Shown: one piece after another, positions 1 to 64,000 of the stretch
How positions within the stretch are numbered: position 1 is the stretch's first letter
Layout of the letters: the number at the start of each line of letters is the position of its first letter
Assembly (NCBI GenBank): GCA_963969345.1
Contig: OZ017769.1
Span: 10,729,725 to 10,793,724 of the forward strand
Direction of reading: 5' to 3'
From: Turbatrix aceti
Taxonomy: Eukaryota > Nematoda > Chromadorea > Rhabditida > Panagrolaimidae
Length of the DNA: 64,000 nucleotides
The notes under the pieces: model-generated
What the model saw: only the letters and a program-made list of their open reading frames with translations
Database searches by the model: none
What the model was told of the DNA's origin: nothing
Translations under genes and position numbers: made by a program

Positions 1-3000
1 TTCACAATTGCTCAGTCTGATAATAGACCTTCGGTATGCGTAATCAATTTTCTTAATGGCGGCAAGGTAATATACATGGATCACCTCAATCGACACGAAG
101 TTACGAACGCTGATCACCTTCAAGCCGTGCTGCTGACACTTGACATTGCAACGAATTCACCGCTCATTGTCAATCTCACGGATCGGGGATCTTCGCATTG
201 CTGTGAGTTTTTTTGGGTCTCTAAACGACTTTTTGATCTTGAAGCCAAATTTTTTTTTGTGGAATGTGATCGCTATTTCATTTCATTCGATTTCTTTTGT
301 TTCTACTGCGCGTTTTTAGAATTTCTAGTGTTCTAACAGAAAAAAATCGTACTGAGAACCGAATTTATGATTTTTAGGTGCTAACGATTTTTTTTCATTT
401 TGTGGGAGTTTGACGCGAAAATTAGTTTTTTGTGCTGAAAATATTTTTTGTTACAAGTTTATGTTTTTTTTACGTTTTTACTGTACTTTTAGATACCCCG
501 GTTCACCCCGATACCCCCCAGACCTTCGACCCATCTGCTCTTTGCACTTCCTATGATGAACCCGAACTTCACGCTCATGCCGACTTCAAAGTTCACGCTC
601 AACTTGTGGCTGCCCGTCTGCCCCGAGACGCTCTCCTCAACTCCGTCGTGAACTACCTCTGGTTCCGCGACAAGGTCATTGACGCAGCAAAGGCTGGCAT
701 ACTCATCGATGAGTGCGCGCTGGAACTCCGCAGAATCCCCTTCACTGCTGATGGCCACCAAAGTTTTGAGGAAAATGATTTTTGGACTGTCGCCAGGACG
801 CTCTCGAAAGTCAACTTCGATGGCAACAATCTCATCGCTCACATGATGACCCGTGTGATTGCATGCGTCGAAAAACAGGCGAGGAATTTGGTGCAGGTTC
901 CAAGGGCGGCTTTTAACTCGAATCTTGGCGACATGGATGAGGAGGAAGTCGAGGAACTTTTACGACCTGTTATTTGCAAGTCCATCATAGAATACACTCG
1001 AATTCTGAGTATTGATGTTCCGATGTCAATTGATCGGGTTACGCAGTTCAAGAGGAGGTTGGTTTTTATGATTTTTTTTCGTGGAATCCGTCAGTTATAA
1101 AGTTTTAAAGAGTAATAAAATAACGAACGAATAATGTTACTTCATTTTGCCCTGCGAAACCTGAAGTAATACAATAGTAAAAAATGATGTTATTTCACGT
1201 TAGCCAGAGCATCAAAAGTAATAAAATAACGGCAAAAAATGTTACTTTCTGTTAGCCTGCAACTTTAAAAGTAACAAAACGGCGTTCAAAAATGTTACTT
1301 TTAAACACAGCGCCTGAAACGTAATAAAATAGCGTTCAAAAAATGTTACTTTAATAAAAGAGCGCCTGAGAAGTAACAAAGTAACGTAGAAAATATTTCT
1401 TCCATCTTAACCTATTAATGGGCGTAACATACAGTAGCCTTTTTCAGCATGGACAAGAACATCTGTTTGTTGGCAAGTGCCTTCAACCAAATTCACGCCC
1501 GCGCCGAGCTGTATCCGTCTACCGTGGCCTTGTACAATACTATAATGGCTTTTTCGGATCTTCGGGGTTTCAAGAAACTTCGATCGTAAGATTTTTTAAA
1601 AATATTTTTGTACATTCATGCCACTGTAATTTTTTAGATTTATCGTCACAGCTGAATTTTACACACCGAATCCGGATCCAGCTCCTCCGAGTTTCTTATC
1701 ACTTTATCCAGAGACTGAACTCTACAGTATCCCTGCAGTTGTTCCACCCGATGTTCCGGGAGCCCAGCTGGAAGAATTGGATCTTGGACCGCCGAATAGC
1801 GATCATCGGGAGCAGTTTGTTCACGTTTCCCAGCCAACTGAAGAAGGAGCAGTCCCAGAAGTGCGTTCGGATTCTGAAAAGCTGGGCATCGACGTCTGGG
1901 ACGAAAGTGAGAGCAGCGATGAGGAAGTTGAAATCGAGGGCGACCTAAAGGCGGAATTGGGCGAACAAAAAGTGGCTGAGACATCTGGAGTCATCCCCTA
2001 CGCTTCGGCTTCTGGCGACACGCTCCATTGCGTCCGTCTGGTTGAAGCCAAGCCAGGTAACGAAGGTCAGGTGAAAGTTGTTCAAGACGAAGTCGGCGAC
2101 GACGAAGTGCTTTCCATCGGGGAAGACTCGGATTGGACCGAAGAAGAGGAGGAAGAACTCACGCCCGAGCAGGAATGTCAACTGGAATTGCGCCTCAAAG
2201 GATTCCACGAAAAATTGAAGATTACGTCCTTTCACCGCAATTTCTACCTCGGTGATGAGAACGACAAAATGGAAACAGAAGAAATTGTTTCCAGTGCATC
2301 GACGCTCTCTGAGCCTTCTGAATCCTGGGATGTTGTTGATGGGGATTCTGGATTGAAGAACAGGCCATCCTACCGTCACCCGACCCACTTCCTCAACAGC
2401 CAGCAGCTCGAAGACACGTTCAATCGCCTGCTCCAGGGCCACGAAGAACTCGAAGATTTGGTCGACGACGAAGCCATCGAAAAGGCTTTCGAAGCGAACA
2501 AAGCGATTCTCGCGAAGCAGAAAAGACGCGGTGAGAGCGAAGTCATCGCACGCACCAATCCCTGGCCACCTGCTCCGGATGAGGATGAAAAGGAGTCCGA
2601 CGGCGACGAAAACAGCGCGTGTCCTTTTCCTCCCCCGAATTACGGGCAACATCGAGTTTGCAATTTTGATTGGATTTCGAAACAGCCTACAAAAAGAATT
2701 GCATCTGGAAAGGGTCTTCGAAACACTCAGAAGGCACTGAGAAGTCCACGAGCTTTCGAGGTCGATGACCTCTTCGGTGACACTGAAGACATCGAAGATT
2801 CTGAAACCGTGGTTTCTGATCCACCGGAGAAAAGATTCAAGCAGGCTGAGGTGGATTTGGACTCGTCGTCGTCTTCTTCGAGCTTGGAAGGCGAGGACGT
2901 AACCAAGAAGTTATCCACTGAAGTTGAAAAAGTCCCGATGGCGGCGTACTCGACTTCTTTGACGTACACCGAAGTCCTGCAATCACTGATGTACGGCCGT

Positions 3001-4292
3001 GAGTGGTCCAACGCGCGCAGGCGGGGCTTGACGGATAACTTTGCCAATGGACTGGATGAGTTGTCGGCGCTGTTTTCCAGTCGGGAAGCTGCCTGGGATT
3101 CGGAGTTGGATTCTGATATCGATGACTGGGATTCTGAGAATTATGTTGCTCCTGGAGGTGATGAGATTGTAATTGGTGAGAAAGAGGTGCTTTTTTTTTA
3201 TATTTTCTGTTTCTCAAATTTGCAATGTTTTATTAAATGTAACATTTTTATGAACAAAATTTTTTTCCTATTTGCAAAACATATTTCTTTTTCTAACGAT
3301 TTTTTAAATTAGAAAAATCAAAAAAAATTGTTTGTTTCTGTCGAAAAAAATTTTGTGGAAATGAAAAATAGTTTTTATGGAGTATCTTTTTAGCTCTCGA
3401 CAGTCAGAAATCCAGACAATCCTGTGATCATCGATTTGAATCAGGATGTTCCTCTGGCCTATGACCAGCTTTCGGTACGTCGCTCCATTTCTACATAAAA
3501 ATTGTGCTAACTCTTTTAAAAAAATTTTAGACGACTCAAAATGCCGCGGAGCAAAGCGAGGGAATCTTGGACCTCACAGAAGACGATTTTGTGGCCCAAC
3601 AGAATTCCGAGACCGAATCAGATTTTCGTGAAGAATGGAACGAAGGCCTGGACTTTTATCAGCCCGGCCTTATTGCCTCGAAGGTTTGCAACAGTTTTCA
3701 ACCAAATGACATCCAGAAAATTAATTACTACAAATTTCAGCGCTGGACAACCGTCAATCTTCTCTCTGAAATGTACCGTACCGGTGCTTTTGTCCGAAAG
3801 TCGCGGCGAGAGCGCAACTGCGAGCAACACTTTTACAAATCGTATACCAACTCTACAGTACTCTCAACGCTTTTGTCTGCCGTCGAACGAGCCCTGGATT
3901 ACAATCGTCGACTGCGACGACGAGCATGGGAACGACTGAAGGCTTCCGGCAATCGGGCAACGACTTTTATTTCAAGTCCACCGGACGATGATCTGGAAAG
4001 TTCCGGCAAAGAAATTCTTTTTCTCGTGAAGCCGATCCCGCCTAAACCTTCAAAGCCGGTCGTTGAGATGTTTTCGAAGAAGGATGTCGCCGAACTCGAC
4101 TCGCCCAAACACATTTTCGAATATCTCTCTCGTAAGCTGAAAAATCCACCGAAACTGCTTCTGGAAGGTAAATACGATTATGAAGTTATGGCTTTTCTTC
4201 CCGCGAAACTGGACGCTATCATGGATCCGGTGAAGCCGAAGCTCGATGAAGAGGGTCGAAAACTGGTCATGAAACAGTTCCGGGAGCGGTAG
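1..4292 (+). CDS. Large acidic protein of unknown function, 5' end outside the window
   Basis: Six exons fit with consistent splice phases: <1-202, 493-1057, 1448-1585, 1638-3186, 3394-3474 and 3531-4292, with a TAG stop at 4290-4292. Together they give about 1,098 residues and the frame is open at the left edge. The first exons encode a globular-looking, mildly hydrophobic segment. The 1.5-kb exon encodes a low-complexity acidic region with runs of D and E, a poly-Ser stretch near 2865-2885 and many SD/SE pairs, which resembles a nuclear phosphoprotein tail. The last exon has a basic Arg-rich patch (RRLRRRAW near 3910) and ends in a charged helix. I do not recognise the family. Nuclear location is an inference from composition only. 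Intron 2 (1058-1447) carries a minisatellite. Confidence 0.75.
1100..1405. repeat. Intronic minisatellite of about five imperfect units
   Basis: Units of roughly 60 bases are repeated. Each contains a pair such as AAGTAATAAAATA followed some 20 bases later by ATGTTACTT, so each unit is itself an inverted repeat (AAGTAAC against GTTACTT). A GCGCCTGA-like linker recurs between the later units. The block lies inside an intron of the gene at 1-4292. Confidence 0.7.
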
Positions 4293-4514
4293 GGAATGTT
4301 CTGTTGTTTATTGGGTTTTTTACATGTTTGTGAAGTTGTTTTACGGTATTAAAGTTCTTTGCTTCAGTGTAACAAAATCTGAGATTTGAGAAATTTCTTT
4401 GTTTTCAAAGACAAAAACAACTTCTGCAAGGCATTCATCCAAACGCAATTTACAGTGAAAATTGACAGACAATCAGGAAATAAACAGTTTACAGAAAAAG
4501 ATTTTAAGAGATTT

Positions 4515-5612
4515 TTATACATTAATTTTTATCAGACGCATAATGTCGTCATGCAGACCGAAAAAGGGACGCGGGCAAACTTTTTTGTGGGCCCGGAAGC
4601 AGTCGTTTGTTTGGCAGTTGGCGTCGCACTTCGAACAAGTTTGGAATTTGATATTGGACGAGGGTTTCGAGCAGTTGACGTCGTCCCCGGTTCGCAGACA
4701 GATTGGGCACAGGTGCTGGCAGAAATGTGGCATCGGTAAGTAGCGGAAACATTTTGGGCAAACTGAATTTTTCTAAAAAACAAATTTTAAAATTCCAGCT
4801 TTTTCAATGCATTTTTAACTCACGTTTTTGTCTTCCTTGGAAATCGGAGCGAATTTACGAACATTTGAGTCGTAAACCACAAGACAAGGGAATTTCTGCG
4901 TGTCACAGAAACCGGCATTCGTCAGAATGACCCGGAGCGAGGTGTCCAAGATAATAAAAATATCCTGATCGTAGCTCGGCAAATGAATCATGCGATTGAT
5001 GTCGGCAAGTGCCAGTGGAAATCGGGTGTTCCTATGAAATTTGGCTTGTGACCAAAGCGCAGTGGTCAATTTGTGGTATCTGCCTTCAAATTCTGTTGAC
5101 ACATACTTCATCCAGTTAGAACAAGCAGCTGCGTGGAAGAAATTCATTTTTACTGGGACAGTTTTGAAGTCGTCAGCGTATCTTTTCATGTGCTGTGCCA
5201 CCAGTTTCAGGGTTCCGACTCTGGTGCCAAATTGGCGTCCCAGGGGGCAAGATATTGGAGGTAGTTCCTTCAACTTGTCTTCGTAGTCGTGCTCGATGTT
5301 GGCGAGGCGTTCCATCCTCTCGCCTTCCAGTTTCTCGGTCAGCTTTTTCAGCCTCGCGTCGATGACAGCGTTTACTTTGTCCACCTGAGCCAGTCGTTCT
5401 ACGTTGTACGTCTCGAGCAGTTTTCGTCGTTTGATGAGAACGGCCATCTTCTCGGTAAGCGACGCGTATACTTCAGATTCCGGATTAACGGTTGTCATTT
5501 GGCCTGAAAATACATATTTTCATATATCAGCACGTATCAAAAACCTGCACTTACCATAGAGGTCCGCAATTGTGTCCTTAACGTTCTGGAGAGACGGAAC
5601 AAGCTTCGACAT
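4515..5612 (-). CDS. Coiled-coil / core / Cys-rich family member A
   Basis: Three exons read on the minus strand: 5612-5555 (58 nt), 5503-4824 (680 nt) and 4772-4515, giving 331 residues. The first exon starts MSKLVPSL and ends in a phase-1 intron. Residues about 20-105 are charged and heptad-like (probable coiled coil). The core holds NFFHAAACSNW, an FIILDTSLRVILTNAG strand pair and VVYDS. The last exon is a Cys/His module: CPKC, then HFCQ, CPICLRTGDD, CSKC, C, C-x3-H-x4-C. The third acceptor was chosen because only it keeps the CPKC frame. No signal peptide or membrane segment is visible. It is closest in layout to gene B, whose second exon has the same length. Function unknown; the Cys-rich end probably binds zinc. 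Confidence 0.85.
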
Positions 5613-6721
5613 TGCAGCGATCGGGAAAAAACAAAACAGAATTTCACAGAAAAGATACGATTCAACAAAAAACAGAAAAGGTATGGGATTGTTTTGCAGA
5701 AATCTCCAATAAAAAAGCCTGTGAAAGTTTTCGTTTCAGGATATGCAGGTACGGTATTTTTCTTAAAAACGCGCAGGCATGTGAATTCGAAAACAACAGC
5801 CTAGGTGTAGCCCATTTCGTAGTTCTGAACAGGAACCGAATTGGAACGGAACCGAAACAGACAACGCTGCATGCAAGCAAAAGCAGTTTAGTGACTAATC
5901 GTCGCAGCATTATGCTGGGTAACATAATTTATATTATACTTCGCCGACGACAGTTTTGTTCAATTCCCTTTTCCGCTGGCAAATCTATTTTTCGGCCCCT
6001 CCAAACCAGGGTGGCGAAGAGGGGATTCCCATGGGAGTCCCATGGGAAATATCCCGGGAATTATCCCGGGATTCCCATCTATCACGGGATAATTCCCCAC
6101 GGAATTTTGAAAATGCGCGATCCCGCCTAAAATATCACCGTTATTTTACGCAGGAGCGTGCTTTTTTCTTTCAAATTAGGTAAATGATTTTATTTTCATT
6201 GTTAATTTTATTACATTAATAAAATAAGTGTGTTTTTGGATATCTTTTTTGTATGAACATGTACTTTTTTAAACGTACCAAAAAATACCCCCGGGGACTC
6301 CCATGGGAATCCCATGGGATAATTCCCCTATTTCTAATTCCCATGGGAGTTTCGCCACCCTGCTCCAAACCCCCGAATCAAATCCAACAATTGTATGCGT
6401 CATTCATCGATAATCAACATCATCATCTCGCAAAGAGAAGAGAAAAAAGTGGTAGACGTAAATGTTCGGCAAGCAAAACATTTACGTCCGAAACAAAAAA
6501 AACAGTAGATGAATTAAAAAAAAAGACAACAAAATAGGATAAACTTGGAGATCGCAGAGTGCAAAGCACGCGCAGACAAAGAGGGGTGTGGTACGGAAAA
6601 TGTGGAACTCGCTGTCGAATGAGAAAGAGGGAAGAATTGAAATCGTCGACAGGAGCAGAGAGCGGGCATAGGTGCATGCCACCATCAGTCATTTGAAATT
6701 GTTTGCCGCTGCCTTGCCTTG
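5613..6721. other. Intergenic stretch between family gene A and hnRNP Q/R gene
   Basis: This holds the 5' flank of gene A and the 3' flank of the hnRNP gene. The only clear structure is the hAT-type MITE at 6007-6362. I see no convincing coding exon in the rest. Confidence 0.5.
6007..6362. mobile_element. hAT-type MITE with perfect 8-bp target duplication
   Basis: The ends are perfect 12-base inverted repeats, CAGGGTGGCGAA at 6007-6018 and TTCGCCACCCTG at 6351-6362. They are flanked on both sides by the same 8 bases, CTCCAAAC (5999-6006 and 6363-6370). The CAGGG-type end and the 8-bp duplication are the hallmarks of hAT elements. The 356-bp interior has no transposase and is packed with small palindromes such as CCCATGGG and CCCGGG, so it should fold strongly. 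Confidence 0.92.
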
Positions 6722-9700
6722 TCAATAGGAATTCATTGGGATGTCGGCTGTAAAGTCATCTGCACGACCGCCTCGCTTCGAAGCCGGGCCACCGCCTTGG
6801 CCGTCTCCGGGCCTCTTAGAACCACGTCCAGGTCCACCCCCACGGCCTCTCGGGTTGTTGCGGTTGCCACCGATGGGATTACCACCACCGCGAGCTCCCC
6901 CTCGTCCACCGCCACGGCTGTACTGCAAAAGAGAACGGAAGTAAGTATCAAGCAATGCGGCAGAAAGTCAACTCACACCAGGTCCACCGCGAGGAGCAGC
7001 ACCGCCATACGGTCCGCTGTAGTACGGGTCGGGAGGATAGGCGTAGGGATCGTAGGCTCCATAGGGTCCGTAAGTGTAGCCGGGGTACATGTCGTAGCTG
7101 GGTGGGTAGCCTTGTGGCGGGTAGTGTGGGTACTTCGGGGGACCGTAGCCACCAGCACCACCGACGCCGTTGGCACCACCACGCGGCGTACGTCCCTGTG
7201 GACCGTAGTAGTCACCGTAGCCGCCGGGTCCTTGGTTGCGGGGTCCACCGCCGCGGTTGGGGAAGCTTGGGCCGCGCTTTCCGGGGGTGAGAGCCGTCTT
7301 GGGCCGACGCTGCTTCTGGTCGCCCTGGGGCTTGGCGAGAGAGATCTCGACGTCGACGCCTTCGATTTGTTTGCCTTTCATGGCTTCCATGGCCTAAAAA
7401 AGGGAAAATAAGTCCTGATCAGAAAAAAATGGGTAACATACCTTGACGGCGTCATCGCGTTCCTTAAAGTGGACAAAAGCGTAGTCGCGGATCTTCTTGG
7501 TACGCTCAACTTCGCCGAACTCCTTAAAGAGTTCGTTGAGAGTTTCTTCGGTGACGCATTCTTTGAGATTCTTGACGTAGAGTACCTTGACGTGGGCCAT
7601 CGTCTCTTCATCCGGCTCGTCCTGCTGGTCAGCCCAGTCAACGACGAGTTCGCAGTTCCACGGACGAACTTTGAACGTCGAAATTCGTCTCTTCGCATCG
7701 GAGGCCGATTTGTGATCAGCAAAGTCGACGAAACAGAACCCACGATTCTTCTTGTTGTCTCCAGCATCGGGATTCACGTAGACAATAACGTCAGCGACAT
7801 TTTCTAAAATAAAAAAAGTTCAAGACACATTCAAAAACAATTTGTTTGCCTGAAAAAGTTAAAGCACACATTTTTTATCATTTTCCGATTAAGAAAGCAT
7901 TCGGATTTCGAATTTAATTACCACTTATTATCAACAATTTTCTTCCGTTCAATTTATTTATTCTGTATTATTATTTTTGATTTTTTTTCATTCTATCGAC
8001 TTTTGTGTAAAAAATTTGATACGACAAAAATTTACCTGCATGTTTTCGCATTTCGTCTAGAATCTCCTCTTTGGATTTGGATTTAGGAATGTTTCCGATA
8101 AATAGACGAGTGTTTGCAATCGAAACATTGACTTTGAGTTGTTTACCTGGTACAATTTCGTACCCATTGAACTAAAAAAAGAGATTCTTTTGTTTGTATG
8201 ACTTTGATCGTAAAAAAATGATAACAAAAATCGTTAGGGTCATCATATATGCCAGACACAAAAATGGCATTTTATAAAAATGACCCGTCAAATATCTCTC
8301 CTCTGTGTTGTGTGCCTCTCGGGCTAGAAACAAACAATCGAACACGAGAGCAATGAGAGAGCGAGATTATGCTGTCGTTGGAAGCATGTCGTAGTGGAAA
8401 AAACACCAGAAACAATGGTAGGTCAAAAAACAAAAACAAAAAATAGGCAGACAACCCTCCTCGCATGCTCTCGCTGAAAAAACACGAGGGCGAAAACAAA
8501 AACTGGTAAACCAACCTTCTTTGCGGCTTCGTTGGCGTGGTCGCGGTTGACGTAGACTAAAAACGCGTAGCCACGGGTCTTGCCGTTGAGAGCGTCCATC
8601 ATGACACGGAGATCCCAGATTTGTCCAACTTGTTCGAAAACTGGGATAAGAGCGTCTTCGTAGACGTCGCGTGGGATTTGGCCAATGTAGACCTGAAAAT
8701 TGGGCCGTTTAATACTTTATTTGACAAAACAATAGTTCCAATAGTGGTTTTTTGTAGCAAAGGTAGTCCAAAACGCAAAATTTTCGAGTCTTTAGATCAA
8801 TACAGAATCAAAACGAAACAAAAAACTTTTCCAACTAAAAAAAAGCAAAGCATTCAAATTTTTGACAACAACAAATTACCAAATGTACACCGTCTTTCAA
8901 CTACAATAGATTTAAAATGAAAAAACAAACAAACCTCGTGATCGTTTCCGGTCGGCTCCTTGACCAAGTGCTCAGGGCAGTGATACTTTCGCTGGCCAAC
9001 AGTGACCTCGAGATGGTAGCCCGTGCGCTCGACGATAGACTTGATGTCCTCGACCTTGGGTCCAGGAATGAGAGGCACAGACATCGATGCAGCAGGGCCC
9101 ATCGAACGCACGCGGTCCTTGAAGTTGCGCATCACAGCCATGAGAAACTGAGCACGGTTCTGGACGCCGTAAAGCTGGGAATCGGCAATTTCCTTGAGGA
9201 TAAACGTGGTCTGTTCGCCGGAAAAGGTAGAAAGCAAATCGATGGCGCGTTCGTCGAAATCGTCATCATCGAGTCCAAGCTCTACGATGAGGCCGGCAAG
9301 ACGACCGGCAACGTCGTTAGAGAGCTTCGTGGCTTGGAGTTTGCTGGTAAGAGAACTGACGCGATCGTCTGAGCCCTCACCTTCGCCTTCACCTTCACCC
9401 TCGCCTGCAGCTTGTTCTTCGCCCTCGACCTGAAGTGGGAAAAATCGATAAAAAAAGTGAAAATAATGTAACAAGGTTGTTAAAACTTAAAAAACATCTC
9501 GTGAGCTCTAGCAAGATAAAAAGAAACCTATGATAACCAAAAATAAGAAAATGAAAGCATAAAACAACCAAAACTAACAAAAACGTCATTTTTCGAGTAA
9601 AGATCGGTTTCTTCGTCCGTTTTCTTCGTCCTTGTCACATAAACTTTAAAAACTGGCTTCTATACCCCAAACCAATGATACAAATAATAAAAAACAACTT

Positions 9701-9804
9701 ACGACAGGTTTAACGTCGGATTCCTCCATCGCAGCGTCGCTGGCGGGCTTAATATCTGTTTCTGTGGTTTCAGACTTGACAGTGGTCATTTCGACGTCTG
9801 CCAT
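6722..9804 (-). CDS. SYNCRIP/HNRNPR: hnRNP Q/R-type RNA-binding protein (SYNCRIP family)
   Basis: Seven minus-strand exons fit in phase: 9804-9703, 9429-8935, 8692-8516, 8171-8036, 7803-7442, 7393-6977 and 6922-6722, giving 629 residues, close to the family length. An acidic N-terminal unit (residues about 35-165) is the domain typical of hnRNP Q/R. Three RRMs follow: RRM1 begins VYIGQI with RGYAFLVY, RRM2 has RLFIGNI with RGFCFVDF, RRM3 has VLYVKNL with DYAFVHFK. The tail is Gly/Tyr/Pro-rich and then RGG-rich, ending near KRPGD. Known family members bind mRNA in nucleus and cytoplasm and act in splicing, stability and translation. The two small acidic N-terminal exons contain EGEGEGEG simple repeats. 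Confidence 0.96.
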
Positions 9805-10702
9805 GCTACAAAAATCACTGGTTAGCAGGGTACTAAACCGTTGGTAACAAAAAATCGTACCAAAAATGGTCAAAAACACGCAAAACGGAAGTAAAACTAC
9901 AAAAAAAGCGGTGACAAGACAACAAAAACCGGGTAAAAGACAAACGCGGTGCAGAATAAAATCGAAAACGCGTCCACTTTTTTTCGCTTCGAAAATCTCA
10001 ATGCGCATGCGCACGCATTCCATTGTCTGTCATACGGTTTCCTATGCGAACGCGCGTTCGTCCGTCCGTCGCACTCCGCGGGATACGTTCAAATTGCTGC
10101 TTTCAAATGCGCTTCTTCGTTAACTTGCTTGCTTGTTAGCCGTTTCTGGATTGCTTGCTTGACCCCAAACTGACCATCGATCGATAGTGGTGTCTTCTTT
10201 TAGTGTTTGACGATTTGCAAGAACAGTGCAAGGGAAAACACGATGGGCGGGAGGTAGGGGTTCAAAACTGGGAAGGAAGGTCTCGCTTTTTTTGCAAAAT
10301 TACGGTAAAAAAGGATCCACTATATATTTGTTTTTGAATTTTTGTAATTGTCAGTTTGCACTCGCAAACAGGTGTTTCTGGTTCTTACCGTAATTGTTCT
10401 GTGGAATTTGTGCATTTTACTGTTTTTTTACGTCAAAAATGTTCCGGAATTTGTGCATTTTAGTGTTTTACGTCGAAAACGTCAAAAACCAGCGCGCTTT
10501 AGCGCGCTGGTTTTTACAGCGTTCAAAGCTAATGTTTTATCGAAAAAGCCTTTTCATCGTGCTCAAGTAGGCTTCGATGATCCGTACTCCATAACAAATA
10601 ATTTATTTCGGTCCCTGAAGTTTAAAAAAAATACATATAATAGCCTGCAATGGAGTACCCAAACCGTGGCATTTGGGGTGCGGAAGACAAAAAAATGAAC
10701 TG
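9805..10702. other. 5' flank of the hnRNP gene and 3' flank of family gene B
   Basis: No coding exon is convincing. The stretch near 9960-10080 is GC-richer (CGCATGCGCACGC, GAACGCGCGTTCG) and may be the promoter of the hnRNP gene. A perfect hairpin lies at 10484-10515. Confidence 0.45.
10484..10515. repeat. Perfect 15-bp hairpin
   Basis: The arms AAAAACCAGCGCGCT and AGCGCGCTGGTTTTT are exact inverted copies around a two-base loop. It lies 220 bases beyond the stop codon of gene B, in the 3' flank. As RNA either strand would form a very stable stem. Role unknown. Confidence 0.85.
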
Positions 10703-11826
10703 CTAAGCTTCAATACTTTTGATTAGCTCCACGATGTCATCATGAATCCGAGAAACAGGACGAGGACAGATTTCTTGATGAGCCCGGAAACACTCTTCGG
10801 TCTCACAAATGGTGTTGCACTTTGGACAAATTGCAAATTCGGATTCAATATCTGGTTTTGAGCATTCAATGTCGTCGCCGGTTCGCAGACAGATGAGGCA
10901 CTGACGCCGACGGTCACAGGAGTGCGGATATGGCTGGTAGAATAAACATTTTCGGCAAAATAATTTGCCCTAAAAATATATAATTTACGTTTATTTTTTT
11001 AAATATAAAAAATTAACGTAATTCAAATCCGACTGGAACTCACATTTTTGGTATCTTTTGGAATCGGGGAAAATTTGTGGGTACTGGGATCGTAAATTAC
11101 GAGATACGGAAAATCCTGTGTTTTACTGTACCCAGCGTTCGTCAGAATGACTCGAAGCGAGGGGTCCAGGATGACGAACAAATGTTTATCGTAGCCCGGC
11201 AGGTGAATGATACGGTCGATATTGGCCAGTGTCAGGGGGTAGTCAATATCGCTTGGAAGCTCGGCTTTCAACCACAATTCGTTGATCAAATCGTCGTATT
11301 GACCTTCAAAACTTGTGGATACGTATTTGCACCAATTAGAGCAAGCAGCCGCGTGGAAAAAGTTTTTTTCTTCCCGGAGAGTTTTGAAGTCGTCAGAATA
11401 TCTTTTCATGTGTTGGGCCACCAATTTGAGAGTTCCGACCCTGGTGCTGAATTCGCGTTCGATCGAACAGGTGATCGGAGGCAGATGCTTTGTCTTGTCC
11501 TCATAGGCGTCCTCGATCTTGGCCAGGCGCTGCTTTCTCTCGTCTTCCAGTTGGTCGATAACTTTTTTCAGCCTCGCGTCGATGTCTGCGTTGACGTCGT
11601 CGACTTCGGCGATCCGTCCCACGTTGTAGACCTCCAATTCATCTTTTCTGGCCAGAAGAGAATTTATTTCTCGGATATACGCGGCGTAAATCGGGGAATC
11701 GAGATCAAAGTTTGTCATTCGCCCTGAAATTTAATTTTTGTACACTTTCAAAAAAATCTGCTGCTTACCGTGAAGATCGGCAATTGCGTCTTTCACGTAT
11801 TGCAGAGATGGACCGAGCTTTGGCAT
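10703..11826 (-). CDS. Coiled-coil / core / Cys-rich family member B
   Basis: Exons 11826-11769 (58 nt), 11723-11044 (680 nt) and 10969-10703 (267 nt) encode 334 residues. The exon lengths and intron phases match gene A, and the first exon reads MPKLGPSLQ. The coiled-coil segment (about 20-105) ends at LPPIT. The core has NFFHAAACSNWCKY, YPLTLANIDRIIHLPGY, FVILDPSLRVILTNAG and LVIYD. The last exon has CRKC, HSCDRRRQCLICLRTGDD, CPKC, C, C-x3-H-x3-C and ends DDIVELIKSIEA. It is clearly a paralogue of gene A and looks intact. Probable zinc-binding protein of unknown role, with no secretion or membrane signal. Confidence 0.87.
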
Positions 11827-12327
11827 TGTTGTTTGGGATCTGGACTGCCGCAAAAGTTCAGGGAACGAACAAAATATAAAAATTGGTCAAAAAATGCAGG
11901 CAACATGCGAGCGCGCGTTCTGTCGCTGCCCCAAACTACGGATCGTATTACGGTTTTTTCTGTTACTGTTTTAGTCAAATGGAAACTTTTTGGTAAAAAA
12001 TGTTTATTTTGAACCGAAAACAAACAGTCACAATTTTTAATAAAAACTGACACTTTGGTGCGAGTTGACCAAATCCCACGAATAAAAATAAATTGTAGTC
12101 TACAATTTCTTTACCATTCAAACAGTTCAAGTGTACAAACGTGGGGTGAGATGGTATTGATGAATTATTTGGGATAGCAATACTAGGAGCACTTTAAATA
12201 AAAATAATAGGGGATGGGAGGGCATAAGACCACGCCAGAATCTCTCTGGCGCATATATTAATTTTTAAGGTCCCAAGCTCACGATGCTCCTTTCAGGCCA
12301 TTTGGGGGGGGGGAGGGTGTCAATAAG
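11827..12327. other. Intergenic stretch with a poly-G run
   Basis: AT-rich flank of gene B and 3' flank of the chromodomain-ankyrin gene. A run of ten G lies near 12304-12313. No gene is visible. Confidence 0.45.
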
Positions 12328-15300
12328 TTATGCCGGGCTGACAGTTTCCGAGTGAGCCTCGATCTCGACCACGGTAGCAACGGGAACGGAAACACTGTGT
12401 TCTTCCACCGTTGATTCGGCTACCGATTCGGTGGGTACTTCAGCTTCGCCGGGGTTTGAAGTCGATTGAGAACATCCCGATTCTTCGGCCGGGGCGACAG
12501 CAGCAGCAGACGGTTGCTTATCGGTGCTCGCCCTGGCCGACTGCGGGCCAGATCCGCTGTTGGTCGCCGCAACCGAACGAGCTCCGTCGGACGCGCCCTT
12601 CGAGTTCGAATCCTCGTCGCTTCGGGCAACAGGAGTCGACGACGCGTTCGCAACTGTCGGGCTCGGAGTTTGCGAGTTCGAGTTGGAAAGCCTGACCGAC
12701 GACTGGAGAGACTGCCGAGCCGAACTGAGCGGGCTGCGAGTCGATCCCCACGCAGGATCAGTGGTGGCGAAACGAGTCTGGTCAATCGTCCTGAAGCCGG
12801 GCAGGGGCGCAGCAGGGGCAGACGGTGAAGAGTTCAGGTTCGACGACGAACCCGAAGCAGTTGCCTGGCTCGCAGCGCCGTTGCCGTTGGTGAGGCCGCC
12901 AGGAGCCAAGTTGAGAGACTGCGGCTTTCCGGCGAGTGGCTTCGTACGCTGGATCACACGCATACCTCCACCGTTCATGGATTTGTCACCATTGACCTGA
13001 AAATTCAAAAAAAAACAGTGAAAATGTTTTGTAGATAAAAAATAACTCACCCGCATACGGTTATTTCTCGGATGGGTTCCGGTGTACGCAGGCATGAGAT
13101 TGCCGACCGTCGGATCCCTTGGACAATCGATGCGTCCCTCGATCGAGACCTGACAGATGCGCGAAGCAATGCAGTACTGCGTCCGGGTGAAAGCCTGGCT
13201 CTTGAGGCAGAGACGAATCTGGTTGTTGCCAGACTGCAGATTTCGTGGGAAGAAAAGGAAGTTGGATACGCGCGACAGACTGGCATCTACGTGCTGGTTG
13301 TTGACGTAGGCATTGACGACGGGGGACACATTGCACGCCCGAACGTGTGCCATCGCACCCGTATTCTTGAACTCAACGACGGCAAACTCCAGAAGGTAGA
13401 TGCAGTTGGGCTCGGGCCGGGGTGGAAGTTCAAAGTTGTACACCACGTTGGGCGATTCAATGATCGGGGCAACAAAGATGGACGAATGGACGACAGATCG
13501 CGTCTTGAAATACGTAATCACCCGGTTTCGAGCAGCTTCCATGCCGCGGTTAAACTCCCTTTCGTGCTCGTCAAAGATTTCCTCGACGTCCTTCGATATG
13601 AGGGGTCGGTATCTTGCGCGAGCTGAAAAAAACAGTTCAATAAAATGTTTCAAAGTTTTAGAAAATGAATCAAACCTCGGATAAAGTCAAGTCCAGCACG
13701 AAGCAGAAGCTTGACCATAATGTGGTCTCTTCGGCGAATTGCCACGCCAATGGGCTGCTCATCGCCGGCAACGGAGTTGACAGACGTGCCGCTGCTGCTG
13801 AGGATCCGTGCCATGCAGTATGCCTTCGATTCGACAGCCACGTGCAGAGGGGTTCGTCCGGCGTTGTCGGCACAGTTGATCGACATGCCGTGCTCGATGC
13901 ACATGCGAAGAATGGCGCAGTACTTGTGCTCGATGGTGCAGGGAAGGTTTACGATCTAAAAAAAGCAAAAAAAAATAGGGGATTACGGCGATTTTTGTTT
14001 GCAATTGATCGTTTTTGGGGCAATAACATTTTTTGTGGTCTAAATTTAAGAATTGTAAAAAAAAATAATGTCAAAAATTGAAAAAATTGTTGTAAATAAA
14101 AAATCTGGTATAAATGATCAGAACAAAAAAATTGGAAAAAAAACTCACGTGATGAGCAACTGGCAAATCTTCATGCATGATAGTGAAGTCGACCCCGACA
14201 GAGTTGAGTGTATAAAAGATTCGTGAAACATCCCCAGCACGAATAGAACTGATCAGCGTACCCATGTCGTGAATTACAGGAGCCCGAATCGTAGAAGTTT
14301 CAGTCAGTATCGGACGACTACTGTCTGTTTCCGGACGAATTTCGTAATCGTCGAGAAAAGCCAAATCAGTCATTCTGACTACCTTCGTAGGCAGCGGCAC
14401 TTCGTCGACCTTCGTCCGACGCCGATGCTGTGGTGGCGGTGGCAGGGGAGGCGACAGAGTCGGGCGTTGCTGATAATGTCCTCCGCCAAGGGATGTTGCC
14501 GTCGTGGATTGGTAGGCAGGTTGCCGTGCCGTGGTCGGGTGGGTAAGGGAAGCTCGATTGTACGGCTTGATGACTACCCGATGACCGGGCGAGAGCGGAG
14601 TTGACGTCGCCTGGGGACCATCGGCACGGGGTACCTTGGGGGGCGTGTCTGAGGCCGGCAACGTGTGACTGTAACCGCGTTTGAGACGAATGGCACCTGG
14701 CAGTGGGGGCTGCCCTCCCGGAGGTTGTGGCCGGGTGTCAGACTGAGGAGACGAGATTTGTCCGGGTTTGGGAGGACTGGTCGTAGACGACGGCTTGCTG
14801 ACAGACTGTTTGGAGGCATCGGCATTTGCATCGGGGGCCTTGGTTTGGGAAGGCGAACGTGATTCGGCTGAAATTTGGATTTTTTGGTATTCGGCATCGA
14901 ATGAATCAAAATAGGGGATTTTAGGTAAAAATGGGTCTAAGAAGTCAAATTTTGTATTGAAATTGGTAAAATGAAAAAAAAACCAAAAAAACTAACCTTC
15001 ATCCGTAGTCGACTTGTCATCGTCAGAATCCGTGACGCCCTTCTGTTCGTCGGCAGCTACGCGAGCAAACTCAGCCTGTGCAGCGATTGCAGACTTCCTC
15101 TTGGGACGAATATTTACAGGCACGATGTTCTTCTTCCGTCCGCCCCCTGTCGACTTCGTTGCACCCGAAGCAGACGGATTTTCCTTCGGGGTCGCAGAAG
15201 CAGCAGTTGCCGCAACATCGGTCGGAGTCTTCGGTTGGAAGCTCGCAGTCTGCAGAGACCGTGGTTCAACGGTTGAAGCACGAAGGCCACGAGGCGTGGT

Positions 15301-16609
15301 GTTTGCCAGGGTCTCAGATGGGGGGGCAGGATGATGAAGGTGTTGTCCACGGCGAGAACGGGTCGTTGGCTCGGAGGTCGGTGTGACAGACTGGCCTTTC
15401 TTCGACGGATCCGAAGATGTTAGCGATGTCCGCATCGCGGATCGCGTTACTCGCTCCGATGTATTACATGCCAGAGATGCGAGTTCCTGAAAAAAATTGT
15501 GAAATAAAAATGTGAAAAATAATTGACCTAAAAAATACCTTCGATGCCTTATTATAAGTAAGCACTTTGCGGCTTCGGAGCTTCATCTTACAAAAATAAT
15601 TTACGTTTAATTACAAAAAATTACCAAAGTCAAAAAAATTAAGAAAAAGTGCAAAATGAAAAAAAAGAGTGGCGAGAATGAAAAAGGCGTACAGTACTTG
15701 AGTCTCAAAACGAAATTGCGCGTGTGATCGAACGCGACTTTATCACTCGAATCAATTTTAAATTTTGTTTCTATTACGTTCTTATTTGCCTACGATATTT
15801 TTTGTTATTTTTGATCTTTTTTGAATATTCTGACTCCTTTTGTGACCCAAAAAGCTACTCACCATCTCGGATTGCGAGTATACACGTGAACTTTTGAGAA
15901 GATTGAGTTCGCGCGCGGTTTGCTTATTTTTTTGCGCAATTTCAGTCTTGAAGAACGCCGGCAATACCTGATCAACATTTGGTGCGTTCTTGCGGAGCGC
16001 CTTTGACTTGGGAGATAGGGAAGCGTAGTCTGCGCCTTCAAACTCAGTACTGGCACCAGCTGGGGCTAGGGCAGATGCGGGGGTGACGTCGATCTCCATG
16101 GGAGCATCCGGTAGAGCCGAGGCAGTGATCGGAGCACCCTCGTGCTCCGGCTCAGGTACGTCGGTTTCGATGGCATCGCCATCGACCGCCGGAGCGGTGA
16201 TTGTGCTGATATCAGCCGCCACGCTGTCATCGGGGGCTCCACTAGATGTGGATGAGACGTCTGCAGGCCCAGCCGGGGCGAGGGAGGTTGACCGGGAAGG
16301 TCCGGCAGCCGACGATGTGGCAGCACCCGCGACGCTTTTTCGAACGTTTACGCCCCGCTTTCGCTTTTTGGATTTCCGATGTTTAATGATGACCAATTCA
16401 TTTTTTCGGTCTTCTTCCAGCGCGAGTTTCTGCCCGCCAAGGTTGTTCCAATACTCCTGCTTGTAACCTCGGAGTGCTTCGCCGACGAGGTTGTTCTCCG
16501 GCTCCCAGGTGTCTTCGTCCGGACCGTAAGACGACCAACGTACGCGGAATTCAGTTGTGAGTTTGCCGTTGGCGTGTTGCGTGAAACGGTGACCGACGAG
16601 TTTTTCGAC
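12328..16609 (-). CDS. Chromodomain plus ankyrin-repeat protein, MPP8-like layout (5' exon not found)
   Basis: Seven exons chain in phase: 16609-15863, 15586-15539, 15486-14997, 14867-14149, 13955-13676, 13622-13051 and 12996-12328, giving at least 1,174 residues. The first carries a chromodomain, VEKLVGHRF through VRWSSYGPDEDTWEPENNL, with the W-x-x-Y and DTWEP aromatic cage signature. Long disordered Ser/Pro/Ala regions follow. Exon 13955-13676 encodes ankyrin repeats (NAGRTPLHVAVE, PIGVAIRRRD, KLLLRAGLDF). A globular domain of about 190 residues follows (exon 13622-13051), then a disordered acidic tail. Chromodomain, ankyrins and a C-terminal domain in this order are the layout of MPP8, the H3K9me3 reader of the HUSH complex. 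Orthology is an inference. The acceptor before residue 1 shows that an upstream exon exists, possibly in the 16977-17700 region. Confidence 0.72.
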
Positions 16610-16976
16610 CTGCAAAGTGGGGTGGTTAAATTGGGGTAAGATTTTTGGGGTAACGTAAATTTAGGCACGATTCGGGTAATTTCCTTTTTTGTTAAAAAAT
16701 ACGTTGGAATTCTTCTGCGGTACTAAAACATAAAACAAAAATCAAGTGACCCAAAAATGTTATTTTTCAGTTTATAAATTTTTACATCCATGTCAGAAAA
16801 ATTATTTTTGTTGTATCGAAGGCTATACAACTCCTAAAATCGTAAGCCAGTTATTTCAAAAAAACGTTTTCTTCAGTCCTTGTCGTAAATTTACGGCACA
16901 AATTTTCTAAAACCGTTGATTTGTTTTTTTCATCGAAAAAGGATAAAGTTTTTTTACGGTACCGAATTCTCATGTC

Positions 16977-17672
16977 TTACGACGAAAAGTCCTCCATAAA
17001 ATCGTCTTTTTCAGTCCCTGAAGCCCCAAAAGAGTTGTAAAAACCCACATTGAAGTACTCGTTGTCGCTCTGATTCCTTTCAGCCGCAGACGCCGGCTCA
17101 TCGCTAGCACCCGTCTTCTTCGGCGAAGCTCCCTTCTTTTTCCGCTTCCCGTCATCCTGGGGTTGCTGGCTGAGTGAGCGTAGCTGTCGTTCACTTCTCG
17201 CCGAAGATGCGAGAGCAGCCTGTCGCTGGGGTGGTGGGGGATGGGATTGGCTTGGTGAAGCCTCGACCACCTGGGTACTTTTCCGCTTCCGTCCTGGGGT
17301 GGCAACTGGCTCTGGGTTTGCGGGTTCAGGGGGTGGTGCGGTGGACGGTGACGCAGCGATCACAGGCATTGCTGGGGGCACAGGGGGCGAGTTTGCAATC
17401 ACCTGGGCATGTGTTGCGGGGGAGGGAGTTCTCCGGGCCACTGGGGGCGACAGTCGGAGATCAACACGATCATCTGTCCGATGAGAAAGGATTTCAGGTG
17501 ATTCTGGATCCTCGTAGTCCTCGTCGTCACCGTTGATGACGACCTGGGCAGGTGGGATGATGTCGCGGGGAATGATGTTCGCCCAGGCCCTCACACGCCT
17601 CGGCAGCTGCTCGCTAACATCGATTCTGTCGACATTCGCATCGACGGGAACTTCAAACGTTTCCTCGTTCAT
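16977..17672 (-). CDS. Proline/serine-rich disordered protein, or 5' part of the chromodomain gene
   Basis: The open stretch runs from ATG at 17672 to TAA at 16977, 231 residues, behind a good TTTTTTAG acceptor at about 17700. The sequence starts MNEETFEVPVDANVDRID, then has an acidic patch, a long Pro/Ser/Ala region, a basic KRKKKG patch and an acidic end FMEDFSS. The stop codon overlaps a possible splice donor (TCGTAAGA at 16974-16981), so this could be an upstream exon of the chromodomain gene. The phases do not fit directly to the exon at 16609, and I could not find a bridging exon. No recognised domain. Confidence 0.45.
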   Translation of the reverse strand: MNEETFEVPVDANVDRIDVSEQLPRRVRAWANIIPRDIIPPAQVVINGDDEDYEDPESPEILSHRTDDRVDLRLSPPVARRTPSPATHAQVIANSPPVPPAMPVIAASPSTAPPPEPANPEPVATPGRKRKSTQVVEASPSQSHPPPPQRQAALASSARSERQLRSLSQQPQDDGKRKKKGASPKKTGASDEPASAAERNQSDNEYFNVGFYNSFGASGTEKDDFMEDFSS

Positions 17673-17699
17673 CTGCTCGCGTTCAAAATTCAAGAACTA

Positions 17700-18814
17700 A
17701 AAAAGACTCGTTCAAATCAATTGTATCTGTTTGATAGAATTTAAAATTTCAATTTGAGAAAGGAAGAAAAGCGCGGTCGAAAGAAAGAAAACGTGGAGCC
17801 GTAGCGTCGCTGTGGTATAAAAAAACGAAGCGAAGGAAGAGAGCAAAGGAGAAAACTCGATCACTCAACAACGCACACACGGACTGAATTGAAAATGTCC
17901 GTGCAGGACAACGGCGCACGCGCAATTGCTCCGCCTTTCTTAGAAATCGATTTTTTGAACACCACAACACGCTTCGCTGGTTGGTTGGTTGGCGTCTGTT
18001 TGTTGTATGGTGGCTGTTTGAAAGCCTTCCGACGCACATCGGGCAACCCGCCAATTTTTACGACTATGGTTTATGTTCAAAAAATTTTTCTATTGTTTGT
18101 TGTATCGATTTTTTGGTGTTCTACAATGCATGATAAGATATGGGGAAAATTATTTTTTTTCAAAAGTCAAAGTAGAAACAAAAGAAGGAACAAGAAAATG
18201 AGATGTTGTGCAAAAATATGTGAATTACGACAGTCATTGCATATCGACCACCACTTATCTCACGACAGAGGTGTAAAAAGTGACACACGTTGGGATCCGA
18301 GGCAACGGAACAAGTGAAAAAATGACATCCTGACGGACGACAATTATAAAAACGGAAAAAAAGCAAAATCAATAGTCGTGTCAGGACCATATTCCGATTG
18401 AAGCTTGCGCCCAGTTACGGTCACAGGTAGCTTTTTGTCGCAAGAAAATGTGTGTACACCGACGTTTGATTAAAATACGACACCGTAATTTTTGAAAGGT
18501 ACTGTAAAACATGTTATGAACCCAATCGCCAAGCAAACTCTCAAGTTGACAAAAAACAAATGAAAATTCTAAAACGAAACAAAACAAAGTTTGTGAAAGT
18601 ACGTTTAGCGTCAACAACCGTAATTTTTTTAAAGTACCGTAATACATGGACACACACAATCGTCGATCAAATTCTCGCTTTGTTTTCCAGAACATTCCGT
18701 GCATTTTTGCAAAGCAAACTTTATTTTCCTGTTACCAGCTACAGATCAGTTACAACCACTGAACGCGCGACGCACATCATGTTGTCCGTCTCACCGAATT
18801 GAGGCACCTCAAGC
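17700..18814. other. Intergenic region with no supported gene
   Basis: A plus-strand open stretch at 17889-18317 and a minus-strand one at 17861-18046 overlap each other. Neither has a recognisable domain or splice support. A TATAAAA-like site lies near 17815. I see nothing else. Confidence 0.4.
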
Positions 18815-19518
18815 TTATTCCTTCTTTTCTTCTACCTTCTGTTCAGAGTCCTTTTTCTCGTCCTTTAAATCCTAAAATGTGTATTTATGTGCCAAGAACG
18901 TCAAGAACCAACCTTCTTTTCATCCTTCTTCTCTTCCTTCTTCTCATCCTTCTTTTCGGCTTCCTTCTTCGAGTCCTTTTTTTCTTCGTCCTTCTTCTCA
19001 TCCTTCTTGTCGTCCTTCTTTTCTTCGTCCTTCTTCTCTTCCTTCTTCTCGTCTTCCTTCTTTTCCTCCTTCTTATCGTCGTCCTTCTTATCCTCCTTCT
19101 TGAAGTCGACGTAGAGGCGCTTGACTCCGGTTATGTCGCCCTTGTGCTCCTGCCAGAAAGCCCGAGGCGCCTTCTTTGCGTCATCGGTGACCTTGATGTA
19201 GTAGAAGGCGACGTAGTGCCGCCCACTGTCGGGAACTGTCTTTCCGCCGTTGAAGGTGATCTGAAAACGCTGTTTTCAGGTGAAACTTCCAAGGAGGCAT
19301 AAACAAACCGTGACGGTAGATGACTCATCCTGCTTGAGTACTCCAATGGGTGGGCGAATGCGAAAGAGTTCATTTGACGTACATTTGACCTTGTACGCAA
19401 CTCTTTCTTTGGTCGGATTTGTAATCTTGAGCTGCGTCGAAACGGGATCTTCACCAAGCTTCTTGGACGTAAAGCTGAGGCGTTCCGCAGGATCGAGCTT
19501 GAGGGCAAAGTCAGACAT
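18815..19518 (-). CDS. MSP-domain protein with a Lys/Glu/Asp repeat tail
   Basis: Exons 19518-19309, 19260-18913 and 18871-18815 encode 204 residues. Residues about 1-115 form a major sperm protein domain (LKLDPAERLSFTSKKLG, LKITNPTKERVAYKVKC, IRPPIGVLKQDESSTV, DFKKE). The rest is an almost pure KKDEKK/KKEEKK repeat tail of some 85 residues. MSP-domain proteins act as sperm cytoskeletal or signalling proteins in nematodes, and as VAP-type membrane tethers in all animals. No TM helix is present, so this is not VAP. The tail is unusual and should be disordered and highly charged. Confidence 0.88.
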
Positions 19519-21384
19519 AGTTAGGAGGCAAACTACGCGACGGCGGTGATGACACGAAGTGAAGTCAACAACAACGCGACACCCACGACGGCGCTAGCAA
19601 TCAATGAATTAAAGCGTTGCCCAGCTGACTTTCACGAAAAGATGACTTTCTATGTAAATTTGAATACCCGTGACATTGCTTTGTTTTTGAGGAAGCGTGT
19701 TCTATGGGATCACATAATTGAGGGTATATTCAAATTTTGGAACAGTACCAGTGTTGGTGGTTTGTTGTTGATGGCTTTCTCAGCGGTCAGTTGCTTTACC
19801 CCAAGTATAAGATTTGTCGACATTGACATGCAATTACCGATACCACCAGAACGTTGAAGATATGGGAACTCGAATCATGCAATATATGTACAACAGTTTT
19901 TTTTTATTTATATTTGAAAAAAATTCGAAATCAATTTGTTGAGTGACACAATACTTTCAAATTCTTTGATTAGGAAATTTTTTGACGCCTTGCGACGATG
20001 ATTCAAAACAGCCCTCACAGCATGGTGAAAGGAAAACCGAGGTGATCTTTTTTGGTTTGTTTGCGTTCTCGAAAAATGTTAGCCGATGATGATGAAGGGG
20101 AAGGCAGAAGGTGTACGATTGTTTACAACCTTGCTGTTTTATTTTTTGTCATTTTAGTCACAGCTACAACATCGCTAACAGTTCGGTATGTGGTTTTTAT
20201 ATTGCAACATTTTTTTTATAGATTTTTGACACTTCGACAAAGTATTTAAATTTAATAACGTTTTTAAGAATCCAGATGATTTCCGAATGGATGCACAGAT
20301 GCTTATATACATGCAGAAATACTCACTGGAGTTCAATCGTGTCCCAGTCATTTACAACTTTTTTTCATGCCGGTGCATGTTATTACAACTAGAAGTACGT
20401 TAGTACACAAGTTATATTTATTATCACGAGAATCAGCTGTTGTTCTAGGCGAATCTGTCAGGCAGTACACAGTATATGCACCCGCACTGGCATAAAGAGC
20501 ACTAAAGGAGCACAACGGGCGAGAAAGGCGCGTAGGAGCTATCAAGGATCAGAACGAAAATGAAGGAGCACAATGAAGCGCACTGCGCAACATTATCCAT
20601 CTTCCTGTGATGCTTATTCAAATTCTTTCGATAAAAACAAACTAATTAGAATTACGAGTCACAACGAAGCACATGAACGCGAACGTGTCACAAAAAAAAC
20701 ACTCGCAAAGCCTTCCCCCCTGTTGTGCTCCTTATGCGAGTGCGGGTGTCTGGGAACAGCGTCGATCGCTTCCTTCATCCCCGTTAGAAAGCGACGCCCG
20801 TTGGAAAATAGTTGTTCTCACTAACCTACCGAACGGCCCTTTACTTGGCAATAATGTTGCAGGTAAAAACCTCAAAAACCTCTGACTGACATGAGTCAAG
20901 CATTCCAGCGGCTTGAACTTGCCTTTTATAAGGAATTCCTATAGTATCAGAAGATTCCATATTTTTTGGCCTTTTTGATATCTTAGTTTTTTATTTCATA
21001 AAAAAATGTTTTTTTTGTATCCTTCAATTCGCTTCATAAAATTTACGTTATCAAATTCTGATTTGTTTGCCTGCGCAGCAATCAGCTGCACGACAAAGAC
21101 ACACGTAGTCTGTGATTTGAAAGTGTCCATTCTGTGAGTCGACTGTGGAACAAAGTTTTGCGCTGTCGACTCCAATGTGCAGGAGACCGGTGATTACGGG
21201 ATGACTTTGTGCTCAGTCGTGAGGCCACGTGCTTGTACATGCGTACACAGGGTGTAGCACCTACCCCCACCTAGAAAAGAGAGGCCGGGAGAAGGCAGTT
21301 CACTCAGATTTTTTTGTGTCTATCGTCGTCGCTTGCTGACATCTCTTTTTCTTTGTTTGATATTGTCTTCATTGCTGGCCCACA
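19519..21384. other. Intergenic region, one inverted repeat, one weak small membrane ORF
   Basis: A 26-base near-perfect inverted repeat has arms at 20477-20502 (CACCCGCACTGGCATAAAG) and 20725-20749, with GGAGCAC motifs between, suggesting a small transposon remnant. A short open stretch from ATG at 20078 encodes an acidic start and a hydrophobic helix (VLFFVILVTATTSL), which could be a first exon. Support is weak. I see no other gene. Confidence 0.4.
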
Positions 21385-23402
21385 ATGACGGCGACGAGCC
21401 AGCAGTCTTCCCGTCTGCTAACATGGACTCCCCTGTTGTCGCTGATGCACAATGTTGCATTCTTTATCGTGATGACCAACAATGCCATGTACGCAAAGCA
21501 CTACGGCATACCGGATACAACACTGGGATTTTCGGGTACCTTTTATGGTATCTTGCAAATGATTGGCGCGCCTTTCTTTTCAACAATCGTGGAAAAGTAT
21601 GGGTTGAAGAGGAGTGCACAGAGCGTACACATGACTACGGCGGTCATGCATGGAATATGGTATTTGTTGCCTGTGAGTTGATTGGTTTGGGCTGGATCAT
21701 ATATGTTCTGGAGGGTAACAAGCAAATTCTTGGTTTAGACAATGTGCAGCGGATTTGTTTTGGCCAAGTTACGGATGCTAAAAATGACATTTTTACAGAT
21801 TTGAAGTGGCATGGCACAAAAAATACAAATTTTCTAGGACAAATTCGACTTAGTTTTTTATGCAGAATCCGGTAAAAAAATACATACATATAAAAACAAA
21901 AGAAAATGCAAAACTAAAAATTCGATTTTTACGGCACAGTGTCGAAAATTGATCAAAACTTTAGTTTGGCATTTTTTGAAGCGTCTTCACTTCATTTAAT
22001 TTTTTAACGGATTCTCCATAACAAATTATGTCAAATGGTAGCTTCTTCAAACAAAATGGGGTTTTCGAACAACCCGGCCCTATTTTTCGTTTTGGCCCCG
22101 ATCTTGTTGCGCAGAAGGAAAAAACAATTGAGTCTCAAAAACAGGTGTTTCTCAATTAACTAACTTGCGCGGAAAATCACATTAAAATCGCGCAAAAGTC
22201 ATTATTCTAACCTTTTTGCGAGTTGAACAAGATCTTACGAACAAGATCTTTGACATGCGTGCCCAATTTTTTACCACACGTCATTTTGTGTTTAAATTGC
22301 ACCACGTTGTACGTAATCTGCTGATAAGTGTTATGATGCAAAGCTATAAGGACAGTGAAATGTGAGCCATAATCGATTGTTAAAAGATGGATACCATCAG
22401 TCATAAATCATGTATCACTTTTACAGAACACTTTTGGTCTGTTCGCATCAAACTTGTTTGGTCTACTGATTCATGGACCAGTCACTTTTCAAACTATTAT
22501 CTCATTTGCTACTGCACCTGGTAGTGATGAGCGTACCAAGTACTTTGGCAAACTCGGCTTGACCTTTGGCGTATCCTTCATGCTGGCTCCTGCGGTCAAC
22601 GTTATCGCTTCCAAGGTTTCTTTGGATCCTGGAGCGAACATTCTCGCTGCCATCGGGATCTCCGTTATTGGTGCAATTTTGTCAGAGGTCGTGTTAAATG
22701 ATTTGGATGCCATGGAGGCTAGTGAAGCCGCCAAGGAATCGGAAAAATCTAAGGAAGCAAAGCCACAGGATTGGAGCAAGCTGACGGGTATCTTAAAACG
22801 ACCGAATGTGCTTTCTGCGTTCTTGCAACGTGGATTTCCAATTTTGGCCATACATGCATCATTTTTTGCCAATCAGGTGGGTAACTTGCACGCAACCTGC
22901 GAAATAAAAAAACATTTAGTTGTACATGATCGAAAAATTCGACATTTCACCTGGTCTGAACAGCTTCAATCAAGCCTTCCTCGGAATCGTTCTCATGCTT
23001 TCTCACGCATTTGTTGGCACGATTCGTCATTATTTTGGAGAAAAACTCATTCCCACGGTGCACAAGGCGATCATCGTTGCGGGATTGTTCTATCTCTACT
23101 TTGAGTACCTCTTCTTCTTCTACATCATCCTGATCCTCATCCTCGTTGCCATGCCGATTCTCATGAATGAGATTGACGGCATTTTGACTTCAGCGGTTGA
23201 AAAAAGAGACGAAGCCTATCTACTGGGCGTCTCAAACAGCTCGTTGTCTTTCCTCAGGGCGGTTGCCCCGACCTTGGGCAGCTTCTTACTCGTAAACTTT
23301 GGTATCCAGAGTATTGGCGTTTTCATTATTGCTTGCGGCGGATTAGCTTTGATTATTGAAACTTTAACGCCGATTAGCACGCCAACGGTCAAAGAAGAAT
23401 AA
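21385..23402 (+). CDS. Major facilitator superfamily transporter
   Basis: Three exons in phase 0: 21385-21672, 22427-22876 and 22920-23402, giving 406 residues. The start is MTATSQQSS. Several hydrophobic helices are visible. The first half has TM helices around FIVMTNNAMYAKHYG, FYGILQMIGAPFFSTIVEKYGLKR (an MFS-like loop 2 motif) and SFMLAPAVNVIASK. A charged central loop (EASEAAKESEKSKEAK) separates the halves, and the C-half ends IIETLTPIST. The layout resembles MFSD9/MFSD10-like carriers, but the substrate is unknown. Intron 1 is 754 bases, long for this window. A missing small exon there cannot be excluded. Confidence 0.8.
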
Positions 23403-23538
23403 TTTTACAGTATTAACGGTTTTTTAATATGCGATAAATTTTATGGCATGGAAAGGATTTTGCTAGGACTTGCGTTAGTTGTCGTGAAACGGGGATCATT
23501 TAATTGCTTCTGATTTCTTTGAAACAAATAAATAGCAT

Positions 23539-25013
23539 TCACTTTGTGGTTCTTTCTGACAAAGCGGCTTGACTGTGTAGCAGCAGTTCTACGAAGTTAG
23601 GGGGCAAGTCAGGATCGTGCTCTTGAAGAGCACGTTCACAGTCCGCGGCGAGGTCTTGCACTGAAAATAAAATGCATTGCACATTTTTTAAAGTCATGAT
23701 TCTTACCCGTAGGCTTGTTATTCAGATAAACAATATGGGTATGAAGGGCATCCAGAGAAAGCTCAAACAACGAAGTGAGCAACAAGCCATGAAGACCATC
23801 GTCGTGTACTTTAGAAATAGTTTGCCCTTCGTGACTCGCCTGGGCCACACGCACGTGTCTTTCATAGCATTCCTTGGTTTGGCAGAAGGCATTACACTTG
23901 GGACAAATGATGGCTTCTGATTCCGGGGATGGCTTGAAGCAACGAAAGTCATCGCTTTCACGCAAGCAAATCGGGCACTGCCGGGAACAATTGTGACGTC
24001 TAAGATTGAAACGTACGCAATAGGCGCACATTTTTTCATTCTGAAATAAACGAATTTTTAAACAATTTAAAGATTGCGTATTGTTAAATTAATCAAGCTT
24101 ACAAATTCCGTCCAATGTGAAAGAGGTGCAAAGCGCTTTGTTTCAGAATTATAAATTAATAAATATGTATAACATGTTTCTGACAAACGCTCTGGAAGAT
24201 TGGTCATTATAATGCGAAGTGCAGTGTCGTAAATAATAAAAACTTGGTCTTCGTCATCAGAATCAGCATGTCGCAATGAATGAATTATCCGATCGATGTC
24301 AATTAGCGATAACGGATATTCAACGTCGGGCTGTATTTTTGAGTAAAACAGTAGCTCGTTGGCATGGTCATCAATATAATGTAAATACTTCGTAGACACG
24401 TATAACTCATATTGAGAGCATGCAGCAGCGTGGAAAAAGTTTTTTTCTACAGAAACATTGTTAAATTGATTCAAATACTTTTTGCAGTATTGACGAGCTA
24501 TGGAAACGGTGTATGATTTTAAATTTACTCGATTGGGAGTGTTTGTTTCTGAAAGACACATTGGGAGTCCAATTTGGGAATTTTGTTGAAACTAAAAAAT
24601 ACACACTTTTTACAATCCTGGATTTTATTTGATCTGAAGGAGTCGGAAGCATCGATAATAAGTCTTCAATTTCTTTTTCATTGGCTTTGAAGCGCTCTGC
24701 TCGCTTGTTTTCTAATTCTTTATTGTTTTCGGGTTTAATTCTTATTTCGTCGTCGATATCGGCATGAATTTTTTTCTTTCTTGTTTTCAAAACTATTTCA
24801 TACTTTTTCAAAAAAGAAATTCTAGTTTCAAGAACTTTGGTTTTTTCACGCAGTTCATAGTACAAATCCGTATCTTTTTCCGCAAATTCAAAACATCCTG
24901 AAAATTGTTTTATAAACGTTGTTTTTAAACTTTTTTAAATGAAAAAAACAATTACTCTGATAGACTTTAAGTGTGGTGTTAAATCTAGTGATTTCATTGC
25001 GGATAAAATCCAT
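23539..25013 (-). CDS. Coiled-coil / core / Cys-rich family member C, with C-terminal extension
   Basis: Five exons: 25013-24956 (58 nt), 24897-24607, 24548-24103, 24040-23707 and 23660-23539, giving 416 residues. It starts MDFIRNEITRF and has a Lys/Glu-rich coiled coil. Unlike A and B, an extra phase-1 intron separates coiled coil from core. The core has EKNFFHAAACSQY, YPLSLIDIDRIIHSLRH, FIIYDTALRIIMTNLPE and LLIYNSETKRFAPLS. The Cys module reads CAYC, HNCSRQCPICLRESDDFRCFK, CPKC, C, C-x3-H. A further module follows, ending in DCERALQE and a Leu-rich helix. The same ending appears in D and E. The two-exon tail sets this subgroup apart. Confidence 0.84.
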
Positions 25014-25411
25014 GACAATTATCTGCAATACTAAATTATAATTTTAATCATAATACGTGAACGTCAATTAAAAACAAATATCACGGATTATTATTATTTA
25101 AATGTTTAGATGATAAAAACGAAAAACAACATTGTCAGTTATGGAAAAAGCAATAAAAAAACTGACACGTAGAACAAGTAATCGATCAATTAGCTCAGTT
25201 TCTGACCAAAAAGCGATGCGACTTACAAGGGCGCACCAAAGTGATGCTACAAGCAAGGTTGTTGACAAAAATAATTTTTTTAAATCTAACAAACAAATTT
25301 GCCCCTACATAACAAAAATTAAAATTATTTGCAAGATTGCTTATGTTAGATTTCTAATATTTATTAAAATACATAAATGTTATCGTTTTCATTATCAAGT
25401 TTGCATTCCGA

Positions 25412-27395
25412 TTAATTTCGGGATGTTGACGGCTGCGCATCATTGAATATGGATTTATTAATGTCTTGAAGTTCCTGTTGAAGAGCCGTGATTTTGCCCA
25501 ACAAGTTTGCTTTGGAGCAAGTAAAAAGTTCTGAAAGATACGAATTGGACGTTTTACTCAAATTGTCCTGCAAAGCGCGATCGCAGCCGTCAACTAGGTT
25601 GCTTAACTGAATTATATTGATTTCCAGCAGCACTAAAAATATATTATTATTTTATTGCCAAAGGTGTGTCCGGTAATACATACATTTTTCTTTCATTTTT
25701 TCTTTTTCAGGTCGTGGCATCCTATCTAGTTCGTCCATTTTGTCGTTAAGGTCTTGCAGGGAAACATCGAAAAGCGAAGCAACCAACAAAGAATAGAGAA
25801 CACTGTCTTCTTGTATTTTAGAAATGTTTTGTTCTGTATCATTGGCGTGTACTACACGTAAATGGGTGACGTAGCACGCTTTGGTTTGACAGAAAGCATT
25901 GCACTTTTTGCAAATGAAGGGTTCTGATTTTGGGGATCGCTTGAAACATCGAAAACTATTGCTTTTACGCAGGCAAATCGGACACTGACGGTTGCATCGA
26001 TGAAATAATTTAAAACGCTGGCATTTGGGACACATAGCTTCGAACTAAAACAAGAAAACTTATTAGTCAAAGTAAAAAAAGTTATTATATACTTCGTCGG
26101 CAAATTCAGAGAGTGGTGCAAAATGCTTAGTTTTGGCATCATAAATTAATACATATTTGTAACATGTTTCTGACAGATGTTCTGGTAGATTTGTCAAGAT
26201 AATGCGAAGTGAAGTGTCGAAAATAATAAAAACCTCACTTGAGCCATTGGGATCAGGTTGCTGTAATGAGTGAATTATCCGATCGACGTCAGTTAAGGAT
26301 AATGGATAATGCGTCTTTGGCGGTAGTTTTGCTTTAAAAAGTAGCTCGTTGGTAAGAGTTTCATAGCGATCTTCGTAATCTGTGCAAAAGTATATCCCGT
26401 AATGGGAACATGCAGCAGCGTGAAAAAAGTTTTTCTCAATCGAAACTTCTTTATATTGCTTCAAATACTTAATGACGTATTGAAGTGTGAAAGTGACGGC
26501 GAATTTTGAAGTTTCTAAAAAAAAGTTTGTTTATTAGAGACGTAAGAATTTAGGAACGTTAGAATTACAATATTTACGTTTGGAGCGATATACCTTTTGT
26601 TATTTCATTACGTAGTGTAGCAATTCCAAAATCATTAAGACTTGGAGCCATATTTATAACGGTGGCAATATCATTTTTATAATCAGTTAACAGCTTTATT
26701 TGTTCACTGTCTAACTGTTTGTTGTTTTCGGATTCTGATTGCTCGTTGAAGTCGTCGAGTATATCTGACAGTTCGTTGTATATTTCTATGCCCGATTTTT
26801 CGCTTTTATAACAATCTGAAAATCATAGATTACACAGTAAATATGTTTCAACCAATTGACGACGCCCTCTTCGTGCAATCTCGATACTCATCACTGTCTC
26901 TCTAATTTTGTAATGAGTAATTATGCACGAGTAAGAGTAATAAAGTAAAGTAAAAAGTAAACTATGTTTCAACCAACAACATACTTTTTGGAACACTGCT
27001 TCGTAAATTATTTACGTTAAAAATAGAGAGACTCGGAAGCTGGGATACAACGTTTTGAAATTCCATTTCAGTGTCAGCAAGAAACGTTTTTCGTTTATTT
27101 TTTAATTGCGCTTCTGTTTCGGTTTCAGCTTTCTTTTCAATTTGCGTTGAAGCGTAGATTTTTTTTCTCCGGGTTTCCAAAACTATTTGATACTTTTTTA
27201 AAAAATACTTTCGATGTTTCAAAAAGCGAATTTTTTCGAGCAGTTCATTTTCTAAGTCAGATCCTTTATCTGCATATTCAAAACAACCTGAAAACTGATT
27301 ACATAAACATATTGGCTGCGAGAAAAATGTTACTTACTTTGTAAGTCTGCAATTTTATCACTGACCTCAGTGAATCCGCGTGTTATTGCTTCCAT
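25412..27395 (-). CDS. Coiled-coil / core / Cys-rich family member D, longest, with a duplicated coiled-coil exon
   Basis: Six exons: 27395-27338 (58 nt), 27287-26985, 26815-26594, 26514-26093, 26044-25684 and 25632-25412, giving 528 residues. Exon 2 begins CFEYADKGSDLENELLEK and ends LPSLSIFNVNNLRSSV. Exon 3 begins CYKSEKSGIEIYNELSD and ends APSLNDFGIATLRNEI. Both start after a phase-1 intron and look like a degenerate tandem copy. The core has EKNFFHAAACSHY, DVDRIIHSLQ and FIIFDTSLRIILTNLPEHL. The Cys module has CPKC, HRCNRQCPICLRKSNSFRCFK, CKKC, C, C. The C-terminal module has GCDRALQD and a long helix, ending STSRN. The intron at 26816-26984 holds a retroposon-like insert. Confidence 0.84.
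26856..26962. mobile_element. Short retroposon-like insert with 14-bp target duplication
   Basis: The 107-base insert starts TTGACGACGCCCTCTTCGTG and ends in an AGTAA-rich tail. It is flanked by the same 14 bases, TATGTTTCAACCAA, at 26842-26855 and 26963-26976. A related, unflanked sequence lies at about 32547-32650 in the same orientation. Tail and duplication length suggest LINE-mediated insertion (SINE or truncated LINE). Confidence 0.75.
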
Positions 27396-27618
27396 TTTTA
27401 ATTACTAAATCATACTATTAATATTGTATAATGAGACAAATTTTCACACTAGAAATTTCTCAAAACAACTAGAAAGCGAAATTTCATAATGCCAAGAACG
27501 AACATATTATGTGTTTAAAAATAAGTTGTTCAACAACTGGTAGAATACCATTAACTACGATATTTTTCAGTATACTGAATCTATAGATATCAGTTTATTA
27601 TCACGTGATTGGTAACAA

Positions 27619-29693
27619 TTAGACGGCATTTATTTGTATACGGGGAAGTGGTTGAACATAATTTTTAAGCGAATCTTCTTTGGCGCATGCATTCCACGCT
27701 ACTTCCTGCATTTTACTAAATTCAATTTCTATTTCATTAATCAGCGGCATCATATCTTTCATAAAATATCTTTCAGTTCTCTCAACTATCAAGCCGGCTC
27801 GTATAAGATTTTGCACAGATTCCGGAACCGATGTCAGTACTTCGTCCAGCGATTTCTGTTTGTCATTCCGGAGATCTTGACAGAATTCGGGTTTTAGTTT
27901 TTTTACGATGAGTTCAAGCACTATAATGCAGTAAGCCCAAACGTCCACTCTAGAGTCGCATAGTTTGTCGTTCATAAATTCAGGAGCCGCATAACATTTA
28001 GTATACTGCGCATCTTGTAACATACAAGGTTCCGAGCCGTTGAGCCACTGAATGCTATCAATATCACATATTTTAGCGTTAAAATGACTATCCAAGATAA
28101 CATTAGCTAGTTTCATGTCGCAGTGTACAATGTTGTTTCCGTGCAGATAAATGAGTGCGGCAGCCATATTCTTTATCCACCTCACAAAAAACGATTTTTT
28201 GGGTCGTTGTCTGCTAATGTATGAAAGCAAATTTCCGTTTTCTAAAGCAAAAAAAATATTTTATTTGGAAGGAACTTGAACTTACTGCAAAATTCGGTAG
28301 CGATATAAAAAATATTGAAATTATTTTCATCTGTGGCAATATCACGGACAATCATAATGTAATCGTTGTCGATGCCGGTTAATTTTTTTTTAAGAGTTCC
28401 AACTTCTCCATTGAACTGCCGAGCATCCAAGACCTTGATTGCAACTTTGAGGTTAAGTCTTTTGTATGTTCCTTGAATCCAAATCTTTCCAAAATGTCCT
28501 GAGTTGTATGTTTTAGCATCAATAGTAGCAGCTAATGTGCCATCAGCTGTCAAAGCAGAACAGTACGGAAGTGATTTTTTGTTGTCATTATACTCTATTT
28601 CAAATGCTTTGCGCATAAGGCTGTAAAATGACTTGAAATCTGTTTGGATAGAATCCGTGCATTCAGCAATAATAAGTGAAACAACATTTTGTACTTCTGA
28701 ACTGCGTTTCATGAAAAAAGAATCTTTAATACAAGGTATAATTATGTTCATCACAACAGTAGATTTTAAAACGGAAATTCCTGTTATTTTTTGCATTATA
28801 TAATATAATATCAGTTTTTGAAAATCGTAATAATCGAATTTGGCATATTGTATCTTAAATGATTTTACAATCAATAATAATGTGCTGTAAAAACTTACAG
28901 ACATGAAATTTACAGTTGTGTTTTCTACAATGGCTCCAAACCAATCAATTACGTTGACGGATTCATTTCTGCAAAATTACTATAATTAACATTTTATGGT
29001 AATTAACATTTTATGGTTATCAAAACACTTACAGTTTGTCTAGGTGATTAAACATAACAGACTCCTTGGCAGTATATTTATACGTTTCTAAATCAAGATT
29101 TACTGCGCGATTTGGTTGATACGCACCCGGATTAGCTACTATCCACAATTGAAAATTTCGTGTTGTCAATTCAGGTACGGCTTTGTTTAACATATCAAAT
29201 GTTTTGGTAACCATTTGATTTATTCCTTCGGCTGTTTTTTGATTGGAACTTCCAAGACAATAAAGCAAATATTTTTGATTTTCTGTTTTTGGCAGTACAC
29301 TTGGATACAGAGGGACATAATCACTAAAATTGTAACACATTGTTAAAGAAGTTTTATCATATACGTAAGTGCCTGAAATACGTAAGTAAATGTTTTTAGC
29401 ATGTTTAACTTACTAAGCTGATTTTGGATTGGTTCGTTCCAGAAAAACCGTAGCTACGCTGTTTTCATTGACCAAAGCTCTTGAACCAATTGCAATTGAG
29501 TCCTTGAAACTTAAATCACCCCACACAAAAAACTTTTTATAAAGATCTTTTGTACTGAGAAGAGGGTAAATCCAATCCTTCGGCTTTTTAGATTTGTCTG
29601 AAAAGCCGTAACAGATTTTTAGATTACACATGCGTAAAAAAAATTTGAGAACTTTTTTAACTCACCGAACTGAAATTCCTTGATGTCAAACAT
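27619..29693 (-). CDS. Protein kinase-like gene K1 with an unrecognised N-terminal half
   Basis: Six exons: 29693-29666, 29597-29414, 29323-29033, 28968-28899, 28853-28286 and 28241-27619, giving 587 residues. Residues about 1-300 match no domain I know. They include WIYPLLS, KYLLYCLGSS and FQLWIVANPGAYQP. The kinase domain follows: a Gly loop (YNSGHFGKIW), the VAIK lysine, a hinge near FYIATEFC, HCDMKLANVILD in place of HRDxKxxN, DID in place of DFG, CYAAPEF (APE) and DSRVDVWAY. The catalytic Asp, Lys and Asn are kept, so residual activity is possible, although the DFG glycine is lost. No TM helix or signal peptide is clear. It is one of a tandem pair with K2, inside the family cluster. Confidence 0.85.
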
Positions 29694-30088
29694 TTTTATG
29701 CACACACGCCTTTGTCGTCCGCCAGGATAATCAGAAAAATAGGTTTTTACTATGTTTTGCAAGAAAAAAAGCTTATTGGGCAACACTGCTTTCGATTAAC
29801 AGAAATTGAGAAGCTGAAAATATGCTGTTATCATAAAAAAATGCAGTGCAATGCAATGCTGTCGCAGACAAAACAAAAGGTAAGCACTGATTAATTTTAT
29901 GTTGATGTCAACGTAAAAACATTAATCGACATGAAAATCATGGGCTGTTAGAGCCTTTGCAAAAATAATAAAGTGCATCACAGAAATTTTTTTCAGACTT
30001 TTCATTTTTATGTCATAAATTTCGATATTATGCAGTTTTATCTTTAAATCGATATTTTTTAAAATGACGGCGGACATTGAGCATTCCC

Positions 30089-32190
30089 TCAAACAAAATT
30101 TTTGTTAGAACATGTTTGCCAAGATTCTTCCGTCATTTGAAGGATATCTTTTGTCACATCAATCAGCGTTTTCAGCATGGCTGACATAAATGGCCTTTTC
30201 TTTTTCCCATCATGCTGCACATTGCGCACTTCTAAAAAAAACTGTTTTTCAACATTTCAACTAATTTTGCAAAAAGTATGCACTGATAATTGCAAATCAT
30301 TACCTGTATTTAAACCAGTCTCCACTATTAAGCCTTCTCGTAAAACGTTTTGCAATGACTGAGGAAACGAAGCCAATATTTCGTCTAATGAACCACGTTT
30401 GCCATCTCGGAGATCTTGACAAAACTCAGGTTTTAGTATTCCGACAATCATTTCAAGCACCAGAATGCTGTAAGACCAGACGTCTACTCTTGAGTCACAG
30501 AGTTTTCCTTTCAACAGTTCAGGAGCAATATACTTTGAAGTTTGTCGCACAGTACTTGCATTCGGGTTTTCCATCCACTCAATGTTTTTAAAATTACAGA
30601 TTTTGGGGTTATTATTCGAATCCAGCATAACAGTACTCGGTTTTATGTTGCAATGCAGGATCTTATTTTCTTCTAGGTAAATCAGTCCGGCGGCAGTATC
30701 TCTCATCCACTGCAAAAACGTGTATTTTTCTGGACGCCCTTTGCAAATTTGTTCGTACAAACTGTCGTTACCTGAAGTACGAAAAATCTATTAAAAACGT
30801 TTAAAAAAAAGAACATACTGCAAAGTGTGGTAACAAGATAGAAAATATTAAAGTTTTCTGTGTCTGTATCAATAATGTGGATGACAGCTATGTATTTATT
30901 GTCAATAGCTGTCAATTTTTTCATCAGTTTTTCCACATTGCCATTATACGGTCGAGCGTCCATGATTTTGATGGCAACACCAAGGTTTAACTTTCTGTAT
31001 GATCTTCTTTGGATAACCTTTTGGCTAAATTCGTCTCTCTCAAATTTTTCGCTTTTTGCAATGTCGCCTGATAGAACAACAGAGTAAGGCAAGGGCCACC
31101 CGTTTTCTCTGCATTCGATTTCAAATGCTTCCCGCATGATGCCGTAAAATTTTTTGAAGCAATCTTTTGTGGTTGTGAGAGTAGTAGCGCTTGGTGTAAG
31201 TGACACAGCTTCTGGACTGAGTTTTAGGAAGAATGATTCTTTGATATGAGGCATGAATGTATTGATGTCGTCTTCAGTTTTCAGGAGAGGAATGCCGGTT
31301 ATAGCTTGCATTACACGGTACAGTATCAATTTTTGATAATCGTAATAACCGTATTTGGCGAACTGTATCTAAAGTAATCGATTGTATTTACATTATTCAC
31401 ACATGTTATAAACTATGCACTTACAGTTCTGTAATCTTCATCTGTGTTTTCTACGATAGATGCATACCAATCAAAGACATTGATTGATGGATTTCTGGAA
31501 AATAGGTAAGATACATTTTTGTCAGTTATAAAAAAGCTTACAGCTTGGATAGGTGATCAAACATTATAGATTCTGTGCAATTGTATTGGTAGTTTTCATC
31601 GGGATTGCCTTCGCGAGTTGGTTGATACGCAGCGGGATTTGCGACAATCCAGACTTGAAAATTCCGCTTTGTCAATTCCGCTTCAGCGTCGTTCAGCATC
31701 TCAAATGTTGCTGCTACCATTTTGTTCACGCTTTCCGCGGTTTTTTGGTCTGAACTCCCAAGGCAATACAGCAAATATTTTCGATCCGTTGTGTCGGGCA
31801 GTATATTTGGATTTAGTGGAACGTGGTCACTAAAATTGTTTGTTAATCTTCCAATAAAACAGTTAAAATCAATCGATATTGTTTATAGTTGCTTTGTTTT
31901 CCTCTAATGTCAAACTTACTAATGTGATTTGGAGTCCGTTTGTATCAATACCACATTTGCAACGTTTTTTTCATTAATAAAATCTCTTGAAGTGGGCCAA
32001 ATATTTTTAACTGGAACTGTTGCATTGAAGTACGAAGAATCGCTGCATACAAAAAATTTTTTAGTTTGGTCTTCTGGACTTAAAGCGGGGTAAATCCAAT
32101 TTTCAGTATTATCTGCAAAAAAATATGAAATATTTAAATCACTATAAAATATGTTCTAAGTTATAACTCACCAAAATGATGTTCTGACAT
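30089..32190 (-). pseudogene. Kinase-like gene K2: pseudokinase paralogue of K1 with one frame break
   Basis: Seven exons parallel K1: 32190-32172, 32111-31920, 31829-31542, 31494-31425, 31368-30819, 30771-30304 and 30231-30089. Intron positions and phases match, but K2 has one extra intron near the end. The second exon is one base short in an A-rich run (32100-32111), which breaks the frame. Everything downstream is open, so a read or assembly error is possible. Catalytic motifs are lost: no Gly loop, HCNIKP in place of HRDxK, NFK in place of DFG. VAIK, IAPEL and DSRVDVWSY remain. If expressed it would be a catalytically dead scaffold. C-terminal residues (RPFMSAML, TEESWQTC) align with the K1 tail. 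Confidence 0.72.
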
Positions 32191-32397
32191 GCTAAATAAG
32201 TTTTGTGCAGCTCTATCGTCCACTTGATTAATCAATGCGTACAAAATAGAGAGAAAAGATGTTCAGCAATGTTCTTATCAAAAAAAAGAAGTAAACTGTT
32301 GAAGAACTGGACTGAAAATCGTATGTAAAAAAGGGGCATAACCATAAAATTATACACGCCAGACTTCGATTAATAGTTGAACAACATTATTGCAATT

Positions 32398-32504
32398 ATT
32401 TTATTCATTTCGCCATTACTCAGTGGTTGTTATCATTAGACCAGATGTTAGGAGACAAAAATGATGTCCACGTAGGCGTCAATGTCTCGATTAGATTTGG
32501 TCGA
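32398..32504 (-). repeat. Copy of a LINE-type 3' end
   Basis: On the minus strand this matches the segment at 39215-39334: the shared run covers TCGAGACATT, ACGTGGACATCATT, TCTAATGATAAC, CCACTGAGTAATGG and a TGAAATAAA-type tail. The coding frame of the other copy is eroded here. It lies between K2 and gene E. Confidence 0.6.
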
Positions 32505-32713
32505 TTGGAATTTATTGCCGATTAACTTGCTAGCAGGTAGCTACAGTTGACAGCGCCCGCTTCGTGCCATCCCGATACCCTTCACTATTTCTCTAACTTT
32601 TTATGATCAGTAATTCAGCACGAGTAAAAGTAATAAATGAAATGAAAATTAAAAAATTTTATTACATACATAACTTTACTTTACTAAATATTTATTAACT
32701 TTTATTAACTTTA

Positions 32714-33336
32714 TTAACTAAATATAGTCTCATCTGGTAGCTTATCTTTAACTTGAGACAGAAGTTCTACAATATGAGGGGGCAATTTGGGATCTTGAAG
32801 AGCACGATCGCAATAAGCCTGAATGCTGCTCGAGGGAATGTGCTGAATTTCCTGCTCTGAAAAACAAATTGGCATGCAACTTTTCGAACAAACGACACAC
32901 CTTTTATAGTCGGGGATTGCAGTTCACCAACGCTGAACTCAGAGAGATTGGGAAGCTTGGATACAATGTTTTCAATTTCTTTTTCTTGTGTATTGTTGGC
33001 TAGCTGCTCTTTTCGTTGACGCTCTAATTGTTCTATTTCTTTTTTATTTTCGGGCTTTGTTTTTTTAATTCTTGCATCGATGTTAGTGTTAATCGTTTTC
33101 ACCCGTGTTTCCAGAATTAATTTAAATTTTTTTAGAAAATTTTTTCTTTCTTTTAGAATTGTTAACTTTTCATTCATTTTATTGTACAAATCCGTTTCTT
33201 TTTCTGCAGAACTCAAATCATCTAAAAGTTGCTAAATTTTTACATAAAATTGACGACAAATAAATTAAAGCAACTTACTTTGCAATTTTTCAATTTTTTG
33301 GATGACGATATTGATTTCGTTTTTGATAAATTCCAT
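32714..33336 (-). CDS. Coiled-coil / core / Cys-rich family member E, internally deleted
   Basis: Three exons: 33336-33279 (58 nt), 33221-32901 and 32856-32714, giving 173 residues. It starts MEFIKNEIN and continues with the Lys/Glu-rich coiled coil (NDLSSAEKETDLYNKMNEK, ending LPNLSEFSVGELQSP). The next exon encodes the C-terminal module seen in C and D (AYCDRALQD, LPPHIVELL), with no core and no Cys module between. All splice phases agree and the frame is open to a TAA followed at once by AATAAA signals. So it reads as a compact gene, not an obvious wreck. It could act as a coiled-coil partner of its relatives; this is inference. Confidence 0.75.
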
Positions 33337-34722
33337 TTGAATCTATATACATACAATAGTTTGTAAACAATGTTAAACAATAAATTTGTTCGCGTACATA
33401 ATAATACACGCATTTATCTAAATCAAAATCAGCCAGAATATAAAAAAATCTGAATTTCGATATTAAAAAAAACATTTAAAAAAACACATCCATTCTGTTT
33501 ACCAACGCAAATATGTTTGTAAAGTTTGCGGGCCACATGCTTATCAATGAGCAAAAGTTTACTGATTGATTACATGAAGGTGAAAATACTCGGAATGCAT
33601 TATATTTTTTAACTTTTAAGGTTAAAAACGTTTTTTTTTAACTTCATGCTGAATGGCAGTTTTTTTGAACTTCATGAGTCCTCCAATCACAAAATAATAC
33701 AGTCTTTTGTCACACACAGTGTGGCAAAATCTCCCGGGAGATTGCAACCTGGAAAATCTCCGGAGATTCCCCTACAAATCTCCCATGAAATTCCGTTTGC
33801 CAAAAAGCATTCAAAAATGTTTCCCACATCAAAAAATTATTTAACAAATAAAAATCAAACGAACAGTTCTGTTATGTTTCAGATTGTTACCGCATGTGTT
33901 TGCGGCGATTTATAAAAGCACGGTTTTTTCATTATTCATTACATTATTTCTCGCATAGTAGTAATCATTTTGAAATCTCCCAGGAAATCCTTATTACTCG
34001 GAAGAATCTCCGGAGATTTTCCGGTTCTCCCGAGAGATTTGGGCAATTGGTCACACAATATTAACAGGACAAGCACATCAATGAAAACAAAGCAGCAACA
34101 ATCAATGCAATTGCAGCGTTGCAAACGCAGCGTTCTTCTTTTTTTGACAAATTTCGATATTTTGAGCAACACAACAAAATAGTATCGTGCATAGACAAAA
34201 AAAGTAAAAGAAAGAACTGCGATAAACTCACTTTTGCCTTAAAATTGATCAAGTTGATTGATGGCAGTCAATTAACCATTTCATTTTTTAAAAAATACAC
34301 AACCCATTCCTTCTGAAAAAGATTAAAATCTGCCTGACTTCACAATGCATGTTGCCGAACCTGGGGGGGGGGGGGGTAGGCAAAACATGTGACGCAGCAC
34401 ATCATTTTTTTCATTTAAAAAAACGAAAAAACAAACGTAAAAATGAGTATCAAAGCCAGTTTGATTTGGACAAATCGAAACAGCAAATCGGCTGTTTAAA
34501 AATTGTTATCCTTGTTGAGCTCATTTTTTTGGATGACACGAAGGATCAGAGCAGATAAAACAAAATAAAAGGTAAATTTATTTATCATCAAAAAGTTACT
34601 AACATAATCAGAGACAATTAACCACGGAAAAAAACTTGAAAAGTATCCAAAAACTGAAAAATAAATTTTAAAAAACAGTCAAAAAAAATTCGTTTTTTCA
34701 TTTGTCAGTTTGCAAACTTTCT
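33337..34722. other. Intergenic region with a MITE and a poly-G run
   Basis: Apart from the hAT-type MITE at 33717-34049, I see AT-rich DNA and a run of about 14 G near 34362-34375. No coding exon is supported. Confidence 0.45.
33717..34049. mobile_element. Second hAT-type MITE with 8-bp target duplication
   Basis: The same 8 bases, GTCACACA, stand at 33709-33716 and 34050-34057. The ends are imperfect inverted repeats (CAGTGTGGCAAAATCTC against CAATTGCCCAAATCTC), and the match continues inward through GGAAAATCTCCGGAGATTC. The 333-bp interior is non-coding and rich in palindromes such as CCCGGG and CTCCGGAG, as in the MITE at 6007 but with different sequence. Confidence 0.85.
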
Positions 34723-36023
34723 TTATGATGCCGATACATGCAGACTTTTTATTAAGTGAACAATGTTGTTGTGAATTTTTTGATTTGGTCGGTGCCCGTT
34801 GCAACTCTCACTGTGTTGTTCGTTGTAGCATGTTTCGTTCTGACAAAACACACCGCAAAATTCACATTTCTTTAATTCCGATTCTGGACTTTCAGGTTTA
34901 AAACACTGAAAGTCATTGTCTTTGCGAAGGCAAATGGGACAGTGACGTTCGCAATCATGATATAATTCGTAGCTCAAACACTTTGGACACACTTCCTTTT
35001 CAAACTAAAACAAAAAATTGTATAATATTTTAAGATGTAATTTATAAAGCAGCCTGCAGTTAAAAACGTTTACAAAAAAAATCTCGGCTGAGCCAGAAAA
35101 CTTCGAAAAAAAACGGGATTAAAAAATTTCCATTTTTATAGAATTCAAAACCCAAAAATATCTAAATTTTTGAATATGTTAGCAGAAAACATTTGAACTA
35201 GCTTACATTGTTTGTGATGCGGGGAATAGGAACAAAGTTGTGTGATACATTATCGTAAACCAATACGTAGATGAAAACCAACGATGGCAACGACTCTGGA
35301 AGATTTGTCAAGATCACTCGTAGTGCCGTATCCAGTATGATAAAAATTTTATACGAATCACGGGACTGGGTAAAGTGAGGGTTGTGAATAATCTTATCGA
35401 CGTCTTCAATTGAAAGAGATTGCTTGTTCGGCGACAATTTTGCCAGGGACAACAACTCGTTGGCATAAGAATCATAGCGGTCTTCAAATTCATTGCCAAT
35501 AAATATACAATAGTGCGAATGTGCAGCTGCTTGGAAGAAGTTGCTATACGTGAGGTCTTTATTCATGTTTTTAGAGTTTTTTAAAAACGTAAAGTACTCC
35601 TCGCCCCGGCGTAGGATCTCACGAATTCGACCGTCGCGGTATTTGAACGCAGCTTGTCAACGAATATATCAGAGATATCCGGTAGTCTGAATGCAATGCC
35701 TTCGATTTCTTTTTCTACGTCTTGAATACTTTTATCTTTCAAAACACCACTTTTGATTTTCTCTCCTTGAATACTTTTATCTTTCAAAATCTCTATCCGG
35801 TTCTTTTTCACATTTTCAAATATTTCAAAAAGAAAATTTCGCTCAAGGAAAACATTTTCGGCACTCTTCATGTTGTCATACTGTTCAGCATAGTTGCCGT
35901 TTTGCAGCGTAATCAAATCAGCTAAAAGATATTTAAAATTACCGTACATAAAAAGGTAAAACACAACAAACCTTGAAATTTTCCAAGTTCATCGGATATA
36001 ACTTTGATTTCATCTTTGATCAT
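34723..36023 (-). pseudogene. Coiled-coil / core / Cys-rich family member F, frame broken
   Basis: Exons 36023-35972 (52 nt), 35921-35207 and 35004-34723 follow the A/B/G layout. Exon 2 is one base short of the length needed. The coiled-coil half and the core half lie in different frames, meeting near 35615-35645. Downstream the core (NFFQAAAHSHY, FIILDTALRVILTNLPE) and the Cys exon (CPKC, CERHCPICLRKDNDFQCFK, CEFC, C, C) are intact. In the core motif the usual Cys is His. LKDKSIQ occurs twice, from a short DNA duplication at about 35725-35790. It is either a recent pseudogene or a sequence error. Confidence 0.75.
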
Positions 36024-36821
36024 GGTTTTGAATTAAAAAATTAATTCATTTAGTTTGAGGACAAACACCAGATACGCTTCGGATCTTGCTCTTCTATAAA
36101 AAATCGGTCAATGAACACAGAAATACAGGAGAGTGCGCATTCGGCACTCTCCAACAAACGAAAACCGGGATTTTGTCAGAGCTGATCTCAATGTTCATCA
36201 CCGCTCCTCGTCGCATCACATGCTTTGTGAACTCATTCGTGAGAAAGTGAAAGCAATGAATGCTATGCGATGCTCCTTGCTTATGTTAGTTGATAAATAT
36301 CGTACAAATTTCGATAATTCGTGCTATTTGACTGGTGTATCATGCATGTTAGTGTAAGCATGAAAGACAAACTTGTTGATTCTTGTTTTTGCATTTTGGA
36401 CAAGGGCATGAAACAAGTAGGACGGGCCAAATTTATAGCCCGGTCCTGCTTATTGCCCCTGCTACGCTTATCTTGGGGCGGAAAACCATCGCTCGCTTGA
36501 TGCGAATATGTTGAAAATGTACATATGGGAATTTGGTTCGGCTCATTCGGAACAGGTCGGGTCGGGCCGGGCTTGCTACTCGGCCGGCCGGCCGGCTCTG
36601 GCTAATCAAGCTCGTTTATGGCCGTCTGATTCCAAACCAAACTCAAACCCAAGATCAAAATTATCGATTTTTGGTGCTGAAGTGTACTAATTTTTGCAAA
36701 CAATGCAACATCTGACAGCTCGGTTCATCCGATCTGATCTGAAACCAGATATTTATCCGAAAACATTTTCTCGATTTGTTTTTTGGAATTTAATTCAATT
36801 TATGTACACAAACGACAAGTC
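36024..36821. other. Intergenic region with a GC-rich palindromic block
   Basis: Between genes F and G, 36410-36610 is much GC-richer than its surroundings. It contains GGCCGGCCGGCCGG near 36580-36595, plus GGGTCGGGCCGGGC. No gene is visible. Confidence 0.4.
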
Positions 36822-37969
36822 CTACAAAACATCCGAATCTGTTTTCAGATATAAGTTAACAATGTCATCATGAATTTTTTGATTTGTCTGTGAGCATATT
36901 TTGCTATGATCATTCAGGCAATCATTGTTCTGACAAAATGCATTGCATTTTTCACATTTTGTTGGTTTCGAATTCGGAGATGACTTGAAGCAGACGAAAT
37001 CGTTGCCTGTGCGTAAACAAATTGGACACCGGCGTTCACAACTATGGAATAGCTCAAAACGGACGCACCTAGGACACATCTCGTAGTTCTGAAAAAAACG
37101 GGTTGCAAAATAATAAGGGATGAAAAAAATAAAAGTGAACATACATTTTTTGAATATCTTGAAACAGGTACAAATGTTTTTGAATCTGAATCGTAGATTA
37201 CTACGTAACTGAAGCACATAGTTGGCAGATGTTTTGGGAGATTGGTCAAAATTACCCGCAGTTTGGTATCCAGAACAATAAAAATATCACCCATAGTTTC
37301 GATATGTCGAAATGAGTGAATCAACACGTAAACCTCATCAATAGTTGGATTTTCTTGCGATAGCTTAGTTTTAAACTCTTCGGTGCGCTTGACAATGCGA
37401 TCTGCATTTTCTGAAGTCACGAGTTCTCCAAAGTGAGAACATGCAGCTGCGTGAAAAAAATTATTTTTTTCTGCAATTTCCTTGAATTTCTCAAAATACG
37501 TTTTGCTATAATCCTTCACCAAAGCAACAGTTTGGGCATCGGAATGAAAGCTATCGTCGCCGATTTTAGAGACATCTGGTAGCTTGAGTGCAAATGCTTC
37601 AATTTCGACGTTTTTTTGTTCTGTATGAAAAACATTCAGCGTTCGCATGCTTTCAATTTGTTGTCTTTCCATTTCATCGAGCTTTTCATCTTTTAGTTTT
37701 TCTTTGGCATCTTCGATGATTTTTTCCAAGCGTCCTGTCATTAGCATTTTGAATTTTTCTAAAAGAAATTTTCGTTCTAGGAGAACTTGCTTTCCATCTG
37801 ATAAGTTGTTTCGCTGATCAGGTGTTAGTTGGGGGTTTTTAAAATATTCTGAAAGTTGTGAAACAGTATGTGTATGTAAATTAGTACCACAAAAAATAAT
37901 AATCAACTTACGATCCACTAATTTAATCTTTCCGTCGATAAACTTGAGTCTGGCTTCTATGTTTGGCAT
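36822..37969 (-). CDS. Coiled-coil / core / Cys-rich family member G
   Basis: Exons 37969-37912 (58 nt), 37848-37145 and 37088-36822 (267 nt) encode 342 residues. The start MPNIEARLKF was chosen because it gives the 58-nt first exon and phase-1 intron seen in its relatives. The open frame itself runs further upstream. A long Lys/Glu/Arg coiled coil spans about 45-125. The core has EKNNFFHAAACSHF, DVYVLIHSFRH-like spacing (VYVLIHSFRH), FIVLDTKLRVILTNLPKHL and VVIYDSDSKTFVPVS. The Cys exon has CPRC, HSCERRCPICLRTGNDFVCFK, CEKC, C, C-x3-H-x3-C. It has no C-terminal extension, so it groups with A, B and F. It looks intact. Confidence 0.85.
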
Positions 37970-39176
37970 AACTGGAGATTGCAATCTGTAAAACACGAAT
38001 TGTGAGTGATTATGGATATCCATTGCTTTTGAATTGCGGATCGGATCATGCGTGGCAAATTGGATTAACCAAAGCTTCGGATGACGGATAGAGTTTTCCA
38101 ATATTATTACGTATTTACAAGATTTTATCAAAGATGTAATAAAATTATTGCGCGCGCACAACATTTTAAAATTTATGTGGCGAAAGAATTCAAAAATTTA
38201 AAAAGCAAATCTCAAATGATTCGTATCGCGAAATTCGATTTGTTCACCGGATAACGGATCGGATCATCTCACAAGAAATTTCGGGATTGATAATTCTGCA
38301 CTGAAATTGAAGTGTCTTGTGCGAGACGATTTTGCTGACGTTGCCTTACGGCTTGCGTACAAGAAACAGCGTAAAAATGAAGTTCACACAACACGTGACA
38401 TAAATTCATTTGATATGAGCATAACATAACGTCACGCGGCAAGTTTGGGGAGTAAATTTTTGTCATGTTAGAAACATAACGAATGGTTGAAATCGAGTCG
38501 GCTGTAGGATTGACAGGAAACAAAAGTGACTGCAGTTGTATGTACAAAGCTAACAAGTTAACGCAGCGGTTAATTATTGTGACTAACTAGACTGCGACCT
38601 GCGATGTTTCTTCCGGTGGGTTAGTCTGTGTGAAAAAAGCTATCCCACAAATTTTTTTGTACTTGCAACACTGTTGCAAATGTGAGAGGTGTGAACCATC
38701 TCTTTTCGTATGTAGCTGCTCTTTTTGTTTCTCTCCGTTTAGCAGTCTGAAGATCAAGAGACGTTGCACAAAATCAATAAACATGATTGTGTACATAAGT
38801 ATTTTCTTCCTTCACATGTTAGTTCCCAGCCGTGCATCGGCGTCAATATCCGTCAACGGCCTTTTTTCTGGCAACGGTTTGAACTTGTCCCCAGACTCTC
38901 TGGGGCCCAGAGTACCAATATTTCAAACAACCAGGACCAGTTTTAGAAATAAAGGGTATTGACTTCGGAAATGGACAGTGATAAAATATTTATAAATATT
39001 ATAATAATTATATAGAGTTATTATAATTATTATAATATTTATAGCCATCTGAAAAATGAGTCTGAAAAAAAAATCAATATATTGTCAACTTTGATTTTGT
39101 GCCGCAAAAAAAGTTTCATAAAATACGGAACCAAAGCAAATCTGATTGGTAGTACATATTTGTAGCTACTTGTTCA

Positions 39177-39334
39177 ACAAGACGAAAACCAGACCACAGC
39201 GACGATGGGAAGAAGAAATCGCGACCAAAATGAATCGAGACATTTACACCTACGTGGACATCATTTGTGCCTCCTATCTGGTCTAATGATAACTAACCAC
39301 TGAGTAATGGTGAAATAAATAATAAATAAATAAA
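39177..39334 (+). mobile_element. 3' end of a non-LTR retrotransposon
   Basis: The frame encodes KTKTRPQRRWEEEI, then a short tail and a TAA at 39284-39286. A short 3' UTR follows, then a TGAAATAAATAATAAATAAA tail. An RRWE motif just before the end of ORF2 and a simple-sequence tail instead of poly-A are common in RTE/CR1-like LINEs. The rest of the element is missing (5' truncation). A second copy is at 32398-32504. Confidence 0.55.
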
Positions 39335-42300
39335 TTTGTAGCTACTAAATATTTTTTATTTTTTATTCGAACATTTTTTTAATAATTATCAAATTGTTCT
39401 TTGTTTTTAGGTTTCTTTTGAAAAGGTTACGAATTCGCTGGTGAGTAAGCACATCAACGGTTTTTACATTCTCCGTCAGCATCAATGATGCCCACCCACG
39501 GCATCAAATTGCTCTCATCTGCACATGAATATCTGTCATTGTTGGTTCCCAGCAGTGCCACCAGTCGATCTTTGTTTGTTTGACAACTTGTGGTTGATTC
39601 ACCTTCAGCTGTCGACAAACAATAACTACCCACCTCACCGGCTGTTTCCTTATGTGAGAAAAAAACCATCTGCATTTTATAATATTTACCTGGAATTTTT
39701 TACGACAGACAGTCTGGCGCCATACTGCAGTCTATTTTTTTTTATTGGTTAATTTTTTTAAACGATAATATACTTTTCGGATCAGTTAAAACTAACATAA
39801 ATAAAAGGTGGTTTAAATAAAAAGATCATGAACTTACGCTTGGTCTACTTTTTTGAGAAGAAGGGATATAAAAAACGCATAATGACGCCTTTTTTATGGC
39901 GATTTGAGGTGACGAGAAAATGGACGGAGGTCAGAGCAGTCATTAACATATGAGTGGACAAAGCCAGTTTTTACCCGACCGAATGGAAGTATCGGTAACC
40001 AGAGAAAGTAAAAATTTGAACGTAAAGGAATGTGAAAAGTGAAACCGTGAATTATTAGGTGTCAAGTGGTCCGTTTAGGAGCTTTCGTGAATTAATGTGC
40101 ATTGACGGTGCAGTGTACTTTTTTATTTTTTTTATTGTTAAACAAAAAAAAATTGATCGTAATGCACATTGTTTTATACGGTACATAAATATTAAAAAAA
40201 ATTTTTTAACAAATTTCAAAAAGTTGCTAACTTCGAATTTGTGAAAATCGAAGTTGCAAAAATAGAAATCGTAAAATCCGAAGTAGTATCACTAAATCAA
40301 ATTCACATTCATCGGTTAGTTATTTGTAGCCGCTTCCCAGGAAATCAATGTTATCAGTTTCATAATGATCAGCCGGTGGAAATTTTTAAAATGTCCACAA
40401 GCGGCATATTTAAAAATGAGTAGGGTCTCTTTTCTGGTCTTTCAGTTATGTTCCGCTGTTTGCCATTTTGCCCCTGTTATTATTTATTATTACGCTCTTT
40501 TGCTTTTTCGCTAGCCGCACATGACCACACCGGGCACCAGACCATTCATTGGACACTTTGAAAAACATTTATTATTGTATCCGGAGTTTAAAATAACATT
40601 CTAAGGTGCATTTTGTTGCCAGGCTGAGCAGTCAGGCGCATGGATACTGGCACATTCAGTTGGTTGCTGGTCCGACCCTCAAATTGGACTTTTTTCTTTG
40701 CCAACCTTGCCGAAAATGCCGGGGAACTGCATTCAAAGAAACAAGGAATGTTTTGTAATTTCCGAAATTTTAAACAATTAAAATTTTTTTTCGTTGTGGT
40801 AAATTTTTTTCACACCATTTAAAAAAATCAAATTTCCGCAAATAATCGTTTGCTGAGGTTTATTTTTTCTTTGTTCTTTTGTTCTGACGAAATTCAAGAA
40901 CAATTCATTGTTTATGCACAACCTGCGTGCTACATAGTTTTGGTTGTTGCTCAGCAGTATGTTCAAGGAAATCAGGTTTTTTTATAATAAAAATTACCGG
41001 GCATCATTTTTCGTCTTCCAGTCTTGTCTGGTCTTTACTCAGGGTTCTCACCCCCAAACCTGACCGTCCTGGAAGGCCTTACTTCCGTCTCTGTAATTAC
41101 TTCACAGGATGGATACCTTTCCGGATGGAAAAACAATGGTTGTCAGTGATTTTTTTCTTTGTTACCTGTTTTTTTTGTTCGTTGTAATTTGAGACGAGTG
41201 AGGAAGGGTTTGCTTTAAAGAGCAGCAAAAAAAACAGGGTTAGGGCATGTAGTTTGGAAGAATAATTTTTTTGGGTTGTTTGCTCATTTTTTTACTAAAA
41301 AAATTATTTTATAAACAGCGAACAAAAATATTTTTAATTTTTCAATTTTTTTAAATTCATTGATTTACCGTCATACTGAATAGTTAACAATACGGGAAAC
41401 AAAAATGTACAAGGATTTTCAAATTAAAATATTTTATTTATTGTTTTATTAATGGTTTTTATTTATTTATTTATTTCACCGTTACTCAGTTTGTTCTCAT
41501 TGTGAGTTAGGAGGCCTCTTAATGGTTACTCGGTACCAATAGATTTCACTTAATTTTAACATGCTTTGTTTCTTTTTGGCACAAAAAAATTGACTATTTC
41601 AGTTTTTTTATTTGCTCATCATTCCAAAAAAACGTTTTACATAATATAAATTTTTATAAACACTTGCACAAATATTTTTTGTACTAAAGTTTGAAAAAAG
41701 TGGAAAGGTGAAAGCTTGAGAAAAAGCTGAATGCAGGTGGTCTAGACAAGACACTTTTTTTGTACTTTTTTTTCAAAAAAGTTTTTTTTTGAGTTGTGCC
41801 TGCCCAGTAATTGAATATTATTTTTTCTCTTTTCTACTCACTTCCTTCTTCATCAATAGTTAAAACATAAGTTTAAACCTCCTCCGGCTAAATTTCAAAA
41901 AAGCCGGAAAGCCAGCAGGTAGATGACTTACGACAACGCCACTGCAGCGCGGGCAGGTAAGAGACGAAAAAGGGAGGGGAGAAACGAGTAAACATTGGAC
42001 AAATGAGGTAGGATGGGAGTTTGTGATGATGGATGGGCTTTGGTATGGGTACAGATGGTTGGGTCGTTTGTTTGACCACCATGCGCACTCATCAACTCGA
42101 CCGGTCGGTCACCACCGTCGCCAGAGGTTTGCGCTCGGGCTGGGGGGCTGTTGGCTACAACTACCTGTTCCGTTTCTTTTCATTTTTTTGGGTATGTAAA
42201 ACCAGTTTTGTTTTTTTATTGAAATGTGTATCTAAAAAACTGCCAAATGCGAACTTTTGGGAGCTTTTTTAGTCTTGGAAAGATTTTTGTTTACCCACGA

Positions 42301-45300
42301 TACTTTTAAAAGTTTTATGAATCGTAAATTTGTGTTTACCATTTATTTTTGGACTTTTTTGAAAAGCAGGTGGGTGATCAGGCGGGGGAGAGTTTTTGGA
42401 GGTGCTGAAAATAACAGCATCAGTTTAGGATTTTATTGGAATTTCTAAAGTCATGGTAGGCTAGCAGTTTTTTTAAATCTTTTGGTCTATAACAAAGTGA
42501 TTACAATTTAATGAAATAACATTTTATCTAAAATCAAATTTAACTAAGATTTCAAAAAAATTTTTGCGCAATTTTCGAAAAATTTTGACTGACAAAAATT
42601 GAAGTTTTTTGTTTAAATGAAAGAAATAATCGCCATAGTCAGGTTTTATTCATCTTTACAAACAATCTAGCAGTTGCTAAGTTTTTGTTTTAAGTTTTTG
42701 CTTTCCAAAATTGTAAGTTATGTAATTAATAATTTAGAAACCGCAAGCCTTCTTGATCTTCTTGCTTTCTAGCACGCATGCGACAAATACAGTCTAAACT
42801 ACCCCTAACCCCATCTTTATCTCAAGATTTAAGCCACCCCAAATCACCCGATTATAAATGCTTTCAAGGGGTTGAGTGTGCTAAGAGCGCTGCTCTCCAA
42901 GCGCGGTGAAGGTGCACCATGGTCAGTTTAGTCAGTGCTTGGATGCATTCCGGGATTGCTCCAGACGATGGACCAAGGTTGAGTGCGTGCTGTTTATTCA
43001 CCTGTAAATCAGTATCAAAAAATTAAAAAATAAGTCGTCTGCTGATTGGTGATCAGTTGAGGACTGATTGACTGACTGAAGACAGATCGGCAGATGAAGT
43101 TTCAAGATTGGTACTGATATGAGTGAATCTACAGTTTTTTATTCGTTTCAATTGCTGGTTGTAATGTTCATCCGATCACCTGTTGCTAATTGTGATCGCG
43201 CAATTGAGCTGGTTTTTTGAGATGAAAGAACGGGGAGTATAAGGAAAGGTAACGATAGTCACCTTCTGACAAGACTTTTTGGGCAATGAAAGATGCGGAA
43301 TGGAATACTTATTTTTTTAAAGCTTATTCCGCACATTAGAATTTTTGTGTTTTATATTCAACTAATGAAAGTTAAACTCCAAAAACCCGTCGGTGCAGTT
43401 TTTAACAAATTTATTAACTCAGTTTCAAAGAATCGTTAAGTATTTATGTCCCTATTAGTTAGTCCCTATATTTATTTATATTTATTTGTTGACTGATTGT
43501 TATTCAATAACGGCCCCGTGCAACTTGATGACGGACGACAAGTTGAATTGAGTGGGTCCGCAAATCGTCGCTGACAGACGGATATGTCACTCTTGTCGTC
43601 ATAATGCGACGTAAATGTCTCTTTATTACAGGTTAGCTTTAAAAGAGGGATGGGGTGAAGACGGTGGACGTTTGATTTCGAATGTTGTCTCATTAATTGA
43701 TTTCTTTTATTTTTTGAGGTTTCTTGATGTAAAATTATCAATATTCTTCGAAAAGTGATGATTAAAATTCCGTTGATTAAGTTTTGATTAAAGACTAATT
43801 TTTTTATACAAATATTTTCGAATATTTAATAAAAGACAGTTAATTTTCCTTAAAAATTTTTTTTTGCAAAACCGTTAAAAAATTGAATTTTACAAAGTTG
43901 TTCTAAAAAATGCAAATCACTTTTTTTCGTGGTTTTTTGGCGTTTGTAAACTCCCTGGAGCTTCCTGCTGTGAAAAGAGATCACATCACATCCAGCAGAG
44001 ATATATTTGTAAGAAACTCGATCATCGTACGCGTTTTGCTTCCTCTCACACCCTCCGTGTCTGTCTTTGGTTGCAAAGAGGATAAAAAACAATGAATAAT
44101 GACTCTTCCGATTTTTTTCAAACTTTAGTTTTTGGTACACAATGCAGGAAGGAAACAGCAGGGGTATGTATTCTTCCATTTGTCTTGTCAGGTTAGAAGA
44201 TTCCAAGTCCGGTCCAATCTATCGTTTCCAATCCGCGCAGTTGGTGATTGGTTTTGGAACGTTATGTTTATAAGCTTGGGTGTGACCGTAAATAAATATT
44301 AAAGGTAAATTTGTTGGCAATAAATGGTATTTTAGCGAGGCACTATTCAATTTTTTTATGAAAACAATTTTAGAAGGCTCAGTTTTTTACCTAAAAACCG
44401 TATTTATTGACAGCTGATGTAAAGTTGAAAATGCCACATGTTTTTCGAAAGAAAATCTTTCTTTCCGTTTTTGTACATAATTTTTCCGTGTTTCCTAAAT
44501 ATGAATTTTTTTTAATTGTGTTTTTGTCATTTAAGGTTAGGTCTTATGTATTTTAAAAAAGTATGCTTATGCCATTTTTTTTTGATTTTGCGTAAAAAAA
44601 GAAATCCTATAGTTTTAATATTTTTTACGTTTTGCTGCAAACCAGGATTTGAGCATAAACTGTTCTGTTTTTTAATTTCCTAGCATTTTTAATTCATTGA
44701 TAAATAACATTTTTTTTTGCATTTTTGCGTAAAAAAAACATGTAGGTTAATCGGGGTTTTACCCATCTTTAACCGAGTTTTGTGGTCGGCTTTCACACCT
44801 TTCAAGTTTGCTCATTATGTTTTGAATTTTGTAAGTACTGCGCAGTTCAATTACCATACGTTAGGATTTAATCGAGGAATTTGTGATTGCCGGATCAGTT
44901 TTTTTATTCCATAATCCGTAAAACAACTCAACCCGATCGTTCCTCCCAGGAAATGGACAAAATAAGACGCAATCGACCCTTGTTACTGACTGACTGACTG
45001 AGTCTGACTTGTTTAGTCGCGCTCGCTCACATCAGATGGAACAAAACAAAAAGGAAGGAGGAAGACAAAAGATGATGTTACGCGATTGTGACCGGATTGA
45101 GTCGCCGTGGCTATTGGTTACCAACCCCCCCCTGTTTGCCTCTTCTGGCGGTTAGTTAATCGAGTAGCCAGTCTTCTTTTCCGTCCGTCGCCTTCTTTTC
45201 ATTCAGCCCAGAAGGAAAGTTGAAATATCTGTACTTTGCCTGGTGATGGATTGAGGAGGAGGGGTGAGGAAAGAGGGATAGGATTGAAGATGAATGATGA

Positions 45301-45973
45301 TCCCTTTTCTGTCGAGTGAATTGCGAAAGGCAATAGGGGGATTCTGGCAGACGAGGTTGTGTAAGAGTGAAATCATTTTAATTATTACTTTTGTGCGTAT
45401 TTCTTTTTTACCTTTTGTTTGATTCATGCGGGAATCTATCAAAAGGATGGTATTCCTGTTTTTCGTACACAAATTTACTTCAATTTTTTTTATGACAAAT
45501 ATGAAATTTTAAATATTCTACGTTTTCAAAAGTTTGTTTTATTGTGAAAACTATAAATTTAAAAAATTGGTACACATATTACGACAACAAAAGTTAAAGC
45601 AGTTATTTTTTGTATGCGAATAATATTACAATATTTTTTACATCGGTCCCAACGTTCATTCATTTTAAAAAATGTTTAAATCTGGTTTTTTGTAAAAAAA
45701 AATTAATGTTCAATTTTAATTTTTTTAAAACTTCAGAATCGCGTTTCAAGCAGTTCGCAGCCGGTAATTCCCCCCCCCCCCATTTCCAAATTTCACACCC
45801 TAGATTTCTAGCGACGCGTTCCAGGTACGTAACTAACGTTCACTTCCCCTCATCTCTCTCCTTTCAAGTACAAATAAACATAACTCAGGTAGCATTATTG
45901 CTGAACATCAATAAATATTACCTCTAGAAAACTTGATGGAACGAAGAGAGTATGTATTGCGATGCTGGACACT

Positions 45974-46752
45974 ATCGCTGGACCGGGGGTGGGTAAGTTG
46001 GAGTGAATTTTGACACAGACTCTCAGCGACCGGCCAGGGGAGGGGAGCGCATGGAAAACGGACGGACACTCATGCGACCGACTTGCGACCGACGCAAGCA
46101 TAAAATAAGCACAGGGTCCCCCCTGTGGAATTCTACACAAAAACCGATTCAAAAATACATAATAGATTAAAAAAATTCATTTTTTACCAAATTGTGCAAA
46201 AAAAAACATAATTCAATTTTTAGTATTTTTTTAAGATAATTATCAAACATTCACTTATTTTTTGCTCTAATGTTATAGCAAAACGAGATTGAAAAAGTGA
46301 CTACATATTTTTTATAAAAATAATGACAGAAAAAAAACTTTGAATGTTCCTTTTTTTTTTCTGCCAAAAAAAATAATGACAAAAAAAAAACTTTGAAAAT
46401 AATGACAGAAAAAACTTTGAAAGATTTGAATGTTCCTTCGCTGTTTTTTGTAATTAACAATGGAATTGTTTATCCAATTTTTTTTATTTCTGCTTTAGTC
46501 ACGTTTCAAAAATTGTTGCCACAACTTTAAAATGGATCACACATATTTTTGCCTTGATGGAAGAAGATCTACAGGGTCCCCCCTGTGGATCATTCTATAA
46601 TTTTTTGTGTCCAATATCGCCCCATAACATTGCGATACGCACACCCGCTTGTGCGCGCGCACGCACCCCCCTGTCTCCCCTCCCTTAGCCGGCCGCTGAG
46701 AGTCTGTGTCAAAATTCACTCCAACTTGCACCGTCCTCTCGCTGGACACTGG
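45974..46752. repeat. Inverted pair of a dispersed GC-rich repeat
   Basis: The segment around 45997-46047 (GTTGGAGTGAATTTTGACAC, then AGACTCTCAGCG and CCGGC) recurs in reverse at about 46676-46726. Both copies are followed outward or inward by GGACACT/CGCTGG and by CACAGGGTCCCCCCTGTGG, which is itself nearly palindromic. The two copies differ in their middle parts. The spacer is about 630 bases. Confidence 0.65.
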
Positions 46753-47361
46753 AACCTGGAGAAGTGAGTGTGAAGACAGTCGCGCGCGTAACAATTGCAA
46801 ACCACAACAGAAAAAATGCTATTTTAACTTAGGACAGGGAGGATGGTACTAATTAGCGGGTACCTGAGGACAACGCGACGGAGGGTACTTTAACGAATGT
46901 ATGTATCTATAATTGCCTGCAGTTTTTCAAAACCATAATAAAGCAACAAGACGATTTTTTCGACCAAATTAGTAAACTTGTAAAGTACACATAACTTTTG
47001 GTTGTCACATAGAACGCCTGTTTTTTTATTAAATTAGTTTTGAATAAAAAAATGTTTAAACAAACTGAATAAATAATCTAATCTTTTATTGTTTAAAATT
47101 TGTTTTAAAATTTAAAAATTTCATGAACTAATTTTTGATCAGTTTGAGCATTTTAATTTTAATTATTTTATTTAAAAATTGATTGATTTATATTGCAGTT
47201 TTCATCAAGTATTTACGTACGTTCTAAAATCTTCAACGCTTGTTTATTGTAAAAAAGTGTGAAAACAGTTGTGTTTGCTTTCTCACGCTAATATTACATG
47301 TCTTTTTTATTTTTGGACGACAAAATTCCCATATGATCAGGTCATTGTGTCACGATTAGCT

Positions 47362-49010
47362 TTAACAGACACTCTGTGAGCCGATTTAGGATCGAGGACA
47401 CATCATTTTCACACTTTCAAATGTTTTGAGTCAGAGTTGTAGGCCTTCGGGGGAAATGTCCAAAGCCGCGATATTTTATTTTATAAAATTCGGATTCACG
47501 AGATTCGGCTTCAGAAGTGTTTTTCATAAACAATAATGCCCCGTGCTACGTTGGTCATGAACAATTCTGAAAAAATTAATACAGGGGTTTCTGAGGACGG
47601 CGGATCCAATGACATATTCAGAATTTTTTTTCAGTTACGGTAATTATCGATTTTTTGATATCATACGTTTTCAAACCGCTATCATATTCGGATCTCAAAC
47701 TTAAGCGGTAATTCGATAAGCCTATCTTCTTCCCCGTTGTTTTTTGTATCGGAAAAAGTAAAATACAAAAAAAAATCGCGTGCCCAAGGTTGTCATAAAT
47801 TTTAATTTATGCTCCAGACTCGACACCGAAGCCCTGCGCGCAACGTGCAAGCATGATTTTGCGCTGCTGCACACGCGTATTGACCTTTATTTTTTAGACG
47901 CATGCCTAACTTATTATAAAAATCGTTTTTGGAACCATTCAATAGGTGTGCCAAGGCGGGAAGGTGTACAGTAGTCTTTTTTCCAAGCATCACCTGTAAA
48001 ATGCCTGAGGCTATTAGCCATAAACATTTTAACAAAAATGACCTATTCTATCTTTTAGAGAATTCAATTCTCTATGGTGTATAAAATTTTCAGATTTTTA
48101 CCTTTATTTTTGGGTTCGGTACATTAATTTAAAAAACATACACCAAGTTTAACCTTCATTTTTCTGCCGACGCTTCTCTTAAGAAATAAAAATCTCATAA
48201 TTTGAAGTCAAATTTAGAACATGTTGGGCAAATTAAGCTACAGTATCCAAAAATAACGGTAAAAATCTGAAAATTTCATGCTCCATAGAGAATTGAATTC
48301 TCTAAAAGATAGAATAGGTCATTTTTGTTAAAATGTTCATGGCTAATAGCCTCAGGCATTTTACAGGTAAAGCTTGGAAAAAAGACTACTGTACACCTTC
48401 CCGCCTTGGCACACCTATTGAATGGTTCCAAAAACGATTTTTATAATAAGCTAGGCATGTGTCTAAAAAATAAAGGTCAATACGCGTGTGCAGCAGCGCA
48501 AAATCATGCGTGCACGTTGCGCGCAGGGCTTCGGTGTCGAGTCTGGAGCATAAATTAAAATTTATGACAACCTTGGGCACGCGATTTTTTTTTGTATTTT
48601 ACTTTTTCCGATACAAAAAACAACGGGGAAGAAGATAGGCTTATCGAATTACCGCTTAAGTTTGAGATCCGAATATGATAGCGGTTTGAAAACGTATGAT
48701 ATGAAAAAATCGATAATTACCGTAACTGAAAAAAAATTCTGAATATGTCATTGGATCCGCCGTCCTCAGAAACCCCTGTATTAATTTTTTCAGAATTGTT
48801 CATGACCAACGTAGCACAGGGCATTATTGTTTATGAAAAACACTTCTGAAGCCGAATCTCGTGAATCCGAATTTTATAAAATAAAATATCGCGGCTTTGG
48901 ACCTTTCCCGCTGAAGGCCTACAACTCTGACTCAAAACATTTGAAAGTGTCAAAATGATGTGTCCTTCTCCCCACCTTGGTCCTAAATCGGCTCGCAGAG
49001 TGTCTGTTAA
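47362..49010. mobile_element. Long foldback element 1 flanked by TTAA
   Basis: The arms 47366-48080 and about 48277-49006 are near-identical inverted copies around a spacer of about 200 bases. The tips read CAGACACTCTGTGAGCCG and its complement (one mismatch), flanked by TTAA at 47362-47365 and 49007-49010. The interior has no transposase. Each arm contains the same 77-codon open stretch, which is a by-product of the palindrome. TTAA duplication is typical of piggyBac-type insertion. Confidence 0.85.
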
Positions 49011-49428
49011 CTTTTTTGGTTGAATGGATGGGAAGATACACTTTTGGGCAGTTTTTATCCCCTAATCACAGCAAATTCTAATTTTTGCTTCAATGCAAAT
49101 TATTTTTATAAAAAAAATTATTTGTTTTTATATTTCATTTTGGTTTGGTTTAACGACGGTAAAAATTAGAAGAATATCGCTTAGCCAGTTTTGGTTTGCA
49201 AACGACAAAGCAAGCACACGGGTATCTGGTTATCGGTCGATTGCGTAGCGTAAGCTCTTCTTCTCCTTCTGTGATGCGTGTTGGACCAAAAAATGAAGGA
49301 GTTAGAGTAATAGATACAAGATGTCATCTCACTCCTCCTCCCTCTTTCCCATCCCAGGCAGACAGATCCTACGCGGTCGCGCGTGCACGTCCAGACTTCT
49401 TGCAAAAAAAACGAAGAGAGAAGACTTG

Positions 49429-50790
49429 TTAAAAGACACTCTGTGAGCCGATTTAGTATCGACGACCCCGTGATTTTACAACCCCCAAATATTTTGTGCC
49501 AAAGTTGTAGGTGGCCGGGGGGGAGGAACAGAAATAAATATAAAAAAAATTCTAGAAGCCGGATTCTGAAGATACGGCTTCTGGAAGTTTTTGACGTCAA
49601 ATTTTCAACTTGCTTCAAAAAATCAGATTTTTGGTTTACAGGGGTATCTTGGCACGAGAAATCGATTGGGGTACTCAGATTTTTTTAAAAACTTCCGATT
49701 TTTTTGGAATTATCGATTTTTGCATTTTTCTGGGTTTTTACCGTCACTTTTTGCCTATAGCTTCCGTATTTCTACTAGGAGCTCAGCGAGAGTGGTTACA
49801 TCTTGAAGCCCATTCATTTCTGAATCAGAGACAAAAAATGCAGAAAAATGTGGTGACTATTCGGTGACCATCCCCGGGCATTTATCGCGCGCACTTGACC
49901 AAAAAACGGTGAAAACAGCCTCAACTGACAAAAAGTAGTGCGCGCGCGCGTAAAAGGAGTCATGTTTAAAAAAATGCCCTGAAGCCAATTTTTGTTTTTT
50001 TTGTCAGCGGTCACCTGGGTAGGTTTGGGCATGTCCCAAAGATTGCTCTAAACTATTTGGCTGTTTAATCCGACTATATTACGCATTGTCATAGGCATTT
50101 AAAAAACATGAAAATTTAGAATGCCGTAACTCATTGCAAAATAATACCATATAAGGCATAAGTGGCTGAAAGCAATCTTTGGGACATGCCCAAACTTACA
50201 CAGGTGACCGCTGACAAAAAAAACAAAAATTGGCTTCAGGGCATGTTTTTAAACATGACTCCTTTTACGCGCGCGCGCGCTTCTTTTTGTCAGTTCACAC
50301 CGTTTTTTGTCAAGTGCGCGCGATAAATGCCAGGGGATGGTCACCGAATAGTCACCACTTTTTTCTGAATTTTTTATCACTGATTCAGAAATGAATGGGC
50401 TTCAAGATGTAACTACCCTCGCTGAGCTCCTAGTAGAAATACGGAAGCTACAGGCAAAAAGTGACGGTAAAAACCCAGAAAAATGCAAAAATCCATAATT
50501 CCAAAAAAATCAGAAGCTTTTAAAAAAATCTGAGTATCCCAATCGATTTTTCGTGCCAATATACCCCTGTATACCAAAAATCAGATTTTTTGAAACGTGT
50601 TGAAAATTTAACGTCGGAATCCTTCAGACGCCGTAACTCCAGAATCCGGCTTTTGGAATTTTTTTTATATTGTTTTCTGTTTCTCCCCCCCGGTGGCCTA
50701 CAACTTTGGCACAAAATATTTGGGGGTTGTAAAAACACGGGGTCGCGCCTTTCACCTTGTTCCTAAATCGGCTCACAGAGTGCGTCTTAA
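49429..50790. mobile_element. Long foldback element 2 flanked by TTAA, same tips as element 1
   Basis: TTAA at 49429-49432 and 50787-50790 bound a nearly complete palindrome with arms of about 49433-50050 and 50165-50786. The tips AAGACACTCTGTGAGCCG and GACGCACTCTGTGAGCCG match element 1, but the internal sequence differs. It contains alternating CG/GC runs (TGCGCGCGCGCG near 49939 and its mirror near 50270). No coding capacity is visible. Confidence 0.82.
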
Positions 50791-52631
50791 AAGAACAGGA
50801 CAGGTAGGTGTTCTACTAGCATGATACGAGTAAGAGTACGGGTGCTATTATAACTTTTTTATTGTTTCTTCAATTTGATCTTTTCGCCACCTCTCATCCC
50901 ATTGTTCGATCTCAAATTGAACGTGTTTTGGATAAAATACGGCTTGAATGATGAAAAAACGAAGAAGTGAAACGGTTTTATTTATATTCAAAAGTTGTCG
51001 GAGGTGCAGCGCAATAGATTATTGTACCATTTTTGAAGACTAAACAAATATCTGTGGCTGTTTTTTTTGTTTAACAGTTTTTCAGGGTTTTTTTAATTCT
51101 GACAAAAAAATTTTATCCGCAATTTGAAAAAAATATTTATAATAACTATTTTCACATGTGTAAAAACAACTTTAACTAAAAACCATAATTTTGTGTATTA
51201 TAAATAAATCACTCTTACGCCATAAATTAGTACGTTAGTTATCTTTTCCATCTGCGATCAGTTTTAACTGTAAAAATTTTTTTCCCGCGCTTTTTTTGCG
51301 TTTGATAGCACACAACAAATTTGGCGATTTTGTACTTGCGAACTGAAATTATAAACAAGTTTTTATTTTCAACGTTTTTGCCAAAAAAGTACAACAAAAA
51401 ACAAGATAATTTGTTTTTCGTGTTTTCGTTGCCGTGCAATTTTTGCCAAGCCAACGGACAACGACTGACGAAATCATCGTTGTCTAGAGGGAGTTTGCTA
51501 TGGCAACTAACTCCCTTTTTTGTTGTTCCCTCACCTTACATGGCCTCCCCTCCTTGCAAACCCCTCTTTTCCTTTCATCTGTCATCCATCTGGTTGTCCC
51601 GTCCCGTTGCTCGTACTACACGCCAGTCCGGCCAGGTCAGGCGAAAAATAGCCCTCCTCCACTTTGTCTGCCGTAGCCGTAGTAGTAGTTGTGGTTCTGG
51701 TTGTAGTTGCGATGCGACTGCTGCTAGATTTTGTAAACAAACAAACGACCACCTCGCTAGAAACGTATTTTTTAGTTGCGAATGTGTGCCGGCTTTTTTT
51801 TGTTGAGCGGTATAAGTGATTATCAGGGCAGTTGGCGCTCGCTGCGTGAAACAAAAAATGAAAATGTCACTTGCCAATTGTCCGGTACCCAAAGACGCGA
51901 ATCAAATGCCCAACGCACAAACTTTTGCACCTTAACAGAAAATTAACACTCGAAATCAGTTTCTGTTATTGGACGAATCTGGAAAAGAAACCAGCTGATT
52001 TATCAGCAAAGATTTTTTCATCTTCAAATGAATAGCATTCACGACATTAGTTTATTACTGCTTTTCTTACAAACATTTTTGCAGAAAACGTTTGTTTGTT
52101 CCAAAAAAAAGCTGTATTGTTTGGTGAAAGTTTTCGAGCATTTTATTACTACAAAATTTATCGTCCTCGTGGCATCAGTTTTTGTACTTCATTTCAATCT
52201 CATTTTCCGAAATTCAGTTTTTTACTGTTTACATCCTTATTTTCGTTTACATTGTCTAGTTAAAATGTTTTTTGTTCTAATGATTTAATGATTTCACTTT
52301 TCCTTGACCTTCCCAGCCTCCGACATGAGCCCATCCTCGTGTCATTCAAATTAGTAATGATCCGTGTTTATCAAAAAAATTATATCACGCAAAAAACCAT
52401 TTTGTACGCATTGTTATTTTTTAATTGGAAATTGCGTTTTTTTGCATCCGCCCGTGTTTTTTCATACTGTTTTCTAACATGAATGTACAGTTTACTTTTT
52501 CAGAATACAAAAAAACTGAATGGAAAGTTTTCTTGTTTGATACAAGCCGGATTAAAATTTAAACACAGTTATTATAACATTTTTAAATTCTAAACGTTAC
52601 TATTTGCGTACACTAGGGTTTGCGGGTTAAG

Positions 52632-52748
52632 CAAACACCTCTCGCTCGCTTCTACTCGGATGATTCTTCCTCGACGGACGATAACGAGGAAGCCGATGAC
52701 CTGCCAAGATTGTTCGCAAGCTTTTATGACCCCGTCAAGAGTGCCTAA
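52632..52748 (+). other. Orphan terminal exon, acidic
   Basis: After an AG at 52630-52631 the frame reads QTPLARFYSDDSSSTDDNEE, then ADDLPRLFASFYDPVKSA and a TAA. The composition looks like a real acidic C-terminus. I found no upstream exon. It could belong to a gene whose other exons lie in the gene-poor region, or be a relic. Confidence 0.35.
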
Positions 52749-52854
52749 ACCACGATCAATGTCCCAAATGTTCCCAGGTGAAAGAAGATGTCAGAAAAAA
52801 GAAATTCCGCGACAGAGGAGAAAAAGGATAACAGCTGAATATTTTACTTTCAAA

Positions 52855-55489
52855 ATGGATTTTTTATTTTGTATGATGGCATTATTTCTCACAGTTCTGA
52901 CGAATGGAGTAAGAAGTGAAGACGTCTTCTGTGGGTCACTAAAAATACACAAGCAGCAATGGTTGGATCGATCGGTGGTTACGCTGTCGTCTCAGACGAC
53001 CGGTGATTTGAAAGAATGCCTCGATTCTTGCTGCAAGATTCAGAGTTGGTTTTTTTGAGTTTTGCTGACTAAATCTTTTTGCAAAAGTTTGATGCACCGA
53101 TTTTATTATGGTCTCAATTTTTAGACAATAATTTTTAAAAATTTGAAAAAATATAACTTACAAAGTAATCCTTTTTTTTAATTTTTTGACGTTTTAAAAA
53201 AATGAATACTTGAAATTGCATTTGGAAGTTTTTTGCCTGTAGAATGATTTCTATCTGACGTCGCCGCGCGCCGTCAAGTAATACACACCCGTGTTTGAAA
53301 TTTTTTACCGATAAATATATTTTTTCTGTCGTTGTTTCTGTCAGTTTTTTTACAAGTCTGGCACTGACACTAAAAATGTTTAAAAAAAAGTGTTTGTTTC
53401 GTACAATCGTCATCATCCGTATACACGGCATGTCTTTTTTTCTCCGGCCGATGCCTAAAAAGGTCATCAGAGTATTAGAAAACCCGCGCAGTTTAATATT
53501 CGCAGTGAATTATTTTTTTTACAATGTTCCATAAAAATGAGCGCAGTGAAAAATTATACATACTAATCTTCTTCAAATTGTTTTATTTGTTTTTTGCAAC
53601 ACCAAGGACACGGCCCTAGCTGACAATGCATCCGGCCGTTAAAACCTATGACAAGAACCATCAATAGTTTTTTTTTTGAAAAAACACATTTTTCTAAGAT
53701 TTTTGATTATTGTCAAATGAGCTGTAAAATAGACGAAAAGTGGTATTCCGGCAAAAACCTTACGCGTGTGAAAGAGAAACTTTTTTTTGTTCGTAAAAGT
53801 CAAGTGGAAAAATGTGTAAAAATTTTTGATTTGGAGAAATCTTTAACCAAAAAATTGTATACTATAATATTCGAATCAAAGTCACTAGGAACAGTTTTTT
53901 TGTCTGAATTAAGAAAAAAACTTAAATTTAAGCATTTAAATGTTCAAATTATTGAACGTGTTGCAGTTATTATAATAAAATGACCCCGCATGCAAGGTTT
54001 TTATTTCACCAATCACCAGTTTTTATTTTTTATTTGTCTGTAACCTGCCATAGTTTCTTCAAAAAAATTCCCAATGCATGATGCACCACGCATGATTTGT
54101 GGTCATCATGCGTGCATAATAATCACAAAGAAAAAATTGTAAGGCAAAGAAATCTTTGTCGCACTCCGTTTGATGAGAAAATGAGAAACAAGGGGAGGGA
54201 GGAGGATTTAGTCTTCTTGCCGTCGTTTATCCCCAAATAAGCGGGTAAGATTGCGCGTCGCCGCGGCGCACCGACCGAGTGAGTATGTTTTTGTGTCGAA
54301 TATACTACGTTGTAGTTAGCAATCGACGTCGCGACGGGGGTCGGTGTCAATAATAATAAAAAATTTTCTTTGGCAAGGTAAACGATGTATTTAAAAGGTG
54401 ATGAAAAGATGAAAGTCGTATGTGCACTAATTATTTTGAAATTATTTTATGGTAGTGTGATCGACGAGATATGACTGTACGGTTAATTTATCTAAAAACC
54501 CCAAATTTGAGTAAATCCGCAAAAAAAAACTATAATTTTAAAAATTTACAGTATTGGAAAATTTTTTTATTTGACAGTGATGATGCTTTTTGGTAATGCT
54601 AAAATACATTTTGTTGTATTGTGCTACTCAAAACAGGCAATAACACATGGTTCCGTCTTCGCAAAAAAATTTATTCGGTGATTTATTTTTTAGCATCAAA
54701 AATTTAATTTAAATTAAATTGACAAAAAACTAAAAAACTACGGCACTGAAAAACATCTCGCGGTTAAAAAAACATTTTCAGACTGCAACGCCGTCACCTA
54801 CATCGGATTCATGTCAAATTCGACGCTAGAAGATGGCGGCCCAAACTGTCTGCTGTTCACGTGCCAGACCCCCTCCGCATGTGTTGCCGTGGATCGACCG
54901 ATAGCCAACGATGGCGTAGTCAGCGTCGTCATCGATCGAACTGTTGACAGGTCGTCCAGCGAAGCAAACAACACCGTTACTGTTGAACCAACGGTCTGTG
55001 AAAAATATTGACGGTGAAAAAGAAATCGAAAAATGTTTTTAGGATAATGGGATTTTGAATTCTGGATCGGTACTTCCGTCGTCACCAGATGACGACATTG
55101 ATTTCGGTTCAGAATCAGGCCCAACTCGATTTCCCCTACCTCCCACTCCGGATTACAGCAATTTGATTGAGACCACAAAAAATCTCGATAACGATAGATC
55201 AGGTCGGACAGAAGATGAAACCCGCTACGCTACCCCGGCTCCCAGTGAAGATACCGACGGTGTCCACGCGTCGACGCTGCCGTCTTCGCCCTTCTACTTC
55301 CTTCACGTCACACCTGTCTGGGCCGTGGGGTTGGCTATCACGCTGGCGATTGCCTTTGTCGGGGTCAACGTCGTCCTGCTCTGCGCGTACTGCTGCTACC
55401 GTCAGCACCGTGGCAGGGCGAGGTCGGAGAACTTTACGATCAATCCAATCAAGACACCGACCCTTCATGCTTTCAATCCGACCACTTAG
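52855..55489 (+). CDS. MANSC-like, single-pass type I membrane protein
   Basis: Exons 52855-53044, 54782-54993 and 55043-55489 fit in phase and give 282 residues. A signal peptide (MDFLFCMMALFLTVLTNGVR) precedes a Cys-rich ectodomain: C-x-S, KECLDSCC, then C-NAVTYIGF, CLLFTC and C, the seven-cysteine MANSC pattern. A Ser/Thr/Pro/Asp-rich stalk follows. A TM helix near residues 225-255 (WAVGLAITLAIAFVGVNVVL) is followed by CCYRQHRGR, a palmitoylation-prone stop-transfer. The short cytoplasmic tail ends in FNPTT. Related animal proteins are cell-surface adhesion or receptor accessory proteins; the role here is unknown. Intron 1 is 1.7 kb, and an open stretch inside it (53648-53983) has no recognisable domain. 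Confidence 0.82.
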
Positions 55490-56128
55490 TTGTCTGGAGC
55501 AAAGGTAGGCGTGCTCGGGTTTTTTGGTTCAAAAAGTTAAAGGATGGTTTTTTTAGGAAAACTTTGAACTAAACGGGTCGCACAGTCAACGGGTATTATG
55601 GAACTTATTTTCACTCACGTCAGCTCTACATTTTAACAAACATAAACTAAAAGTTGTATTTTTTTTCCATTTTTCTCATTGATATATTTTTACACTGTGT
55701 TGTAGATTTTTATCGTGTTTGTGCATTTTTGAATTGAATTCTGTATAAACTTTTACAATATGAAAAAAACATGAAATTTATTAAGGTTTATCACGGTGTG
55801 CGAATTTTATTCAGGGATGTTTTTCGTCAGAGAAGACAAAAAAAACAGTGACAATGATTGATAAGTATTTTTAAATCAGTGTGCAAGGACGTGAAAAAAA
55901 CGACACGGTTAAACAGATGACAGATATGACATACGCGTCCTTGAAGTTTTACTGAAAAGATGCTCAGATTTCGATATTGTGATCACATACGTGTGCAAAA
56001 CGCTGCTTTGTATTGCGATATTTTATTTTTATTTTATTTAAATCACCGCACCTCACTCATATCAGTGGTTCTGCTTGGTCACAGTCTAAATATTTCACGC
56101 CCTGCTACATCAGTTCGCACTTTGAAAA
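55490..56128. other. Intergenic region, no gene seen
   Basis: AT-rich sequence between the MANSC-type gene and fragment H. I see no repeats or coding exons in it. Confidence 0.45.
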
Positions 56129-56753
56129 ATGTCGTCGTTGCCGTCCAACCTTGCGTCAATCAATAAAGCTATCGAAAGAATCAGAGGTACTACATTTTTG
56201 TATATCTGATACCCTTTTTTGGTATTTTTTTGAATGATTTGATATGCATTAGAAAAAGGTATCATGATGTGATACCAGATTATTTCAAAAATAAGCTGAT
56301 AATATGATATTAGCTTGGTTTTATCATAATAAAAACGATTTTGACCATCATGATACCATGTTGATTGTTCAAATTTCAACCTGACTAATAAGATCCTGAA
56401 CATTTACAGATTCCATGGCAAAAACAGCTGTAGATTCTGATGATTTCGAAAAATGCCACGAAACGATGATCACTTTGATGAAACGAAAAAAGCTACTCAC
56501 TACGTATTCCTCCGAAATCCTGAAACGCGTCGATGAAATCAATCAGAGAATTGATAGCCGTGTCAACGAATTGGAAGACGAACGGAAAGAGCTGTTAGCA
56601 AATGTTTATCACGAATACGATGACAAGCTGGCCAAATTGCCTAAAATTGATGAGGTTGAGGTTAAAGAAGACTTCTTAATTGGAAACGCTGTTCCAAAAG
56701 TGGACGCTGGCTGTGAGGTATCGCCTACTTTTTTTTGGAAAATCCCGCCCTGA
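56129..56753 (+). pseudogene. Family fragment H: head of a coiled-coil / Cys-rich family gene
   Basis: Exon 56129-56186 is exactly 58 nt (MSSLPSNLASINKAIERIR) with a phase-1 intron. Exon 56410-56753 encodes the coiled-coil segment (MITLMKRKKLL, RVNELEDERKELLANVYHEY, LAKLPKI), then loses similarity and stops. It is of A/B type by the RKKLLTTY and DKLAKLP motifs. No core or Cys exon follows. It could still make a protein of about 133 residues. Confidence 0.68.
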
Positions 56754-58373
56754 GCCAAACCCCGAAATGTAAACTGATGATGCTGGGAAAAATTCTTTCC
56801 GGTGAAATTCCGATTCTAAAATCGTGTTGAGAACCCTGAAAACTGCATATTTCACAACTTGATCTTTTTGTGCATAAACATGTTTATAAACTCTTGAATG
56901 CTCTTGAATTTGTGTGATGAACCGGATTTGACTCTGATTTGTTATCCGAGATTAAATCAGTTTTGTCAAAGAAGAGATATTATTGATTGTGAATTTTTAA
57001 CATGAAAACTGGTGAGTGCGAGTGATAAAAAGGCATTTGTTCATTGCTAGCCCAAGGTGTACGAAACGTGCGTTTACAGCTCTGTACATTTGCAAATCGA
57101 TGTTTACAGTGATATACAGTAGTTGGAAGTTTACGAATGAAATATATAGACAAAAACGGGAATGTGCAAAAAAATACAGAGACGAACGAAAATATATAAA
57201 ATTTACAGCTGAAAAATTGGAACATTTCACGTTGAAAACTCTGAAATTGACAGCTAATTTTTGCATACGTTTGCAAGCATTTTGTTGAAATTTTTTCTCG
57301 GTTTTTTCAAACTACATAGATTTGATTATCTCGATGATAAAGAAGATGTCGAATTAGTTGCAAAAAAATGAATTTTGGGCCAAATTAGGAATTTTTTACT
57401 TTTTCAAATAAGATTTGTAATTAGAATAACATTTGAGCATTTTGATGTGTTTTTTGGAATTGTGGGACAATTTTTGATAAAAATCAAGTAGGGTTCGGAA
57501 GAAAAAATCCACAGATCTTCAAAATGCCGAGAAAAAGCTAAAAAGTTCAGTACAGATTAAAAACTAAATTTACTTTCGAATGGAATACTCAGTTTTTTGA
57601 TATCAAATCGATAAATGGCCGAAAAAACGTTGTTTTTTTTAACTTTAAAAAATTCGGAACCTTTTCGAACATTGATTAAAAAGTTAACATCACCAGTTAA
57701 AAGAGCGGTATCTTTTTTATCCACAGTGAAATTTTCAGACACTTACCATACCTTATGGGCATACAGTAGCGATTCTCCCGAACCCTACTTGTTCCAACGC
57801 TTGAGGCTATGAAGTAAAGCACTGTTTAACAAATCGAAATAGAAAATCTTGTAAGAAATTTTTCGGTCTACAGAATGGTGTAACTCCCGAATTTTTATCT
57901 ATTTTTTTGGCTTCGCAATTTTAATTCGCGCAACATACACTCGTTTTTGGTAGCAAATTTTCGAAAATCGAAATTTAAAAAGGGGGGTCTGAAGGAAAAA
58001 TCGTCATTTCTATTTAACGCAAATTTAGAAATATTTATGTTTTTTTTATAACGTTATGTAATTTTTGCTTCATCCGTTGGCGTTCTGTCACAAGTTCAAC
58101 GCGAAAGACGTCAAGAACATGTAAATTCATAGATCTGTACATAGACAAATCGTAAACTTCCAACCGCTGTATTGGTCTGTATTGCAAATATACAGCGACT
58201 GTAAATCGCGTTCACAGTCGACCATGGGAGCGCTTTTTTTCACGTCGCCTAGCCAATACAGCTGCAGCTGCAGCTGCGCTTGATTTTCCGACGTTCATTT
58301 CCTTTTCTTTGTTTGATTACTTGTTAGCTACCTGGTATACGTACAACTGCTGGCTGCATGCAATCGATGGAAA
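56754..58373. other. Intergenic region with nested inverted repeats
   Basis: Two nested inverted pairs stand out. The outer arms (about 57060-57165 and 58115-58240) share GTTGGAAGTTTACGA and TAGACAAA. The inner arms (57484-57500 and 57770-57793) are CAAGTAGGGTTCGG against CCGAACCCTACTTG. CCGAACCCTACTT occurs again near 62689. These look like remnants of transposons with terminal inverted repeats. No gene is supported. Confidence 0.45.
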
Positions 58374-60172
58374 ATGGCTGAACGATACGAAAATATTCTG
58401 GCTTTTTGGTGGGTTTTATAACTTCTTTGGAGTTTCGGGAGTTGAATGAGTTTTTTTCGTTAAAGGATTCTGGGGCTGTGTAACAACTTTGCCTACAGCG
58501 TGATGCTCTCCGCAGCCAAGGATATCCTGGAGGTGGGTCACGATCACACGCTGAACGGCACGGTGCCGTCCCTGCCTCCTGACGATGGAAGGGCATGTCC
58601 GGAGAATTCGACGTCGATCCACTGCTCTCCGATCTCCACTGGATCCATCCTGCTAGCTGACATTATGCCGTCGTTTTTTCTTCAACTTTTTGCGCCATTT
58701 TTCTTTCATCAAATCCATTACAGGTTTTTTTTGAGGGTGTTTTGGAGGGGGTAAAAAGTTTTTTTTAGAATCCGGCATGTCATGGTTGTCTGCCTTCAAA
58801 TTGCGGCATTTGTCACCGTATCAATGAGTCCGTCACTTTTTGTTGGCATTGGCGGAGTCGTACTTGCTAGCTTGGGTTCTGGACTCGGTGAAGTCACTCT
58901 GCTGTCGTTGGCTTCGCATTTTCATGGGTTTGTTTTTTTTCGTTCTGGAACGATTTTTTTTTCTAATACGAAAATTTTTTGGTACAAAACATTGTTTTAC
59001 GAACGAAATTTTATCTCGACGCGAAAATAGATTTCTTAGAACGAAAACTTTCTTAACACGAAAATTTATTTTATATTTTCTTGAAAAGCATTTTTTTAAA
59101 TGATATCATTTTTTTGTAAAATATATTTTGTCTGGACACGAAAAAATGTTTCAACGCGCATGTTACGGTTTTTAGCGACGTAATCGACGCCTGGTCCTCC
59201 GGAACCGGTGGAGCCGGTCTCTTCGCTGCCCTCACCTATGCCATCCTGACAGATCGTCGACTCATCGGTCTCACACCCCAGAACACTCTCCTCTGCATGC
59301 TCGTCGTTCCGGCAGTTTTCTTTCTGACCTACTTTTACCTCCTAAAAATCCCGGCCGGCACTCCCGGATCACCCGGTCAGGTTCGGCGTCACCGAGAATC
59401 TGAAGAAGATAACCTTCTGCAGTCCGATGAATCCCCACCAACCCCAGAAAACGCCCCTCTCCCAGTCGAGACCCCGACCAGGCATCTGACTTTCGCAGAC
59501 CGTCTCCAGATGACCAAGCCTCTGTTCAAGTTCATGATCCCCCTCGCGCTGGTCTACTTCGCGGAGTATTTCATCAACCAGGGCCTCGTCGAGCTCATCG
59601 TCTTCGACTGCGCGCACGGCTTTGGCCTCGGACAGTTCAGCCAGTACAGGTGGTACCAGGTGACCTACCAGCTGGGCGTCTTCGTCTCCAGGTCGTCGTC
59701 GAGAATCGTTCCTCTCCATTCGAAGGCTCTTCCCGTGGTTGCTGGACTTCAGATCATCAATGCAGTGGTTTTTTACCAGGAAGCCATTTGGTCTTTTCTA
59801 CCGCATATCGCGATTGTTTTTGGGTTCATATTTTTCGAAGGCCTTCTCGGGGGCTCCGCCTACGTCAATACCTTCAGGGCTGTTCATCGATCGGTGGGTT
59901 CCTAAAACAGTTTTTATTGGGATAATTTTTTTCTTGCTTGAAAAATTTAATGCGAAAAAAGGGAAAAAAACAAGCAAAATTAAGGACAAAAATTTTTTCT
60001 TGACGTTTGTTTTTGTTTTTGATCAGCGTTTTTTTTTCAGATATCGGAAACGGCACGCGAATTCAGCATGTCATTTGTGGCTCTCGCAAATTCGACGGGT
60101 ATCGTAGCGGCTGGCTTCCTTGCTATACCTATTCACAATTTTATATGCTCCAAACGTGGTATCACTTTTTGA
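58374..60172 (+). CDS. CLN3: CLN3 (battenin) orthologue, lysosomal membrane protein
   Basis: Exons 58374-58408, 58466-58723, 58769-58927, 59176-59893 and 60041-60172 fit in phase and give 433 residues, near the usual length of about 440. Landmarks: FWILGLCNNFAYSVMLSAAK at the first TM helix, a luminal loop with NGT and NST glycosylation sites, GSGLGEVTLLSL, SSGTGGAGLFAALTY, a charged central loop, LVYFAEYFINQGLVE, QYRWYQVTYQLGVFVSRSS, FFEGLLGGSAYVNTF and AREFSMSF near the end. In animals CLN3 sits in lysosomes and is needed for export of glycerophosphodiesters. The C-terminus (ICSKRGITF) lacks the CaaX-like prenylation motif of the vertebrate protein. Confidence 0.96.
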
Positions 60173-60924
60173 CTTGTTTCAAATTGCTGGATATTTTGTG
60201 ATAAATGATTTCATCGAATGGCATTGAGGTTTTTCACGAAATCGGGCAATTTTTGTTAAACGTCAATACTTTTGATGAACGTCGCTGATTATCGTCTCTG
60301 CCCACGTTTGTTGTCTGTCCGTCGGTGCGCGTGCCGACCGAGACGCTATCGTGACTACTGTGCTGCTTACTGTACCTGCAAACAACATTTTTTACAAAAT
60401 AATTGAATCTGAATCTTGAAGTTGCAAAAAGTCGGGCGAAGAAAACGACTAATGACAAAAAAATTCAACGCTTGAATCAAAGTAATAATTTAAAATTTAA
60501 AATAATTAAAAAAAAATTTTTTGTTAATTTTTAAAAAATTTTTTTTGCCAAACTTTACTTTGTGAAAGTAAATGTATCTGTACAGTTACAGTTAGTCTTT
60601 TTTGCTCTACAGCATAATTAATTTCACTCAAATGTGCACTATTTTACGAATATTTTTTACAACATCCGAGGTTTATTTAGGATAGGATCATCCGAAATAT
60701 CAGATCGGATCGTCCGAATCTTCGGATAACGGATGAAGCTTTATCGGCGGCGTGTGCCAATCAGGCTTTTTTGATAACCGGGGTATTCATTCTGCCTTTT
60801 TTACCGAAAATAAATAACATGCCAACCAGAGAAAAAAACCACACCATCGCCATCGCCAACAAACAGATTAGCCGTAACAATGGACAAATGTGGGTCGGGA
60901 AAACATTTCACAGAAACACACAAA
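60173..60924. other. Intergenic region, no gene seen
   Basis: It contains A/T-rich runs and a GGATC/ATCCGA-rich stretch at 60675-60735. A similar motif cluster occurs near 38030-38275, which may be a dispersed repeat. No exon is supported. Confidence 0.4.
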
Positions 60925-61191
60925 TCAAAATTCCAAATCAAGGCTTTGGAGGAGTTGTAGAATGTCGTCACGAAGTCCAGAAACCGGACAGGAGCAAACA
61001 TCTTGGTGGGCCCGGAAGCATTCGGCGGTGTAGCAGTAGGCGTTGCAGGTTGGGCAAATTCTCAGTTTCTGCTCAGACAGGACTTTCCGACACTTGGCGT
61101 CGTCACCGGTGCGCTGGCAAATGGGACAGGTCAGTTCGCAGACGTGGTCTTTTGGTAAGTAACGGAAACACTGCTGGCAGATGGGTTCGTA
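60925..61191 (-). pseudogene. Family fragment I: isolated Cys-rich last exon
   Basis: The 267-nt exon has the same length as the last exons of B and G. After a TTTTTAG acceptor it reads CQQC, FRYLP, CELTCPICQRTGDD, CPTC, C, C-x3-H-x3-C and ends DDILQLLQSLDLEF then TGA. FRYLP and the AHQDVC ending place it with A and B. No core or coiled-coil exon lies upstream on the minus strand. It is therefore an orphan tail. Confidence 0.72.
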
Positions 61192-63303
61192 CTAAAAAAT
61201 GAAACAATAAGTTAATTTTAACAAACATTGTGTCAAGTGATATTTTGGAAATTTTAAATGAAATTACCTTACCTTAAAAATGCCAAAAATCACATTTAAA
61301 CCCCTGTATTTAAATTTTTTTCGGATTCTCTATCAATCACTACGTCGATCAGTATGTAGCCAGTCTTTGAAAATGCCGCAGTTTTTTTAGCTGCATCGTA
61401 CAAAAAAAAAACAAAAAAACGATTTGAGATCGTAAGCAGATGAACTTTACAGTAAAAAATTTATATAATGAAATATCACCGTACAAATTTCTTGCAAGCG
61501 CACGATGTGCCCATGGTCTCGACTGGAAAACAGTTTTTGGTGTGTTTTTTTTGAATTTCGCATATTTCTCGTTTTAATATTGTTGATGTGAAAGTGCCAC
61601 GAGGCATTATCGATGACGGGGAATTCGATGGAGATATCAAAAAATCAAAAATCAATCGATAATATGCAAATTTGTTTTCTAACTCCGGAATTCTCAAGCA
61701 GATTTCAAAGCAAAATAGTAGACCGTGTTCTACGTCCCAAAAAACCTCTGTATGCAAAAAACTGGAATTTTCTGTGCATCAAAAAAAAAGTTATTTCAAA
61801 TTGATTAAAAACATGACTACTGATACGATATCAACGGCGCGCGAAATCACGTATTATGCTGGCAAACGTGTGATTTGGACGTTTTTAGCACTGCTCTACA
61901 ATACTATTACAAAAAAGAACGACAAAAAATGATTAAAATAGGCCTAAACTCATGGTAGATAAACTACCCAGTTTTCAAGTTTATCTCCACAGGCAACAAC
62001 TATTTACCAATTTTTACGCAAGTTAACCAATTTTCGGGACATAGAAAAAATTTTGCGAAAAAACAAGGGGAGAGTCAAAGACTTAGAAAAAATGCATCGA
62101 TGCGACTGAAAATTTACGCAAGTATACCAAAGTTTTACGCAAGTATACCAAAGTTTTACGCAAGTATACCAAAAATCGCGGACGTTCGAGCGCACCAGAC
62201 TGCTGAGGCGTTCGCATGTTGCGCGCGAGTCAATGCATTTTGAGGATGTGGATTTCGCACCAAATTACAAAAAAAATGTAACTCAGCCCAAAATTCAGTT
62301 TTTTTTATGAAATTTTGTTTACAGACAGTTTCAGGGGCCTTCTTTATGCTGACACAATTCGTTTTTTTTATTTCGTTCAAAATTAACAAAATCGAAGGAG
62401 GTATGGTAGAAAAATCGCGGCGCATAAACAAAATGAGCTAGGAAGGCAAACAAAAGCAATTCTGAAGCGGAACAAAATTCTCTAACTGATTTTGAATAAA
62501 AAACTATACCTCATCACCTTAGAAGTTTTGAAAAAAATGAAATTTCTGAGAAAAACTAGGTTTTCGGAACTTTTTAGAACTCGATTAAAAAAACTGAGTA
62601 CGTCATTCGCTTCAGCGTTCATTTCTGCCCCGGATCCTATGTTTTCGCGTAAATGCATTTCGAACGCGATCCATGCCGATTTTTTTACCGAACCCTACTT
62701 TGAAAAATTTTGGTGTCTGCTCACCAAAAAAAGGGAGGTTCAGAAGAAAATTTGCACTGGCGCGCGGAATAAATGTAAAATTCTGACACAATCACTACAG
62801 ATGTAAAAGATACTGTAGAATCCGATTCTGATTTTAGTTTTTGGATTACACTTCGAAAAAGTTTCGAAAATTCATTTTTCAGGCAAAAGTTTTAGAAGTT
62901 TGAGTTTTTCAGGCATTTGAAAATTATTTCAAAGCATGTTTATATTTTTAATAGATAGAGAATTTTGTTGTGCTTCGAAATCATTTGTAATTTTGCGTGT
63001 AACTTTATTTTTTACCAAGTAATGAGTTTTCTAATACACCTCCTTCAATTTTGGCAAAGATGAAAATTTTGAAAAACGCCAATAGCCCAGTTCGAACGAC
63101 AATACTCGATTCTATTTTATCAAAACAAAAAACTTACAAATATCTATTCAAAAACTTAAGTTTTCGAATTTAGATATAAATTTCGTCCAATTAATTTTAC
63201 AAGTTGCGCGTTCTGCGACTTTTCCGTTGTTGAGGAGTCTCAACACGAATATTGCGACGCAGCGCTCGGCTTGATCAGCCGAACTTTGTTCTTTTTTTTG
63301 TCT
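61192..63303. other. Intergenic region, no supported gene
   Basis: Open stretches at 61476-61757 (minus) and 62492-62806 (plus) show no domain. A short triplet repeat of TTTACGCAAGTATACCAAAG lies at about 62112-62172 (three units). The rest is AT-rich. Confidence 0.4.
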
Positions 63304-63896
63304 ATGTTCTTTTTTCTCGTTCGTGTTGTAATTGTTGTTTTTTTTTGCGTGAATTGTTTTGGTTTTGTTTCAGACTCATCCGGCGACACCCTCCAAGCAT
63401 GTACAACCTACCGGCACCCTTATCCGAGCAAACCTTCCTCCACCGACGTAGGTTTTTGAATTTTTCCAAGTTTTGGGGCGGTTTCACTATTTTTTGTATA
63501 CCAACCAAGTTTTAATCATTTTTTTTCCATTTTATGCGATTGTGCCATGAGAGTTCTGCGATTTGTTAGGTAGGATTGCGCTGCGACAGCTGGGGTGCCA
63601 AGATTTGGCTTCACAATTGCAGAAAAAGGAAAAAAATGATTGAAGGGCAGTTGGCATCAAATTTTTTAATAAAAATACCTGGGGTTTTATTTTGTATTCA
63701 GTAATTCTTCCAAGCTTTCAGATTACTTCACACAGCCTTCAGACATCCTTGCCTGCGTGCAAAATGTAAGTTTTTGGGAAAAAAATTGAAAACCGGGCTA
63801 ACTTTCTTGGTTTTTAGGCCCAATCGGCTTCACGAGGATGACTTCAGCAGCAAGCGAGAGGCAGCGGTGAAATCGACGTTGACGGCGACGACGTGA
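63304..63896 (+). CDS. Possible small secreted protein
   Basis: Three exons join in phase: 63304-63447, 63722-63765 and 63818-63896, giving 88 residues. The start MFFFLVRVVIVVFFCVNCFG looks like a signal peptide, and the rest is Ser/Thr/Lys-rich. Support is only signal-like start plus consistent splice phases. It may instead be part of a gene running past the window. Confidence 0.3.
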
Positions 63897-64000
63897 TGAT
63901 CATTAAGCGATGAAACATCTTCAGAAGCTGCGATCGAGACGTCCGACATGAACACGGTGCAATTACGAGAAGTCCATCAAAAGAAGCACACAGAAGCAAC

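Follow-up and report, generated by a model that had tools for sequence, protein, structure and literature searches.

A large coil–core–cysteine gene family in the nematode Turbatrix aceti with fast-changing core patches in one subgroup

Results

Family genes in the window

The window analysed here is a 64,000-nucleotide stretch of the Turbatrix aceti genome (C5:10,729,725-10,793,724) that lies on a chromosome arm. The genome shows its nematode character in 64 matches to the N-terminus of nematode cuticle collagens and in arrays of TTAGGC. Iterated HMMs, started from gene A and run on the window, matched the coil 7 times, the core 6 times and the Cys exon 7 times, and no match was weaker than a domain E value of 1.6e-9. 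These matches resolve into six genes with a core, all on the minus strand, one gene that has only the coil, and two isolated exons; the nine family members named in the first-pass annotation were thus recovered as seven genes plus two fragments.

4515..5612, minus strand: gene A, complete, 331 aa (spliced model and HMM matches); in the spliced model, exon 1 is 5612-5555, exon 2 (coil and core) 5503-4824 and exon 3 (Cys) 4772-4515
4824..5213, minus strand: core domain of gene A (alignment to subgroups I and II)
4515..4772, minus strand: Cys module of gene A (alignment of the family's Cys positions)
10703..11826, minus strand: gene B, complete, 334 aa (spliced model and HMM matches); exons 11826-11769, 11723-11044 and 10969-10703 in the spliced model
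23639..25013, minus strand: gene C (HMM matches, exon 1 located, raw sequence); exon 1 25013-24956, coil 24880-24641, core 24510-24115, Cys 24028-23789
25652..27395, minus strand: gene D (HMM matches, exon 1 located); exon 1 27395-27338, coil 27273-27028, core 26488-26108, Cys 26032-25805
26822-26574, minus strand: second coil-like exon of gene D, between its coil and core exons (read by eye)
32767..33336, minus strand: gene F, exon 1 and coil exon only (HMM match, exon 1 located); exon 1 33336-33279, coil HMM match 33216-32944
about 34723-36000, minus strand: gene G (ORFs and HMM matches); degenerate coil ORF 35988-35584, core 35551-35222, Cys 34989-34747
about 36822-38197, minus strand: gene H (HMM matches; exon 1 not located); coil and core in one long ORF (core 37531-37157), Cys 37076-36852
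56400..56753, plus strand: lone coil exon, a fragment (HMM E 1.5e-28)
60925..61191, minus strand: lone Cys exon, a fragment (HMM E 3.7e-30)

The gene structure is regular. Exon 1 could be located in window genes A, B, C, D and F, and in each of these five it is exactly 58 nt long, a 19-residue stretch plus one base; exon 2 measures 680 nt in genes A and B alike, and in gene H a 56-nt GT..AG intron separates the core from the Cys exon. A simple hydropathy scan of genes A and B gave no transmembrane-like stretch (maxima of 1.55 and 1.06, respectively). The second coil-like exon of gene D has no match to the coil HMM and is either an alternatively used exon or what is left of another copy. Gene F has no core or Cys match to the HMMs before the kinase gene downstream, and the lone coil exon is followed by no plus-strand core or Cys match in the window. 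In gene G, the coil ORF scores below the coil HMM threshold and overlaps the core ORF in a different frame, which points to a frameshift or an unusual intron.

Family size and genome-wide layout

Consensus searches of the whole genome (59.9 Mb, 28 contigs) at E ≤ 0.01 returned 126 core and 122 Cys matches before merging. The merged core matches define 112 distinct core loci, with 43 on C5, 42 on C1, 23 on C2, 3 on C4 and 1 on C6, so that the family extends beyond the window. In 108 of the 112 core loci a same-strand Cys module follows no more than 1.5 kb downstream, at a median gap of 81 bp. Together with the coil, core and Cys HMM matches, this bears out the three-part plan proposed from the window, and at these numbers chance is excluded as the source of a three-part family. 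Neighbouring core pairs less than 20 kb apart number 60, and 54 of them share a strand. Among the fetched loci, a crude intron pattern applied to 62 core-Cys pairs found both donor and acceptor in 51, and the donor-acceptor distance is 44-56 nt in 32 of these. Removal of near-identical or contained sequences reduced the collected family pieces from 223 to 171.

Two arrangements stand apart from this general layout. On C1, family copies at G000:C1:7790797, 7794607, 7798417 and 7802227 follow an exact 3,810-bp period, with identical scores in the first three, and read as a very recent tandem array. At L077:796-2355, a coil-core-Cys-core succession occupies one open frame, with a further Cys module downstream; its sequence marks it as a tandem in-frame duplication in which the first unit lacks the usual core/Cys intron.

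The presence of broken copies raises the question of whether these loci are decaying or mobile-element-derived repeats without a host function. The core match is split in 13 of the 112 loci, 6 of the 15 copies of subgroup II (defined below) have split frames, orphan exons exist, and 14 of the 122 Cys modules have no core. Against this reading, intron positions are shared, 118 of 226 codons in subgroup I evolve under purifying selection, and no transposon domain of note occurs among the Pfam families listed. We consider decay a highly improbable account, and the selection on scaffold codons is what disfavours it; conserved gene structure and the purifying codons together argue for real genes. 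A transposon origin was likewise rejected, having no domain support among the Pfam families listed.

Conserved positions of the core and the Cys module

The core is marked by two motifs. Each position of NFFHAAACS is kept in 45 to 62 of 64 distinct cores of at least 110 aa, and the residue before FFH is Asn in 57 of them; the motif noted in the window is therefore that of the majority of cores and is not universal. The ILTN strand fared better, as its Asn is present in 64 of 64 distinct cores.

The Cys module is more strongly constrained. An alignment of the seven window copies contains 12 invariant Cys/His columns, and across 77 distinct modules of at least 73 aa, 11 cysteines (positions 1, 4, 14, 19, 22, 31, 43, 46, 50, 55 and 63) and one histidine (position 59) are each kept in 73-77 of the 77. 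A thirteenth position, the His of the C-x2-C-x7-H-x-C element in the window copies, is occupied by His in 40 of the 77 modules and by Cys in 21. The 12 near-invariant ligands would be enough for three zinc ions, and the module probably binds zinc, judging from these residues. Among known zinc modules, RING, IBR and MYND combine Cys/His-rich spacing and a CPxC element with 8 ligands. The family module resembles them in spacing and in the CPxC element but differs in having 12 conserved ligands instead of 8, plus the further His/Cys position. Its consensus matched no Pfam family at E ≤ 10, in a search whose filters drop most matches above 0.1.

Search for relatives

Neither the 331-aa spliced model (887 candidates) nor a 107-row family alignment (6,855 candidates) has a match at E ≤ 10 among 5.8 billion proteins, in a search whose first step needs shared 5-residue words and which remote relatives could escape. 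As a control, the genome's own OTUD7-like gene gave 202 matches in the same database; the 120 listed include proteins of Onchocerca, Panagrolaimus, Ancylostoma, Cooperia and Heterodera. Since this control returns nematode orthologues, nematode proteins are present in that database.

Domain searches gave a similar picture. Every Pfam match of 8 window exons and of three family consensus sequences falls below the cut-off, including all 18 matches of the coil consensus, which we read as coiled-coil noise, and NCBIfam has none for the core or Cys consensus. When the 107 members were compared with Pfam, 79 families were weakly matched; among the 25 listed, the best E value is 0.00013 (zf-MYST, in one member), with most cut-offs not given. 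We rejected membership in the weakly matched Pfam families PML_CC, SF-assemblin and Muted. The best sequence match in the PDB is to Ikaros, with an E value of 0.0099 for the Cys profile, and others are weaker; membership was rejected here as well, as the printed alignment shares only general finger spacing. Rfam has nothing in the window at gathering thresholds. In the literature searched, no title or opening of an abstract describes the family.

These results support the earlier description of an apparently undescribed family: protein, Pfam, NCBIfam and PDB sequence searches gave no convincing match, the whole chain has no strong match to one characterised family (none at E ≤ 10), and profile searches of the core and Cys consensus separately against Pfam and NCBIfam assign no family.

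A possible OTU origin of the core

One lead concerns the core, which might be an OTU domain of the A20/OTUD7 type that has degenerated and is catalytically dead, in which case the family would consist of ubiquitin-system adaptors (pseudo-deubiquitinases). By eye, the order of motifs agrees with that of A20/OTUD7 (Cezanne) domains, as does some of the spacing. NFFHAAACS of the core corresponds to GDGNCLLHAAS of OTUD7/A20; xPLSLxDVDxxI...FVILDTSLR corresponds, at near-equal spacing, to YESLEEIHVFVL...IVVADTMLR; and YLLIYDSxSxRFxPV corresponds to SPLVLAYDxxHFSALV. The OTUD7 proteins with the highest core HMM scores are matched in one and the same segment, the best at 11.8 bits, compared with 6.4 bits for the best shuffle (among 866 scoring of 1400 made). 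Among 400 block-shuffled versions of the HMM, 1.25% match or exceed the mean of the real model and 0.5% its top-ten mean, and 12 of 61 OTUD7 proteins score above the 95th percentile of 237 other ORFs, one of which is gene G. In addition, the residue two places before the final Phe is His in 18 of the 63 cores, and a single core, that of window gene D, has a His immediately before this Phe.

Other comparisons speak against such an origin. Direct HMM-HMM alignment (hhalign) is unconvincing, with probabilities of 1.6 and 2.4% and P values of 0.032 and 0.02, and the reverse test, in which an OTUD7 HMM was compared with 80 family cores, gives no signal (mean −2.59, compared with −2.03 for reversed and −2.55 for shuffled sequences). 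Pfam finds no OTU match to the core consensus, and the core HMM gives just −0.6 bits to the OTUD7 domain of this genome and −2.8 to −3.5 to three further OTU domains. DGNC, the catalytic cysteine motif, is absent from all 96 core sequences. Nor is the catalytic histidine conserved: the residue before the final Phe in the 63 matched cores is Lys in 23, Arg in 17, Gln in 8, Thr in 4 and His in 1, with others making up the rest. Moreover, OTU was picked for testing after the resemblance had been noticed. A catalytically dead A20-type origin is thus hinted at by the motif pattern, as a lead rather than a classification, and we hold the adaptor reading built on it to be unlikely.

The same genome contains OTU domains in open frames of 389-784 aa, at G000:C8:18916, C2:2524127, C5:8296029 and C7:3134. 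Two of them have equal scores on different contigs, and these domains are possibly mobile-element OTUs.

Selection on the core, coil and Cys exon

Selection was analysed in two subgroups, whose members were picked by eye. Subgroup I comprises 18 genes and includes window genes A (as L009) and B, and subgroup II comprises 15 copies, of which 9 are intact and the 6 with split frames were left out of the codon tests. In subgroup I, the global omega on a coarse grid is 0.45 and, beside the purifying codons already mentioned, for 6 codons the posterior that beta exceeds alpha is above 0.9. These codons, at alignment positions 133, 146, 150, 153, 183 and 206, all lie in the core.

In subgroup II, pN/pS is 1.00 overall, with one window of the alignment at a pN of 0.20 and a pS of 0.04, and the excess of nonsynonymous change falls in parts of the core and at the start of the coil. 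With omega at the grid's upper limit of 1.3, the site test returned 32 codons with a posterior above 0.9, in coil and core. The fast regions of the core are three: the residues after NFFHAAACS with the following helix, the loop before FxILDTSLR, and the loop between ILTN and YxxxYDS. By alignment, the core of gene A holds these regions that evolve fast in its relatives.

Patches and scaffold were also compared by pairwise counts. In four disjoint pairs of subgroup II, the 44 codons of the three core stretches, defined after seeing the data on which they were tested, carry 81 nonsynonymous against 6.8 synonymous changes (pN/pS 3.05, p 0.0015), whereas in the same pairs pN/pS is 0.54 for the core scaffold and 0.65 for the coil. 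Diversity at the hot core codons, which were picked afterwards, is 0.42 (pi) in subgroup II compared with 0.077 for the intron and 0.078 for fourfold sites; in 14 genes of subgroup I (4 of the 18 were left out), it is 0.36 compared with 0.12 in the intron. The patches of subgroup I as a whole are not above neutrality, with a pN/pS of 0.79 in nine pairs and 0.84 in six close pairs. An excess of nonsynonymous change on a conserved scaffold is found in subgroup II, and in subgroup I at only six codons; a diversifying recognition family would show it at exposed sites. The fast-changing core patches on a conserved scaffold in close subgroup II paralogues are a new result.

The two subgroups agree in part on where change is concentrated. 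Amino-acid diversity in subgroup II is 0.66 at the columns aligned with the six codons of subgroup I and 0.15 elsewhere (permutation p 0.0002), and three of the six aligned codons exceed a posterior of 0.9 in both subgroups; the posterior test of fast sites common to both is not significant (p 0.22). Reading-frame changes occur in the fast regions, at the loop before ILDTSLR in L040 (second copy), L041 and L042 and in the earlier patches in L044, L049 and L060, hinting at indels there.

The Cys exon has little positive selection, with 2 and 0 sites in the two subgroups; for subgroup II, 9 Cys exons were used, of which one comes from a split-frame copy. This bears on the idea that the proteins are nuclear zinc-finger repressors of mobile DNA whose patches track changing DNA targets. 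The zinc-rich tail and clustered duplication would suit such repressors, as would the Cys module's weak resemblance to Ikaros/Helios fingers in the PDB. Nonetheless, few fast sites fall in the zinc module, all six of subgroup I lie in the core, and the Ikaros alignment extends no further than finger spacing, and we regard this role as very unlikely.

Paralogues also appear to be mosaic. None of 300 permutations reaches the observed sum of squared identity runs, and the maximum-run test is not significant (p 0.21); exchange among paralogues is likely on this pattern. Such recombination can inflate tree-based site tests and leaves pairwise counts unaffected. Mosaicism, tandem copies, lineage restriction and rapid change are also what one would expect of a selfish-gene family, made up of toxin-antidote or drive elements with variable patches that encode self-recognition. 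The purifying codons of subgroup I and the 99 of 112 cores in a single piece suggest instead that many copies are maintained, and the hydropathy scan shows no transmembrane-like stretch in genes A and B. A selfish family seems to us quite unlikely.

Discussion

Several known protein families share parts of this design. MATH adaptors form large lineage-specific nematode expansions and pair a conserved part with a target-binding part. TRIM/TRIM5-type proteins consist of a coil for assembly, a variable binding domain and a zinc module; the family has the same types of part in reversed order, a likeness in working for which we do not claim homology, and none of RING, B-box or SPRY is among the Pfam families listed. 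The F-box (FBA2/FTH) ubiquitin-ligase adaptors of nematodes resemble the family in combining lineage-specific expansion with a conserved part and a fast target-binding part, and in C. elegans, according to passages of PMC8665587, 73 of 95 paralogue pairs have C-terminal regions in which dN/dS peaks at more than 1.5. The family differs from F-box and MATH proteins in its architecture and zinc-rich tail. Species-specific expansion is likewise a feature of pals (ALS2CR12), with 39 genes in C. elegans and a link to the intracellular pathogen response in passages of PMC10353827, but the family here has about 110 loci and a Cys module. F-box, FTH, FBA2, MATH, BTB and ALS2CR12 are all absent from the Pfam matches of the 8 window exons and three consensus sequences, and none is among the 25 of 79 Pfam families listed for the 107 members.

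Our preferred reading, to which we give a probability of roughly 0.4, is that of a nematode-lineage-restricted family of about 110 loci that acts as a diversified intracellular recognition repertoire. The protein would stay inside the cell, where the short helix of the first exon and the coil would oligomerise it; the core would bind a changing target through its fast patches, and the zinc tail would be the invariable end, acting as an effector or binding partners. The analogy with nematode F-box proteins, pals and vertebrate TRIM proteins suggests, as the likeliest setting, defence against intracellular pathogens or against genetic parasites of other kinds. As to purpose, we infer that defence is likeliest and genetic conflict next. 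A fuller version would make the family an invertebrate intracellular recognition repertoire of more than 100 loci, whose fold is either new or diverged beyond recognition (perhaps that of an A20-type OTU domain, now dead) and whose effector module, also new, holds three zinc ions. Exchange between paralogues and selection at a few surface patches would have diversified it. That all of this holds together is doubtful.

Were the recognition reading true, the genes would constitute a large recognition-type nematode family not found described in our searches, and the prediction would be that the fast core patches make up a single binding surface. The family would then offer one more example of how intracellular recognition is diversified in animals lacking adaptive immunity, along with a new zinc module and perhaps a fold of a new kind.

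Other genes in the window

Between the family genes, on the minus strand at 27619-31882, are two tandem kinase-domain genes (Pkinase E 8.5e-24 and 9.9e-21) whose N-terminal region has no Pfam match at E ≤ 0.01. In one of them HCN and NFK, by eye, replace HRD and DFG, and this gene looks inactive. The N-terminal part has 21 exon matches in the genome, 17 of them on C5 at 10.6-10.76 Mb; judged by these matches, the kinase genes are a second local family interleaved with the coil-core-Cys family. A CLN3-like gene (59120-59905, plus strand, E 5.8e-68) lies between the two family fragments. Finally, nearly identical 81-aa ORFs in opposite orientation at 47802-48047 (minus strand) and 48313-48558 (plus strand) form an inverted repeat that is probably a mobile-element remnant, and a similar inverted pair is found at 49181-49684 and 50524-50766.
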